Shown here in pieces: positions 1 to 64,000 of a stretch of 64,000 nt of DNA; the stretch's first letter is position 1, and every line of letters begins with the position of its first letter. The notes beneath the pieces were generated by a model that saw only the letters and a program-made list of their open reading frames with translations, was not told the DNA's origin and searched no databases. The DNA comes from Tritrichomonas musculus (taxonomy: Eukaryota > Parabasalia > Tritrichomonadida > Tritrichomonadidae). The stretch lies in the NCBI GenBank assembly GCA_039105265.1, contig JAPFFF010000014.1:2480001-2544000 (forward strand), read 5' to 3'. Position numbers and translations under genes: made by a program.

Positions 1-46
1 ATTTAATGATTTTATTTTAAAAATCAATTTTTTATTTTTGTTATAA

Positions 47-685
47 ATGAGTCAACCAACTGAACAAACACAAATTGAAAATGCTGAAGCTGAATTTGAA
101 CCTTTGAAAGGTTTTGAAAGTGATTATGAAATTCAAACAACTTTCCCTTATAACATCAAGAATAAGAAAACAGGAAAAATAATAGCTGAAGGTGAATACA
201 GACAAAATGTTTATCCGTGTGTAAACCTAAATAACAAAATATATTATAAACATATTCTTGTAGCAAAGCAATTTATTGAAAACCCTAATAATCTGCCACA
301 AGTCGACCATAAGAATAGAATCAAAACTGATTATCATCTTGATAATTTACGATTTGTATCAAGTTCAGAGAATAATAAAAATAAATCAAATTATAAAGGT
401 ATTCAATATGAATTCATTGATGACATACCTGATGATGCAATTGTTATTGATTTCTATGAAACAAAGACAGAAAGGAAAGAATTTGAAGAAAACACGTATT
501 ATTACTACCATGATGATACTAATAATGAAGACATTTTTTATGCAAAGATTACTGATAATATTTATAAAATTCTTCATATCAATACAAATAAATCAGGTAA
601 TGAATTTATTTCAATGAACGATATAAATAATCAAAAAGTTAGCGTATATATTAATAGATTCAAACATCAACATGATTTGATTTGA
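47..685 (+). CDS. HNH homing-endonuclease-like protein (NUMOD4/HNH type)
   Basis: This 212-aa protein begins with a NUMOD4-like segment (GFESDYEI near residue 22) that normally binds DNA. It is followed by an HNH-type core with the pattern VDHKNRIKTDYHLDNLRFV (about residues 84-103), which includes the conserved D-H and N. This layout is known from phage, giant-virus and mobile-element homing nucleases. A second, clearly related protein lies in element 2 at 23784-24509; both end in VYVNRFK. The gene follows a T-rich box (TTTTTTATTTTTG) about 7 nt before the ATG, like many genes of these elements. Whether it cuts DNA is unknown. Confidence 0.8.
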   Translation: MSQPTEQTQIENAEAEFEPLKGFESDYEIQTTFPYNIKNKKTGKIIAEGEYRQNVYPCVNLNNKIYYKHILVAKQFIENPNNLPQVDHKNRIKTDYHLDNLRFVSSSENNKNKSNYKGIQYEFIDDIPDDAIVIDFYETKTERKEFEENTYYYYHDDTNNEDIFYAKITDNIYKILHINTNKSGNEFISMNDINNQKVSVYINRFKHQHDLI

Positions 686-691
686 TTTGAT

Positions 692-1093
692 TTACTCTTT
701 GAATACAGCTAATGTTCTTTCATCAATGATACTTGTAATGATTCCAACAGTCATACGTTTTATTTTTGATGTTATCGCTGTCTCACCTGAAAGAACTTTC
801 AGCTTATTGTCTTCATTATCGATAAACACCTCATCACCGATTGAATAACATGATGAATCATTAACTTTCACAAGATAATCACCATGACTTGAGAATGTGA
901 TACATTTATTTTTGTCATCGATTCTCACACATATGCCGACATACTCTTTCCATGTTCCTGATGTCTTGACACTACAAATACAATCAGTTGTATCATCTGT
1001 TGTTGAAGGTATCCATTCATCACCAACATGTTTGTAAACCTTTCCTGTCATATACACAGGAGAACCAATAACGAAATCACTAACAGAGTTCAT
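692..1093 (-). CDS. Small DUF2190-like protein, possible virion decoration protein
   Basis: This 133-aa all-beta-looking protein starts MNSVSDFVIGSPVYMTGKV and has repeated short strands (GICVRIDD, GDYLVKVN, IGDEVFID) and a VGIITSIID ending. The pattern of setting a property, its validity and its version resembles DUF2190-type phage head decoration proteins, but the resemblance is by eye only. It lies 70 bp downstream of the fibre-like gene on the same strand, which would fit a structural module. The open frame extends upstream of this Met without another ATG. No signal peptide or membrane segment is seen. Confidence 0.5.
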   Translation of the reverse strand: MNSVSDFVIGSPVYMTGKVYKHVGDEWIPSTTDDTTDCICSVKTSGTWKEYVGICVRIDDKNKCITFSSHGDYLVKVNDSSCYSIGDEVFIDNEDNKLKVLSGETAITSKIKRMTVGIITSIIDERTLAVFKE

Positions 1094-1162
1094 TGATGAT
1101 TCAATCGGAGAGTAATGTGTGATTGTTGTGTTTGATTGCGTACCGTAAATAGCAGCCTTGAA

Positions 1163-3607
1163 TTATGCTAAATATGCTGGTACCATGATTTGTCTTGAAT
1201 ATATTTGTCTAGCATCTAATAATTCTTGAGTAGTTGTCCAATAATATTCAGCCATTGGGACACTATATGTAAGTGGTCTTCCTGATGATAAATCAAGAAT
1301 TTCTTCATAATACGCTGAATATTGGAAATTATCAAAATATATAGTTCTTTGATATAATAATATTACTATGTTATGGGGATTTGCAGCTGTATCATAAAAT
1401 AATATCCTTATTTCATTTCTTTCTGCATGATTTCCGACTATGTATTCCAGTTTAATTGCGTTATTTATAATTTTTAGATATTGAATTGATATATCAGCAC
1501 CCTCCGTAAATGGACCGCAATCAATTGCACATTTTTTTATTAATTGTTCTTCTGTTATGACATTTGACTTCAAAGCATATTTATTATCACATTCTGATTT
1601 AGTTAAATATTCAGCTAAACATTCAGGTATTTGACATTTAAATACAACTCCAGATAATATTAATGAAGCTAGATTAGTTATTGGTTTCTCATTTTTTTCG
1701 AATATACCATACAATTCATTATAATAAAATCTATCGAAATCAGTAGTTTCAAGTGAATTATTTATTAAATCAGCTGAAGTATAAACATTGTTTGTTAATA
1801 ATTCATTTAATGAACTCTTCAATGCATACTTACCTTCTGCAACTGTTTTCGTTTCATACTTATCTAATTCATAAGCCAATTCATCCTCATCAACAAACTT
1901 CTCATCAGCTTGTGCACTAGTATAATACGGTGTCAAATCAACATCTTTAATATCACTCTTCAATGCATAATTATTTGTTATGTGATTCATATTTGGTATA
2001 CAATATTCATCATAAACTTCAGGCTTGTATGAATAGCTTACTGATTCTAAATCGACAACCCAATTTCCATTATATCTGAATACTCCGTCATAATAGAAAT
2101 AATAAATAGAAAAAGTATTTTCACCTTTCTTGTAATGATAATATTCAAGTTCTTCTCCATCAAATAAATATTCTCCTGAAATATCTTCATTATTACAAGA
2201 ACCTTTAACTATTAATGATGATTTCTTTAATATGTTGCATAAATCTCCGTCTAAATTTGTGATATAAGTTTGTTTATCATCATCATTGGTTGTTCCGTTT
2301 ATGAATTTTGTAGCGATTGATAATTCTTGAGTTATATATTCGTTTGATAATATATCTTCTTTCTTCATATAATCCTGGAGACTCGTAAGCTTTGCATATT
2401 CATCAAGATTAATCAAATCCATTGCTTTAGTTACTGCCATGGATGATAATATATATGATGCTTGTGCTGATAGCGGTTTATCATCATTCAACAATTTCTG
2501 TTGAACTTCTTCTGTTGGTTCTTCATTCGGATTCAATTGTAGTTCATTATTTTTGAGTACTTCTGGTATATCTGTTTTCAATGCATACTTACCTTCTGCG
2601 ACTGTTTTCGTTTCATACTTATCTAATTCATAAGCCAATTCATCCTCATCAACAAACTTCTCATCAGCTTGTGCACTAGTATAATACGGTGTCAAGTCAA
2701 CTGGTTCTGGTATATCACTCTTCAATGCTAATCTTTCTTCTGTTTCTGCTAATGTTATTGTTATTGGAAGGTATTGATATCTATCATAAATTGCTCCACT
2801 AACTTCATCCCACACTAATTCAAAATACTCCCCTTCACTATCAAATCCTTCAGCTTCATGTTGTTTAACGTTATATTCATCATCTGCATATAATTCATTT
2901 GTCTTAAATCTGATATCAAAATGGAATATATCACCACTATTGTCTACTTTATAACCAACCAAATGTGTACCTTCTTTGAACGGTAAAACGTGAGATGTAT
3001 CCATTCCGTTTTCTTCATATTCTTCTGGTATTGGACCTGTATTAGGAAACATATATGTCTTAGTTTCAATTGTGTATTCAGTTGATACATTCAAATTATC
3101 TCTCGTGATGTAATTCTTCAAATCATCTTTGGGAACATAATGTCTGGCACAAGAATCCAAAGCCTCCTGAAGACCTTCATTAGCCGCCATACTTGTTAAA
3201 CACATTGATGCTTTAGCTGATAATGGTTTAACATCATCAGCCATCAATTTCTGGAAAACTTCTTCGGGTAATTGTTCCTTTGGGTTCAATTGCAACTCAC
3301 TATTTTTGAGTACTTCTGGTATATCCGTCTTCATTGCATATCCCTTTAATGCTTCATTTATTTTTGTCGTCAATGATGTTTCATTAATCAAGTCATCAGG
3401 TATATCAGTTGATAAAGCGTAATTGTTGATAACATAATCACGCAATCCGTTAACAGCTTCATTCAATTGTTCCTCTGTGATTCCATTTCCGTTTGATGAA
3501 TCACCTTTGATAACATAATTGTCTGCATATCTTTTAATGTACTCGTTAATCAATCCGTCAATGGTATTTGTTTTTGTTACGTGCCCGCTCTGCTCAATCG
3601 TAAACAT
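1163..3607 (-). CDS. Fibre-like repeat protein with phage-type modules (814 aa)
   Basis: This protein is built of repeated blocks. ALKTDIPE or ALKSDI-type linkers recur. The block VDLTPYYTSAQADEKF plus its following residues occurs twice, and a block with ELQLNP...KPLSA.AS occurs twice. Linkers of this sort are typical of phage tail fibres and other elongated trimeric virion fibres. The element 2 counterpart (28151-33310) uses the same modules. The role as an attachment or surface fibre is inferred. The start Met lies 22 bp from the divergent gene at 3630, so the two share a very short promoter region. No membrane segment is obvious. Confidence 0.65.
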   Translation of the reverse strand: MFTIEQSGHVTKTNTIDGLINEYIKRYADNYVIKGDSSNGNGITEEQLNEAVNGLRDYVINNYALSTDIPDDLINETSLTTKINEALKGYAMKTDIPEVLKNSELQLNPKEQLPEEVFQKLMADDVKPLSAKASMCLTSMAANEGLQEALDSCARHYVPKDDLKNYITRDNLNVSTEYTIETKTYMFPNTGPIPEEYEENGMDTSHVLPFKEGTHLVGYKVDNSGDIFHFDIRFKTNELYADDEYNVKQHEAEGFDSEGEYFELVWDEVSGAIYDRYQYLPITITLAETEERLALKSDIPEPVDLTPYYTSAQADEKFVDEDELAYELDKYETKTVAEGKYALKTDIPEVLKNNELQLNPNEEPTEEVQQKLLNDDKPLSAQASYILSSMAVTKAMDLINLDEYAKLTSLQDYMKKEDILSNEYITQELSIATKFINGTTNDDDKQTYITNLDGDLCNILKKSSLIVKGSCNNEDISGEYLFDGEELEYYHYKKGENTFSIYYFYYDGVFRYNGNWVVDLESVSYSYKPEVYDEYCIPNMNHITNNYALKSDIKDVDLTPYYTSAQADEKFVDEDELAYELDKYETKTVAEGKYALKSSLNELLTNNVYTSADLINNSLETTDFDRFYYNELYGIFEKNEKPITNLASLILSGVVFKCQIPECLAEYLTKSECDNKYALKSNVITEEQLIKKCAIDCGPFTEGADISIQYLKIINNAIKLEYIVGNHAERNEIRILFYDTAANPHNIVILLYQRTIYFDNFQYSAYYEEILDLSSGRPLTYSVPMAEYYWTTTQELLDARQIYSRQIMVPAYLA
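1812..2700. repeat. Pair of near-identical ~125-bp direct repeats inside the fibre-like gene
   Basis: The stretches at about 1818-1941 and 2577-2700 match almost base for base and encode the same DLTPYY...AEGKYALK block. They are more alike in DNA than the weaker repeat pairs in the same gene, which suggests recent duplication or gene conversion. Confidence 0.85.
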
Positions 3608-3629
3608 TCAATTTATTAGAAACTAAACA

Positions 3630-5924
3630 ATGTCAAAACAAGATAAAAATAATTCATCTGATAGCTTTGAATTAGATTTGAGTAATATTGATGATGAAAC
3701 TATATTTGACAGTGAGGTGCCTAAACCTGATGATGATGACGATGAACTAGAGGACCCGATAGATTATTTTAAGAACACGTTTCTCAGTACATATAAACTA
3801 GAACACCCCAATGATTTAATTAATTTGTTGTATTTGATACAAAACAATGAATATATAGGAAGAAGTGTGGGAAAGATTCGTGAAATGAAAGTCAAGTTTC
3901 GTCGATTTGTTTCATTGATAAACAAAATCAATGCAGGTATTAAAAGCAAAGGTAATCAATTCCTTAGTTTAAGAGAGTACACAACAGATAAAAAAAGCTT
4001 TGAAACAATCATCAATTACTTTAATATTGTTGTCAACGATGATTTAAATTATAGCTCTGACGGTTTTCGTTCATCACCCATCAAACCACCGAGAAAGAGT
4101 CAAACACCACAAACCAACAAAGGAAGAAGAAAGAGAACAAGCATACATGAACCAACACTTGATACTAATAAACGAAGAACACCAAGAAGAAAACGCATAA
4201 CTCCGAGTGATGATGAAAATGACTCGACAATACAATTGCCTAAAGACAGTGAAGATTCATTACTTAATATAACATTAAGCGAATCAGATTCTGAGTCATT
4301 AATATTGAAAAACGATGATTTATCTGATTCTTTTATTGAACCATCAAAGGAACACAATAAAAATAATTTTTCAACTAATAAAATGGCAGACGACAACAAC
4401 AATAATAACGGACCTCTTCAATCATTATATGATGATGAATTAGATGATTGGCACGATGATAATGAAGCAGCAACCGAAGCATACAGATATACAAGAACAC
4501 CTGCAAAACAACCATACAAATATGTTGATAATGAAGAAGAAGCACAAGAAATTAAATCACCTTTTGCAAGGAAATACAAAGGATATGCAGAAGATAACAA
4601 AGCAGAAGATGAACAACTTGATGAATTAATAAGAAATGCAAGGCGACCTACAAAGAATACTCGTGGACGACGTGATAATAAAGATATGCCGCATGTTAAC
4701 TCAACATTAAAGGATTCATTTGACAAGCTTGAAATACCTCGTGTCGGTGGTAATATATCCTATTACAGAGATAAATTTATTGATATGATTATTAACGGAA
4801 ACTTCAGAATCAAATACATTCCGAATGCAGCTTGTCGTGATACAGCTATTGAATACTGTAAGAATTCAGTTGATAAAGACGGTAAACCAAGATATCGTTT
4901 ATTACCAGAAAATGCCAAAGACCCGTTAGGAAACTCAATAACAGACTTGAACGGTGATAAAGTTGATGATGTTATTTTAATTGATAGGAACGGTAATCCT
5001 TCAATCATTAACGGATACAAGCTTGTATTTGCTTCTCCTTACAAGAAAGTTTGGAAATCTGTTATTAAAACAAAACAAGAAAGAAAAGAAATGCCGTTCA
5101 ATAAATGGATTCAAACATTATTTGATAAAGATATCAAGAAAATTGATTGGGATGCTGGTCAATACAAATTAACAAAGGGAAAAGAAATGCAAGAGCTAGA
5201 AAATTATTACGGTCCTATGGGTCTGGGAAAAGCAAGAGTCGGCAAACGTATTACACCAAATTCTTATTGGTCATCAATCTTTTCTAAAGTCTGGAAAGTG
5301 TATTGGAATGACGAACAATTCTTTGTATTATCTCCTTTGAAGAAACTCATCAATTACCTTGCTGTATCAAATATGTTATTTGCTTATCTCTTTGATGCTC
5401 CTTTCAAAGAACTAATTCAAGACAATAAGTTCAATGGAAAGATATTAACATATGAACAATGGGCATATTGGAAACAACAGAACAATAAAGAATATGTTTC
5501 AGTATTAGGAAAGAATGTTCAATCATATGTTGAGAAGATTATTGATAAAGCTATTGATATCACATCAGGAGAATTAAAGGCTGAACCAAGCCATTGGGGT
5601 AAACAATTTACTGAATTAATGCATTACATTGATTATGTTGTCTTTGGTGTTGGTTTCAATGTTGATGTAAGTAAGCAAGAAGGATATAACAGGTTGAAAC
5701 GAAATGCAGAAGGAATTAAAGAAGCAGCGCCAGAAGATATTAAGAACGTTAAAGATAATTTCATTAAACGAATTACTGCAGCAATAGAAAGAGATATATA
5801 TCCAAATTGTGGATACACAGCATTCAAAGCACAACTTAAAGAAAGCAAATTGCAGAACAAAAATAAATATGATAATTTTGCTGTAAATCTTAAACCATTA
5901 CATCAAAGAATGAATAATGAATAA
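3630..5924 (+). CDS. Unknown element 1 protein, 764 aa, acidic/disordered N half
   Basis: I do not recognise a family. Residues 1-250 are acidic and low in complexity, with DDDDDE runs, basic patches such as PRRKR and long serine/aspartate stretches. An internal MADDNNNNN segment near residue 252 could be a secondary start. The C-terminal half (about 360-764) looks globular, with aromatic-rich segments such as YWNDEQFFVLSPLKKL and FTELMHYIDYVVFGVGF. The size and layout would suit a replication-associated or structural protein, but nothing decides it. It is transcribed divergently from the fibre-like gene across a 22-bp gap. No counterpart is evident in element 2. Confidence 0.7.
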   Translation: MSKQDKNNSSDSFELDLSNIDDETIFDSEVPKPDDDDDELEDPIDYFKNTFLSTYKLEHPNDLINLLYLIQNNEYIGRSVGKIREMKVKFRRFVSLINKINAGIKSKGNQFLSLREYTTDKKSFETIINYFNIVVNDDLNYSSDGFRSSPIKPPRKSQTPQTNKGRRKRTSIHEPTLDTNKRRTPRRKRITPSDDENDSTIQLPKDSEDSLLNITLSESDSESLILKNDDLSDSFIEPSKEHNKNNFSTNKMADDNNNNNGPLQSLYDDELDDWHDDNEAATEAYRYTRTPAKQPYKYVDNEEEAQEIKSPFARKYKGYAEDNKAEDEQLDELIRNARRPTKNTRGRRDNKDMPHVNSTLKDSFDKLEIPRVGGNISYYRDKFIDMIINGNFRIKYIPNAACRDTAIEYCKNSVDKDGKPRYRLLPENAKDPLGNSITDLNGDKVDDVILIDRNGNPSIINGYKLVFASPYKKVWKSVIKTKQERKEMPFNKWIQTLFDKDIKKIDWDAGQYKLTKGKEMQELENYYGPMGLGKARVGKRITPNSYWSSIFSKVWKVYWNDEQFFVLSPLKKLINYLAVSNMLFAYLFDAPFKELIQDNKFNGKILTYEQWAYWKQQNNKEYVSVLGKNVQSYVEKIIDKAIDITSGELKAEPSHWGKQFTELMHYIDYVVFGVGFNVDVSKQEGYNRLKRNAEGIKEAAPEDIKNVKDNFIKRITAAIERDIYPNCGYTAFKAQLKESKLQNKNKYDNFAVNLKPLHQRMNNE

Positions 5925-6065
5925 TTAATTTAAATCAAAACCTCCATTATTGTTATTATTATTATTATTATTATTTTTGTCATTTGGGTCTGAAACGATT
6001 CTAAAACTATAACGTTTTGTTGATTGTGGTTGTTTCTTCTGGTCTTGCTGATTATCAAGTGAAGT
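5925..6065. other. Intergenic spacer with (TTA)n microsatellite
   Basis: This short spacer between convergent genes holds an ATT/TTA trinucleotide run near 5949-5975. No gene is seen. Confidence 0.6.
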
Positions 6066-7046
6066 TTACAAGTCTTCAAAAGTATCATTATTTATGTTTT
6101 GTTGTCGTCCAGAATAATTTGATGTCTTATTAGGATTTGGTGTTTCAAAATAAAAGCCTTGTGATTGATTTTGATTTCCTACATGCCAATCGTCTTCAAT
6201 TTCCATAGGTTCATAGCTTGTTGGATAATTTGGTTTTGTACTTATGGCTGATGCTGAAAAATGAACTTTGTTATCATTTTCTTTTGATTTATGCTTTCTT
6301 GGTGGATTGGGAGTTAATGATTTAATATTTTCTGTTGTTTCATTTTCTGTTGTTTCGTTATCAGGTTTTATATTTGGTTTGAATATAGGATATTCAGTGA
6401 ATATAGTATCATTTCGAAAACCTAAATGTGTAGGTTTCTTCGGTTTATAATTTGTATTTTGATTTAAATCGTTCATTGTTTGTATTCTAATATCATTGGT
6501 GTCAGAACCTGGTTCTGTGTTATCAATGAAATCAATTATCGGTATTAAGTTTGGATTATCATAAACGGTGAATGATATATATGTTTTATTTGCATTAGGA
6601 TTATAGCCTATATCAGCTGCAGTTATTATATTATTAAATGCATTCATGAATACCTCATAAGTAAAAGCGAAATTTACTCTATTAAAATAAGCTTCACCAT
6701 CATATTCTACATAATAATTTGTTATATCTTTAGGTGTGTTATCATTTAATAATACAAATACAGGTTCTTGAAATCCTGGTAGTATCTTTCGTATAAATAT
6801 GTATGACGGACTATAAATTCCATCACCAATTAAATATAACATCCATGCAGGTCTAGTCGTTAATGTTGTACCTTTATGAAAACTTTGAACTTGCCTCGGA
6901 AATGTAAAAGTTGATGGAAAAATATAAATTGACCTTGATTCAGTAGTCGTAATCATAGCAAATGCAATCGGTGCTACACCATTAATTTTATAATTGCTCA
7001 TATCAGCCAATTGATTCGGATTTAAATAAAATACATGAGAATCCAT
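6066..7046 (-). CDS. Unknown element 1 protein, 326 aa, proline-rich C tail
   Basis: I do not recognise a family. The first 200 residues look beta-rich and globular (IYIFPSTFTFPRQVQ, YISFTVYDNPNLIPIIDF). The last 110 are polar and rich in Asn, Pro and Thr, and look disordered. It is the first of a minus-strand run (7409 to 6066) downstream of the integrase, with a 12-bp gap to the next gene. A virion role is possible from the neighbourhood only. The penton-like protein of element 2 does not align with it convincingly. Confidence 0.65.
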   Translation of the reverse strand: MDSHVFYLNPNQLADMSNYKINGVAPIAFAMITTTESRSIYIFPSTFTFPRQVQSFHKGTTLTTRPAWMLYLIGDGIYSPSYIFIRKILPGFQEPVFVLLNDNTPKDITNYYVEYDGEAYFNRVNFAFTYEVFMNAFNNIITAADIGYNPNANKTYISFTVYDNPNLIPIIDFIDNTEPGSDTNDIRIQTMNDLNQNTNYKPKKPTHLGFRNDTIFTEYPIFKPNIKPDNETTENETTENIKSLTPNPPRKHKSKENDNKVHFSASAISTKPNYPTSYEPMEIEDDWHVGNQNQSQGFYFETPNPNKTSNYSGRQQNINNDTFEDL

Positions 7047-7058
7047 TTTGAATAGTCA

Positions 7059-7409
7059 TTAATAAATCAAAAGACAACTGAATATAAATGATTCAGGTTC
7101 AATAACGTTTCCTTTCATGTCTGTGAACCATAAATGATACTCTTTTTTTGTGTTGTTCAGACATTCATATTTTCGATATTTCGTTTGTCGTCTGTTAGCA
7201 AGCATTATGAAATGGTCGCAGAAAGGCATGAATTCAACTATATCTGAATGAACCATCAAATCACCGACAATATGTTGATTGACAACAGCACCACAATACT
7301 GAACAACAATGTACTTCTTGTTGCGACTATAAACGAAATCATTAGGAAGATTAAAATCTTTTGATTGTGTGTGATAGTATCGTTTTGTGATTGCTTGTTT
7401 AGCTTTCAT
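7059..7409 (-). CDS. Unknown small element 1 protein, 116 aa
   Basis: This basic protein starts MKAKQAITKRYYHTQ. It contains short strands such as YIVVQYCGAVVN and FCDHFIMLANRR and ends in a hydrophobic SFIFSCLLIY segment. Its start overlaps the 3' end of the integrase gene by 11 bp on the same strand, so the two are likely co-transcribed. No family is recognised. The His/Cys content is low, so a zinc finger is unlikely. Confidence 0.55.
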   Translation of the reverse strand: MKAKQAITKRYYHTQSKDFNLPNDFVYSRNKKYIVVQYCGAVVNQHIVGDLMVHSDIVEFMPFCDHFIMLANRRQTKYRKYECLNNTKKEYHLWFTDMKGNVIEPESFIFSCLLIY

Positions 7410-9312
7410 TTTGCGTTTTATAAGTCAAAAAGAATATTCTATAATCATCATTCAAAGCATCTATTGATGAACAAAAATATTTTGTGTACATGATAGGAAC
7501 TGTTATTATTGTTTTATTCTTCAGTGTTTTGTTAGTTTGACGTAAAGGATTTAATAGTTTACATTTAACGTTTCCAGACTCATAACAAATGAATTCAGCG
7601 AGTTCATTGAACACTCTTCTTCGTTTTTCATGTTTCTTTTCTGTTTTTCCGTAATCGGTGTGAATGAGTATTATATTTTTGGGCTTGTATGACAGAAGAC
7701 CTTTAAATCTTTGTTTTTGTTGAATCTCTTTCAATTGCATTGATTTCGCTCTTATGTACTGCCATTCAAAGTAGCGGTCATCTTGCATCTGTTGAGGTGT
7801 AAGATAAATGTATTTTGATTGTCGTTTGTCAAGGTATTCATCAGTTTCTTCGTCAAATGATGTGTATAAAGGATTCAATAAACGAAGAGATGAATGAGGT
7901 GTGTTATTGTACCATGCAACCGTTTGTTGTATCAATACATTGTTTGTCATTCGTTGTTGTGATTGACCGAAAGCATTTCGTAATGTTCTGATTACTGCAT
8001 CAACACATTTATGTGCATTCGTGAAAGGTGAATCATCAATGATTAACTTTATTTTGTTTGGTGCTTTGAATTTAATTGTATGTTTGTTTGATTGATATCT
8101 TTGCTCTTCACCGTTGCAATAACTTTTGAATGCATTTGATATAAAAGCCTTTTCACCATCACATTTAATAGAGTCCCACAAAGAAGTCTCAGGTCGCCAG
8201 TAAATGTATACATTTTCATATATATATAAGACTAACATAAAAACATTTATTTTTTATGAATAAGCATAGGTTAACAAAGAACCTCATGTTTATCATGAAA
8301 TTCAGAAAATTATGAATAGCATAACTTTTTCAGAGAAATATTCATTTTTTCATGAAAACCTGAGATTTCCAAATAAACCTGAGATTTCCAAAATAAAATT
8401 TTGAATAGAAAATTTTATCTTATGATTCGAATAATGTAAACTATCAAGCAATATATAAAAATACAAATATTGCATTTGATCTCTTTACAAGATTCTCTTA
8501 AAGCATAAAAAAGCATTTATTATATGATATCATTATTCATTTACTTAAAAAATCATACAAAAATATAAAAAAGCAATAATTAAAAGTTTATAATGTCAGC
8601 TAAAGCAAATAAATAATGATAAAATGATTTTGGAGCCAAAAATGTTGATGACTATAAAAAAATGTACGTTTTAATCGAACTTTTTCATAATGAATAAACC
8701 ATTCAATTTATTTTGGAAACCTCAGGTTTATTTGGAAATCTAAGGTTTATCATAGAAATCTACAATTTTTTATATAAATCTAATATATTCGTATATAATT
8801 GAAGTAATCAGTAAACCTTATGTTCATGAGATACCTTAGGTTATTTTGAAAATGTAATTATTTCTACGTAAACCTTGTATTATCCACAAAAAAAAGAGGT
8901 TTATTGAGAAAGTTAGGTTTATTGTAAATGTATAAATATCCATAAATAACCTATGCTTTCCGGGCCATCTGAGACTTCTTTGTGGGACTCTAATTGTTTC
9001 AATTCTGATATTTCTTTTATTGACTAGTTTATCAATTACTTTGATTACATAATACTCAGACTTGTAATCAATTGGTTCAACAATTAGGTATTTGGTGTTT
9101 ACATTGATAAGAACAAGATAAGCTTTGTTTAATGCAAACATTATATCCATTTCCCAACAGTGAGGCTCAAATGAGAAGTCAGGTTTTGATAGTTTCTTTA
9201 CTGTTTTCAATTGGTAATCTGGTATGTATGGCTCGGTTTTAATTTTTGTGTCTTTGATGTATTTGTATTTAGATTTGAAAGGATAATTGATTGATTCTTT
9301 GTAGTCTTCCAT
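7399..9312 (-). pseudogene. DDE (rve) integrase of element 1, split by an 822-bp insertion
   Basis: The gene is in two pieces: the N part at 9312-8992 and the C part at 8169-7399. The N part carries the first catalytic Asp in CWEMDIMFAL and the beta-strand region LVLINVNTKYLIVEP. The C part resumes with the second Asp in KCDGEKAF. The pattern ends with HKCVDAVIRTLRN and WYNNTPHSSLRL, typical of Polinton integrases. The position of the usual third acidic residue reads VD before AVIRTL, so an Asp stands where Glu is expected. Removing the insertion with one target copy leaves the frame open, so the break is recent. The split gene should not make a working enzyme. Confidence 0.85.
8170..8991. 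mobile_element. 822-bp MITE-like foldback element inside the integrase
   Basis: The termini are a perfect 23-bp inverted repeat (8170-8192 and 8969-8991) starting AGAGTCCCAC. It is flanked by AAT on both sides (8167-8169 and 8992-8994); read instead as a TA duplication, the ends shift by one base. Subterminal inverted repeats of an AAACCTGAGATTTCC-type motif lie near 8350-8392 and 8715-8755. No coding capacity is seen. The interior is AT-rich with recurrent CCTGAG/CTCAGG motifs. It is probably non-autonomous and mobilised by a cut-and-paste transposase. Confidence 0.85.
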
Positions 9313-9370
9313 TTGAATCGCAAAAATAAAGCATTCATTAATGATGATTATTTAATGAAAATCAATTTGT

Positions 9371-11236
9371 TTATTCATTTGCTTGACTTCCTTGTGGTGT
9401 TCCGTCATCAACATATTCTAAACCGTCCAAAGAAAGTTTGAAATATGTGTCGCGACACAAACATAACTGAACTGGTAGCGGATGTACCGTACCTTCTTCA
9501 TTGACATTATAATATGTATCATTCTTTCCTGTATGAATTGGTTGACCATTGATTTGAATTTGAACGTTTCCAAATCCTCCGTCAAGACCGTCATAACAAT
9601 ATCCTGCACTCGCTCGTTCAGTTTGAATATTGAAAACAAATGATGTTGCATCACTTAATGTATTCTTGTATCTTGTTCCTTCTGAGTTGTTCTTTGGCAT
9701 TGTGAAACTGTCTTCAAACTCTTTTGTGCATTGTAATGTAATGGCATCAAGGTCGCCAGCAGTTAATTGATTCTCAAAGAATCTTGCACCGATTGTGTCA
9801 ACGTTTTCATCTGGAAAGTTCTTGCCGCCAATGTTGAGATAACAGTTTTGATAAACAGGGTTTTCAAATACAGTCAAATCATTATGATGTTTTGGGAACA
9901 GTACAGACATCGTGGTCACGTTAATCAATGGAATGTTTAAAGTTGATTTGATTCCGTTTTGAGCTGCAGCAATAGGGAAAGCATGATAATCAACCTTTTG
10001 TGATGGAATGATGATACCTTCTCGAAGAATGTCTTCAATTCCTTGTCTTGTTGCTTCACAAACACCGTAGCCCTGCATATTAGATTTGCAAAGTGTGATT
10101 GTCATTTGATTGCATGTTAATACAGCCTTTTGTGATTCATATTTCTTCATTATTGGTGTTTCTTCAACGATTTCAATTGTATAATAGTCTAACATATCTT
10201 TAACTCCTTTATTTTCATTATCTGGGTTGTGTCTTGCAATCTCTCTCAAGTCAGCAGTTCGTTTAATACCAAATCTTTCATATTCTTCATCTGTGAAATC
10301 AAATTCAAGCTCAATAGGTTCCGAATTAATTGGTGTGTGTTCATCACAAATATTATATTTGAATTTGATTGATTTATCAAGAACACCAGGTATCAATGCT
10401 TCATTTCCAATTTGTGTGAACTGTCTCTTAAGTTTTCCTTTAGCTTTCAATTCACGTAATTGCTCAAGTTGTTTCATTGATATCTTGTCATCATCTTCGA
10501 GGAATGCTTTTGTTTCAGCAACTGTGTAAGGGTCTAATACTGCCCAAACAAGACCAGCGGGGCTAACTTGAAAACGAATAGCTAAATCACCAATGATTCC
10601 GTTAGGGAATAAATCAAATGCTTGTAATGCGAGCAAGTCATCAAAAGGTATATTCAAATCAAATTCACACTCAGCTCTTCCATTATCTTTGAAAGAATTA
10701 AGATTAACATAAACTCCTGCATGTGTTTGTGAATAGTTGCTAATGTTTTCCCATAATGAATGAACGAATCGACATCTTTTCTTTTCTGTTTCAGGTTTGA
10801 GAACTGAATACAAGAAACCTTCACAAATTGATTCATTCTGTTGATATCCGACATTGACATTATTATGTAGAATCTCTAACCTGTCAAACAATTGATTTGA
10901 TGATTTGAAACCAACAAATAATTTATAAAGATTTTCAGGGTCTTCAATCGCTTTAAGCTTTGCAATGTCTGTGCTTAATTGAAGATTCAATTTGACGTGA
11001 AATGTTAAGAAACCTTTATCAATATCACTGATGAAGTGGTCAGGATGTGTTAAACTGATTTGTGAATACTGTCCTTGATGAAATGGAGCAGGTTGGTCAT
11101 GACAATCAACTGTCCTGAATGAAAATGAACGTGTTCCGTCATTAACGTTAATAATGTTGCGCATTTCCTTGAACGCACCCAATACATTTCCTGTCTCTAT
11201 TTGATAATTATGAGCTCTATCGTTTCTGTATAACAT
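9371..11236 (-). CDS. Major capsid protein, double-jelly-roll type (element 1)
   Basis: This 621-aa protein aligns by eye with the 525-aa protein of element 2 (17644-19221). Shared landmarks are GDLAIRF...AGLVW against GKIELRL...AGLVY, the stretch FP...TVFENPVYQNCYLNIGG against FP...TVFKNPLFKSFYINAGG, and a C-terminal INGQP/PNGMP motif. Length and pattern fit Polinton major capsid proteins, which are predicted to form hexon-like capsomers with two jelly rolls. The gene is intact. A T-rich box (TTTTTATTAAATC) precedes the start. It lies next to the integrase and diverges from the amphipathic protein gene at 11291. Confidence 0.75.
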   Translation of the reverse strand: MLYRNDRAHNYQIETGNVLGAFKEMRNIINVNDGTRSFSFRTVDCHDQPAPFHQGQYSQISLTHPDHFISDIDKGFLTFHVKLNLQLSTDIAKLKAIEDPENLYKLFVGFKSSNQLFDRLEILHNNVNVGYQQNESICEGFLYSVLKPETEKKRCRFVHSLWENISNYSQTHAGVYVNLNSFKDNGRAECEFDLNIPFDDLLALQAFDLFPNGIIGDLAIRFQVSPAGLVWAVLDPYTVAETKAFLEDDDKISMKQLEQLRELKAKGKLKRQFTQIGNEALIPGVLDKSIKFKYNICDEHTPINSEPIELEFDFTDEEYERFGIKRTADLREIARHNPDNENKGVKDMLDYYTIEIVEETPIMKKYESQKAVLTCNQMTITLCKSNMQGYGVCEATRQGIEDILREGIIIPSQKVDYHAFPIAAAQNGIKSTLNIPLINVTTMSVLFPKHHNDLTVFENPVYQNCYLNIGGKNFPDENVDTIGARFFENQLTAGDLDAITLQCTKEFEDSFTMPKNNSEGTRYKNTLSDATSFVFNIQTERASAGYCYDGLDGGFGNVQIQINGQPIHTGKNDTYYNVNEEGTVHPLPVQLCLCRDTYFKLSLDGLEYVDDGTPQGSQANE

Positions 11237-11290
11237 TTATGATTTAATAAAAAGAATCAATATATTATCTCTTTTATTTACTCTTAAAAT

Positions 11291-11545
11291 ATGGGTATAG
11301 GCATATTCAAGAAGATTAAGAACGGTTTTAAAAAACTAGCTGATAAAGTCAAAGTCACAGCACAAAAAGTCGTTGAAAAGCTCCCTCAAGTCGTTAACGT
11401 TGGAAGGCAAATCATTGATAAAGTTAAACCGATTACTGGTCTCATTCCTGGTGTTGGTCAGGTAGTTGATTTCGTTGATAGAGGACTCAGTTATGCTGAT
11501 AAAGCTGGTAAAGTTGGTAAATCAATTTTGGATAAAGTTGGGTAA
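11291..11545 (+). CDS. Short amphipathic basic protein, candidate minor virion protein (element 1)
   Basis: This 84-aa protein starts MGIGIFKKIKNGFKKLADKV. The N-terminal amphipathic basic helix is followed by a Gly/Val-rich hydrophobic centre (ITGLIPGVGQVVDFV). The layout resembles the membrane-active internal proteins of adenovirus-like capsids, but no family match is proven. The element 2 protein at 15347-15766 starts MGFLKKIIKNGIG and shares the layout. It diverges from the major capsid gene, 54 bp away. Confidence 0.6.
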   Translation: MGIGIFKKIKNGFKKLADKVKVTAQKVVEKLPQVVNVGRQIIDKVKPITGLIPGVGQVVDFVDRGLSYADKAGKVGKSILDKVG

Positions 11546-11575
11546 ATATAATGAAACGTTTTAAATTGAATACAA

Positions 11576-11860
11576 ATGAATGATAATATCAACGAACTTA
11601 AAGTAATAAACGAAACCATTAATGAATCAAAAGTGTTTAAATCAGTTGAAGAGTTCAATTTGTTCTATCAAAAGAATATCGAGCAAATGAAAACACAAAC
11701 GACAAACTATTTGAACAAGATTTATAAAATCATCACTAATGACGGCAATGAATACAGAATCACAAAACGTAATTGTAAAGACGGTAAACGATGTGATGGC
11801 GACATTTATTTGAAGAAAGTTGGGAACACAATCACTAAAACACTCGAAAACGACAACATC
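11576..11860 (+). pseudogene. 5' part of a coiled-coil gene of element 1, split by element 2
   Basis: These 95 codons belong to element 1. As the DNA stands, the frame runs only a few codons into element 2 before a stop. The missing 3' part is at 34669-34860. Skipping element 2 and one ACATC copy leaves the reading frame continuous, for a total of 158 codons. This part is polar and helical (INELKVINETINESKVFKS) with a basic centre. The gene starts 30 bp after the amphipathic protein gene. Function is unknown; the coiled-coil character suggests assembly or scaffolding. Confidence 0.85.
11856..11860. repeat. Target-site duplication ACATC (left copy)
   Basis: ACATC stands just before the AGTAGTT start of element 2 and again at 34664-34668 just after its ACT end. 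Five to six bp is the duplication size known for Mavericks. Confidence 0.9.
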
Positions 11861-12123
11861 AGTAGTTATACATAGTGAAGGGGGGATAGATAACTAGTAT
11901 AAGCAAATGGGGCTCTCTGGCTTTGAAAGCTTCCTGAAGAGACGATAATTTGAGGTACTTTGGAGATGTTTTATATTATAGCTCCCTCGCTTTGAAAAGC
12001 TCCCTCGCTATAATAAACCATATCTCCAAACAGCCCCAAGCAACCCCCACCCAGCCACCCTACACGGAGAGCCCCATTTGCTTATACTAGTTATCTATCC
12101 CCCCTTCACTATGTATAACTACT
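11861..12123. repeat. Palindromic tip of left TIR
   Basis: The first ~57 bp (AGTAGTTATACATAG...) recur inverted at about 12067-12123. A second inverted pair lies inside (TTTGGAGATG... and ...CATATCTCCAAA) around a GCTCCCTCGC direct repeat. The tip could fold into a large hairpin or cruciform. Confidence 0.88.
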
Positions 12124-12345
12124 TAATACCAACCTATCTAGCATACTCCTACAGCAATCATCTCATGCAATCATCTCAAGCAACCCATCTCATGCAATCA
12201 TCTCAAGCAACCTATCTAGCATACTCCTACAGCAATCATCTCAAGCAACCCATCTCACACACATCCACTCATGCAATCATCTCCCAAATCTCATCACATA
12301 CATCTACTCATGCAACCACTTCATGTACACCCGATATCTACTCAA
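12124..12345. repeat. Subterminal minisatellite, left TIR
   Basis: Degenerate tandem copies of a 12-13-bp motif (CATCTCATGCAA / CATCTCAAGCAA) alternate with a longer CTATCTAGCATACTCCTACA unit. The open frame across it is a by-product of the repeats. Confidence 0.8.
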
Positions 12346-12370
12346 AAATAAATCTTTAATTGAATCATAA

Positions 12371-13330
12371 ATGTATAGTAGGTTTAAATCACTACATCCA
12401 ACCATTGATAATATCACAGATGAGCAAGTACCAATTCCTATCGAATCGGCATTCTTTCTAGAAGATGGTCAACAAGATAAAGACAAATTCAATAGATACT
12501 ATTTTAATTTCCCTCCTGAATGGTGTACAGCTAATAGAGGGGAATCTATTATTGGTGTTAGGAATATGTGGCTGATATCTAAAAGGAGGAAGCTTGAATT
12601 TACTATAACAATTGCCAAATATAAAAAGCAATCATTTAATGAAGTTGAGGGAGCTAACACAAATACAAAAATTATTAACATGCTATCCATGCAAGGATAT
12701 AAAGACAATCTTGAAATAAGGGATTTTGTTGTTGTTGATTGGATATCTACTGAAGGGGATTTTAGAGGATTTTTTGATGCTATTGATAAATCTATTAAAT
12801 GGAATATATCTAATGTATGGAAGAACACTAAAATTAATTTTGTTCAAAATGATTACGTCGTAGATAGAGACATACAATCAGATGGTTATTTTGATAAAAA
12901 TGGCTTCCATGAGAAAATATTTTCACCTAGGAATGAAAATGAAGATGATGAGTTTGGTATAGCTCTAAAATTAAAGAAAACCAATCAGGATTTTGATGAA
13001 GTATTTAATATTGGAGATGGTCCACACCAGAATAAAAAGCATGTGTATCTAAATCAGTTTGATGATGTTCTTACTTTTGATAATGTTTGGGATAGGCATT
13101 CATGCAAAGTATATTCATCCATAGCTGAACAATCATTACATAATTATATTGGTAACTCTAATGTTGATTTTGTTCCAATAAAGTATTATAAATTAAATTC
13201 TTCAGACCAAAGATTTTGGATTGAGTTTTATTCATGTAGGGAATATAATACCCCTATCAAAATTCCGGATAACGAATCATTTTGTATAGAGATGCAATTC
13301 CTACCATTTGATAAGATGTTATATACATAA
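12371..13330 (+). CDS. Minor capsid (penton-like, single jelly roll) protein
   Basis: This 319-aa protein has the pattern I associate with Polinton penton proteins. It shows FNRYYFNFPPEW followed by IIGVRNMWL and KLEFTITI (residues about 37-82), then a late block with DNVWDRHSCKVYSS. The C-terminal strand FCIEMQFLPFDKMLY completes it. Pentons form the five-fold vertices next to the hexon-like major capsid protein. It is the first gene inside the left TIR. The assignment rests on motif recall, not a structural comparison. Confidence 0.6.
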   Translation: MYSRFKSLHPTIDNITDEQVPIPIESAFFLEDGQQDKDKFNRYYFNFPPEWCTANRGESIIGVRNMWLISKRRKLEFTITIAKYKKQSFNEVEGANTNTKIINMLSMQGYKDNLEIRDFVVVDWISTEGDFRGFFDAIDKSIKWNISNVWKNTKINFVQNDYVVDRDIQSDGYFDKNGFHEKIFSPRNENEDDEFGIALKLKKTNQDFDEVFNIGDGPHQNKKHVYLNQFDDVLTFDNVWDRHSCKVYSSIAEQSLHNYIGNSNVDFVPIKYYKLNSSDQRFWIEFYSCREYNTPIKIPDNESFCIEMQFLPFDKMLYT

Positions 13331-13351
13331 GCTAGTTTAATCTAAAATCAA

Positions 13352-14434
13352 ATGAGTTATAATACGCTTGATGAATTATTTAAAAAATATCCATGGAAGA
13401 GCAAATCTAAATTTGTTCCGTTAGCCAAACGATATGGTTTCACGGCGAAAGATGCTAACGATTTTCTAGACAAAAATATTGTCCATGATGTTAAGGTACC
13501 CAAAGCTAAATATATGCCAATCGTATCGAAACATTTACACGGATACCAGATGGATACATTTATTAATGAAAAGCATAAGGGAGGTCTCAATTATTTAATG
13601 TTCATCAATATTAATACGAGGAAGGCATATGCATATCCGTTACAAGGCAAGGGTTCAAAATCCGTTATCAACGCGCTACAATGTTTCATAAAAGATGTAC
13701 ACAATATTTATTCAATCACTAGCGACCAAGATGCTGCATATCTATCAAACGAGGTACTTGGTTTTATGAAATCGAACAATATAATATACACCACTACTGA
13801 AGACAACAATCATAATGTACTAGGTATCATTAATCGATTCATGCGAACGATTCGTGATGCTATTGGTGAGAATAGATATATTGATGAAACTGAAATGAAT
13901 GATTTGATTGATGCGTATAACAATACTCCTCATAGGGGATTAGATAATAGAGCTCCTAATGATATAACTAAAGATGATGAACTAACATACATCAATACTA
14001 AATCAAGCATCAACCCATATGATTTCAAAACAAATGATAGGGTTAGAATTGTATTAGCTGATGAACCATTCTCAAAGAAAAGAAATCGGGTGAGCAAGGA
14101 GGCATATATTATTGACTCGAAATCAGGTAACCAATTCATAATTAAGTCAAAGGATGATTCGATAGATAAGCTCCCGGGTTACCGCTTAATAAAAACCAAT
14201 AATAATATACCGTTAGCAAATTCATTGAAGAATGGTAAGCGTGGTATCGTTAATAAAATAATTAGTTATGATGTTAAGAAAAATAAATATAGGGTCGAGT
14301 ATGAAGGTGGCAAACGTGATACTATCCTAGCGAAAAATCTTAGGGAGGGTCATCCAATCAAGTTGTCAAATCTTGAACTCGAATATTGGTCTACCAAAAA
14401 TAATGTTCCCGAATCAATCACAAAATGGAGCTAA
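13352..14434 (+). CDS. rve-family DDE integrase of element 2
   Basis: This 360-aa retroviral-type integrase would join the element ends to host DNA. Catalytic Asp residues are D68 (YQMDTF) and D125 (TSDQDAAY). The third acidic site, exactly 36 residues on, reads N161 (GIINRFMRT) instead of Glu. The block AYNNTPHRGL follows. The C-terminal 90 residues contain an SH3/chromo-like segment (RGIVNKII...YRVEYEGGK) that may bind DNA or chromatin. The gene is intact and 15 bp upstream of the ATPase gene on the same strand. The missing Glu leaves activity uncertain. Confidence 0.85.
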   Translation: MSYNTLDELFKKYPWKSKSKFVPLAKRYGFTAKDANDFLDKNIVHDVKVPKAKYMPIVSKHLHGYQMDTFINEKHKGGLNYLMFININTRKAYAYPLQGKGSKSVINALQCFIKDVHNIYSITSDQDAAYLSNEVLGFMKSNNIIYTTTEDNNHNVLGIINRFMRTIRDAIGENRYIDETEMNDLIDAYNNTPHRGLDNRAPNDITKDDELTYINTKSSINPYDFKTNDRVRIVLADEPFSKKRNRVSKEAYIIDSKSGNQFIIKSKDDSIDKLPGYRLIKTNNNIPLANSLKNGKRGIVNKIISYDVKKNKYRVEYEGGKRDTILAKNLREGHPIKLSNLELEYWSTKNNVPESITKWS

Positions 14435-14449
14435 TTTTATTTCACATAA

Positions 14450-15316
14450 ATGAAAACCAATACTAAATCTGTCATTAAAAATGTTGAGAGAGAGATACAA
14501 AAAGCTATGCGCAAAAATCAAAAAGATATAGAGATGGCTTTGATAAAACCGCTATCACCGGACTACCCATTTAGCACCAACGGAATATATTTCCTAATCG
14601 GTAAGCCTGGTGCTGGTAAATCATATTGGATATGGTCTCATATAATGATCACGGAAAAATTATTTAAGAAGCCGTATTATAATAAGATAATATTTTGTTC
14701 CACGAGTGGGAAGATGGATAAGACAGCTGAAGCTTTACATAAAAGTATTAAAACTCCAATACAATATGTGAAGGAGGATGAGTTGATGCCAATCTTACGT
14801 AAGCATCTCAAAAGGAAGGTTAAATATTATGCTCTGGTCAAACATGTGTTATCCAAAATGAAAGATGCTAATGAGGAGATGGAACGCCTGATTGAAAAGC
14901 ATTCATTACAAGATATTGATGATAGAATTGTATATATTGCCAATAAATTAGTTCAATATAATACATCATCATATCCATACAATACATTAATTATTCTAGA
15001 TGATTGTGCGGGAAGTGATTTATTGAAGAATGGGAATAGTGAATTCATTAGATTATTGACCAAAACTAGGCATTATAATATCACTTGTATAATGGCGTTT
15101 CAAACGATTCGATTTGTTCATATTAATGCTAAACGTATGGCTACAGATATAATCTGCTACAGTGGATATAGTGAGGAGGATATCACATCATTACTGCAAC
15201 AAACTAATAATAATTTAAACACTAAGGATGCGGTCCACCAGTATCTACAACACAGGGAACCCCATGATAAATTGATTCTTAATATAACAGCTGACAAGTA
15301 TTACTTTGAGTCATAA
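14450..15316 (+). CDS. Genome-packaging ATPase (A32/FtsK-HerA type)
   Basis: This 288-aa P-loop ATPase has Walker A GKPGAGKS at residues 51-58, preceded by a hydrophobic strand (GIYFLI), and Walker B LIILDD with D184/D185. The following strand (NITCIMAFQTIRF) carries a sensor-type Gln, as in A32-like packaging ATPases of Polintons, virophages and large DNA viruses. It would drive DNA into the capsid. It sits between the integrase and the amphipathic protein gene, all on one strand with short gaps. A TTTTATTTCAC box precedes the ATG. Confidence 0.88.
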   Translation: MKTNTKSVIKNVEREIQKAMRKNQKDIEMALIKPLSPDYPFSTNGIYFLIGKPGAGKSYWIWSHIMITEKLFKKPYYNKIIFCSTSGKMDKTAEALHKSIKTPIQYVKEDELMPILRKHLKRKVKYYALVKHVLSKMKDANEEMERLIEKHSLQDIDDRIVYIANKLVQYNTSSYPYNTLIILDDCAGSDLLKNGNSEFIRLLTKTRHYNITCIMAFQTIRFVHINAKRMATDIICYSGYSEEDITSLLQQTNNNLNTKDAVHQYLQHREPHDKLILNITADKYYFES

Positions 15317-15346
15317 ACCAGATATATATATTTTTAATACAAGTAA

Positions 15347-15766
15347 ATGGGATTCTTGAAAAAAATAATTAAAAATGGTATTGGATTGGCGGGCAATCAG
15401 GTGATGAATATGGCTAATAGCGCAACAGGTGGACTGGCTGGGAAGATATTTAATTCAACTGTCAACAAGGTGAATAAAAATAGTGGTATCATTGGCAAGG
15501 TTGCTCGAGGATTAGGCAAGAAATTTTTAAATGATAAGACTCGTGAGAAAATATCCAATATTACAGATACGGCTATTAAATATATTCCTAAGGGGAATGT
15601 TAGGACTGCTCTAGAGAATATTAATAACGCTGCTCAAGGTAAGTCTAATCACAATATCAAGACTAAATATAATAAGCAATTGGATTCGACTGAACCGGCA
15701 AGTGTGCAGGCTAACGTTAAACCTAAACGTATCAGGACTAAATATGGAAAACGTTTGGGTAAGTAA
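15347..15766 (+). CDS. Amphipathic basic protein, candidate minor virion protein (element 2)
   Basis: This 139-aa, strongly basic protein starts MGFLKKIIKNGIGLAGNQVM, followed by Gly/Ala/Asn-rich helices and a lysine/arginine-rich tail with KYNKQL and KYGKRLG repeats. The N-terminal amphipathic helix is like that of the element 1 protein at 11291-11545. A membrane-lytic or DNA-binding internal capsid role is inferred from this layout and from its place between ATPase and capsid genes. Confidence 0.6.
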   Translation: MGFLKKIIKNGIGLAGNQVMNMANSATGGLAGKIFNSTVNKVNKNSGIIGKVARGLGKKFLNDKTREKISNITDTAIKYIPKGNVRTALENINNAAQGKSNHNIKTKYNKQLDSTEPASVQANVKPKRIRTKYGKRLGK

Positions 15767-15790
15767 TAGGTGAAAGTTGGTGAAACTATG

Positions 15791-15805
15791 CTTTTTATTT
15801 TTACC
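15791..15805 (+). promoter_or_regulatory. T-rich promoter-like box of element genes (example)
   Basis: The sequence CTTTTTATTTTTACC stands 4 nt before the ATG at 15810. Comparable boxes lie before many other element genes, for example 16434-16446, 20764-20775 and 22741-22753, and before 47. The position is constant enough to act as a core promoter, but expression data would be needed. Confidence 0.5.
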
Positions 15806-15809
15806 ATAA

Positions 15810-16424
15810 ATGGCTAAAAATCTTCGAGGAAGTAAAAGATTGCAAGTTATTCAAAACTGGTTAAATGGGAGAGATGATGATGAATGGGAGGTGTTTCCGT
15901 GTAGAACTGAGGGAAAATATATCGTGAAACCTCGCAAGGAACCTCATACAAATCGTCACGTTGAACCAATTGTGAAAGATGATGATGACGAGCCAGCTGA
16001 TAGCCCCCTTGAAAACGATGCTGATGGCCCCGTTGATGAATGTGAACATGATGAGCCAACCCCTGACCCGAAACCATTCGTTAGACCTAAAACTAAACGT
16101 TCACCTCCAAGAACTCCCCCTAATAATTATGAATATGATCCAACTATTAATTTAGAGATATTGAATCAATTGAAACTTCTCGGTGAGGAATTCAAAATTA
16201 GACGTGAGAAAAAGGAACAGAAACGAATGATTAAGGAGGTTGTCCAAAAACAAATATCTCGACCGAGGATGCAATATAATTACGAATTCACTGAACCTGA
16301 ATATAAACAATATCCAAATACTCAACCGATAGAACCACCCATGGAATCATCCAATGAGCCCATCGAGCAACCTCAACAAATGTATCCCGTGAGAAGAAAT
16401 CGAATATTTGCAGATGTCATATAA
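15810..16424 (+). CDS. Unknown proline-rich protein, 204 aa (element 2)
   Basis: No family is recognised. The N terminus is basic (MAKNLRGSKRLQVIQNWL). An acidic stretch (DDDDEPADSP) follows, then proline-rich segments, a charged helix (KIRREKKEQKRMIKEV) and a Pro/Gln/Glu-rich tail. It is probably mostly disordered. The clear TTTTTATTTTTACC box at 15791-15805 and its place in the structural cluster support a real gene. Confidence 0.65.
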   Translation: MAKNLRGSKRLQVIQNWLNGRDDDEWEVFPCRTEGKYIVKPRKEPHTNRHVEPIVKDDDDEPADSPLENDADGPVDECEHDEPTPDPKPFVRPKTKRSPPRTPPNNYEYDPTINLEILNQLKLLGEEFKIRREKKEQKRMIKEVVQKQISRPRMQYNYEFTEPEYKQYPNTQPIEPPMESSNEPIEQPQQMYPVRRNRIFADVI

Positions 16425-16451
16425 TTAAGTGATTATTTTTTATTTCATTAA

Positions 16452-17621
16452 ATGACTTCAAATAAACTTATTTCCCAACTAACTAAGAAAGAAATACTTC
16501 AACTACCTGGGTTCGCTGGATTGAATAAAATATTGTTACCAAATTTGAAAAATATATTGCGTGCTCATCTCGTGAAAACAAATATATTCAAACGTGGTGT
16601 TCGCGTTAATGATTATTTAGATTATTGCAAGAAACACAAATTGGATTCTATTCAAATAGATACATCGATTAAACAACCTACTAAATCTAATCGCAAATTG
16701 AGTAAAGCTGATACTAACGCACAGATTAAACAACCTACTAAATCTAATCGCAAATTGAGTAAAGCTGATATTGACGCAAAGATTAAAGGATACAAACAAG
16801 ATATGGATGAGTATACAAAATTATTGGAGAAGGCGAAATTGAATCCAGCAGCTGAACCAGGTGTTGATGAATGTATACACTATATAAATAATTACGAGGA
16901 TAATATACTAAAATTGCTTAGCGATAAATATAATAAACCTGAATTGAAAACTGTTATTAATGAAATCAAAGCATTGCAAGAAGAAATGGATGATTATTTA
17001 TATGTTGATAATAAATTGAGACAGTTATTGTATGAACTGAAAGATTATGAATATGATTTGAATAATAATGCTGATGCGTTAACCGAGGATGAATTAAATG
17101 AGACCAGGAACGCTGTTAAACAACATACTGCTGAGATAGCTAAACTCAAGAAGAATTTCGTTGAATTGAGTGATGATGAGTTTGAAGCTAAATATTATAA
17201 TAAGCTCGAGAAACTACGTGAACGTAGACAGCAGATGGAAAATGAGATTAACAAATTAGTCGAGGAGGATAAAAATAAACGTAAGCGAGCTAGAAAACCC
17301 AAACCCAAGTTATCAGATGAGCAAAAGGCAGCCAATCGTGAGATGAGGTCAAAGCGACGACGTGAGAAGAAACTATTAAATGTACCTACTGCAGATTTAT
17401 CACGTGAGGAACAATTTGATAAAGAAATATTACTTAGTGAGAAGAGGATTATTGAGTTGGAAAAGACATATGCTCCATATAAAGATGATGAGCGATACGC
17501 TACAGAATTGCAAAATGAAATAAATAGGTTACGTAATAATATTGATTACGTTAATAAAAAGAAGAAAGCTTATATTGCTGAGAAAAGTGAAACCAAGAAA
17601 TCGAGAAGACGAAAGAAGTAA
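16452..17621 (+). CDS. Basic coiled-coil protein with LPGF N-terminal domain (389 aa)
   Basis: Residues about 5-65 form a domain shared with PolB (24572) and the protein at 22759. Its pattern is L-x-K-x-x-I-x-x-LPGF, then a leucine-rich helix, then RG-V-x-V-x-DY. Next come two copies of KQPTKSNRKLSKAD, a duplicated linker. The remainder is a long charged coiled coil with very basic patches (RKRARKPKPK, SKRRREKK) and a KKSRRRKK tail. A nucleic-acid-binding core or scaffold role next to the capsid gene is inferred. No enzyme motif is seen. Confidence 0.7.
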   Translation: MTSNKLISQLTKKEILQLPGFAGLNKILLPNLKNILRAHLVKTNIFKRGVRVNDYLDYCKKHKLDSIQIDTSIKQPTKSNRKLSKADTNAQIKQPTKSNRKLSKADIDAKIKGYKQDMDEYTKLLEKAKLNPAAEPGVDECIHYINNYEDNILKLLSDKYNKPELKTVINEIKALQEEMDDYLYVDNKLRQLLYELKDYEYDLNNNADALTEDELNETRNAVKQHTAEIAKLKKNFVELSDDEFEAKYYNKLEKLRERRQQMENEINKLVEEDKNKRKRARKPKPKLSDEQKAANREMRSKRRREKKLLNVPTADLSREEQFDKEILLSEKRIIELEKTYAPYKDDERYATELQNEINRLRNNIDYVNKKKKAYIAEKSETKKSRRRKK

Positions 17622-17643
17622 TTTTTTTATTATATAAAAAGTA

Positions 17644-19221
17644 ATGTTGAACAATGAAGTGATTATGCAAACATCTGCGGATGCATGCACCCAGATAGCC
17701 TCATATTTTGATACCGTCGATAATTGCATTGCGATGAGTGATACTAATAAACAATATTCGATCAACCCACAGACGAGTTATGGACCATCGCCCCCAATCA
17801 AAAGTGGCTCGTATACATCTGTAATCATATCACCAAATACTCACAACACGGCTGATTTATACAACGGATTCATTAAGGCAACGATGGAGATTAAAGTTAA
17901 TATCGATGATAAGATAGATACAGCAAATGTTGGCGATTATAGTTTCAATAATATATGGTATGGATTTAAAGATGCACGTGATGCTATTGAGAAGTATGAA
18001 ATTGTAGCAAATGGTATCACCATATATACACAAAATTATGGCTGTGAAGAATCATTTCTTACAGCTTGTTGTTCCAACGAAACCACGAAGAGGGCAGATA
18101 TTTATTCGAAAACTAGGCATAAAGATGTATGGAGACAGAATGAAGGGTGCCGCTGCGGTTTCGTAGTTTACTGGACTAAAGATAGGACCGAAGCTACTGG
18201 TACGATTAATTTGAAGATAGATTTGAGAAGATTCTTGCCGATATCTAACATTAAATATCTCCCAGCGTTTGCAGGCAAAATAGAACTGCGATTATATTTC
18301 TCATGCGCGGGACTAGTATATTGTCCATGTGGACCTGATGAAAATTTGATCAATAATCCTGGTAAGTATTCAAAATATACATTTCATCCCGTCACGACAG
18401 AATTCAAGCAAATAGGTAATCCAATAAGATGTTGGGCGACATCTACAACCGCTAATGGATTATATACATTAAATAATGCTGATAGAACAAGTAATGTTAT
18501 ATGGTATGAGGTCAAGGATTGCCTCAGTATTATCCCATGTTTTGGAATTAGTGAGAGTGTTTATAACTCATTGGTTCAACGATATAGTGATCCATCTCAC
18601 CCGTTAACATTTCCTACACAAACATTATCTGTATACACGACAACTAATAAACTCGAGCAACCTAATGATAAGACCACCTGTACTATCACTCCAAGATTTG
18701 TTGATAGTATATTTTGTTTATTCCCGTTGCGTAATACTGATAAAACTGTTTTCAAGAATCCATTATTCAAATCATTCTACATTAATGCGGGTGGATATGG
18801 CAACATACCTTCGCGACCATTTGGTACAACTGAAGAGTACCCCGAATTCTTGGAATATTGCCAGAATGCAATGAACATGAATGGTGAGCAGAGTGGTTTC
18901 AATAAAGAGGTCGTCAGATCGCTAACCAATTCATATTCATTTAACTCAACGACTGGTTATTATAGTGACGACAGGTCATCGTTTTTCATTGGTCTCCCAA
19001 CAGAAACTGATAATACATATCAACAGGGACTCACTTCGCTATCACCTATCAATTTTGAAATGAATATTACTCAAAGTGCGACTGAAGGTTCATTTGCGAA
19101 GAGTGTAGATGCCAACCCACTTTTCTGCTTATTATATGATGCCTCGATTAGTATATTAGTTCAACCAAATGGTATGCCTCCATTGGTTCGAATTGGTAAC
19201 TATGATTTAACTACACCATGA
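17644..19221 (+). CDS. Major capsid protein, double-jelly-roll type (element 2)
   Basis: This 525-aa protein is homologous to the element 1 protein at 9371-11236. Matched landmarks are FAGKIELRLYFSCAGLVY, CLFPLRNTDKTVFKNPLF, FYINAGG and ILVQPNGMPPL. The internal strand-rich regions repeat in two halves, as expected for two jelly rolls. It is Cys-rich in the middle (CCSNE, GCRCG, CAGLVYCPCG), which the element 1 protein is not; this may bind metal or stabilise the shell. It lies downstream of the penton, integrase and ATPase genes in a plus-strand structural cluster. Confidence 0.78.
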   Translation: MLNNEVIMQTSADACTQIASYFDTVDNCIAMSDTNKQYSINPQTSYGPSPPIKSGSYTSVIISPNTHNTADLYNGFIKATMEIKVNIDDKIDTANVGDYSFNNIWYGFKDARDAIEKYEIVANGITIYTQNYGCEESFLTACCSNETTKRADIYSKTRHKDVWRQNEGCRCGFVVYWTKDRTEATGTINLKIDLRRFLPISNIKYLPAFAGKIELRLYFSCAGLVYCPCGPDENLINNPGKYSKYTFHPVTTEFKQIGNPIRCWATSTTANGLYTLNNADRTSNVIWYEVKDCLSIIPCFGISESVYNSLVQRYSDPSHPLTFPTQTLSVYTTTNKLEQPNDKTTCTITPRFVDSIFCLFPLRNTDKTVFKNPLFKSFYINAGGYGNIPSRPFGTTEEYPEFLEYCQNAMNMNGEQSGFNKEVVRSLTNSYSFNSTTGYYSDDRSSFFIGLPTETDNTYQQGLTSLSPINFEMNITQSATEGSFAKSVDANPLFCLLYDASISILVQPNGMPPLVRIGNYDLTTP

Positions 19222-19271
19222 GTAAATTTTCAAACAATACAACACATTATTTTTGTTTATTTGCATAATAA

Positions 19272-19700
19272 ATGAATAAGTATAAAAACCCGAATTCAAC
19301 AACCATCGGTACAACTGGATGTATGTATAATGAATCCACCACTACCAACGAAGATGTTGAGTATAATCATTATGGTATATATTCAAATGATAACACTTAT
19401 GCGGTCACATTCAATCCTCACATCAATCGACCACCTACGAAAAATATGCCACACTATCCAGTTAGACCACCTCCAACTGATGAGCATATGACGCTTACTC
19501 AAAATGAGCCTCCCGTGAGTATGACTGATGGGATGCATTATTTGAACAATGCGACAACGAAACCTCCTCCATTGCTACCACCATATTTGAATAGACCTCA
19601 AGACCTGGCAGCGATTCAAGGATTGGCTAATGAGAGAGATAAGGCAAATTTGATATATAATAAGCCGGCTAATATCAGGTTCAAAAATATACATTATTGA
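19272..19700 (+). CDS. Unknown proline-rich protein, 142 aa (element 2)
   Basis: No family is recognised. The protein is low in complexity, rich in Pro, Asn and Thr, with PPP runs (RPPPTDEHM, KPPPLLPPYLNRP), and probably disordered. A T-rich box (TTATTTTTGTTTATTTG) precedes the start. Short Pro-rich motifs like these are often late-domain or binding motifs, but nothing proves it. The last bases are shared with the end of the gene fragment at 20565-20762. Confidence 0.6.
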   Translation: MNKYKNPNSTTIGTTGCMYNESTTTNEDVEYNHYGIYSNDNTYAVTFNPHINRPPTKNMPHYPVRPPPTDEHMTLTQNEPPVSMTDGMHYLNNATTKPPPLLPPYLNRPQDLAAIQGLANERDKANLIYNKPANIRFKNIHY

Positions 19701-20761
19701 GAAATCACATGGTTTATAGGTAGTAGGAGGCGAACTCATAAACTGACGAGTTTTCAAATCAATTTATTTTTTTATCCACTTAGAAATGAACTCAACAGGT
19801 ACTAACACATCAATGTTAGCCGTTGTTGAATCAATCAATGATGACTACGAATATATTCAGTATAATGAGAAGCTTCGTTTGATACATTCCATTAAGGATG
19901 ATATGTACCAGATGCAATCTATTATCACTGCGTGTAATTCAAAGAAACGAGTCAATGATTGGTTTCGAAATCAATCATCTCAAGAAATACTTGATGAAAT
20001 GGGGTCGACGGGAATTCCCGCAGACCAAATTCATGATGATAGACCCAATTTACCTAATGATTTGAAAGGCGTATACATTCATCGATTACTCGTCAATCAT
20101 GTTGCAATGTGGGCATCTCCAAGATATTCTCTCCATATTATGAAACTTTTGGATTCACATTTTGAGAAGCAACGTGAGCAACTCACTAATAAGATTGAAG
20201 ACCTTACCCCGAGAGCTGTTCCTAAAGACCACAAACATAGCTACAGGTATATGATATGGCGTGAAGAACTTCCTAAAAATAAGAACTTTGTGATACTTCA
20301 TCTCGTTCGTCGCAACAAGCATTCATGGAGGCAAGTCAGTAAGATTTATCAAGATGAGAAGAAGCGATGGATATATGTTGATGACCTACCCATTGCGATG
20401 ACTCCTAATGAAGATATCAAACGATTAGCACGAGCATTGTTCAAAGGTGATGATGTTAGAGTTGGCAGTACTGATATCATCATTAACAAATCATGTCTAG
20501 AAGAGTTTCACAAAGCTATTGAAGAATATTTTAAAAATATGCATCTTTAAATAATATTATATTTTTGCAATGCGATTCGTCTCAAGAATTGCTCGAAAAT
20601 GGGTCTGGTAGAATTCTACCAGACCAGAAATTGTATGAAAAACGTGATGAATTATCGTCACAGCAAAATTGCTGCGACCTAGATATTATTCAAGATAGAC
20701 CAAATTTACCAAATGATTTGAAGGATATTATATACATTATTGAGAAATCACATGGTTTATA
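19687..20761. repeat. 32-bp direct repeat flanking the KilA-N gene (19687-19718 and 20730-20761)
   Basis: An identical stretch (ATATACATTATTGAGAAATC...) covers the 3' end of the gene at 19272 and the 3' end of the KilA-N fragment. It marks an old local duplication or recombination. Confidence 0.85.
19786..20550 (+). CDS. KilA-N domain protein with DUF3627-like C half
   Basis: This 254-aa protein has an N half with the KilA-N pattern. WFRNQSSQEILDEM is followed by VYIHRLLVNHVAMWASPRYSLHIMKL (about residues 62-125), the DNA-binding fold common in phage and large DNA virus regulators. The C half (MIWREELPKNKNFVILHLVRRNKHSW...) resembles the DUF3627-type partner seen in poxvirus and giant-virus KilA-N proteins. 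It may act in transcription or replication control. A TTTATTTTTTTATCC box lies before the start. A broken partial copy follows immediately. Confidence 0.8.
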   Translation: MNSTGTNTSMLAVVESINDDYEYIQYNEKLRLIHSIKDDMYQMQSIITACNSKKRVNDWFRNQSSQEILDEMGSTGIPADQIHDDRPNLPNDLKGVYIHRLLVNHVAMWASPRYSLHIMKLLDSHFEKQREQLTNKIEDLTPRAVPKDHKHSYRYMIWREELPKNKNFVILHLVRRNKHSWRQVSKIYQDEKKRWIYVDDLPIAMTPNEDIKRLARALFKGDDVRVGSTDIIINKSCLEEFHKAIEEYFKNMHL

Positions 20762-20762
20762 A
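20565..20762 (+). pseudogene. Truncated KilA-N fragment fused to a neighbour's 3' end
   Basis: This 65-codon frame holds remnants of the upstream KilA-N gene (SSQELLE and IQDRPNLPNDLK) with the middle missing. Its last 32 bases duplicate the end of the gene at 19272. A T-rich box is kept upstream (TATATTTTTGC). It looks like a recombination scar, though a small product could still be made. Confidence 0.7.
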
Positions 20763-20780
20763 TATTTTATTTTTGGGGAA

Positions 20781-21311
20781 ATGATTAAGAAGAGGAATGC
20801 TAATGCAGGTATCAATGCAAACGTTTCATTAGAACCATCAGCTGCATCGCAATCAACATCTAATATTAATAATAATATCATCATTAATAAGAGGGATGAT
20901 GGCAAGGAGGATATCGTCATTACGAGAGATATCGATGAGGAGCAACCAGTATCATCCGCTGAGGGCATGGATGTGAGGACTGTTATATTAGAATCATATG
21001 CACAAATATTATTGAATCAAGATAAGGCGTTATTAAGTAATCTCATCTCCAAAAATTGTATCATTGTTCCCATGTCGGCTTTACAAAATATTATCAAGGC
21101 AGCTATCCATACTGAACAGGTAGATATATATCTGGATGAAGATATTAAATGTTGTGCAACTAAAGCTAATCCAATTCGCAAAATAGAAGCTATCAAAATT
21201 GTTAATGAGAATGGAGAAATTGTAACTGATTTCAAGCAGGTCTACAATAAGGAGTATAACGAACTCGTTAACGTATACCATTTATGTCTCAAATACTGCA
21301 TCAATATGTAA
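20781..21311 (+). CDS. Unknown protein, 176 aa (element 2)
   Basis: No family is recognised. The N-terminal 60 residues are polar, Asn/Ser-rich and probably disordered. The C half is helical with hydrophobic heptads (TVILESYAQILLNQDKALL, MSALQNIIKAAI) and an acidic IYLDEDIKCC segment. The clear TTTTATTTTTG box (20764-20775) close to the ATG supports expression. It is the last plus-strand gene before a 490-bp non-coding gap. Confidence 0.6.
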   Translation: MIKKRNANAGINANVSLEPSAASQSTSNINNNIIINKRDDGKEDIVITRDIDEEQPVSSAEGMDVRTVILESYAQILLNQDKALLSNLISKNCIIVPMSALQNIIKAAIHTEQVDIYLDEDIKCCATKANPIRKIEAIKIVNENGEIVTDFKQVYNKEYNELVNVYHLCLKYCINM

Positions 21312-21319
21312 AAATAAAA

Positions 21320-21453
21320 ATGCAAAAACCAACCCCCGTAACTGGATGCGTAATGCATTCTCTCGAGGAACCAACATACGTACCCGGGATTATATATCAA
21401 TCCCCCAAGGAAAATATCTGCATCCAATTACAGGAGCTGGTTTGGGTTTGCAT
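21320..21453. repeat. Imperfect long hairpin in the element 2 gap
   Basis: The arms at about 21320-21349 and 21420-21453 are reverse complements with a few mismatches (ATGCAAAAACCAAC against GGTTTGGGTTTGCAT). The loop is about 70 bp. It could end transcription, serve as a structured RNA, or be a tiny foldback element. Confidence 0.6.
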
Positions 21454-21563
21454 TGCCGACAATGCTTCGTATTATCCATAATCCACAAGTAATAGCTTAC
21501 CACAAGGTGTTTAGTTCGCTAGGGCTCTATCACAAATATGGACCGAAAATAATACGAAAAATC

Positions 21564-21636
21564 GGTATGGCAGCGAATCGAACTCATGCCTGCCGCCGAA
21601 GCTGGGAGACATGCTTCATGATCCAACAACTATACC
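21564..21636 (-). ncRNA. tRNA-like segment (doubtful)
   Basis: Read on the minus strand, a 73-nt segment has ends that pair as a 7-bp acceptor-like stem (GGTATAG with CCATACC). A TTCGA T-loop and B-box-like GAGTTCGATTC sit at the right distance from the 3' end. The T stem, D arm and anticodon arm do not fold well by hand. It may be a decayed tRNA or a chance match. Confidence 0.2.
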
Positions 21637-21804
21637 AGTTAGCGCTAACACATATATGTTTTCGATTTACTATTTAAACTGTTCCAATTATATTCCATCA
21701 TACATATAGAACGCAGTTCCTGCTCGCTCTATATACCCAAAATTTTTCAAAAATATTTTTTATATCACATGTCCAAAATTATTTTATTTTTTATCCTAAT
21801 ATAA

Positions 21805-22263
21805 ATGTCTGTTGATTCAATCGTAGACACTAACAATAACTTCTACTCACCAACCAAGCTCGTTTCATTTATCAATGATACATATAAGAACAACAAGTTT
21901 GTAAAGGCTGTCATCTATTTCGAAGGGGAGAAAGTATTTAAAAATAAGTTTGACAAATATTGTTGCAAACCTTTATTCATCACACTCGAATCTAATAATA
22001 AGAAAAATAATGTATTCATCAACTATAATAAAATCATTAAATTGTTTGGGGATTCGATTATAGTATCATTCAACTGCAAATTCGATAGTAAGGATAAGCT
22101 ATACGTCCTTATCATAGAACTCACAATGCAAACATATATGGACACTCCATACTATCCATGTCACGTTCTTGAATGCGTCAACAAACATAATATCAAATGT
22201 ATTCGCGACCAGTTCAAAATTGAATTCGATGATAGCGATATAAAGGATGATTGCTTCGTATAA
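21805..22263 (+). CDS. Unknown protein, 152 aa (element 2)
   Basis: No family is recognised. It looks like a compact alpha/beta protein with strands such as FVKAVIYFEGEKV, PLFITLE and KLYVLIIELT and a few cysteines (KYCCKP, YYPCHVLECV). A TTTTATTTTTTATCC box precedes the ATG. The next gene starts 47 bp later on the same strand. Confidence 0.6.
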   Translation: MSVDSIVDTNNNFYSPTKLVSFINDTYKNNKFVKAVIYFEGEKVFKNKFDKYCCKPLFITLESNNKKNNVFINYNKIIKLFGDSIIVSFNCKFDSKDKLYVLIIELTMQTYMDTPYYPCHVLECVNKHNIKCIRDQFKIEFDDSDIKDDCFV

Positions 22264-22309
22264 ATATGCGTCGATTATTTTTTATATAATATTTTTTCTC
22301 GATAAGCAA

Positions 22310-22717
22310 ATGAGTGAATCGCAAGTAGATAGCCCAACTATTACTAATCAACTTCCATCCGTCACCGGGACAATTGTTAAATCGAAATCGAGTGATGTAT
22401 TAAATAAGATTGATAACATTGATGATGAACCTGTTGAACCTGAATCTAAGAAGCCTCGTGGGCGAAGATGTAAGTATGCTAATGATGACGAGCGACGAGC
22501 TGCTAGACGCCAACAGCAACGTGAATATAGATTACGTAAAAAATATGAAATGGAGATACTAAGGAGATATGTCGAGGAACATCTTGATGAGCTTGAAGAG
22601 GAGGAAGAGGATACCCCAGATGCGGATAATATCGATTGTAGTGTTAATGAGACAATTAATGAGACAATTAATGAGACACCTGATGATGAACCCTTAGTAG
22701 ATGACTGTAATAATTAA
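22310..22717 (+). CDS. Basic-region / AT-hook-like DNA-binding protein, 135 aa
   Basis: I take the Met at 22310 (MSESQVDSPT) because a T-rich box (ATATTTTTTCTC) lies just before it; the open frame begins earlier, at 22247, within the end of the previous gene. KKPRGRR is AT-hook-like. It is followed by a highly basic helix (ERRAARRQQQREYRLRKKYE) leading into an acidic leucine-spaced helix, much like a short bZIP. The tail has three tandem NETINET-type repeats. A transcription-factor or genome-condensing role is inferred. Confidence 0.65.
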   Translation: MSESQVDSPTITNQLPSVTGTIVKSKSSDVLNKIDNIDDEPVEPESKKPRGRRCKYANDDERRAARRQQQREYRLRKKYEMEILRRYVEEHLDELEEEEEDTPDADNIDCSVNETINETINETPDDEPLVDDCNN

Positions 22718-22758
22718 ATAATTACATTTTATCGAACCATATTTTTATTTTTGTTTAA

Positions 22759-23763
22759 ATGAGTGATAGTGATGACTTCAATTATGATCCAAATGATGAC
22801 TCATATCCCAAGACCTCACCTCCCAAGAAGCATGGCTCATCCAGTTGCAACCTACCCCAGAATAAAACTGTACTGAGTCTAAATAAGGGAGAGATTGTTC
22901 AACTGCCTGGATTCAAGAGTTTATATAATTATTTATTGATCGAACTCAAGGATTTCGTTCGGGCGAGAGTTCATCAATATACCAAAAAGAAACGTGGTTA
23001 CAAAGTTAAGGAATATGTCGAAAAATATCGAAGTAATCCACAACCATATATACCACCTCATCCCACTAAACGTAAGATGATAGCTCCACCCAAATCCAAT
23101 ATTAAGGCTATAGAATATACATCTAATGATTCATCCGCACCACCTGCAAATTATATGTCTAAGAAGCAACGTAAGGCTGCTATCATCGCGGCTGCACGTG
23201 CTCAAAGACGACAACTCATCACGGATCAGGGATTGCAGGAAGCATATGAACGTATCAAAGATAAAGCTAGACGAGCTCGTAGGGCAGTTGAACGAAAGCA
23301 ACGCAAGAAGGATAATAAAGCTAAGCGTGCTGCTATAAAACAAGCTAACTGGGAGAAGGAGCATAAGGAGAAGGAAATCAATAGGCTATTGAAGGAGGCT
23401 GAATCATATGATCCATACAAGCCACCTGCAAATTATATGTCTAAGAAGCAACGTAAGGCTGCACTGATAGCAGCTGCTCAAAGTTCTAAAGCTGCAGCTA
23501 GAAAGCAACGTAGAAAGGAGAATAAAGCTAAGCGTGCTGCTATAAAACAAGCTAACTGGGAGAAGCATGTTGCTGAAAAGGAGGAAGCTATCGCTAGGGA
23601 AGCCTTGATTCGTGAATCGAATGCACGTTCAAAAATATTTAAAGATATAAAGAATAATGGTAAGCTTGCACAATCTGCTAAACAAATCGCAAGGACTAAG
23701 CGAAACCTCGAATTGATACATGGTAAACCTGTTAGAATTATCAGTATTGAGGATAACAAATAA
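22759..23763 (+). CDS. Very basic protein with LPGF N-terminal domain and internal duplication (334 aa)
   Basis: After a disordered acidic lead, residues about 35-95 carry the same LPGF domain as the proteins at 16452 and 24572 (LNKGEIVQLPGFKSL, then RGYKVKEYVEKY). The rest is extremely basic and contains a long internal duplication: PPANYMSKKQRKAA and KENKAKRAAIKQANWEK-type blocks occur twice. A histone-like or core DNA-binding role in the virion, or DNA binding during replication, is inferred. The TTTTTATTTTTG box at 22741-22753 is one of the clearest in the element. Confidence 0.7.
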   Translation: MSDSDDFNYDPNDDSYPKTSPPKKHGSSSCNLPQNKTVLSLNKGEIVQLPGFKSLYNYLLIELKDFVRARVHQYTKKKRGYKVKEYVEKYRSNPQPYIPPHPTKRKMIAPPKSNIKAIEYTSNDSSAPPANYMSKKQRKAAIIAAARAQRRQLITDQGLQEAYERIKDKARRARRAVERKQRKKDNKAKRAAIKQANWEKEHKEKEINRLLKEAESYDPYKPPANYMSKKQRKAALIAAAQSSKAAARKQRRKENKAKRAAIKQANWEKHVAEKEEAIAREALIRESNARSKIFKDIKNNGKLAQSAKQIARTKRNLELIHGKPVRIISIEDNK

Positions 23764-23783
23764 TATGCTCCGCAAAAATAATA

Positions 23784-24509
23784 CTAATTCAAGTTATATA
23801 TTTTCTTGAATCTATTTACATATACATTGACAGTTCTATTTTTAGTGTCCTTCATGCTAACAAATAGAACACCTGATTTATTCTCTTTGATATATAATTC
23901 TCTGTAACGTACTCCGTTGAAATAGTAAAACTTATTATCGAAATAATAATAGTTCTCAAATAAGTGGTCACCGTATTTATTCACGACAATTGCATCTTCA
24001 TCTATATCGTCAAAATACTCGTATACAATACCTCTCGTTGAACTCCTATTTTTATTATTATCTTGAGTCGAAACCCATCGTAAACATTTTACATGATAAT
24101 ATGTCCTATCCTGCTCTATATGGTCGACGATAGTTTTGTTTACAGGGTCATCGTTATATATGAATTGTAGTGCAACAAGTCTATGTTTTTGTTGACAGCT
24201 ACCATTGAGAGATACTTGGATGTATCCGCTAGTTTTATTTTTGAATTCAGTAACAATCCTACCAGTTGCTATCTTACGAATTGGATAAGGGTAGCAGTTC
24301 AATATCTCATACTCGTTTTCATAATTCTTGAGGGGGAACCATTTAGCATCTTCATCCTTTTCAACGGTGGGACATACATCATCACCGCGTCCATCTGTAT
24401 TGCAACCAACATCGACAAGATCAGGGGTAGCCTTCAATCTAGCATTCTCCTCCTCAAGTAATTTGATGCGTTCCAATAATTGGTCAATATTGATATTATC
24501 GTGAGACAT
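23784..24509 (-). CDS. HNH homing-endonuclease-like protein (element 2)
   Basis: This 241-aa protein opens with a leucine-rich coiled coil (QLLERIKLLEEENARLK). A NUMOD4-like segment (WFPLKNYENEYEI) and an HNH core with VDHIEQDRTYYHVKCLRWV follow. The C half (DAIVVNKYGDH... VNVYVNRFK) matches the element 1 protein at 47-685. It lies back to back with PolB, 62 bp away, so both may share control. Endonuclease activity is expected for the family but not shown. Confidence 0.8.
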   Translation of the reverse strand: MSHDNINIDQLLERIKLLEEENARLKATPDLVDVGCNTDGRGDDVCPTVEKDEDAKWFPLKNYENEYEILNCYPYPIRKIATGRIVTEFKNKTSGYIQVSLNGSCQQKHRLVALQFIYNDDPVNKTIVDHIEQDRTYYHVKCLRWVSTQDNNKNRSSTRGIVYEYFDDIDEDAIVVNKYGDHLFENYYYFDNKFYYFNGVRYRELYIKENKSGVLFVSMKDTKNRTVNVYVNRFKKIYNLN

Positions 24510-24571
24510 TTTGATAGCGCGATAAAAAAATGAGTTGATTTTGAAACCGGGCCATTTTTAATGATATATAA

Positions 24572-27500
24572 ATGAAAAATAAATTATTGAGTAAGCTCAC
24601 CAAAAGAGATATCTTATCGTTACCCGGATTCGCTAATAAAACTGCATCGTTGAGAGAGTTGAAGGGTGAGTTATCGAATCGATTGATAAGTATGCATATT
24701 AATAGGAGAGGTGTTTGCGTTGATGATTATATTAGAGCATTTGATAAGGATGATAATAAATTATTCGCGACCATTCGTAAAAGCAAATCGAGTCATATCA
24801 ATCGAGTTCAGCAACGTAATCAGTATAAAAATAGTATTCGCGACAACGCATTAGAGGAGAGGCTTATATTAAACATCCCCATCAACTTATATCAATCCAA
24901 GACTGATGAGAGAATTCAATATGAGAAACGAATCAAGGATGTTGTCAATAAACGCAATTTCCAAAAATATATGACCGAATATATGTTATACGTGAATAGG
25001 AGGATATCATTTGATGTGTTGATAGGAGATGATGAAGACAAACGTTTAGCATTTTGTGAGGCGTTGAGAAAATGTTATAGTTTGAAAGGTGATGAGAGAC
25101 CTGTTGTCAAAGCTCACTCACTCGATGGTACCTATAAATATTTCACCCTGAGTGATAAATGGATGATTGATAACACGATTGGTCATATCGCAGGCACCGT
25201 TGATTTGATCGAAGATGCTAGTGATGTAAATCCCAACTACAACAGCACATTTATACCCGTTCGATACGAAGCATTATTTGTAACTAAAAGTAAGTTCAAA
25301 AAGACCACCACATTTTCGATTCAAAAATTGGACCCTGATACGAATACAGTTTATAATGAAGAGATTGAGATTGATGAAGATTTTAGAAACATGTATGATG
25401 GCGGATTTTTCCCATATATCAATTTGAGCAATATCGATTTGACAGATTACCATATATTTAGTTCCATAGACAAAAATAATTATAAGGACAACTGCTTCGT
25501 ATATGCATGTATTCAATCAGGTGTGTTTGAGATAGATGAAATAAATCATTTGAGGAATTATATTAGGACTAAGCGAGTTCCTTGTAATCGTATTATAAGT
25601 GTTGCCAAGGAATTCAAATGCCACTTCATTATACGACGTATAGATGAATCCAAAGATACTCGCCACCAATATAATGTTAGAATTGATACGCGAAAGAAAC
25701 CATGGGCTAAGGATTACGTGAGAACTGTCGACCTACTCCTATATAAGAATCACTACATGATTAATAAAAATATCATGGCGACAACATATTATTTGGAACA
25801 TAGAGATGAGCTCGATGAAAAATTTGCTCATATTCCAATTGATAGGAGAGTTCTAATCAAGGGTGTTAATAAAGATACCCCTCTATATAAAAATGAAGGT
25901 ACCACTCCAATGATTATACTACGTAAGATGTTTGATTTAAACTTATTTAGAGAGATTAAGAATTGTGAATTAAATATATTAGCAACGACCGAATTCAATA
26001 ATAATCTCAATGACTATGTCGATTTAAATTATGATGAGGAGCTATGTTGCAAACCTATCAAAACAGATACTAATTACGGTAAGCAATGGAGTAGGATTTA
26101 TTATAGTGATTATGAAACCAACTCAACGGTGTCTCCTCATGTTCCATATCTAAATTGTACAGCTTGGAGAGATGGTGCATATATTCACAGTATATCTTTC
26201 ACAGGAGATAATATTAATGAACAGCTATTAGATTATTTACAGGACCAATCATTAACATACTTTCACAATCTAAAATATGATGCATGCTTCTTCATGAACA
26301 CATATGGTTGGCGGCCCAAGATACTTGAGCGAGCAGGTACTATATTACAAATCATCATGAACAAATATATCGATAACAAGATTGTGAAAACGTTAACGTT
26401 CCGCAACAGCTATTCTCTAATTAATAAGCCCTTGAGGAAATTCGCGAGCATGTTCAACTTAGATGTCCACAAGGAAATCATGGCTTATAAGTTATATACG
26501 GAACATAATATTAAACGTTGTATCGTGCCAGCGTTAGAATTCCAAATACAATATTATGATGAGAAAAAAGATGAGAAATCTTTGCATGAGATTGCACGAG
26601 ATTTTAAACAGTTGATTGAAAATGCGAAGATAGCTGATGCGTATGACTCATTAAATATAGATATCATGAAATATGCGAAATTTTATTGCAAGAAGGATTG
26701 CATAGTTTTGATGAAGGGCTTGGAGAAATTTAATGAAGACCTCATGAAAATATTTCATGAAACCAAGATTAATATGTTAAACATTCATAACTATATATCT
26801 ATCTCAGCTATTGGATACGATTTCGCTAAGAGATATGGATGCTTTAATGGATGCTATGAGTTGAGTGGTAAGCCCCAGAATTTTATCCTGAGATGTGTTA
26901 GCGGAGGTAGGACAATGACTGCGAATAATGATAAGCAATATATAGAGGGGCGCATCCAAGACTTCGATGCCGTGTCTTTATATCCATCTGCGATGAGAAT
27001 TATGAATGGGGTACCAAAGGGCAAGCCTAAGATCATCCCTGCAGATGTTTCGAAGGAAGAGCTGTTGAGATATGACACGTTTTTTGCAGAAATCAATATT
27101 ACAAAAATTAACTGTAAGAGTGATATTGATTACAAATTTGGGCAGTTATTCCATCGGGATGATAATGGTAGCAAGATATTTGATAACAATCCAGTCACCC
27201 ATTTCTATATCGACAAGATAGCATTCATGGATTTAATGGAGTTTTATGATTTCGATTATGAGTTCATTCGCGGATACTATTTCAATGAAGGTTTCAATAC
27301 AACTATAAATAAGTTCATCGATAAATTATTTAGACTTAGATTGAGATACCAACGAGCATGTAATCCGTTGGAGCAAACTATTAAGCTGCTCCTCAATAGT
27401 ATATATGGTAAGTCTATTTTGAAAGCTATTCCAATCGAGACTAAATCCGTCCCCAAGGAGAAGATATATAACTATATCTGGAGGAATTATAATTATATAA

Positions 27501-28102
27501 GTGAGATTACAGAAACCGATAATATTAACAACGTTTATGTTAAGAAGATGAAGCCTATATATAATCACTTCAACCTACCACAATTTGGGGCATCAGTTCT
27601 CTCATGGAGTAAGCATATTATGAATAGAGTTATGAATACGGCTGAGCAACACGGCATCAATATATATTATCAAGATACTGATAGCATGCATATTATGGAA
27701 GATGATGTTGAACGCATCGCAAAAATATATAATTCAAAATATGGGAGACAATTGATTGGTAAGCAGATGTGTCAGTTTCATATTGATTTCGACAGATTTG
27801 ATGGTGCTGTTGGCGAAGTCCATTCACGTAAACTGATAGCGCTTGGTAAGAAATCATATCTAGATATACTGGTCGATGAGAATGGCAACGAAGGATATCA
27901 TATTAGAATGAAAGGTGTTCCTAAACAATGTATTCTCAATTATTGTAAGCATCATAATATTAGTGTTGAAGAATTATATGAGCTCATGTATAATGGTGAG
28001 GAGATTACATTTAACCTACTCGATGGTGCCAATTGTTTTCGCAAAAATAAATTGTATCAGCAAATCAATCTCCCTCAATTTAATAGGACGATGAAGTTTT
28101 AA
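24572..28102 (+). CDS. polB: Protein-primed-type family B DNA polymerase (PolB), 1176 aa
   Basis: This is the replicative polymerase of the element. Residues 1-65 are the LPGF domain shared with two other element proteins. Around 300-400 lies a possible Cys-His peptidase-like module (DNCFVYAC with C308, and YKNHYM with H394). The exonuclease sites are D513/E515 (SDYETN), D570 (LKYDAC) and D709 (CKKDC). The polymerase sites are motif A D799 in DAVSLYPS, motif B NSIYG from N942, and motif C D1035/D1037 in YQDTDS; GKKSY follows. All catalytic residues are present and the frame is intact. Protein priming is inferred from the family. Confidence 0.93.
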   Translation: MKNKLLSKLTKRDILSLPGFANKTASLRELKGELSNRLISMHINRRGVCVDDYIRAFDKDDNKLFATIRKSKSSHINRVQQRNQYKNSIRDNALEERLILNIPINLYQSKTDERIQYEKRIKDVVNKRNFQKYMTEYMLYVNRRISFDVLIGDDEDKRLAFCEALRKCYSLKGDERPVVKAHSLDGTYKYFTLSDKWMIDNTIGHIAGTVDLIEDASDVNPNYNSTFIPVRYEALFVTKSKFKKTTTFSIQKLDPDTNTVYNEEIEIDEDFRNMYDGGFFPYINLSNIDLTDYHIFSSIDKNNYKDNCFVYACIQSGVFEIDEINHLRNYIRTKRVPCNRIISVAKEFKCHFIIRRIDESKDTRHQYNVRIDTRKKPWAKDYVRTVDLLLYKNHYMINKNIMATTYYLEHRDELDEKFAHIPIDRRVLIKGVNKDTPLYKNEGTTPMIILRKMFDLNLFREIKNCELNILATTEFNNNLNDYVDLNYDEELCCKPIKTDTNYGKQWSRIYYSDYETNSTVSPHVPYLNCTAWRDGAYIHSISFTGDNINEQLLDYLQDQSLTYFHNLKYDACFFMNTYGWRPKILERAGTILQIIMNKYIDNKIVKTLTFRNSYSLINKPLRKFASMFNLDVHKEIMAYKLYTEHNIKRCIVPALEFQIQYYDEKKDEKSLHEIARDFKQLIENAKIADAYDSLNIDIMKYAKFYCKKDCIVLMKGLEKFNEDLMKIFHETKINMLNIHNYISISAIGYDFAKRYGCFNGCYELSGKPQNFILRCVSGGRTMTANNDKQYIEGRIQDFDAVSLYPSAMRIMNGVPKGKPKIIPADVSKEELLRYDTFFAEINITKINCKSDIDYKFGQLFHRDDNGSKIFDNNPVTHFYIDKIAFMDLMEFYDFDYEFIRGYYFNEGFNTTINKFIDKLFRLRLRYQRACNPLEQTIKLLLNSIYGKSILKAIPIETKSVPKEKIYNYIWRNYNYISEITETDNINNVYVKKMKPIYNHFNLPQFGASVLSWSKHIMNRVMNTAEQHGINIYYQDTDSMHIMEDDVERIAKIYNSKYGRQLIGKQMCQFHIDFDRFDGAVGEVHSRKLIALGKKSYLDILVDENGNEGYHIRMKGVPKQCILNYCKHHNISVEELYELMYNGEEITFNLLDGANCFRKNKLYQQINLPQFNRTMKF

Positions 28103-28150
28103 TATTTTTGATTGGCTAGCTGATGACTAACTTATTGAGTACCTACCTCC

Positions 28151-31100
28151 TTATAATGAATGTATTCCATTCTTGGTATTATCTTCAGCTAAGATACCAT
28201 TTGATGAAAAGAATGACCCACCAATCAATATGAAATTAGCTGTTGGATTGACCATTAAATTGCTACTATTTAATGGAAATTCAATATTGTTTAACCAGAT
28301 CTTATTTGGTTCGTATTGGTATTCATACGTAGGTGTATTTTTAACATTGAATGATATATTAATTTTAATTTCTTTTTCACTGGCAACATTATTTTTGTTT
28401 TCATGATATGTCAAATAGAGGGTTGCCTCATATGCATCAAATGGTTGTTCGAATTGGTAACGAATGCTAGTACTATTTGGTACGCTGAATGTATACTTAA
28501 TTCGCGTTAATCTATTCGCTAATGCAGCTAATCTTGATTCAAAAGATTCTATGGTTGCTTTCAAATTTGTGTTCTCAGTTACCAAATTTTCTATCCTTGT
28601 CTTCAGTTCATCATAATCACTTTTTAATGCGTAATTTGACAAATCAACTGGTTCTGGGATATCTGTTTTCAAAGCAAAAGTGTTCGACACATATCTAGCC
28701 GAATAAGCGTTTTTGTCTGTTGGTTCGATATTTTTGGTTATTGAACATGATAAAATTTCCGGTGTTTCACCACTTCCTGGATTGATTAATTCATGGGAGC
28801 TATACAGTATCCAAAGACCAGAACTACTTCCTTCGATACGAATTATCTGAGAGGGTTGTTCGTCATCATCGTCATTGTACGAATAATCTATGTGAACATA
28901 ATGAGCCGTATAGAAATTGTTTGATGAGACAATATCCAACCCATATTGCTCAATCAGTTCATGATATGTGTCGTAATCCAAATCAGGAATTGTATTATTG
29001 ACGATTTTGAATTGAATAGTTGTTTGCCCCTCAATAATTTCTGGAATAATGCTTTTCATAGCATAATTGGTTAAATCAACAGGTTCAGGTATATCTTTCT
29101 TTAATGCATACTCCTTCAAGACATCATTGACCTCATCAACCGTGGGGTACTCGTTTATGATTGTAGCTAGTGAAGCATCATTAGATTTGGTCTGTTCATG
29201 GATAGCATCAATTTTATTATGAAGAGCATTTATGTCACAGGTATAGGCTAAATCATTTGGTGTAAATGACATCCTCCTAACACAAGTATTCTCCTTGATA
29301 GTAATAGTATTGACTTTAACATTTTGGGGATTAGGTATGATTATAATCTTATCATTGAGAGTGCATGTTGGGAAGTAATCGCAACCTTCATATTGACTAA
29401 CACTACCATTGTCTATAGTAATTGTAACAATATATTCCTCATAGTCTATATCATTGAATTCGCTAATAAACATTAACATCAGCCTAACTTTGATAGTTCC
29501 ATTTGTAATCACATCTTCAGCTTCAAGATGAACATCCTTATTGACTAGCTTACCAACAATATCAATAGTGTCATCTCTAACTAAATTATTTTTGGAAATA
29601 TAGATATCATCAAGTAGGGTTGTATTAAATTCAACCTCATTTATTTTTTCAGCTAATAGTCTAAATGCTGGTTTCAATGACTCCCTGAAGTGGTTGCATA
29701 AATCGATAGCATCTCTATAGGTTGTAATGGTTGTTGAGGGGTTGTTAACATCATCAGTATATTCGACAGCAACTTTATCTGCATCGCACCAATTTATGAT
29801 TGGAGTTAAATCAGTTGTAGTTGACCTTGCTATTTTTAATGGAGGTAGGTTGCTTCCATCACCTAGATGATATAAAGCTTGCTCACCTTGGGATATACCT
29901 TCAATGGTTGAATCTATACCAGCTTTAGTGATTGTGAACCCTGTTCGAAACAACGTCAATCCAACATTGGCTATGCTACCAGCCGTGCCGATGACTCCAA
30001 ATGCCAGGGCTACATTTGATACGATTCGAACCTGGTCGATATCATCTTGCAAGTGTTGAGTAATTCTTTTAGTCTCACCCATTTCTGCATTTAATGTATC
30101 CACTCTACTGGTCAAATCTTTAACATCATAACTAACTACATCAAAGTTGTTAGTGAGTACATTCAAATCACTCCTCATGGTAGTAATATTATCAGCCGTA
30201 ATGACCTTAGATGATGTTATATTGTAATCAGTATATAAGGTTGTCGCGGCATCTGGTCTCGGGAGTACTTCATAATATTGTTGGTCGATTATATATTTGA
30301 ATGCGTTAGTTGACGGGTCCCAATTCACTTCATCAATGGGGTCAGTGAAATCTTTCTTCAAATATAGTTCAATATTTTTGGTATCTGTATTAATTTTAGT
30401 AGTAGAATATTCATAGCTAATCTTCTCAATCGTATCGAGGACAGGGATGACATCAACATATACCTTGCCATTCTTTTGAGCATGGAACCCATCTGGTTTG
30501 AATGATAACCTAGTGCCAGTAATCGAATCCCCCAAATATATATCCAAATATATCTTATCAATCAGGTCGGTTCGAATTCCCTCGATGTTATCCATTGATA
30601 AATATAAAATGATGGTACCATAATACCCTGGATGTAACGAGTTCGATAGACCATCTGTTAAATGGTTCTCGTAAGCATATGTCATATTCCATTCACTACC
30701 ATCTCTAATAGTACCATCATTCATTTGAATTTTGAATACATGTTTATAGTTTTTCAATAGCGAATGCATCAAACCATTCCCTTCATTTGTAATTATCGAC
30801 TCGTGCAAATCTGTTTGCTTAATAGTTATCCAGCAACCGTAGCAATCGTTAGTTTTCTTACTGGGTCGAAGATTCCATTTGGTGATAACTTTAGAATTGA
30901 GTCTACCTTGGATATTATTACCTGTCCAATAGCCTTTATTGGAATGGGTCTCATCAGCACACCATTTCAATGACCAATGGTTACCAAAACAATGTTCTGT
31001 AAACTTGAATTCGAGTTGGTCTGGTATAGTATAATCATCAGGCACCTCAAATATAATTTTGTAGTAATCCTCATCCTGTATAATGTAATCCTGAATAATG

Positions 31101-33310
31101 GATGGCTTATAGAAGTAGTGGACATCACTTTTATGAAGCTTCAACGCATTATCAGCAATTATGGTTTTACATTTAATAGGCTTATCCGTTTTCAATAGAG
31201 TTGGTGTGTATTCATTCATAATTGATAACTCTCCATTGAGGAATAGCTTATATGGATGAAATGGTAACTTTTTATCAAATGCTATATAAAACTTACCATC
31301 GAGGTCATTTTGGTCAGCAGGTCCAATGGATCTTGTTGCGATTAAAGAACTATCATTGATAATACAGAAATTTTGATACGAATCAAATTTGATTACTGGA
31401 CACAGTATCTTATTATTTTTGGATACAATATAGAACTCTTTAATATATCTGCCTTTGCTATCATATATAACATTCTTTCGTAACACAATTTTGAAAATTG
31501 GTCTATTGTAGCTGAGGAAGGCTTGTTTTTGTTCATCAGGAACATTAATAACTAATAGGTTACATTCGATATTATTAATGGTATTTGTTAATGAAGATAC
31601 ATCCTTGTTTGTAATTATGAATTCATCGATACCTGCCTCACTGGCAAAATTTGAATCGCCTGCGGGTATCTCATCCAATCTATCCATGACATAATTATGA
31701 GCCTCACATAAATTATTCACCAAATCAATCGTATCAACAAATACTGATGCTACATCCAATAATGGGTTATCATCCGTTAGTATATCAATCTCATCACTAA
31801 GGGGTGTTGGTTTAGCTTTCTTCTTGAGGCGAGCTGCTATAGCTGCATGCTCTCTCTTCATCTCTTCAAATTTCAATTTATGCTCCATGGGACTAAGCTT
31901 CTTATAGGTCTTCTCCTCATTGAATATTATTTTGATTCCATATATAATCAGTAATAATGTCAATTGAAACGTGCCTGCACATATTAGAAAATTATCAGGT
32001 TCTTGGAGCCATTTAATGAAACTACCAAAGTTATCAAATACTTTATGTACTGTAGATGAATCAATTGTTGGTAGTGCATCAACAACCCTATCCTTAAATG
32101 TGATTAGGTAGCGAACCAGTTTACCAGATGTATCTACTGTATAATGCCAGATGTATCCTGAATTAAAATATAATGATTCCATCAATGATGTGGCTGTATT
32201 GTATGTTACCTTACTCATAGATGATACCCCTGAGAGTGTGTATGATAATAGCTTACCAGTTATAGAGAATGTACTTTTCAATAGAAGTAGCATAAAACTT
32301 GATGTCTTGACCACTACATTGATAACTTTATCCATGTTATCGTGACTGATAGGTGACTTGTTTTCAATCAGTGTATCCACATCTTCGATATCATACTCCT
32401 TATTATCATCTGGGTTCACGATGACATCATATTTGGTTGGCTCGACTGGGAGGTCATCACCTGATGGAGCTTTTTGACACTTCACTTTGCGTATCTCATA
32501 TCTATCATTTATTTTTAGGACAACGAGGTACTCCATATTCTCAAGTGTATTCAAGAGATTTGTTATATCACTATTGGAAGCAGTTGATATATCATTTTGA
32601 AGACCATTCAATATTTGTAATAGGTTTGCATTATTGGTATTGAGACTGGTGAATAGATTGGCATATGTTTTGATATTATTTGTTGCATTGAGATTATTTG
32701 ATAATGAGGAGCCAAATAAATTCAGTTGACCATTAGGATATATATCTGTATTCTCAAATCCGGATTTCTTCACAAACCCATTCATGTTAGATAATAATGA
32801 TTGAATCGAAGTATTGGATGAGTTGTATGTTTTGATGACATCATTTATACTTGACGGATTGTGTGGTTGAATTATGTTGTTGTTATCGATATAATTCATT
32901 TGACTCAATGATATATCTGTGTTCGCCAAATCACTCAAATCGACCCCATCTATATTTAGGTCATGTATATATTTGGTTAGATTATTAAAATTGGTTCTCA
33001 ATAATTCCATCAGTTTATTATAAGTGGTACAATATTGTGTATTTGTAGCACCATCAGCGAAGACAGGTAAGCTTTGCCCACCAGTAATAGTTAAATCTTT
33101 AAATGAATCAATTTTAAAGTCCTTTCCTAATGCCATTTGGTCAACTTCAGCTTTGCTATATATATTATTGAATGCGACTGGTTCACCATCCTCTCGTGTG
33201 AAACTGAATTGTTCGTTACCTTCATCATCTTCAGCTACTTCTATCGACAAACCTTTATCCTTTAACTTGGTTGCTTCATTACAACGAAAAGCATATGGTA
33301 CAATAGACAT
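28151..33310 (-). CDS. Giant fibre/membrane-like protein, 1719 aa
   Basis: This is the largest gene in element 2 and is intact. The N-terminal 400 residues are Asn/Ser-rich and repetitive. Two hydrophobic segments are seen: about 440-462 (FQLTLLLIIYGIKIIF) and about 1098-1128, Gly/Ala-rich, like a fusion or transmembrane helix. A long strand-rich middle follows. The C-terminal 350 residues contain EPVDLTNYAMKS and ALKTDIPEPVDLSNYALK modules, a coiled coil (ENLVTENTNLKATIESFESR) and a final beta domain. The modules match the element 1 fibre-like protein. A virion surface or envelope attachment role is inferred. Confidence 0.7.
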   Translation of the reverse strand: MSIVPYAFRCNEATKLKDKGLSIEVAEDDEGNEQFSFTREDGEPVAFNNIYSKAEVDQMALGKDFKIDSFKDLTITGGQSLPVFADGATNTQYCTTYNKLMELLRTNFNNLTKYIHDLNIDGVDLSDLANTDISLSQMNYIDNNNIIQPHNPSSINDVIKTYNSSNTSIQSLLSNMNGFVKKSGFENTDIYPNGQLNLFGSSLSNNLNATNNIKTYANLFTSLNTNNANLLQILNGLQNDISTASNSDITNLLNTLENMEYLVVLKINDRYEIRKVKCQKAPSGDDLPVEPTKYDVIVNPDDNKEYDIEDVDTLIENKSPISHDNMDKVINVVVKTSSFMLLLLKSTFSITGKLLSYTLSGVSSMSKVTYNTATSLMESLYFNSGYIWHYTVDTSGKLVRYLITFKDRVVDALPTIDSSTVHKVFDNFGSFIKWLQEPDNFLICAGTFQLTLLLIIYGIKIIFNEEKTYKKLSPMEHKLKFEEMKREHAAIAARLKKKAKPTPLSDEIDILTDDNPLLDVASVFVDTIDLVNNLCEAHNYVMDRLDEIPAGDSNFASEAGIDEFIITNKDVSSLTNTINNIECNLLVINVPDEQKQAFLSYNRPIFKIVLRKNVIYDSKGRYIKEFYIVSKNNKILCPVIKFDSYQNFCIINDSSLIATRSIGPADQNDLDGKFYIAFDKKLPFHPYKLFLNGELSIMNEYTPTLLKTDKPIKCKTIIADNALKLHKSDVHYFYKPSIIQDYIIQDEDYYKIIFEVPDDYTIPDQLEFKFTEHCFGNHWSLKWCADETHSNKGYWTGNNIQGRLNSKVITKWNLRPSKKTNDCYGCWITIKQTDLHESIITNEGNGLMHSLLKNYKHVFKIQMNDGTIRDGSEWNMTYAYENHLTDGLSNSLHPGYYGTIILYLSMDNIEGIRTDLIDKIYLDIYLGDSITGTRLSFKPDGFHAQKNGKVYVDVIPVLDTIEKISYEYSTTKINTDTKNIELYLKKDFTDPIDEVNWDPSTNAFKYIIDQQYYEVLPRPDAATTLYTDYNITSSKVITADNITTMRSDLNVLTNNFDVVSYDVKDLTSRVDTLNAEMGETKRITQHLQDDIDQVRIVSNVALAFGVIGTAGSIANVGLTLFRTGFTITKAGIDSTIEGISQGEQALYHLGDGSNLPPLKIARSTTTDLTPIINWCDADKVAVEYTDDVNNPSTTITTYRDAIDLCNHFRESLKPAFRLLAEKINEVEFNTTLLDDIYISKNNLVRDDTIDIVGKLVNKDVHLEAEDVITNGTIKVRLMLMFISEFNDIDYEEYIVTITIDNGSVSQYEGCDYFPTCTLNDKIIIIPNPQNVKVNTITIKENTCVRRMSFTPNDLAYTCDINALHNKIDAIHEQTKSNDASLATIINEYPTVDEVNDVLKEYALKKDIPEPVDLTNYAMKSIIPEIIEGQTTIQFKIVNNTIPDLDYDTYHELIEQYGLDIVSSNNFYTAHYVHIDYSYNDDDDEQPSQIIRIEGSSSGLWILYSSHELINPGSGETPEILSCSITKNIEPTDKNAYSARYVSNTFALKTDIPEPVDLSNYALKSDYDELKTRIENLVTENTNLKATIESFESRLAALANRLTRIKYTFSVPNSTSIRYQFEQPFDAYEATLYLTYHENKNNVASEKEIKINISFNVKNTPTYEYQYEPNKIWLNNIEFPLNSSNLMVNPTANFILIGGSFFSSNGILAEDNTKNGIHSL

Positions 33311-33326
33311 TTTAACAGATAGTAAA

Positions 33327-34073
33327 ATGTTGTGTTCAGTTAATAGTAATGCAACAGATTATAGTCTGGTGAAGCTAAATGTAGACATACCTTGGAAATG
33401 TGATTATGTGAAGTATTATGTTTCCTCAATCAATACAAAGGGGAATATATTGATAGTAACTAAGGATGACTATTTGGTGTTTTCATATGAGGACGGAAAT
33501 AATGAACGTTCGCTGATGATAGAATTTAAAGACACATATTATTACTCAATGCTTGGATTGGTTAAATACTTGAATAGTTGTCAAAACATAATTGTGTTCA
33601 AAAATATTGATGGTAGGACAATGAGTTTATCGAGTCAGCATAAAGTATCGTTCATTAGAGGTTCTCATAGAGCTAAACTGATAACAGGATTATATAGTGT
33701 AAAGAATGAAGTTGTTATACCTGCCAACAATGAGACAGTTGTACCTGATTTGCCAATATTGGATTATGCCAATAGATTATATCTCGTATCACTACAAGGT
33801 CAAGCTGTACATAGTATTATAGGAGAACATGAATATACACCATCCGTGATTGCAACAGTTGATACTGTTATAGAACCACAGGCACCTATTATAATTGATT
33901 ACGATTCATCTAAACCAATCAAAATTAAAACATTTACCGATTCACTAAAACACATCGAAATGAGGCTAGTAGATTTCATGTACCAACCTGTCATATTAAA
34001 GTCTCCATTATTTGTCAACATTAAAATTAAACCTGCAGGGACAACTAATATTGACACACCAACGAATCATTAA
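33327..34073 (+). CDS. Unknown beta-rich protein, 248 aa (element 2)
   Basis: The start at 33327 (MLCSVNSNATDYSLVK) is chosen over an earlier in-frame Met at 33024, because the earlier one would overlap the divergent giant gene for 287 bp. No family is recognised. The sequence looks all-beta (ILIVTKDDYLVFSYED, LYLVSLQGQAVHSIIG) with a proline-containing tail. The 16-bp gap to the divergent fibre gene suggests joint control and perhaps a shared structural role. It ends just before the right TIR. Confidence 0.6.
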   Translation: MLCSVNSNATDYSLVKLNVDIPWKCDYVKYYVSSINTKGNILIVTKDDYLVFSYEDGNNERSLMIEFKDTYYYSMLGLVKYLNSCQNIIVFKNIDGRTMSLSSQHKVSFIRGSHRAKLITGLYSVKNEVVIPANNETVVPDLPILDYANRLYLVSLQGQAVHSIIGEHEYTPSVIATVDTVIEPQAPIIIDYDSSKPIKIKTFTDSLKHIEMRLVDFMYQPVILKSPLFVNIKIKPAGTTNIDTPTNH

Positions 34074-34109
34074 GCTTGGATTCAATTAAAGATTTATTTT
34101 TGAGTAGGT

Positions 34110-34400
34110 ATCGGGTGTACATGAAGTGGTTGCATGAGTAGATGTATGTGATGAGATTTGGGAGATGATTGCATGAGTGGATGTGTGTGATGGTTGCATG
34201 AGATGATTTACATGAGATGATTTGCGATACAAGATATGGGAGATGGGTTGCTTGAGATGGGTTGCTTGAGTGGATTTGTGTGAGATGGATTGCTGTAGGA
34301 GTATACTAGATAGGTTGCATGAGATGATTGCATGAGATGATTGCATGAGTGGATGTATGAGATGGGTTGCTGTAGGAGTATGCTAGATAGGTTGGTATTA
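34110..34400. repeat. Subterminal minisatellite, right TIR
   Basis: It has the same degenerate GAGATG(A/G)TTGC(A/T) units as the left TIR but in a different number and order, which explains the unequal TIR lengths. Confidence 0.8.
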
Positions 34401-34663
34401 AGTAGTTATACATAGTGAAGGGGGGATAGATAACTAGTATAAGCAAATGGGGCTCTCCGTGTAGGGTGGCTGGGTGGGGGTTGCTTGGGGCTGTTTGGAG
34501 ATATGGTTTATTATAGCGAGGGAGCTTTTCAAAGCGAGGGAGCTATAATATAAAACATCTCCAAAGTACCTCAAATTATCGTCTCTTCAGGAAGCTTTCA
34601 AAGCTGGAGAGCCCCATTTGCTTATACTAGTTATCTATCCCCCCTTCACTATGTATAACTACT
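34401..34663. repeat. Palindromic tip of right TIR
   Basis: Like the left tip, its outer ~57 bp recur inverted at its inner edge (from 34401), with a nested inverted pair between. Confidence 0.88.
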
Positions 34664-34668
34664 ACATC
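34664..34668. repeat. Target-site duplication ACATC (right copy)
   Basis: It matches 11856-11860 and marks the end of element 2. Confidence 0.9.
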
Positions 34669-34860
34669 AAAGCTGATATATCACTAATGAAGGAATCATT
34701 AAATGAATTCACTGAACAAATCAATCAATTAAACAACAAAAATAAAATACTTGAAGAACATATCAATAAGCTTTCAAATGTTGTTGATCAGCAATCAAAA
34801 GTCATTAATGAATACATTTTAAATGTTGTTGTTCCTGACAACCACCGAATGATTAAGTGA
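34669..34860 (+). pseudogene. 3' part of the coiled-coil gene of element 1
   Basis: This part continues the frame that starts at 11576. It encodes a textbook coiled coil (FTEQINQLNNKNKILEEHIN, with Leu/Ile/Val heptads) and ends in a short tail. Separated from its start codon by 22.8 kb, it is probably silent. Its 3' end overlaps the convergent small gene at 34819-35052 by 42 bp. Confidence 0.85.
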
Positions 34861-35052
34861 ATCATGATGATTCAATGATTTAGTCGTTTTTGGTGGAGGT
34901 TCATGAAATACATTACCTTTTTCATTATAACATTTCACTGTCGGAACTGAGTTTATTTTTGTTCTCTTCTTTTGCATCGTTAATGGTAATCTATCAAAAT
35001 AGTTTTTGTGTTTATCATCATGAACGGTTCTCATTTGATTAATAGCAGACAT
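34819..35052 (-). CDS. Unknown small basic protein, 77 aa (element 1)
   Basis: No family is recognised. It is polar and basic, with Lys/Arg/His throughout (KHKNYFDRLPLTMQKKRTK), and has no membrane segment. It overlaps the end of the coiled-coil gene on the other strand and diverges from the gene at 35067 with a 14-bp gap. Size and charge would fit a DNA-binding or core protein. Confidence 0.45.
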   Translation of the reverse strand: MSAINQMRTVHDDKHKNYFDRLPLTMQKKRTKINSVPTVKCYNEKGNVFHEPPPKTTKSLNHHDSLNHSVVVRNNNI

Positions 35053-35066
35053 TTAATTGTTATTAA

Positions 35067-35294
35067 ATGAGTGAACCAACAGAATACAAGAAAGAAATAC
35101 CAGAATTAAAACGTATCAAACGAGGATTGAAAGAAAAGTGTTATGATTACAAACAATGTCTCAACAATATCAAATCAGGAATGTTGGGCTCTGATGGTCT
35201 TGCCGTTCGTGAGTCTCTTATTGAAGACATCAACAGCCTCAAAAATAAAGTTCATCAGCTTGAGAATGAATTAAATGAATTGTCTAATAAATGA
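35067..35294 (+). CDS. Unknown small coiled-coil protein, 75 aa (element 1)
   Basis: No family is recognised. It starts MSEPTEYKKEIPELKRIKRG. The C-terminal half has leucine heptads (INSLKNKVHQLENELNELSN), a coiled coil likely to form oligomers. It overlaps the convergent gene at 35284 by 11 bp. It sits in the cluster of tiny genes at the right end of element 1. Confidence 0.5.
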   Translation: MSEPTEYKKEIPELKRIKRGLKEKCYDYKQCLNNIKSGMLGSDGLAVRESLIEDINSLKNKVHQLENELNELSNK

Positions 35295-35490
35295 GTTCTT
35301 CAAGTTCAGCAATTAATTCAATAGGACCGTTGAATTTCTTTAGTTGTTCAATAAAGTGATTTATCTCTTTTAGTACTCCGTCAACAACATCATCATTATC
35401 GTAGAGGTATTTTAATGCAGGTCTCCAACCTTTTAGCTTTTTGTTGATTCTATTAATGAGGGTGCTTAATTGTTCGGCTTGGTTTGACAT
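35284..35490 (-). CDS. Unknown small helical protein, 68 aa (element 1)
   Basis: No family is recognised. It is a short helical protein (LSTLINRINKKLKGWRPALK, then VLKEINHFIEQLKKF) with an acidic end. It is the outermost gene of element 1 on this side and reads inward, away from the terminus. Confidence 0.5.
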   Translation of the reverse strand: MSNQAEQLSTLINRINKKLKGWRPALKYLYDNDDVVDGVLKEINHFIEQLKKFNGPIELIAELEELIY

Positions 35491-35664
35491 TATAAATTGC
35501 TGATAAAAAAATAAAAAATTTTTGAAAGTTCTATTTTTCGTTATTTTTCGTTGTTGTTATTTTTGGTCAGGTTCAAAGATGTAAATTCAAAGATGAATAT
35601 TCAAAAGTGGCAACCGTTAACTTTAAACTTTATCTGACCTCCCAAATGCACACCCTATCTCTCT
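35491..35664. repeat. Right terminal non-coding region of element 1 (likely TIR)
   Basis: This region is AT-rich at first. It then carries an inverted pair GGTCAGGTTCAAAG (from about 35567) and CTTTATCTGACC (to about 35641), and ends CACCCTATCTCTCT. The matching left TIR is outside the window, so the repeat cannot be confirmed. AAGAT at 35665 is the likely target-site base run. Confidence 0.5.
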
Positions 35665-35856
35665 AAGATTGTTAAATCCTTCAAAAGATCCTGGTGAAAA
35701 AGCGATGGTGCCAGCTTCAAAGTATATTGTTGTTTTATCTTTACAATTTGCAATGCTTTATGCATTAATGTTCAATGTTTCTGTATATGTGGTATCAGAA
35801 CCTTCACAGTTAAGGTTTGAAGTTATTAAAAATATAAAATATGAAAACAAAAGCAT
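35665..35856 (-). pseudogene. BspA-like pseudogene, cut by element 1 (unit 1)
   Basis: It is the same as the pseudogene at 45632-45904, but its 3' end is replaced by element 1. It retains the signal-peptide-like start (MLLFSYFIFLITSNLNCEG) and the internal stop. Element 1 inserted within the leucine-rich-repeat part. Confidence 0.6.
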
Positions 35857-36460
35857 TTGAACATTATATAATGTGTTTTCATTATTTTCATATCGTTTCA
35901 TGAAATCAGTAGCAAAAGGTCTAAAAAATTGGCTATAAATATTTTTTAGATTAAAATAATGATTAATATTTTTAAATATATCAGTATACATAAAATAAAA
36001 TTATCGAGATAATTATGTTTTCGAAAACTATTCAATTTTCTTTTTAACGATTATATCAAGGTGAAAACAGATTTTAAAATATGACCTCAAAAATATGAGT
36101 TATGGAATAGGTGAGATAAGGAGGTCAGTGTATTAGATTTTTAATTAATTTGATTTTTTTTTTAACATAAATTATGATGGACTTAGGACAGTCAATTTTA
36201 ATTCATAAGTGAAGGTCAGAAGTGATTAGAGTTATCGAATGTTATATGAACAACACTGAAATTCCTGATTCAAATGAAATAATCAAATGAAATGAAATAA
36301 AATAAAATAAAAAGTTGTTAAAAGATTAAAACTGAATGAATTTGAGAAGAAATAGGAAACATTTATTTAAAATCTATAAGTAAGAAAAGTTAGTTAATAT
36401 GAATTAATTGGATCCGCAATTTAGTTCTATTTAGTTCTATTTAGTTATATTTAGTTCTAT
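35857..36460. other. Non-coding flank of the pyrB pair
   Basis: This is AT-rich DNA with no gene seen. Its last ~110 bp mirror the DNA after the plus-strand pyrB copy, including a run of TTAGTTCTAT/TTAGTTATAT 10-mers. Confidence 0.6.
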
Positions 36461-37366
36461 TTAGTCTCGGTTCAGAACTTGTAAAAGAAGAGCCATACGA
36501 ACCCATAAGCCGTTGTGTGCTTGTTCGAAGTAGCAAGCACGTGGATCATCATCAACTTCTGTAGAGATTTCATTAACGCGTGGTAATGGATGAAGTAAAA
36601 TAAGGTTTTCACTGAACATGTTTAAGACGTTCTTGTCAACAATGAATTCTTCTTTGCCAAAATCGCCTTCAAATCGTTCTGATTGAATTCGTGTATGGTA
36701 CATAACATCCAAGTCTTTCGGTAAGTCTGAAAAGCTGTGGCAAACTTCGTATTCAACGTTCTTTTCTTTAAGGATTTCAACATACTTTTGTGGAAGTGCA
36801 AATGCTTCTTTGCTTAATCCATAGATTTTGATGTTATCATAAAAAGATAATAATTTGATAAGTGAGTGGATGGTTCGACCGTTAGCTAAGTCCCCAAGAA
36901 TTGCAACTTTTAAGTTGTCAAGGCGACCAATTTTTTCACGGATAGTATATAAGTCAAGTAATGCTTGTGTTGGATGTTCTCCTTTCCCTGCACCACCATT
37001 AAGAATTGGGATCTTGTTAACACTAGCGGCTTCAATAGCTGATGTGTCTGATTTATGACGCATAACCATGGCATCTGCATAACCTGCAATAACACGTACT
37101 GAATCTTGAATCGTTTCACCTTTGGTCGCAGAAGATGACGAACCAGCGTTCTCAGTCGTGATGATTTTGGCACCAAGTTTAAGTGCAGCAGCTTCAAATG
37201 ATAATCTTGTGCGTGTGCTTGGTTCATAAAACATAACTGCAACAACCTTATCGCTTAACTTGTTTGAGTAATTTTCTGGATGAGATTTGATCTTGTTGGT
37301 TAAGTCAAAGACTTCTTTCAAGCTTTCTCGATCGTATTGATCCGCGCTTAAGATGTGTTTCATCAT
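36461..37366 (-). CDS. pyrB: Aspartate carbamoyltransferase (unit 1, minus copy)
   Basis: This enzyme joins carbamoyl phosphate to aspartate, the first committed step of pyrimidine synthesis. It is a 301-aa bacterial-length catalytic chain with the carbamoyl-phosphate loop STRTR (50-54), the mobile-loop Lys K82 (ATKGET), HPTQ (131-134), HTRIQ with R226/Q228, and HPLPR (259-263). All key residues are present. Base composition and codon use are richer in G+C than the flanks, and the protein is bacterial in type, which suggests lateral transfer. No regulatory subunit gene is seen. It is head to head with an identical copy at 37937. Confidence 0.95.
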   Translation of the reverse strand: MMKHILSADQYDRESLKEVFDLTNKIKSHPENYSNKLSDKVVAVMFYEPSTRTRLSFEAAALKLGAKIITTENAGSSSSATKGETIQDSVRVIAGYADAMVMRHKSDTSAIEAASVNKIPILNGGAGKGEHPTQALLDLYTIREKIGRLDNLKVAILGDLANGRTIHSLIKLLSFYDNIKIYGLSKEAFALPQKYVEILKEKNVEYEVCHSFSDLPKDLDVMYHTRIQSERFEGDFGKEEFIVDKNVLNMFSENLILLHPLPRVNEISTEVDDDPRACYFEQAHNGLWVRMALLLQVLNRD

Positions 37367-37936
37367 CTGAAAAAAAAAAAAATGATATCAAATACATCAA
37401 TAAATAATTAATTCATTTATTTGTGAAATTCTCTCAATTTCGACCATAATTTTACATTTAATTTATCTTATTAAATACAAATTTAATTTTATTTTAAATT
37501 AGAAAAAGGAATTCTATATTATGTTTAAAAATATATGAATGAAATAATCATGATTATCTTTGATTTTGATCGATTTTTCATTATGGAGAATAAAAAAATT
37601 TTAAATTGAGAACACGTTGGTAAGAAATTTCAATACTTTTTTTCTGAACTAACTACGGATTTTTCTGAGTTAACTTCGTATTTTTCTGAACTAGCTACGT
37701 TTTCATTATTTCAATATAATTTATATATATATCAATTAATAAATATTTTTTGAATATATTATTAATATATTCTATATAGATACATATATATTAAAATATA
37801 TTAATACTAGATATTTAATATTATAAATAAATATATTCAAAAAATGTAAAATAATGAAATGGTCGAAATTGAGAGAATCTCAGAAATGAAAGAATTGATT
37901 ATTTATTGATGTATTTGATATCATTTTTTTTTTCAG
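37367..37936. promoter_or_regulatory. Bidirectional pyrB spacer, orientation A
   Basis: This is the spacer between the two pyrB starts. Each side has a poly-T/A run and a TCATTTT sequence (A at 37923 on the plus side, 14 nt before the ATG) that fits the trichomonad TCA-Y-W initiator. Three tandem 21-bp units with TTTTTCTGA lie at 37639-37701. In units 2 and 3 the same spacer is reversed. Confidence 0.7.
37639..37701. repeat. Three 21-bp tandem repeats in the pyrB spacer
   Basis: The units are TTTTTCTGA(A/G)(C/T)TA-type, at 37639, 37660 and 37681. They could be binding sites for a regulator. Confidence 0.75.
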
Positions 37937-38842
37937 ATGATGAAACACATCTTAAGCGCGGATCAATACGATCGAGAAAGCTTGAAAGAAGTCTTTGACT
38001 TAACCAACAAGATCAAATCTCATCCAGAAAATTACTCAAACAAGTTAAGCGATAAGGTTGTTGCAGTTATGTTTTATGAACCAAGCACACGCACAAGATT
38101 ATCATTTGAAGCTGCTGCACTTAAACTTGGTGCCAAAATCATCACGACTGAGAACGCTGGTTCGTCATCTTCTGCGACCAAAGGTGAAACGATTCAAGAT
38201 TCAGTACGTGTTATTGCAGGTTATGCAGATGCCATGGTTATGCGTCATAAATCAGACACATCAGCTATTGAAGCCGCTAGTGTTAACAAGATCCCAATTC
38301 TTAATGGTGGTGCAGGGAAAGGAGAACATCCAACACAAGCATTACTTGACTTATATACTATCCGTGAAAAAATTGGTCGCCTTGACAACTTAAAAGTTGC
38401 AATTCTTGGGGACTTAGCTAACGGTCGAACCATCCACTCACTTATCAAATTATTATCTTTTTATGATAACATCAAAATCTATGGATTAAGCAAAGAAGCA
38501 TTTGCACTTCCACAAAAGTATGTTGAAATCCTTAAAGAAAAGAACGTTGAATACGAAGTTTGCCACAGCTTTTCAGACTTACCGAAAGACTTGGATGTTA
38601 TGTACCATACACGAATTCAATCAGAACGATTTGAAGGCGATTTTGGCAAAGAAGAATTCATTGTTGACAAGAACGTCTTAAACATGTTCAGTGAAAACCT
38701 TATTTTACTTCATCCATTACCACGCGTTAATGAAATCTCTACAGAAGTTGATGATGATCCACGTGCTTGCTACTTCGAACAAGCACACAACGGCTTATGG
38801 GTTCGTATGGCTCTTCTTTTACAAGTTCTGAACCGAGACTAA
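37937..38842 (+). CDS. pyrB: Aspartate carbamoyltransferase (unit 1, plus copy)
   Basis: Its protein is identical to the minus copy, with all catalytic motifs intact. The start is placed at the first of two Met codons directly after TTTTTTTTTCAG; the TCATTTT initiator-like site lies 14 nt upstream. The downstream flank has ATATAACTAA repeats and then the MITE at 38972. Confidence 0.95.
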   Translation: MMKHILSADQYDRESLKEVFDLTNKIKSHPENYSNKLSDKVVAVMFYEPSTRTRLSFEAAALKLGAKIITTENAGSSSSATKGETIQDSVRVIAGYADAMVMRHKSDTSAIEAASVNKIPILNGGAGKGEHPTQALLDLYTIREKIGRLDNLKVAILGDLANGRTIHSLIKLLSFYDNIKIYGLSKEAFALPQKYVEILKEKNVEYEVCHSFSDLPKDLDVMYHTRIQSERFEGDFGKEEFIVDKNVLNMFSENLILLHPLPRVNEISTEVDDDPRACYFEQAHNGLWVRMALLLQVLNRD

Positions 38843-38971
38843 ATATAACTAAATATAACTAAATGCGGATCCAATTAATTAATCAATTAATTCATATTAA
38901 CTAACTTTTCTTACTTATAGATTTTAAATAAATGTTTCCTATTTCTCTTAAATGCATGTGTTATTTATATT

Positions 38972-39309
38972 TTAAGGGACCACTATCAAATTCTATGTTA
39001 AAAATTCTATGAGTTATCACAAAATTAATTGACTTAAAAAAATTATTTCATGAGTATTTTTGCTATATTTTGGTATATATAAATTATATAAATTACATAT
39101 CATTTATTTCTATTCTTCTTTTAAGCCTATTCCCTTTTTTCAATAAAAATTTAAAAGTTGAAAGGAGTAAAAATTTTACTAAATTTAATCGGAATGGTGA
39201 AATTTTAAAGTTTTAAACTTTTTCCGAGATAACAACTATTGAATTTTCTTTTCTATGAGTTTTCTCAATATTGAAATGTTTACAAAAAAATATGATAGTG
39301 GTCCCTTAA
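38972..39309. mobile_element. MITE with TA-type target duplication (unit 1)
   Basis: Perfect 17-bp inverted ends (TTAAGGGACCACTATCA at 38972-38988, its reverse complement at 39293-39309) include the TA at each side, as in Tc1/mariner-related MITEs. It has no coding capacity. The third pyrB array copy lacks it. Confidence 0.85.
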
Positions 39310-40122
39310 TAAAATTACAGATTATATTTACTTTGGCTCATTTTTCAAGATCATTTAATGAATTTCTTTTAAAAAATAAGTAAAACTGCATATAGTCCTG
39401 TTGGATTTAATGTTAATATTTCTTTCGGCTGGAAATTTAATCAAAGATTAATTAAATGTTTTGTATTTTTATTTCAATTGATTTGATATCAACTATTTAG
39501 GAAAAATATAGATTTCGTTTTGGATAAAATGCAAAATGGAATCTAAAAAGGATAAAAGCGGTGAAAACTTTTTAAATGGTTTACATTTCAAAAAATGAAT
39601 TATTTGCCTAGAAAGTAAAGGTCCATAATAAATCGAGGAAGAATATTCCAAAATATTTTTAGATAATATTGGCAAAAATCTCTTAATACAGTTGAATACA
39701 AGTTATTCATTCAATTCTTAATAGAGCAAGAAAATAAAAATATAGATATAATTTTAACAATTAAGCCTTATATCTTACATTGTCTAAGTTTGGGCTTTCA
39801 AGAAGTTTCCAAACAGATCTTGGAAATTCAAAAGCTTTCTAAAATTTGGCTGATTATTATGTCAATGGAAAAGGTGTGGAAAAGCTTTTCAGCATTGTAA
39901 AAAAGATGAAGATGAAGATGAAGTAAAATAGTTAATATATCTCTTCAATTGGTATTAAGAAATATATATTAATTTAAGACATGTAAATTAAATTATTGAA
40001 ATGAAAATTATTATTTTCAGGAGAATCTTTCGAAGTTCTTCTACAGTCATTAATAAAATTCTGAGAGGTGATAAAATTGTGAGTGGACGTTTAGTTTTTT
40101 TTGGTACGTTAAAATTTAAAAA
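39310..40122. other. Non-coding stretch between MITE and transposase remnant
   Basis: This is AT-rich DNA with no supported gene. A GAAGATGAA repeat lies near 39906-39924. Confidence 0.5.
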
Positions 40123-41545
40123 ATGGAAGGTATCTCAGGATTCCCTATGGCTCAAGCAATCCAAAATGAAATAATTTATAGAAGACTACGAGAGCTAGGT
40201 TTTGCTGATAGAGACATCCGTTCATTAGAGAGGAATGAGACTTGAAACGGCATAAAATACCGAAATCACCAAATATATTTTTTACGAACTCTATACGCCG
40301 AATTTACATTTAGACAGCCCACAATAAAAGAACTCATGAATGTCTTTAATATTTCTGAAACTCTGGTAAGAAGAGCCATTAAAGCAGGCTTCCAGATGCC
40401 AAATGATCCCGGAAGGCACCCTTTCCTTCCAATTGATGACGAAAAAAAACTAATAGCAATGATCATTGAAAGAGAAATTCGGGGTAACCCAATAGTACAC
40501 GCAGAGTTCCGTAAATTTGTCCAAGAAAATTATAACGTTGGTGCCTCTACTGGATGGCTGCAATATTTTGTTCAAAGATACTCAGATGAAATACAAAAGG
40601 CAAAGTCTTATCCTCAAGACGATTTATGAATGACAATCCCAAGAGAATTCTTGATTGCTCACTTTACCAATATGAAAGAAATAGTTGAAAATTGCTGTAG
40701 CGAACTTTGTTTCAATCTCGATGAGGTAGGTTCTAGTGACTGGGAAGAAAGGAAGATCAAAAAAGTTCTTGTCTCAAAAAGTTCAGACCCAAAAACGGTT
40801 AACCATGCAGTGTCAAGAAAATTCAAACACCAAACTCTAGTTGCTTTAGTATCATCTGCAGGTGATGCCTTAACCCCATTACTGATTGCCAGTTGCGATG
40901 TTGAAGAAGATCTCAATAAAAATGGATATCGTATCGGCGATGATGTCATTTTTCGTTACCGAAAACCACCTTTTATCAACAAAGAACTGTTTAATGAGTA
41001 CATTATAAGCGTGTTGATTCCATATGTATCATCATTACGTCAAAAAGAAGAGTATTCAAATGAACCTGCGGTTCTTTTATTAGACTCGTGCTCTGCTCAT
41101 GTCAATGATGAAATTCTCAGAATTTTGGGCGAAAATAGCATAAAAGTTGTTGCTTTTCCAGCACATATAACAAATATCTTCCAAGCTTTAGATCTAGTGC
41201 TGTTTGGTGTATTTAAAAAAAAAGCAGACGCAACAATCAACAGTTGACCACAGCAAACAAGCATTTGTATCATCAAAAATAATAAATTCTTATGAAGAAA
41301 CAATGACAGGCTCACGAATTAGAGCAAGCTTCAATAGAGCGGGTTTCACCATTGATACCTCAAAAAATCCTCACCGTCTCATTTTTGACGAGAATTTGCT
41401 GAAAGAAAATCCAGGTTTTAAAGAATTATGGGACGCAAATGTGCCTATGGAGAGGCTATCAGCTCGCCGACAAAACCATAGGTTTGGATGGATAAATCAA
41501 CAATATTTCCAGATTCCTGGAGTTCAAAATGTAAGTGATGATTAA
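40123..41545 (+). pseudogene. pogo/Tigger-like DDE_1 transposase pseudogene (unit 1)
   Basis: The frame opens at 40123 (MEGISGFPMAQAIQNEII) and is broken by TGA at 40243, by TGA after QDDL near 40627, and by a frameshift near the A-run at 41216-41224. An N-terminal helix-turn-helix-like part (FNISETLVRRAIKAGF) precedes the DDE_1 core. Catalytic Asp candidates are CFNLDEVG and VLLLDSCSAHV, with AHITNIFQALDLVLFG closing the core. It is dead as it stands and identical in unit 2. Confidence 0.85.
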
Positions 41546-41745
41546 ATAAAGCTTGCTTTAAAAAATAAAATAAAAATGCTTTTTTTCCATTTTTATCATT
41601 TTTTATAAATTATATTTTGAATTATAATAAAGGATTTATTTAAACTAAATTCAAAAAAAAAGACCTCTCAATTTTTTTAAATATATTGAATTTTTTGAAT
41701 ACATTACACAATTTTTTGAATTATATTGAAAATTATTATAAATTA

Positions 41746-44032
41746 ATGGGAAACGATATTTCTACAAGCCAAAACCAGATTTCAGATCAATCCCAATCTA
41801 ATGGGAAGGAGCATTCCCATCATACAGGCTGATCACGAAAGAATAATTTTGAAGATGGCATAGATCAGATTATATTTGAAGAACAAAGCAAAAATTCGGA
41901 TCAATTCCAATCTCAACCCAATAAGAAAAAGCATTCTCATCGTACAGGCCGATCACGAAAGAATAATTTTGAAGATGGCATAGATCAGTTTATATTTGAA
42001 GAACAAAACCAAATTTCAGAACAATCCCAATATCAACTCAATAAGAAAAAGCATTCCCGTCATACAGGCAGATTCTCAAAACATATTTTTGAAGATGATA
42101 TTGATCAAATATCTGAGAGCCAAAATTCTCCAACTTCAAACTCAATACAAAATCCGCCAAATTTAAACGCAGCACAAAATCAGCAAACATTAAACACAAT
42201 GCATAATTCACCAACATTAAGTGCATCACATAATTCACCAATATTAAGCACAATGCATAATTCACCAACATTAAGTGCATTGCATAATTCACCAACATTA
42301 AGTGCATCACATAATTCACCAATATTAAGCACAGCACAAAATCTGCAAACATTAAACATAATGCATAATTCACTTGCATTTAACACATTGCCAAATTTAA
42401 TACACTACTCTCCACCTTTCAGTTTTATGCATAACTCTCAGCCTTTAAGAACACAATCATTTCAAAATTCGCCTATTTCAATCACAACGCTAAATGCTTC
42501 ACCTTTAAACACAAGAACAGTGCATAATTTACCAACAATCAATTTAATGCAAAATCCATCTAACTCAAGAGTATCACATAATTTATTGTCATTTAATCAA
42601 TCACAGATTTCTCATCATATTAATCAAGAAAATAAATCATCCCAAAGAATCAAATCAAAAATTGATGAATCAAAGGTGTTCAAATATTACAACAAGCATG
42701 GTTTAAATCAAACTAAAGTGCACTTTCACATTGGATTTGATCGACTCCAAAAAATACTTAAAATCAATGGTAAATATCGTAATAAACGTAAAACTAATGT
42801 AGAAATTGATGATTTTATTGTTGAACTTGCTTCATCAGGGAGGCAAGCTTTTGCTATTTCTGTTGAAATTGAAAAACGATTTCATAAGCACATATCAAGA
42901 CAAACAGTTATCAGACGTTTAAAAGAAAATCATTTAAATACAGGAAGCTTTTCAAAGTTCCAGAATTATCTGAATCACAAATATTATTAAGATATAACTT
43001 TTCATCATTACTTTTTATAAATAACTTTGATTTTAATGAAGAAATGATTGTTTTTTCTGATGAAGCAAGATTTTCTTTTAGACCTGATCACAAAAAATGG
43101 TGGGTACAAGATGATGATATGTCGGTTAAAGCGACAACGCAAATTCGTAAATATCCATATAGTACTCTTATTTGGGCTGCAATCGGCCATAATTTTAAAT
43201 CTAAACTTATTTTTATTGACAAATGCGTTAACCAAGAACGTTATAAAGAGATCCTCAAACAATCAAAAATATTTCAAGATCTCGATCAAATGAGGAAACC
43301 ATTTAATTATTATTTCCAACAAGATGGGGCAACCTACCATCAAACTGATAACGTTTTGAATTTTATTTTTAAGAAAGCCAGAGTTCTCAATGGGTGGCCA
43401 TTAAACTCGCCTGATCTTTCGCCCATTGAGAACCTCTGGGCAATAATGAAGGAACGGTTAAACCGTTTAACTACTAACCAAAAAATAAAGATGAATTAAA
43501 AAAATTCATACAAAAAGTTTATGATGAAATCTCATTAGATATCATTAATAATCTTGTAAATACATTCGAATACCGATTAAAAATGTGTAAAGATTTTGGA
43601 GGCAAAACAATTGCTCATTTTATACGAAAAGGTTATCATTCCATTCCACAACAATATATAGTTCCTGAAGAACAATGTCCTCCTCTACTTACACCAGAAA
43701 TGTACCTCCAAATATATAAAGAAAAGCGGAAAACTCCGCATAGGTGGAAAGCAATTGCAAAAAGAATCGGTGAATCCCAAAAAATTGATAATATCATTGT
43801 AAAAAATAAAGCATTGGAAATTCAAAGAAAAATAAAAGATTTTAAGAAGCACCAATCAATTATTAAACAAATACCATTTGAGCTTTCTGATATTATTGAG
43901 TATTTAAATGAATCTGAAGATAAATCATTAAAAGAAAATGAAGAAGAAGAAGAGGAAGAAGAAGAAGAGGAGGAAGAGGAGGAAGAAGAAAACACTACTG
44001 ATGATGAAATAATGAATCCATATTATTTTTAA
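41746..44032 (+). pseudogene. Tc1/mariner-like DDE_3 transposase pseudogene (unit 1)
   Basis: The frame starts MGNDISTSQNQ. A TGA lies at 41830. Frameshifts lie near 42955 and 43485. The N part has three degenerate repeats of a GRSRKNNFEDGIDQ block and then many HNSPTLS repeats. A helix-turn-helix-like DNA-binding region (SRQTVIRRLKENH) follows. The DDE core reads FSDEARF, QQDGATYH and SPDLSPIENLWAIMKERL, so all three acidic residues are visible. The C tail is a long poly-Glu run. The long repeat-rich N extension is unusual for the family. Confidence 0.85.
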
Positions 44033-44107
44033 ATTCTTTTTTTTTTTTCTGAGTGTGTAATAATAAAAATTATTCAATTTTTGAGAATCTATTCATTTTT
44101 TGAATTG

Positions 44108-44205
44108 TCCAAAAACTAGACCTGTGAAAAACAAAATAAACTTATCAAAATAAAAAATAATTTTTTGAATTTCCCACAATTAAATTGAAAGGTCTAGTTT
44201 TTGGA
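44108..44205. repeat. 98-bp hairpin element (unit 1)
   Basis: Perfect 16-bp arms (TCCAAAAACTAGACCT and its reverse complement) enclose AT-rich DNA just downstream of the Tc1-like pseudogene. They could be a transposon end or a mini-MITE. Confidence 0.75.
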
Positions 44206-44487
44206 AGGTAGTTTATATTTATACATACTTTAAACATATATAATAATATTAAATATTGAGTGAGATATCTTCAAAAAAAATATTTTTTTTATACAAAAAA
44301 AAAAAAAAAAAAGTGCCTCTCACAATTTTATCACCGCTCAGAATTTTATTAATGACTGTAGTTTATCGTACCTTGTTGTTCCAAAATAAGGCGCAAACAA
44401 AAAGCATCAGGTTCTTTGTCAGCTCTTGTCAACATCTCGCCTCTGGTTGTTTCAAAATAAAACAAAACCAAAAAAATTCAAATTATT

Positions 44488-44700
44488 ATGCCTGCTATTG
44501 ATACAAGTATATGCGGTTCAAACTGCCAAGAACACAATTTTGCAAATGATTGGAGTCATAATAAAAAGGATGACAGCAAAATGAATTTCCAGAAATCAAT
44601 GAAATACACTCTATTGGAGCACGAATATTACAAGAACATACTTATTGATGAAAATGTTTCAGATTCACCAAGGTGCAGATGCCCATTTTATTTAAAGTAA
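44488..44700 (+). CDS. Small hypothetical open frame, 70 aa (unit 1)
   Basis: It starts MPAIDTSICGSNCQEHNF and has several cysteines (ICGSNC, RCRCPFYLK). No family is recognised. It could be a gene remnant, for example the edge of a transposase or host gene; an initiator-like site is not clear. Support is weak. Confidence 0.25.
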   Translation: MPAIDTSICGSNCQEHNFANDWSHNKKDDSKMNFQKSMKYTLLEHEYYKNILIDENVSDSPRCRCPFYLK

Positions 44701-44825
44701 GTCATAATAATATGCAAATTAATGTTTCGGTAGGCCTAAAATTCAATTATTCTACTAGTTCATTCTTAAATGAATACAATGTAACAAATTTAGGAACATA
44801 AAGCAGAGATTTCTTTTGGAAGATC

Positions 44826-44910
44826 GGATGCAGCTGAGATTTCGCTTGAAGGAGCCGATGCAGCTGAAATTTTGATTGGGGAATCTGATGCAGCTGAAGT
44901 AGTATAGTTT
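44826..44910 (+). repeat. Short GATGCAGCTGA tandem repeat (unit 1)
   Basis: Three units of about 37 bp begin GATGCAGCTGA. In one frame they give repeated DAAEI peptides, so they may be remnants of a repetitive coding sequence. Confidence 0.6.
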
Positions 44911-45000
44911 AGGCGGTGGCTCGTACCTCGCCCAAGCCTATACACTTCGCCACCAAGCTCAGGTACCCCTTCACGTGGGCCTCGCTACCCGGACAAAGAA
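44911..45000. other. GC-rich island of unknown nature (unit 1)
   Basis: This 90-bp segment is strikingly G+C rich (GGCGGTGGCTCGTACC ... TTCGCCACC) in otherwise AT-rich DNA, with inverted GGTGGC/GCCACC pairs. It could be a structured RNA or a piece of a dispersed repeat. No known RNA is recognised. Confidence 0.4.
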
Positions 45001-45631
45001 CACGTTATTTCTGAGTTATGAGAATGAGCGGGCTTTGAGTGAAATCTGTGAAAACTTAGATTTGTGGTTAAGTTGTGAGTTGTTCGATAATCGTTAATCC
45101 GCAAACAAAAAACTTATTTAGTTAAGTTTCCATCTTCCTGATCGAGGCCATTAACTTCCCCTAGTTAACGGACGGCTCCTTTCAATAATCACTTCATTTG
45201 GAGTAGATCTCTTTTATAAGTAATTCAGAAAAAGGCATCTCAGGGTTAGTTTTTGCACTTTTTTATGATTATCTTTTTCTTCCTTTTTATGAATATCTGA
45301 ACTTCTTGGTCTTCAGAAAAAAGACTTAGAACTCTCAGATGATTCGCAAATATTAACACTTTACATAAAAAATTCGAAAACAGATCAATTTGACAGAGGG
45401 TGCAGAACTTTTATTTATAATAACGGATGAGATAGTGTAAGAAGGGCTACTTGTCTAAACGACAATTCGCCCATCCTTACCCGTTTTAACCCCTTTCAGA
45501 CATCACACACCCAGTAAAACCAGTATCTTGTATATCTGAATCACCGTTAAACCTATTAACGTTTAAGTGCTAGAAGAGGTCAGAACACATTTGTCAACTT
45601 TTTCTGTCATATTATAATATCCATCAATTTT
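45001..45631. other. Non-coding region with imperfect hairpin
   Basis: No gene is seen. An imperfect hairpin is at about 45438-45479 (GGGCTACTTGTC against GACAATTCGCCC). There is a C-rich stretch near 45480-45520. Confidence 0.45.
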
Positions 45632-45904
45632 TTAAGTTTTTAATTTTGGAAGATTACTTACCCTTGATTTATAGAATGCTGCTTTTTGTGCTGGATACAT
45701 GTAAATTTCTTCAAGATTGTTAAATCCTTCAAAAGATCCTGGTGAAAAAGCGATGGTGCCAACTTCAAAGTATATTGTTGTTTTATCTTTACAATTTGCA
45801 ATGCTTTATGCATTAATGTTCAATGTTTCTGTATATGTTGTATCAGAACCTTCACAGTTAAGGTTTGAAGTTATTAAAAATATAAAATATGAAAACAAAA
45901 ACAT
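45632..45904 (-). pseudogene. BspA-like leucine-rich-repeat pseudogene (unit 2 boundary)
   Basis: On the minus strand the frame starts with a signal-peptide-like segment (MFLFSYFIFLITSNLNCEG). It then hits TAA at 45806-45808 and continues in frame with a BspA-like repeat (IAFSPGSFEGFNNLEEIYMY) to a stop at 45632. BspA-like proteins are the largest surface-protein family of trichomonads. This one is far shorter than usual and has a stop codon, so it is a remnant. It marks the junction between tandem units. Confidence 0.65.
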
Positions 45905-46488
45905 TTACAAATTTTATAACGTGCTTTCATTATTCTCATATCGTTTCATGAAATCAGTAGCAAAAGGTCTAAAAAATTGGCTATAAGTATTTTTTAGATT
46001 AAAATAATGATTAATATTTTTAAATATATCAGTATACATAAAATAAAATTATCGAGATAATTATGTTTTCGAAAACTATTCAATTTTCTTTTTAACGATT
46101 ATATCAAGGTGAAAACAGATTTTAAAATATGACCTCAAAAATATGAGTTATGGAATAGGTGAGATAAGGAGGTCAGTGTATTAGATTTTTAATTAATTTG
46201 ATTTTTTTTTTAACATAAATTATGATGGACTTAGGACAGTCAATTTTAATTCATAAGTGAAGGTCAGAAGTGATTAGAGTTATCGAATGTTATATGAACA
46301 ACACTGAAATTTCTGATTCAAATGAAATAATCAAATGAAATGAAATGGAATAAAATAAAAAGTTGTTAAAAGATTAAAACTGAATGAATTTGTGAAGAAA
46401 TAGGAAACATTTATTTAAAATCAATAAGTAAGAAAAGTTAGTTAATATGAATTAATTGGATCCGCAATTTAGTTCTATTTAGTTATAT

Positions 46489-47394
46489 TTAGTCTCGGTT
46501 CAGAACTTGTAAAAGAAGAGCCATACGAACCCATAAGCCGTTGTGTGCTTGTTCGAAGTAGCAAGCACGTGGATCATCATCAACTTCTGTAGAGATTTCA
46601 TTAACGCGTGGTAATGGATGAAGTAAAATAAGGTTTTCACTGAACATGTTTAAGACGTTCTTGTCAACAATGAATTCTTCTTTGCCAAAATCGCCTTCAA
46701 ATCGTTCTGATTGAATTCGTGTATGGTACATAACATCCAAGTCTTTCGGTAAGTCTGAAAAGCTGTGGCAAACTTCGTATTCAACGTTCTTTTCTTTAAG
46801 GATTTCAACATACTTTTGTGGAAGTGCAAATGCTTCTTTGCTTAATCCATAGATTTTGATGTTATCATAAAAAGATAATAATTTGATAAGTGAGTGGATG
46901 GTTCGACCGTTAGCTAAGTCCCCAAGAATTGCAACTTTTAAGTTGTCAAGGCGACCAATTTTTTCACGGATAGTATATAAGTCAAGTAATGCTTGTGTTG
47001 GATGTTCTCCTTTCCCTGCACCACCATTAAGAATTGGGATCTTGTTAACACTAGCGGCTTCAATAGCTGATGTGTCTGATTTATGACGCATAACCATGGC
47101 ATCTGCATAACCTGCAATAACACGTACTGAATCTTGAATCGTTTCACCTTTGGTCGCAGAAGATGACGAACCAGCGTTCTCAGTCGTGATGATTTTGGCA
47201 CCAAGTTTAAGTGCAGCAGCTTCAAATGATAATCTTGTGCGTGTGCTTGGTTCATAAAACATAACTGCAACAACCTTATCGCTTAACTTGTTTGAGTAAT
47301 TTTCTGGATGAGATTTGATCTTGTTGGTTAAGTCAAAGACTTCTTTCAAGCTTTCTCGATCGTATTGATCCGCGCTTAAGATGTGTTTCATCAT
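46489..47394 (-). CDS. pyrB: Aspartate carbamoyltransferase (unit 2, minus copy)
   Basis: It encodes the same 301-aa protein as the unit 1 copies. The A-run just upstream is shorter than in unit 1, matching the flank that lies on the other side there. Confidence 0.95.
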   Translation of the reverse strand: MMKHILSADQYDRESLKEVFDLTNKIKSHPENYSNKLSDKVVAVMFYEPSTRTRLSFEAAALKLGAKIITTENAGSSSSATKGETIQDSVRVIAGYADAMVMRHKSDTSAIEAASVNKIPILNGGAGKGEHPTQALLDLYTIREKIGRLDNLKVAILGDLANGRTIHSLIKLLSFYDNIKIYGLSKEAFALPQKYVEILKEKNVEYEVCHSFSDLPKDLDVMYHTRIQSERFEGDFGKEEFIVDKNVLNMFSENLILLHPLPRVNEISTEVDDDPRACYFEQAHNGLWVRMALLLQVLNRD

Positions 47395-47964
47395 CTGAAA
47401 AAAAAAATGATATCAAATACATCAATAAATAATCAATTCTTTCATTTCTGAGATTCTCTCAATTTCGACCATTTCATTATTTTACATTTTTTGAATATAT
47501 TTATTTATAATATTAAATATCTAGTATTAATATATTTTAATATATATGTATCTATATAGAATATATTAATAATATATTCAAAAAATATTTATTAATTGAT
47601 ATATATATAAATTATATTGAAATAATGAAAACGTAGCTAGTTCAGAAAAATACGAAGTTAACTCAGAAAAATCCGTAGTTAGTTCAGAAAAAAAGTATTG
47701 AAATTTCTTACCAACGTGTTCTCAATTTAAAATTTTTTTATTCTCCATAATGAAAAATCGATCAAAATCAAAGATAATCATGATTATTTCATTCATATAT
47801 TTTTAAACATAATATAGAATTCCTTTTTCTAATTTAAAATAAAATTAAATTTGTATTTAATAAGATAAATTAAATGTAAAATTATGGTCGAAATTGAGAG
47901 AATTTCACAAATAAATGAATTAATTATTTATTGATGTATTTGATATCATTTTTTTTTTTTTCAG
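47395..47964. promoter_or_regulatory. Bidirectional pyrB spacer, orientation B (unit 2)
   Basis: This is the reverse complement of the unit 1 spacer, including the small differences in the two promoter-proximal arms and the three 21-bp repeats (now about 47630-47692). TCATTTT initiator-like sites are kept on both sides. Confidence 0.75.
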
Positions 47965-48870
47965 ATGATGAAACACATCTTAAGCGCGGATCAATACGAT
48001 CGAGAAAGCTTGAAAGAAGTCTTTGACTTAACCAACAAGATCAAATCTCATCCAGAAAATTACTCAAACAAGTTAAGCGATAAGGTTGTTGCAGTTATGT
48101 TTTATGAACCAAGCACACGCACAAGATTATCATTTGAAGCTGCTGCACTTAAACTTGGTGCCAAAATCATCACGACTGAGAACGCTGGTTCGTCATCTTC
48201 TGCGACCAAAGGTGAAACGATTCAAGATTCAGTACGTGTTATTGCAGGTTATGCAGATGCCATGGTTATGCGTCATAAATCAGACACATCAGCTATTGAA
48301 GCCGCTAGTGTTAACAAGATCCCAATTCTTAATGGTGGTGCAGGGAAAGGAGAACATCCAACACAAGCATTACTTGACTTATATACTATCCGTGAAAAAA
48401 TTGGTCGCCTTGACAACTTAAAAGTTGCAATTCTTGGGGACTTAGCTAACGGTCGAACCATCCACTCACTTATCAAATTATTATCTTTTTATGATAACAT
48501 CAAAATCTATGGATTAAGCAAAGAAGCATTTGCACTTCCACAAAAGTATGTTGAAATCCTTAAAGAAAAGAACGTTGAATACGAAGTTTGCCACAGCTTT
48601 TCAGACTTACCGAAAGACTTGGATGTTATGTACCATACACGAATTCAATCAGAACGATTTGAAGGCGATTTTGGCAAAGAAGAATTCATTGTTGACAAGA
48701 ACGTCTTAAACATGTTCAGTGAAAACCTTATTTTACTTCATCCATTACCACGCGTTAATGAAATCTCTACAGAAGTTGATGATGATCCACGTGCTTGCTA
48801 CTTCGAACAAGCACACAACGGCTTATGGGTTCGTATGGCTCTTCTTTTACAAGTTCTGAACCGAGACTAA
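47965..48870 (+). CDS. pyrB: Aspartate carbamoyltransferase (unit 2, plus copy)
   Basis: Its protein is identical to the other copies. The upstream T-run is longer, as expected if the two promoter arms were exchanged by inversion. Confidence 0.95.
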   Translation: MMKHILSADQYDRESLKEVFDLTNKIKSHPENYSNKLSDKVVAVMFYEPSTRTRLSFEAAALKLGAKIITTENAGSSSSATKGETIQDSVRVIAGYADAMVMRHKSDTSAIEAASVNKIPILNGGAGKGEHPTQALLDLYTIREKIGRLDNLKVAILGDLANGRTIHSLIKLLSFYDNIKIYGLSKEAFALPQKYVEILKEKNVEYEVCHSFSDLPKDLDVMYHTRIQSERFEGDFGKEEFIVDKNVLNMFSENLILLHPLPRVNEISTEVDDDPRACYFEQAHNGLWVRMALLLQVLNRD

Positions 48871-48999
48871 ATATAACTAAATATAACTAAATGCGGATCC
48901 AATTAATTAATCAATTAATTCATATTAACTAACTTTTCTTACTTATAGATTTTAAATAAATGTTTCCTATTTCTCTTAAATGCATGTGTTATTTATATT

Positions 49000-49337
49000 T
49001 TAAGGGACCACTATCAAATTCTATGTTAAAAATTCTATGAGTTATCACAAAATTAATTGACTTAAAAAAATTATTTCATGAGTATTTTTGCTATATTTTG
49101 GTATATATAAATTATATAAATTACATATCATTTATTTCTATTCTTCTTTTAAGCCTATTCCCTTTTTTCAATAAAAATTTAAAAGTTGAAAGGAGTAAAA
49201 ATTTTACTAAATTTAATCGGAATGGTGAAATTTTAAAGTTTTAAACTTTTTCCGAGATAACAACTATTGAATTTTCTTTTCTATGAGTTTTCTCAATATT
49301 GAAATGTTTACAAAAAAATATGATAGTGGTCCCTTAA
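49000..49337. mobile_element. MITE (unit 2 copy)
   Basis: It is the same 338-bp TA-flanked MITE as at 38972, at the same place in the unit, so it was present before the tandem duplication. Confidence 0.85.
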
Positions 49338-50150
49338 TAAAATTACAGATTATATTTACTTTGGCTCATTTTTCAAGATCATTTAATGAATTTCTTTTAA
49401 AAAATAAGTAAAACTGCATATAGTCCTGTTGGATTTAATGTTAATATTTCTTTCGGCTGGAAATTTAATCAAAGATTAATTAAATGTTTTGTATTTTTAT
49501 TTCAATTGATTTGATATCAACTATTTAGGAAAAATATAGATTTCGTTTTGGATAAAATGCAAAATGGAATCTAAAAAGGATAAAAGCGGTGAAAACTTTT
49601 TAAATGGTTTACATTTCAAAAAATGAATTATTTGCCTAGAAAGTAAAGGTCCATAATAAATCGAGGAAGAATATTCCAAAATATTTTTAGATAATATTGG
49701 CAAAAATCTCTTAATACAGTTGAATACAAGTTATTCATTCAATTCTTAATAGAGCAAGAAAATAAAAATATAGATATAATTTTAACAATTAAGCCTTATA
49801 TCTTACATTGTCTAAGTTTGGGCTTTCAAGAAGTTTCCAAACAGATCTTGGAAATTCAAAAGCTTTCTAAAATTTGGCTGATTATTATGTCAATGGAAAA
49901 GGTGTGGAAAAGCTTTTCAGCATTGTAAAAAAGATGAAGATGAAGATGAAGTAAAATAGTTAATATATCTCTTCAATTGGTATTAAGAAATATATATTAA
50001 TTTAAGACATGTAAATTAAATTATTGAAATGAAAATTATTATTTTCAGGAGAATCTTTCGAAGTTCTTCTACAGTCATTAATAAAATTCTGAGAGGTGAT
50101 AAAATTGTGAGTGGACGTTTAGTTTTTTTTGGTACGTTAAAATTTAAAAA

Positions 50151-51573
50151 ATGGAAGGTATCTCAGGATTCCCTATGGCTCAAGCAATCCAAAATGAAAT
50201 AATTTATAGAAGACTACGAGAGCTAGGTTTTGCTGATAGAGACATCCGTTCATTAGAGAGGAATGAGACTTGAAACGGCATAAAATACCGAAATCACCAA
50301 ATATATTTTTTACGAACTCTATACGCCGAATTTACATTTAGACAGCCCACAATAAAAGAACTCATGAATGTCTTTAATATTTCTGAAACTCTGGTAAGAA
50401 GAGCCATTAAAGCAGGCTTCCAGATGCCAAATGATCCCGGAAGGCACCCTTTCCTTCCAATTGATGACGAAAAAAAACTAATAGCAATGATCATTGAAAG
50501 AGAAATTCGGGGTAACCCAATAGTACACGCAGAGTTCCGTAAATTTGTCCAAGAAAATTATAACGTTGGTGCCTCTACTGGATGGCTGCAATATTTTGTT
50601 CAAAGATACTCAGATGAAATACAAAAGGCAAAGTCTTATCCTCAAGACGATTTATGAATGACAATCCCAAGAGAATTCTTGATTGCTCACTTTACCAATA
50701 TGAAAGAAATAGTTGAAAATTGCTGTAGCGAACTTTGTTTCAATCTCGATGAGGTAGGTTCTAGTGACTGGGAAGAAAGGAAGATCAAAAAAGTTCTTGT
50801 CTCAAAAAGTTCAGACCCAAAAACGGTTAACCATGCAGTGTCAAGAAAATTCAAACACCAAACTCTAGTTGCTTTAGTATCATCTGCAGGTGATGCCTTA
50901 ACCCCATTACTGATTGCCAGTTGCGATGTTGAAGAAGATCTCAATAAAAATGGATATCGTATCGGCGATGATGTCATTTTTCGTTACCGAAAACCACCTT
51001 TTATCAACAAAGAACTGTTTAATGAGTACATTATAAGCGTGTTGATTCCATATGTATCATCATTACGTCAAAAAGAAGAGTATTCAAATGAACCTGCGGT
51101 TCTTTTATTAGACTCGTGCTCTGCTCATGTCAATGATGAAATTCTCAGAATTTTGGGCGAAAATAGCATAAAAGTTGTTGCTTTTCCAGCACATATAACA
51201 AATATCTTCCAAGCTTTAGATCTAGTGCTGTTTGGTGTATTTAAAAAAAAAGCAGACGCAACAATCAACAGTTGACCACAGCAAACAAGCATTTGTATCA
51301 TCAAAAATAATAAATTCTTATGAAGAAACAATGACAGGCTCACGAATTAGAGCAAGCTTCAATAGAGCGGGTTTCACCATTGATACCTCAAAAAATCCTC
51401 ACCGTCTCATTTTTGACGAGAATTTGCTGAAAGAAAATCCAGGTTTTAAAGAATTATGGGACGCAAATGTGCCTATGGAGAGGCTATCAGCTCGCCGACA
51501 AAACCATAGGTTTGGATGGATAAATCAACAATATTTCCAGATTCCTGGAGTTCAAAATGTAAGTGATGATTAA
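50151..51573 (+). pseudogene. pogo/Tigger-like transposase pseudogene (unit 2)
   Basis: It is identical in layout to 40123-41545, with the same two TGA codons and the same frameshift, so the damage came before the unit was copied. Confidence 0.85.
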
Positions 51574-51773
51574 ATAAAGCTTGCTTTAAAAAATAAAATA
51601 AAAATGCTTTTTTTCCATTTTTATCATTTTTTATAAATTATATTTTGAATTATAATAAAGGATTTATTTAAACTAAATTCAAAAAAAAAGACCTCTCAAT
51701 TTTTTTAAATATATTGAATTTTTTGAATACATTACACAATTTTTTGAATTATATTGAAAATTATTATAAATTA

Positions 51774-54060
51774 ATGGGAAACGATATTTCTACAAGCCAA
51801 AACCAGATTTCAGATCAATCCCAATCTAATGGGAAGGAGCATTCCCATCATACAGGCTGATCACGAAAGAATAATTTTGAAGATGGCATAGATCAGATTA
51901 TATTTGAAGAACAAAGCAAAAATTCGGATCAATTCCAATCTCAACCCAATAAGAAAAAGCATTCTCATCGTACAGGCCGATCACGAAAGAATAATTTTGA
52001 AGATGGCATAGATCAGTTTATATTTGAAGAACAAAACCAAATTTCAGAACAATCCCAATATCAACTCAATAAGAAAAAGCATTCCCGTCATACAGGCAGA
52101 TTCTCAAAACATATTTTTGAAGATGATATTGATCAAATATCTGAGAGCCAAAATTCTCCAACTTCAAACTCAATACAAAATCCGCCAAATTTAAACGCAG
52201 CACAAAATCAGCAAACATTAAACACAATGCATAATTCACCAACATTAAGTGCATCACATAATTCACCAATATTAAGCACAATGCATAATTCACCAACATT
52301 AAGTGCATTGCATAATTCACCAACATTAAGTGCATCACATAATTCACCAATATTAAGCACAGCACAAAATCTGCAAACATTAAACATAATGCATAATTCA
52401 CTTGCATTTAACACATTGCCAAATTTAATACACTACTCTCCACCTTTCAGTTTTATGCATAACTCTCAGCCTTTAAGAACACAATCATTTCAAAATTCGC
52501 CTATTTCAATCACAACGCTAAATGCTTCACCTTTAAACACAAGAACAGTGCATAATTTACCAACAATCAATTTAATGCAAAATCCATCTAACTCAAGAGT
52601 ATCACATAATTTATTGTCATTTAATCAATCACAGATTTCTCATCATATTAATCAAGAAAATAAATCATCCCAAAGAATCAAATCAAAAATTGATGAATCA
52701 AAGGTGTTCAAATATTACAACAAGCATGGTTTAAATCAAACTAAAGTGCACTTTCACATTGGATTTGATCGACTCCAAAAAATACTTAAAATCAATGGTA
52801 AATATCGTAATAAACGTAAAACTAATGTAGAAATTGATGATTTTATTGTTGAACTTGCTTCATCAGGGAGGCAAGCTTTTGCTATTTCTGTTGAAATTGA
52901 AAAACGATTTCATAAGCACATATCAAGACAAACAGTTATCAGACGTTTAAAAGAAAATCATTTAAATACAGGAAGCTTTTCAAAGTTCCAGAATTATCTG
53001 AATCACAAATATTATTAAGATATAACTTTTCATCATTACTTTTTATAAATAACTTTGATTTTAATGAAGAAATGATTGTTTTTTCTGATGAAGCAAGATT
53101 TTCTTTTAGACCTGATCACAAAAAATGGTGGGTACAAGATGATGATATGTCGGTTAAAGCGACAACGCAAATTCGTAAATATCCATATAGTACTCTTATT
53201 TGGGCTGCAATCGGCCATAATTTTAAATCTAAACTTATTTTTATTGACAAATGCGTTAACCAAGAACGTTATAAAGAGATCCTCAAACAATCAAAAATAT
53301 TTCAAGATCTCGATCAAATGAGGAAACCATTTAATTATTATTTCCAACAAGATGGGGCAACCTACCATCAAACTGATAACGTTTTGAATTTTATTTTTAA
53401 GAAAGCCAGAGTTCTCAATGGGTGGCCATTAAACTCGCCTGATCTTTCGCCCATTGAGAACCTCTGGGCAATAATGAAGGAACGGTTAAACCGTTTAACT
53501 ACTAACCAAAAAATAAAGATGAATTAAAAAAATTCATACAAAAAGTTTATGATGAAATCTCATTAGATATCATTAATAATCTTGTAAATACATTCGAATA
53601 CCGATTAAAAATGTGTAAAGATTTTGGAGGCAAAACAATTGCTCATTTTATACGAAAAGGTTATCATTCCATTCCACAACAATATATAGTTCCTGAAGAA
53701 CAATGTCCTCCTCTACTTACACCAGAAATGTACCTCCAAATATATAAAGAAAAGCGGAAAACTCCGCATAGGTGGAAAGCAATTGCAAAAAGAATCGGTG
53801 AATCCCAAAAAATTGATAATATCATTGTAAAAAATAAAGCATTGGAAATTCAAAGAAAAATAAAAGATTTTAAGAAGCACCAATCAATTATTAAACAAAT
53901 ACCATTTGAGCTTTCTGATATTATTGAGTATTTAAATGAATCTGAAGATAAATCATTAAAAGAAAATGAAGAAGAAGAAGAGGAAGAAGAAGAAGAGGAG
54001 GAAGAGGAGGAAGAAGAAAACACTACTGATGATGAAATAATGAATCCATATTATTTTTAA
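51774..54060 (+). pseudogene. Tc1/mariner-like transposase pseudogene (unit 2)
   Basis: It is a copy of 41746-44032 with the same nonsense codon and frameshifts, and the same FSDEARF, QQDGATYH and SPDLSPIENLW core motifs. Confidence 0.85.
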
Positions 54061-54135
54061 ATTCTTTTTTTTTTTTCTGAGTGTGTAATAATAAAAATTA
54101 TTCAATTTTTGAGAATCTATTCATTTTTTGAATTG

Positions 54136-54233
54136 TCCAAAAACTAGACCTGTGAAAAACAAAATAAACTTATCAAAATAAAAAATAATTTTTTGAATTT
54201 CCCACAATTAAATTGAAAGGTCTAGTTTTTGGA
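54136..54233. repeat. 98-bp hairpin element (unit 2)
   Basis: It is a copy of the hairpin at 44108-44205. Confidence 0.75.
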
Positions 54234-54515
54234 AGGTAGTTTATATTTATACATACTTTAAACATATATAATAATATTAAATATTGAGTGAGATATCTTC
54301 AAAAAAAATATTTTTTTTATACAAAAAAAAAAAAAAAAAAGTGCCTCTCACAATTTTATCACCGCTCAGAATTTTATTAATGACTGTAGTTTATCGTACC
54401 TTGTTGTTCCAAAATAAGGCGCAAACAAAAAGCATCAGGTTCTTTGTCAGCTCTTGTCAACATCTCGCCTCTGGTTGTTTCAAAATAAAACAAAACCAAA
54501 AAAATTCAAATTATT

Positions 54516-54728
54516 ATGCCTGCTATTGATACAAGTATATGCGGTTCAAACTGCCAAGAACACAATTTTGCAAATGATTGGAGTCATAATAAAAAGGATG
54601 ACAGCAAAATGAATTTCCAGAAATCAATGAAATACACTCTATTGGAGCACGAATATTACAAGAACATACTTATTGATGAAAATGTTTCAGATTCACCAAG
54701 GTGCAGATGCCCATTTTATTTAAAGTAA
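54516..54728 (+). CDS. Small hypothetical open frame, 70 aa (unit 2)
   Basis: It is a copy of 44488-44700, with the same weak support. Confidence 0.25.
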   Translation: MPAIDTSICGSNCQEHNFANDWSHNKKDDSKMNFQKSMKYTLLEHEYYKNILIDENVSDSPRCRCPFYLK

Positions 54729-54853
54729 GTCATAATAATATGCAAATTAATGTTTCGGTAGGCCTAAAATTCAATTATTCTACTAGTTCATTCTTAAATG
54801 AATACAATGTAACAAATTTAGGAACATAAAGCAGAGATTTCTTTTGGAAGATC

Positions 54854-55028
54854 GGATGCAGCTGAGATTTCGCTTGAAGGAGCCGATGCAGCTGAAATTT
54901 TGATTGGGGAATCTGATGCAGCTGAAGTAGTATAGTTTAGGCGGTGGCTCGTACCTCGCCCAAGCCTATACACTTCGCCACCAAGCTCAGGTACCCCTTC
55001 ACGTGGGCCTCGCTACCCGGACAAAGAA
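54854..55028. repeat. GATGCAGCTGA repeats and GC-rich island (unit 2)
   Basis: It is a copy of 44826-45000, unchanged. Confidence 0.5.
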
Positions 55029-55659
55029 CACGTTATTTCTGAGTTATGAGAATGAGCGGGCTTTGAGTGAAATCTGTGAAAACTTAGATTTGTGGTTAAG
55101 TTGTGAGTTGTTCGATAATCGTTAATCCGCAAACAAAAAACTTATTTAGTTAAGTTTCCATCTTCCTGATCGAGGCCATTAACTTCCCCTAGTTAACGGA
55201 CGGCTCCTTTCAATAATCACTTCATTTGGAGTAGATCTCTTTTATAAGTAATTCAGAAAAAGGCATCTCAGGGTTAGTTTTTGCACTTTTTTATGATTAT
55301 CTTTTTCTTCCTTTTTATGAATATCTGAACTTCTTGGTCTTCAGAAAAAAGACTTAGAACTCTCAGATGATTCGCAAATATTAACACTTTACATAAAAAA
55401 TTCGAAAACAGATCAATTTGACAGAGGGTGCAGAACTTTTATTTATAATAACGGATGAGATAGTGTAAGAAGGGCTACTTGTCTAAACGACAATTCGCCC
55501 ATCCTTACCCGTTTTAACCCCTTTCAGACATCACACACCCAGTAAAACCAGTATCTTGTATATCTGAATCACCGTTAAACCTATTAACGTTTAAGTGCTA
55601 GAAGAGGTCAGAACACATTTGTCAACTTTTTCTGTCATATTATAATATCCATCAATTTT
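55029..55659. other. Non-coding region (unit 2)
   Basis: It is a copy of 45001-45631. No gene is seen. Confidence 0.45.
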
Positions 55660-55932
55660 TTAAGTTTTTAATTTTGGAAGATTACTTACCCTTGATTTAT
55701 AGAATGCTGCTTTTTGTGCTGGATACATGTAAATTTCTTCAAGATTGTTAAATCCTTCAAAAGATCCTGGTGAAAAAGCGATGGTGCCAACTTCAAAGTA
55801 TATTGTTGTTTTATCTTTACAATTTGCAATGCTTTATGCATTAATGTTCAATGTTTCTGTATATGTTGTATCAGAACCTTCACAGTTAAGGTTTGAAGTT
55901 ATTAAAAATATAAAATATGAAAACAAAAACAT
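55660..55932 (-). pseudogene. BspA-like pseudogene (unit 3 boundary)
   Basis: It is the same as 45632-45904, including the internal stop (now near 55834-55836). Confidence 0.65.
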
Positions 55933-56516
55933 TTACAAATTTTATAACGTGCTTTCATTATTCTCATATCGTTTCATGAAATCAGTAGCAAAAGGTCTAA
56001 AAAATTGGCTATAAGTATTTTTTAGATTAAAATAATGATTAATATTTTTAAATATATCAGTATACATAAAATAAAATTATCGAGATAATTATGTTTTCGA
56101 AAACTATTCAATTTTCTTTTTAACGATTATATCAAGGTGAAAACAGATTTTAAAATATGACCTCAAAAATATGAGTTATGGAATAGGTGAGATAAGGAGG
56201 TCAGTGTATTAGATTTTTAATTAATTTGATTTTTTTTTTAACATAAATTATGATGGACTTAGGACAGTCAATTTTAATTCATAAGTGAAGGTCAGAAGTG
56301 ATTAGAGTTATCGAATGTTATATGAACAACACTGAAATTTCTGATTCAAATGAAATAATCAAATGAAATGAAATGGAATAAAATAAAAAGTTGTTAAAAG
56401 ATTAAAACTGAATGAATTTGTGAAGAAATAGGAAACATTTATTTAAAATCAATAAGTAAGAAAAGTTAGTTAATATGAATTAATTGGATCCGCAATTTAG
56501 TTCTATTTAGTTATAT

Positions 56517-57422
56517 TTAGTCTCGGTTCAGAACTTGTAAAAGAAGAGCCATACGAACCCATAAGCCGTTGTGTGCTTGTTCGAAGTAGCAAGCACGTGG
56601 ATCATCATCAACTTCTGTAGAGATTTCATTAACGCGTGGTAATGGATGAAGTAAAATAAGGTTTTCACTGAACATGTTTAAGACGTTCTTGTCAACAATG
56701 AATTCTTCTTTGCCAAAATCGCCTTCAAATCGTTCTGATTGAATTCGTGTATGGTACATAACATCCAAGTCTTTCGGTAAGTCTGAAAAGCTGTGGCAAA
56801 CTTCGTATTCAACGTTCTTTTCTTTAAGGATTTCAACATACTTTTGTGGAAGTGCAAATGCTTCTTTGCTTAATCCATAGATTTTGATGTTATCATAAAA
56901 AGATAATAATTTGATAAGTGAGTGGATGGTTCGACCGTTAGCTAAGTCCCCAAGAATTGCAACTTTTAAGTTGTCAAGGCGACCAATTTTTTCACGGATA
57001 GTATATAAGTCAAGTAATGCTTGTGTTGGATGTTCTCCTTTCCCTGCACCACCATTAAGAATTGGGATCTTGTTAACACTAGCGGCTTCAATAGCTGATG
57101 TGTCTGATTTATGACGCATAACCATGGCATCTGCATAACCTGCAATAACACGTACTGAATCTTGAATCGTTTCACCTTTGGTCGCAGAAGATGACGAACC
57201 AGCGTTCTCAGTCGTGATGATTTTGGCACCAAGTTTAAGTGCAGCAGCTTCAAATGATAATCTTGTGCGTGTGCTTGGTTCATAAAACATAACTGCAACA
57301 ACCTTATCGCTTAACTTGTTTGAGTAATTTTCTGGATGAGATTTGATCTTGTTGGTTAAGTCAAAGACTTCTTTCAAGCTTTCTCGATCGTATTGATCCG
57401 CGCTTAAGATGTGTTTCATCAT
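56517..57422 (-). CDS. pyrB: Aspartate carbamoyltransferase (unit 3, minus copy)
   Basis: Its protein is identical to the other copies, and the same flanks as in unit 2 are present. Confidence 0.95.
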   Translation of the reverse strand: MMKHILSADQYDRESLKEVFDLTNKIKSHPENYSNKLSDKVVAVMFYEPSTRTRLSFEAAALKLGAKIITTENAGSSSSATKGETIQDSVRVIAGYADAMVMRHKSDTSAIEAASVNKIPILNGGAGKGEHPTQALLDLYTIREKIGRLDNLKVAILGDLANGRTIHSLIKLLSFYDNIKIYGLSKEAFALPQKYVEILKEKNVEYEVCHSFSDLPKDLDVMYHTRIQSERFEGDFGKEEFIVDKNVLNMFSENLILLHPLPRVNEISTEVDDDPRACYFEQAHNGLWVRMALLLQVLNRD

Positions 57423-57992
57423 CTGAAAAAAAAAATGATATCAAATACATCAATAAATAATCAATTCTTTCATTTCTGAGATTCTCTCAATTTCGACCAT
57501 TTCATTATTTTACATTTTTTGAATATATTTATTTATAATATTAAATATCTAGTATTAATATATTTTAATATATATGTATCTATATAGAATATATTAATAA
57601 TATATTCAAAAAATATTTATTAATTGATATATATATAAATTATATTGAAATAATGAAAACGTAGCTAGTTCAGAAAAATACGAAGTTAACTCAGAAAAAT
57701 CCGTAGTTAGTTCAGAAAAAAAGTATTGAAATTTCTTACCAACGTGTTCTCAATTTAAAATTTTTTTATTCTCCATAATGAAAAATCGATCAAAATCAAA
57801 GATAATCATGATTATTTCATTCATATATTTTTAAACATAATATAGAATTCCTTTTTCTAATTTAAAATAAAATTAAATTTGTATTTAATAAGATAAATTA
57901 AATGTAAAATTATGGTCGAAATTGAGAGAATTTCACAAATAAATGAATTAATTATTTATTGATGTATTTGATATCATTTTTTTTTTTTTCAG
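57423..57992. promoter_or_regulatory. Bidirectional pyrB spacer, orientation B (unit 3)
   Basis: It has the same orientation and nearly the same sequence as the unit 2 spacer. The 21-bp repeats are at about 57658-57720. Confidence 0.75.
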
Positions 57993-58898
57993 ATGATGAA
58001 ACACATCTTAAGCGCGGATCAATACGATCGAGAAAGCTTGAAAGAAGTCTTTGACTTAACCAACAAGATCAAATCTCATCCAGAAAATTACTCAAACAAG
58101 TTAAGCGATAAGGTTGTTGCAGTTATGTTTTATGAACCAAGCACACGCACAAGATTATCATTTGAAGCTGCTGCACTTAAACTTGGTGCCAAAATCATCA
58201 CGACTGAGAACGCTGGTTCGTCATCTTCTGCGACCAAAGGTGAAACGATTCAAGATTCAGTACGTGTTATTGCAGGTTATGCAGATGCCATGGTTATGCG
58301 TCATAAATCAGACACATCAGCTATTGAAGCCGCTAGTGTTAACAAGATCCCAATTCTTAATGGTGGTGCAGGGAAAGGAGAACATCCAACACAAGCATTA
58401 CTTGACTTATATACTATCCGCGAAAAAATTGGTCGCCTTGACAACTTAAAAGTTGCAATTCTTGGAGACTTAGCTAACGGTCGAACCATCCACTCACTTA
58501 TCAAATTATTATCTTTTTATGATAACATCAAAATCTATGGATTAAGCAAAGAAGCATTTGCACTTCCACAAAAGTATGTTGAAATCCTTAAAGAAAAGAA
58601 CGTTGAATACGAAGTTTGCCACAGCTTTTCAGACTTACCGAAAGACTTGGATGTTATGTACCATACACGAATTCAATCAGAACGATTTGAAGGCGATTTT
58701 GGCAAAGAAGAATTCATTGTTGACAAGAACGTCTTAAACATGTTCAGTGAAAACCTTATTTTACTTCATCCATTACCACGCGTCAATGAAATCTCTACAG
58801 AAGTTGATGATGATCCACGTGCTTGCTACTTCGAACAAGCACACAACGGCTTATGGGTTCGTATGGCTCTTCTTTTACAAGTTCTGAACCGAGACTAA
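57993..58898 (+). CDS. pyrB: Aspartate carbamoyltransferase (unit 3, plus copy)
   Basis: It encodes the same 301-aa protein but carries three silent changes not found in the other five copies (C at 58421, A at 58466, C at 58784). It is the outermost copy, next to unique DNA. That fits it having escaped the sequence homogenisation of the array, or being its oldest member. Confidence 0.95.
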   Translation: MMKHILSADQYDRESLKEVFDLTNKIKSHPENYSNKLSDKVVAVMFYEPSTRTRLSFEAAALKLGAKIITTENAGSSSSATKGETIQDSVRVIAGYADAMVMRHKSDTSAIEAASVNKIPILNGGAGKGEHPTQALLDLYTIREKIGRLDNLKVAILGDLANGRTIHSLIKLLSFYDNIKIYGLSKEAFALPQKYVEILKEKNVEYEVCHSFSDLPKDLDVMYHTRIQSERFEGDFGKEEFIVDKNVLNMFSENLILLHPLPRVNEISTEVDDDPRACYFEQAHNGLWVRMALLLQVLNRD

Positions 58899-58945
58899 AT
58901 ATAACTAAATATAACTAAATAGAACTAAATAGAACTAAATTGCGG

Positions 58946-60305
58946 AATCAATTAATCAATTAATTCATATTAACTAACTTTTCTTACTTATAGATTTTAA
59001 ATAAATGTTTCCTATTTCTTCTCAAATTCATTCAGTTTTAATCTTTTAACAACTTTTTATTTCAATTCTTTCTGATTGAATGAATTGAAACATTTAATTC
59101 AAATATCGATCATTATTGTAATAAATAGGTAATGTAATACATAAACTTTGTTTTTTAATTTTCGCGTGTAAACTTACGGTTTCTAAGAATTTATTTCAAA
59201 TATTGAATGATTTTTTTTTTTACACGCGAAAATTAAAAACAAAGTTTATTTTCATCTTTTTCTTTTTATTTCATAAACTCACATATATGAATACATGCAT
59301 AAACCTATTACGAAATCAGTGCCATCGAGAAGAGGATTTAGGCCAAAAACAGTTGTTGATGAACTTTTTCATAGAATAATTTAGTGTTTTAGATGATGAA
59401 CTTTTTAATAATGTATTTGAATGAAGTTTTTGAAATGAGCCGCCCCCTTAATAGTAAATATAATAAAATCATAAAAAAGTTGTTTATAAAAAAGCTCTGT
59501 ATTAAAAAAGCTCCACATTAAACATGTAATATGATATTTATACCTAATTCAATTTTATTCAAATAAATTATACTTCTGAAAAGTTAAAACAGAATGAGAG
59601 AACGATACTTGAGAATAATACTTACATTGTGAATGAATTGGTTGAGAAGATGGCGATTTTAAGACAATGATAATTTAAAAAAAAAGATGACCCAAATGAT
59701 GATATTTGCTAAGGAAAATTTATTTTTACATTAATTTTGATAAAAATATATTTGTTTGGATAAAAATAAATTTGTTTTATATCAAACAAATAATAAATTT
59801 AGATATAAATATCAAAACAAATTTAGATATAAATATCAATTAATATCTCATATAATAAATATAAAAACAAATTATATGACAATATATCCAATAAAAATAG
59901 GGATATTTATGCGAATTCATTTTTCGTTTTCCATTGAAAATTTTCAATATTTTTCATGTTACATGTTAAGAAAAGATTTATACAAAACTTCATTATATCC
60001 AATATTAACAATAATAAATCATATAAAATTTATATAGATATTATATTTCTAATTTAATAATTATATATTTTATTTTTATAATAAAAATTATACGATTTAA
60101 ATCCTAAAATTATTATTTATTTTTTTCAATAATTCTCAAAAAGCAACTCTGAAAAAGTTAAAAAAACAAAATCAATAGAATTTTATTTCAATAAAAAATA
60201 ACAGTTTTTTTTATAACAGAAAAAAAAAATGTTTTTATGTTTATAAATTATATTATTTTATTATAAAAATGCTAATTAATGATGTCTCAAAATTATTATG
60301 AAAAA
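58946..60305. other. Non-coding AT-rich region right of the array
   Basis: It continues the pyrB arm to about 59067, then becomes unique. It holds the 107-bp hairpin at 59142, a short open frame at 59295-59384 (29 aa, too short to judge), a 24-bp duplication near 59796-59840 and long A/T runs. Confidence 0.55.
59142..59248. mobile_element. 107-bp hairpin MITE-like element
   Basis: Arms of 28-29 bp at 59142-59170 and 59221-59248 (TAAACTTTG...TTCGCGTGTA) are reverse complements apart from one T. No clear target duplication is seen. Confidence 0.65.
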
Positions 60306-63300
60306 ATGATTTTTTTTTTCAAAATTAAAATCATTTTTCTTAATTTTATATTCAGTATTTTCATGTACCAAACTTATGTTTATGATCGTATTTCTAAGCC
60401 AAATTATATCAAAATCTTAAAAGACAAGAAAGGTCCAGCAAAAAAAGGTAATGCTATTGCACAAGTTGAATATGCAACTGCATGTTTTTATGGGATTAAA
60501 ATCAACGGCAAAGATGTTTTTAAACCTGATTTGAAACTTGCAACGAAGTATGCTACGCAATTATCAGAAATTGAAAATGCAGATGGTTTAGTTTTATATG
60601 GAATCATGCAATTAACAGGCACAGGAACATCTCAAAATACAGCCGGAGCTTTTAACTCCTTTTACAAAGCCATAAATAAAGACTCAGGTAACAGAGATGC
60701 CCAATATTTATTATTTCATTTATTTTTTAAAGAAGATTTCAAAGAAATTCCTATACAAGCCGCCATTAATTACCTTATTCAAAGTGGTGAAAAAGATGAG
60801 CATTCAATCAAGCAAGCGATGGGCGAACTTGGAATATTTTATTATCAAGGAAAACATATTGAAAAAAATAACGTACTTGCTCTCAAATATTTAATTGAAT
60901 CTGCAGAATCATATCCACCTGCCAACAAGTACCTCAAAGAATGCACCAGATCTCTAACAGACAACGAATATGGCCTGGAACATTTTTCAAGGCCCAAAAA
61001 CATCTACAATGCGGCCGTTTACATCAAAGAAAAAAACGGAAACAAAGTTGACGGAATTGTTGACCAGTTATTGAAGTGGGCAAATAAAAAAGACTATCCG
61101 CCAGCCATGTATGACTATGCCATCTTGCACATGAGTGAAAATAGAGGTTATTGTGAAGACAGGATTATTAAAGCAGCCGAAAAAAGACATCTTTTGGCAA
61201 TCAATTATTGCGGTCTTCATCTCTCAAAAAGTTCCGAGCAACTTATGACATATGCTAAACAATCAATCTACTTCAAATCAGACTATCTTAAGACTTCTGT
61301 TGCCAAAATATATAAAGAAACATGCAAACCTGCCAATTTCAATCTTGGCATTTATTTCAGATACCAACGCTATGCAAGCAGTTTCACCAAAGATGATCTT
61401 GACTTAATTAAGCAATTGAAACTTAAAGCATGGAAAGATGGAACAAATGAAGAAAAGTTTGCTTATGCAATCTGTTTAGAAAACGGTTTTAACGGTCTAG
61501 AAAGTGATGTTGAAACAGCTGTTTGTATATACAAAAATTTGTCAGAAAATGATTACGCTCCAGCAACAAGAAATATGGCTCATTTCCAAGAATTTGGCGA
61601 GTTTGTATATCAAGATTTGCCTTCAGCAATCAAGAAGCTCGAACAATATGATGATTTGGAAGCAAAGGCATCGATACAAATGATGAACACAATGCTCGGT
61701 GATCACCCAATATTTCCTTTTCCTTATTCACACAAAATCAACAAAGCAAAAGGCGGATATTCTAAAGATGTATCGAAAGCATTCACAAAGATTGCCTTCA
61801 TGCTTATAAGAAACAAAGAAATGATTCCTAATTTCAAACTTGCTGACAAGATTCTTGATAAGGCCAAAAAGAAATCACCTTTGGGAATGGCAATATCTGC
61901 ATCTATCTGTGGCGATGCAAGAGCAGGAAAACCAAACTCTAGCAAGGCCGAAAAAATGTTTAAAGAAGCATTAAGACAAGATTCTGCAATTGAAATTAAA
62001 GAGCTTTATGCAGGATTCTTGATATCTGAAGATAGAAAAGAAGAAGCTGAAGAACTTGATGTTGAAGTTACTTCAGAGTTTTCAACAAGATTAAGAAGAT
62101 CAACATTAGCAGCAGCTAAAACATTCTCTACTAAAGATCTAAAAACAAGAGGACAATTGACTGATGGCAAAGATCTTTATTACAATGGTTATGTAAAAGA
62201 AAATAATATTCGTTTTCTTGAGCGTGCTGCTTCAGCTGAGTTCCCACTTGCACAATCCGAATATGCACATTATATAATAAAAGAAGGAAAGAAGAAAGAA
62301 TATAAAAAGGCTCTTTCTTATCTTCATTCATCTATTGATGAAGGTATTGTTACTTCTTACGTCATGCTTGGCTACATGTATCACAAAGGACTCGAAGTTA
62401 AAGCAAATCATCAAGAAGCATTGAAATATTATTCAATTGCAATCGAACAATTGGAATACCAAGGTTATGCTGGATTTGCACTTGCTTATTGCACTGGCCA
62501 TGGCTTTGATAGAGACTTCTACATGGCAAATCGTTATATTACAATGGCGAAAGATGTCAAAACAACTTTTAAGAAGCCATATTTAATCGATTATCAATTG
62601 TTTCTCAACAAAGACTATAAAAACAAGTTCGATGACATTAAAGAAAAAGATTGTTCAGGATTAAATCCAAGTAAAGCATCTAATGCATTTCAATTAGCAA
62701 CATTTTATGAGTTTATTAAGCTTCAATACCAAAAAGCATTTACATTTTATGAAAAGGCGTACAAATTAGAGCCTGACAATCATAAATATAAGAGAAATTA
62801 TGCTTACTTCATAATGAAAGGAATTGGAAGTAGCGACAACTTAGAAAAAGCTGCAAAATATTATAAAGAACTTGGCAACGATGATGATTTTATTAATCTT
62901 AAGATTGTCCAACACTACATTGAGAATCCAATAACTCCTTATTACATGAGTGAAGAAGCCAATGAAATCTTTGAAAAAATTGTTAATGAAAAAGAAACAA
63001 TTAAAGATTATTATAATTTAGGAATGCTAATTCTTAATAGTAATCAAGTTCATCAGCAATATAATCTTGCTTATTGTTTTTTAAAGAAAGGTGCAGAAAA
63101 ATATGATGATCCACAATCATATTATTCATTGGCACAAATGAGTGAAAATGGTTATGGTGGCTATTTTACAGATAAAGAAATTGTTCTTCAATACACTCGT
63201 TCAGCTTTACTTAATTCTAGTGATAAAATGTTCACACCTGAGAATGCAAAAGGTTGCTTTAAATTCGGTACAATGCTTGCTCATGGTGAAAGGATTTATA

Positions 63301-64000
63301 CCGATTTGCATCAAGCTTGCTTTTATTTATCCAGTGCAATCGATTTGGACTTGAATGAACCAACTCTTATTAATGAATATAATACTGCAAAAGAAACATT
63401 GATCACTAATAAAAATGTCATCGATCCTTGGGATGAACATTTAGCTAGTTATTATTCTCCTAATAAATTTGATGAGAATGAATTTGATGATATTGAAATC
63501 AAAGATTTATCTAATCCTTATCAGAATTGGAAGACGTATAATCAATCATCAGAAAGTAGTAATGATCCTGATGTTTTATTCCAAGTAGGATTCCAATATA
63601 TGAAAGGTGTTGGTGTAGCCAAAGATTACAACAAAGCACTTGAATTTCTTGCAAAAGCAGTTATTCGTGACCATGCACAAGCCAAAGTTTACTTTGCAAT
63701 TCTTGCGAGAATGTGCAAATTATCACATTACTCAGAAATGTATAAATTCAACATGTTTGGTGCTAAAATACAAGGATTATCATTGCCATATGTTGAAGAA
63801 GCCAAAGTTGAACTTGGCCTTTATGAAAACATATCAAAAGGAGATGTTGAAAAGGCACAAGAATTGTTACAAGTTGCAATTGATGCAGGCGACACATATG
63901 CATTATATATACGCGGAAGATACTTGGATGATGCACAAGCACTTAAAGAAGCAGCTGAAAAAGGTTGTGCAAAAGCAAATTATTATATAGCTAAAATGAT
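60306..64000 (+). CDS. Long Sel1-like repeat protein, 3' end outside window
   Basis: The frame is open from 60306 to the window edge, more than 1,230 residues. It carries many Sel1/TPR-like helical repeats, for example YVMLGYMYHKGLEVKANHQE, then EALKYYSIAIE, and further on FQVGFQYMKGVGVAKDY. Such repeats form curved scaffolds for protein binding. The first Met (60306) gives a hydrophobic start (MIFFFKIKIIFLNFIFSIF) that could be a signal or membrane anchor. The second Met (60363) gives a cytoplasmic form starting MYQTYVYDRI. The gene is host-like, with no frameshift seen. The exact partner is unknown. Confidence 0.85.
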   Translation, partial: MIFFFKIKIIFLNFIFSIFMYQTYVYDRISKPNYIKILKDKKGPAKKGNAIAQVEYATACFYGIKINGKDVFKPDLKLATKYATQLSEIENADGLVLYGIMQLTGTGTSQNTAGAFNSFYKAINKDSGNRDAQYLLFHLFFKEDFKEIPIQAAINYLIQSGEKDEHSIKQAMGELGIFYYQGKHIEKNNVLALKYLIESAESYPPANKYLKECTRSLTDNEYGLEHFSRPKNIYNAAVYIKEKNGNKVDGIVDQLLKWANKKDYPPAMYDYAILHMSENRGYCEDRIIKAAEKRHLLAINYCGLHLSKSSEQLMTYAKQSIYFKSDYLKTSVAKIYKETCKPANFNLGIYFRYQRYASSFTKDDLDLIKQLKLKAWKDGTNEEKFAYAICLENGFNGLESDVETAVCIYKNLSENDYAPATRNMAHFQEFGEFVYQDLPSAIKKLEQYDDLEAKASIQMMNTMLGDHPIFPFPYSHKINKAKGGYSKDVSKAFTKIAFMLIRNKEMIPNFKLADKILDKAKKKSPLGMAISASICGDARAGKPNSSKAEKMFKEALRQDSAIEIKELYAGFLISEDRKEEAEELDVEVTSEFSTRLRRSTLAAAKTFSTKDLKTRGQLTDGKDLYYNGYVKENNIRFLERAASAEFPLAQSEYAHYIIKEGKKKEYKKALSYLHSSIDEGIVTSYVMLGYMYHKGLEVKANHQEALKYYSIAIEQLEYQGYAGFALAYCTGHGFDRDFYMANRYITMAKDVKTTFKKPYLIDYQLFLNKDYKNKFDDIKEKDCSGLNPSKASNAFQLATFYEFIKLQYQKAFTFYEKAYKLEPDNHKYKRNYAYFIMKGIGSSDNLEKAAKYYKELGNDDDFINLKIVQHYIENPITPYYMSEEANEIFEKIVNEKETIKDYYNLGMLILNSNQVHQQYNLAYCFLKKGAEKYDDPQSYYSLAQMSENGYGGYFTDKEIVLQYTRSALLNSSDKMFTPENAKGCFKFGTMLAHGERIYTDLHQACFYLSSAIDLDLNEPTLINEYNTAKETLITNKNVIDPWDEHLASYYSPNKFDENEFDDIEIKDLSNPYQNWKTYNQSSESSNDPDVLFQVGFQYMKGVGVAKDYNKALEFLAKAVIRDHAQAKVYFAILARMCKLSHYSEMYKFNMFGAKIQGLSLPYVEEAKVELGLYENISKGDVEKAQELLQVAIDAGDTYALYIRGRYLDDAQALKEAAEKGCAKANYYIAKM

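Follow-up and report, generated by a model that had tools for sequence, protein, structure and literature searches.

Oppositely oriented spacers between head-to-head pyrB genes in a tandem array of Tritrichomonas musculus: a probable case of palindrome recombination

In site-specific promoter inversion of the fim/Hin type, a promoter-bearing segment occurs in both orientations. The human Y palindrome P6 and the inverted repeat IR3 also invert: among 83 phased chromosomes, 3 inversions were recorded against 56 conversions (PMC3723533). On a much smaller scale, template switching between short inverted repeats in yeast is reported, in the accessible part of the source, to invert spacers and homogenise arms (PMC8604942). 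The divergent Caenorhabditis elegans genes F44E5.4 and F44E5.5 are separated by a 446-nt intergenic region with 160-nt arms and a 126-nt spacer, according to the available text (PMC1803023). Here we describe an array in the gut protist Tritrichomonas musculus that consists of three units (U1–U3), each a head-to-head pair of pyrB genes. Titles and abstract openings, with subscription journals mostly uncovered, yielded no literature on inverted pyrB pairs in trichomonads.

The window is the whole analysed stretch of 64,000 nucleotides (contig JAPFFF010000014.1, positions 2,480,001 to 2,544,000). All pyrB genes of the array are uninterrupted and encode a bacterial-type aspartate carbamoyltransferase, and the spacer, measured from ATG to ATG, is 570 nt in each unit. 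In unit 1, copy 1L (36461..37366, minus strand; 301 aa) has an alpha-type upstream region and copy 1R (37937..38842, plus strand) a beta-type one. The orientation of the spacer between them (37367..37936), with its alpha end left and its beta end right, was set as the reference (+). Inter-unit segment 1 (38843..46488) holds flank Z, two DDE transposase-type ORF regions and flank X′. Unit 2 comprises copy 2L (46489..47394, minus strand, beta-type), a spacer inverted with respect to unit 1 (47395..47964, minus) and copy 2R (47965..48870, plus strand, alpha-type). After inter-unit segment 2 (48871..56516), which shows 0/7,646 differences from segment 1, unit 3 follows with copy 3L (56517..57422, minus strand, beta-type), a spacer likewise inverted (57423..57992, minus) and copy 3R (57993..58898, plus strand, alpha-type). 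The alpha and beta upstream regions differ in T-run length, at several substitutions and in most of the deeper sequence. Inside the unit 1 spacer, a putative promoter motif, TTTTTCTGARYTARCTWCG, occurs in three copies with 21-nt spacing (37639..37699, plus strand). The motif was also found upstream of the remaining pyrB copies compared, and was counted for 12 of 16 copies, the other four having upstream regions that duplicate those of the two unit 1 genes.

The six pyrB genes of the window encode one identical 301-aa protein; 3R deviates at three sites only, all synonymous (gene positions 429, 474 and 792). The protein scores above the cut-offs of two PyrB models (TIGR00670, 313.2 bits against 236.95; NF002032, 283 bits against 263), and the ornithine models among those listed all stayed under theirs. 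Its translation contains FYEPSTRTRLSFE and HPLPRVNEI, in which we take STRTR and HPLPR to be the carbamoyl-phosphate motifs. A gene cluster also encodes the five enzymes that act later in de novo pyrimidine synthesis, and one carbamate kinase, a candidate supplier of carbamoyl phosphate, scores above its cut-off. The amplified gene, presumably acquired laterally, belongs to a pathway that is described as missing in T. vaginalis and T. foetus in the part of the report available (PMC3591441).

The unit 1 spacer matches the reverse complement of the unit 2 or unit 3 spacer at every position (0/570 mismatches), compared to 356/570 mismatches in direct orientation. Between units 2 and 3, the direct comparison gives 0/570. 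Neighbouring units 1 and 2 carry spacers that are oppositely directed, and exactly so. Each spacer also differs from its own reverse complement at 356 of 570 positions and is therefore directional, which rules out a near-palindromic spacer whose orientation would be meaningless. The exact reverse-complement match extends into the genes, over 2,398 nt for unit 2 (36458-38855 versus 46476-48873) and over 1,917 nt for unit 3 (36939-38855 versus 56504-58420). In BLAST comparisons, the inverted arms measure 1,092–1,151 nt at 96.4–97.9% identity; those of unit 1 are identical over 922 consecutive nucleotides, and the promoter-proximal arms are 93.3% identical over 75 nt. An earlier note on this DNA had described the unit 1 spacer as the reverse complement of the others, the pyrB arms as 1.1 kb long and the promoter-proximal arms as slightly different, all of which these counts bear out. 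Long, near-identical inverted arms thus enclose a non-palindromic spacer, as in inverted-repeat (palindrome) recombination.

The flanking sequences show that the orientation itself has changed. To the left of unit 1, flank X (35665..36440) differs from its unit 2 counterpart, X′, at 17 of 776 nt (97.8% identity). To the right of unit 3, flank Y (58899..59065) is matched at 97.0% across 167 nt by the sequence 3′ of a single copy, S (C14:2456895-2457800, beta-type). For polarity, we used diverged relatives on the same contig, namely this copy, whose upstream side ends 81–84 nt before the expected alpha start codon, and a pair, A (copies AL and AR). In unit 1, alpha lies next to X and beta next to Z. 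Pair A has the same spacer orientation, with alpha on an X-like side (84.6% over 201 nt) and beta on Z (98.6% over 2,050 nt), and S agrees, its beta end adjoining Y. The linkage is beta–X′ and alpha–Y in unit 3, and beta–X′ and alpha–Z in unit 2. Relative to homologous flanks, then, the spacer occurs in both orientations (U1 and A versus U2 and U3, with S for flank Y), and comparison with A and S suggests that units 2 and 3 carry the flipped state. Copy 3R is also informative. It shows 0/906 differences from AL and shares with it the alpha upstream region and 429C/474A. Its 3′ flank, which is S/AR-like, is joined to this AL-like gene, a pattern that comes down to one or two SNPs; the junction would then lie downstream of gene position ∼429 and no further than the region of the stop codon. 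Counting against the crossover model set out below, 429C is the sole gene SNP that links 3R to AL alone, as 474A is found in S too.

The interval 37924-48392 recurs exactly at 47952-58420, forming a tandem repeat with a period of 10,028 bp that is exact over 10,469 nt, and the X′ flanks of units 2 and 3 are identical. Units 2 and 3 belong to one 10-kb tandem repeat and are not two independent cases of the flipped state. Given this, one inversion is enough, and separate flips in units 2 and 3 are unnecessary. Within unit 2, the right gene and flank Z show no differences from unit 1, and the left gene, spacer and X′ show none from unit 3.

We compared 16 pyrB copies, drawn from 18 PF02729 matches. 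Two of these matches were set aside: a copy truncated where C416 ends, and the one on C18, which the pyrB DNA query did not hit and which is probably an ornithine carbamoyltransferase. A fragment of pyrB in L011 (888-1244) was likewise left out. Within pairs, the number of differing sites (of 906) is 0 in U1 and U2, 3 in U3, 2 in A and 3 in the pair on C28, compared to 109–114 between the C28 and C14 copies. That copies are more alike within pairs than between loci would indicate gene conversion, provided that pairing had a single origin predating the separation of C14 and C28. In the tree, a split with support of 100/99 sets the 11 copies from C14 and C28, to which every one of the five head-to-head pairs found belongs, apart from the remaining five, all of them single and located on C12, C2, C35 and C40 (midpoint root for drawing only).

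We lean towards an account in which crossover between palindrome arms inverted the spacer and unequal exchange then built the array, with no functional effect. The unit would have originated by inverted (palindromic) duplication of the acquired pyrB, in which a directional spacer of ∼0.5 kb is enclosed by arms of ∼1.1 kb, and gene conversion would have kept the arms nearly identical. In the lineage that led to unit 3, the two arms of a single DNA molecule would have undergone homologous crossover at least once, turning round the sequence between the exchange sites. The ancestors of units 1 and 3 would then have recombined by unequal exchange, with a hybrid unit 2 as the product: unit 3 would have contributed the flank and arm on the left together with the spacer, and unit 1 the body of the right gene and the flank beyond it. 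This would have completed the three-unit array. Inversion would give each gene the upstream region of the other, alpha for beta and beta for alpha, and because both genes encode one protein, functional neutrality is expected. Judged from the sequence, homologous crossover between the inverted arms, together with gene conversion and unequal exchange, is the most likely cause of the flip. Recombination between the arms had been proposed in the earlier note, and the orientation change seen against the flanks, polarised by A and S, supports it well.

Crossover alone sits poorly with one observation: the unit 1 and unit 3 spacers show 0/570 differences, yet X and X′ differ at 17/776 positions. The chance of 0/570 is 3e-6 under uniform divergence, the mismatches in X being clumped, however. 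This disparity implies that conversion between units also occurred, and such conversion could by itself have installed the inverted spacer. Unit 3 would have copied the unit 1 spacer backwards, or vice versa, by ectopic gene conversion or template switching in inverted register, which is possible because the arms are palindromic; a single step would do, with no intramolecular crossover. The yeast findings lend this idea further weight, but 3R retains an AL-identical gene (429C) and the alpha upstream region, as after a reciprocal flip, again a matter of one or two SNPs, and we regard backward copying as possible though unlikely. Inverted arms are also a known source of misassembly, so that one unit may have been placed backwards or the array mis-resolved. 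As given in the available text on the assembly, PacBio reads averaged 8,938 bp, which is below the array period, so that unit 2, which average-length reads are too short to anchor, and the copy number depend on reads over 10 kb; four contigs had, moreover, been split as chimeric (PMC11978803). Nevertheless, units 1 and 3 are each ∼2.4 kb and adjoin different sequence (X and Y, respectively), and hence ordinary HiFi reads can span both. Nor is the recombinant 3R arm expected from a simple assembly flip, and whole-genome amplification, though among the keywords of that paper, is not a step in its Methods as far as these are available (PMC11978803). An assembly error appears quite improbable.

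The earlier note had also remarked that a flip reassigns the promoters between the two copies, and saw in this a possible switch. The remark is literally true, since the alpha and beta regions differ and exchange places. A regulated switch that thereby alters expression is, however, an explanation to which we give very little credence, and we dropped it. Within every pair of the window, the two genes have one and the same protein product, so the summed output of a pair is expected to be unchanged, and orientation should decide neither whether a protein is made nor which; the single inversion accounts for all units, and repeated flipping is unneeded. No site-specific recombinase was found among the 19 ORFs scanned (24.6–44.0 kb, 63.6–64.0 kb and other positions in the left half); for the ORFs of ≥100 aa in the inter-unit segment (6/6) and to the right of unit 3 (1/1), the Pfam scan returned DDE_1, DDE_3 and a sub-threshold Tc3-type HTH, and nothing further. 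By its sequence features, the locus appears to reflect the ordinary kind of rearrangement that repeats bring about, and not a genetic switch. Constant spacer flux is a further reading, which we consider doubtful. Each palindromic pair would exist in the population as two isomers interconverted by arm-to-arm exchange, with recombination homogenising and amplifying the committed-step gene of the acquired pathway; if so, palindromic pairing would serve gene dosage and repair in a possibly asexual genome.

The array provides a clean, polarised example of spacer inversion and arm homogenisation in a parabasalid, where spacer orientation, scorable by PCR, could mark the frequency of such events. It also cautions against taking inverted spacers between identical genes as switches. 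Like fim/Hin, the pyrB pair has a promoter-bearing segment seen in both orientations; unlike fim/Hin, it shows no recombinase in the scanned ORFs, and there is no on/off state because the same gene stands on both sides. Yeast inverted repeats resemble it in their homogenised arms and inverted spacers, but their arms are roughly 10–16 bp and their spacers a few bp in the portion of that report at hand (PMC8604942). The C. elegans pair, as presented in the accessible text, is likewise divergent, with 100% identity, a short spacer and arms alike within species; the pyrB pair is, in contrast, also tandemly amplified, and a spacer in two orientations is not described there for F44E5.4/F44E5.5 (PMC1803023). 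P6 and IR3 share near-identical inverted arms maintained by conversion, with occasional arm crossover leading to inversion, but have ∼100-kb arms typed in a population, whereas the pyrB arms are ∼1.1 kb and were compared between paralogous units of one assembly rather than between individuals (PMC3723533). The process favoured here, palindrome recombination, is thus familiar from the human Y, and inverted gene pairs of a similar type exist in C. elegans.

The window (C14:2480001-2544000, in a genome of 193.4 Mb and 746 contigs) contains six pyrB genes of 906 nt, arranged head to head as three pairs: U1 (36461-38842), U2 (46489-48870) and U3 (56517-58898), with left and right genes designated 1L/1R, 2L/2R and 3L/3R. 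An earlier note had described the U1 spacer as inverted relative to the other two, and this is confirmed. The reverse complement of the U1 spacer matches those of U2 and U3 with 0/570 mismatches, compared to 356/570 in the direct comparison, and the spacer is not a palindrome when compared with its own reverse complement. U1 and U2 share an exact inverted match of 2,398 nt, and U1 and U3 one of 1,917 nt, lengths far beyond chance. In addition, segment 37924-48392 is found again, exact, at +10,028 bp, and the two inter-unit segments show no differences over 7,646 positions. These segments also carry 27-bp-period repeats (42040-42451 and 52068-52479), near Tc1/mariner-like transposase pieces and overlapping the start of an ORF (42199-42990). 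Elsewhere in the window lies a 22.8-kb Maverick/Polinton-type element (11861-34663) with 99% terminal inverted repeats (11861-12157/34367-34663 and 12255-12366/34079-34190). It codes for a type-B DNA polymerase, an A32-type ATPase and a KilA-N protein, and its rve-like integrase scores below the cut-off.

The published genome (193.49 Mb, 756 contigs) was built with PacBio reads averaging 8,938 bp, and Nanopore reads >10 kb (mean 16,875) served for correction and scaffolding (PMC11978803). Ordinary reads can span U1 and U3, since each adjoins sequence that differs between them; such anchoring is not available for U2 or for the unit count. In the same source, one program called the organism haploid and another called it a highly homozygous diploid, and hence sister chromosomes might differ too.

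The six genes predict identical proteins (6/6), with 3R differing at three synonymous positions (429, 474 and 792). The protein scores above the cut-off for aspartate carbamoyltransferase (TIGR00670), and the closest solved chains carry the name PyrB or aspartate carbamoyltransferase. Among 120 listed protein matches, the best seven, including T. musculus M9Y10_006205, show 87–95% identity, and the remaining 113 show 72–81%. Three of these 113 are named, all Clostridia MAGs (74–75%), which suggests a bacterial origin of pyrB through lateral transfer. Diverged paralogues differ mostly at synonymous codons (1R versus C28R, from contig C28: 90 nt in synonymous codons versus 20 nt in others), which speaks for selection on pyrB function.

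Genome-wide, we found at least 18 matches to PF02729, a lower bound: nine on C14, two each on C28 and C40, and one each on C35, C12, C2, C18 and C416. Full-length comparison covered 16 copies, with the C18 match and the partial C416 copy excluded. These form five head-to-head pairs (U1, U2, U3 and A on C14, and one on C28) and single copies S (C14), C35, C40 (two), C12 and C2. In the gene tree, midpoint-rooted for drawing only, a split (100/99) sets the 11 copies on C14 and C28, which include every paired gene, apart from the five single copies on C35, C40, C12 and C2. Copy S (C14:2456895-2457800; L009 2896-3801) retains the spacer at ∼89%, ending 81–84 nt short of the missing alpha gene's start position; S seems to be a former pair minus one gene.

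Within 7 kb, the C12 copy (L057 2003-2908, +; L057 is G000:C12:3042600-3052599) is accompanied by a pyrK-pyrD fusion (595 aa; 3317-5104, –; PyrD above cut-off, PyrK part identified only by a Pfam iron-sulfur domain), a pyrF-pyrE fusion (444 aa; 5555-6889, –; both activities above cut-offs) and pyrC (449 aa; 7413-8762, +; above cut-off). Of the six steps in making pyrimidines de novo, this cluster is predicted to encode five, with genes of bacterial type. The small chain of carbamoyl-phosphate synthase was not found in the genome (control genomes positive, 14/14). One carbamate kinase does score above cut-off (C6:274017-274943), so the arginine dihydrolase pathway, which is reported in T. foetus (reference cited in PMC6022934), might supply carbamoyl phosphate. 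PMC3591441 states that the de novo pathway is missing from T. vaginalis and T. foetus, and the genome paper (PMC11978803) does not use the word pyrimidine in its main text. The cluster may be of wider interest than the inverted spacer.

Past the first ∼75–90 nt upstream of the ATG, the sequences at the two ends of a spacer have little in common and fall into two types: alpha, upstream of 1L, 2R, 3R and AL, and beta, upstream of 1R, 2L, 3L, AR and S (AL and AR being the genes of pair A). A 19-nt element, TTTTTCTGARYTARCTWCG, is repeated at 21-nt spacing at 37639-37699. It occurs (≤3 mismatches) upstream of 12/12 pyrB copies checked, including paralogues with only ∼87% coding identity, and is a candidate regulatory element. 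In the C35, C40, C12 and C2 single copies it appears one to three times between about –271 and –333, again with ≤3 mismatches, in the alpha direction, opposite to that in the C14 beta copies (–238 to –298). On this basis, the alpha type of upstream region seems to be ancestral, and beta to be its inverted duplicate.

Would flipping act as a promoter switch, as previously proposed? All that inversion changes is which 3' flank joins the alpha- or beta-driven gene. Either orientation gives one alpha-driven and one beta-driven gene encoding the same protein. Moreover, no tyrosine or serine recombinase was found in the inter-unit ORFs ≥100 aa (6/6 scanned) or the ORF right of U3 (1/1); the domains detected among these seven were DDE_1, DDE_3 and a Tc3-type HTH (the last sub-threshold). 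For both reasons, the data do not support a switch.

To assign polarity, we identified each side of a pair by its downstream flank: X left of U1, X' left of U2 and U3, Z right of U1 and U2, and Y right of U3. In U1, alpha is linked to X and beta to Z. In pair A, the flank on the alpha side resembles X (84.6% across 201 nt) and that on the beta side matches Z (98.6% across 2,050 nt, with additional pieces); in S, the flank on the beta side matches Y (97.0% across 167 nt, followed by pieces at 91% and 78%). The linkages are beta-X' and alpha-Z in U2, and beta-X' and alpha-Y in U3. As A, U1 and S are consistent with one another, we treat the U2/U3 orientation as derived by a flip. The Z flanks of U1 and U2, unlike that of A, carry an insert of 330 nt that has terminal inverted repeats. 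Given the exact 10,028-bp repeat and the identical inter-unit segments, a single inversion event is enough for all units, with U2 explained as an unequal-exchange hybrid whose X' flank, left gene and spacer match U3, and whose right gene and Z flank match U1.

Recombination between the inverted arms had been put forward as the cause of the flip. In line with this, 3R shares its alpha upstream region and gene with AL (0/906 differences), yet its 3' flank resembles those of S and AR. A crossover between arms, at a point between gene position ∼429 and the stop codon region, would be expected to leave such a mosaic, which involves few sites. A serious alternative is that the spacer was copied in inverted register, by conversion rather than crossover. 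The U1 and U3 spacers are identical despite 17/776 mismatches between X and X', which counts against pure crossover and indicates that conversion between units occurred as well. Differences within pairs are few (per 906 sites: U1, 0; U2, 0; U3, 3; A, 2; C28, 3), and C28 and C14 copies differ at 109–114 of 906 sites. If the pair arose once, before C14 and C28 copies split, conversion between arms would have been recurrent.

Known systems offer parallels. For human Y palindrome P6, 3 inversions versus 56 conversions were reported among 83 phased chromosomes (PMC3723533). F44E5.4 and F44E5.5 of C. elegans are divergent genes with 100% identity and a short spacer between them (PMC1803023), and at short inverted repeats in yeast, template switching is described as inverting the spacer and homogenizing the arms (PMC8604942). 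The inversion of the T. musculus pyrB spacer is a fresh example of a kind already known from these three cases.
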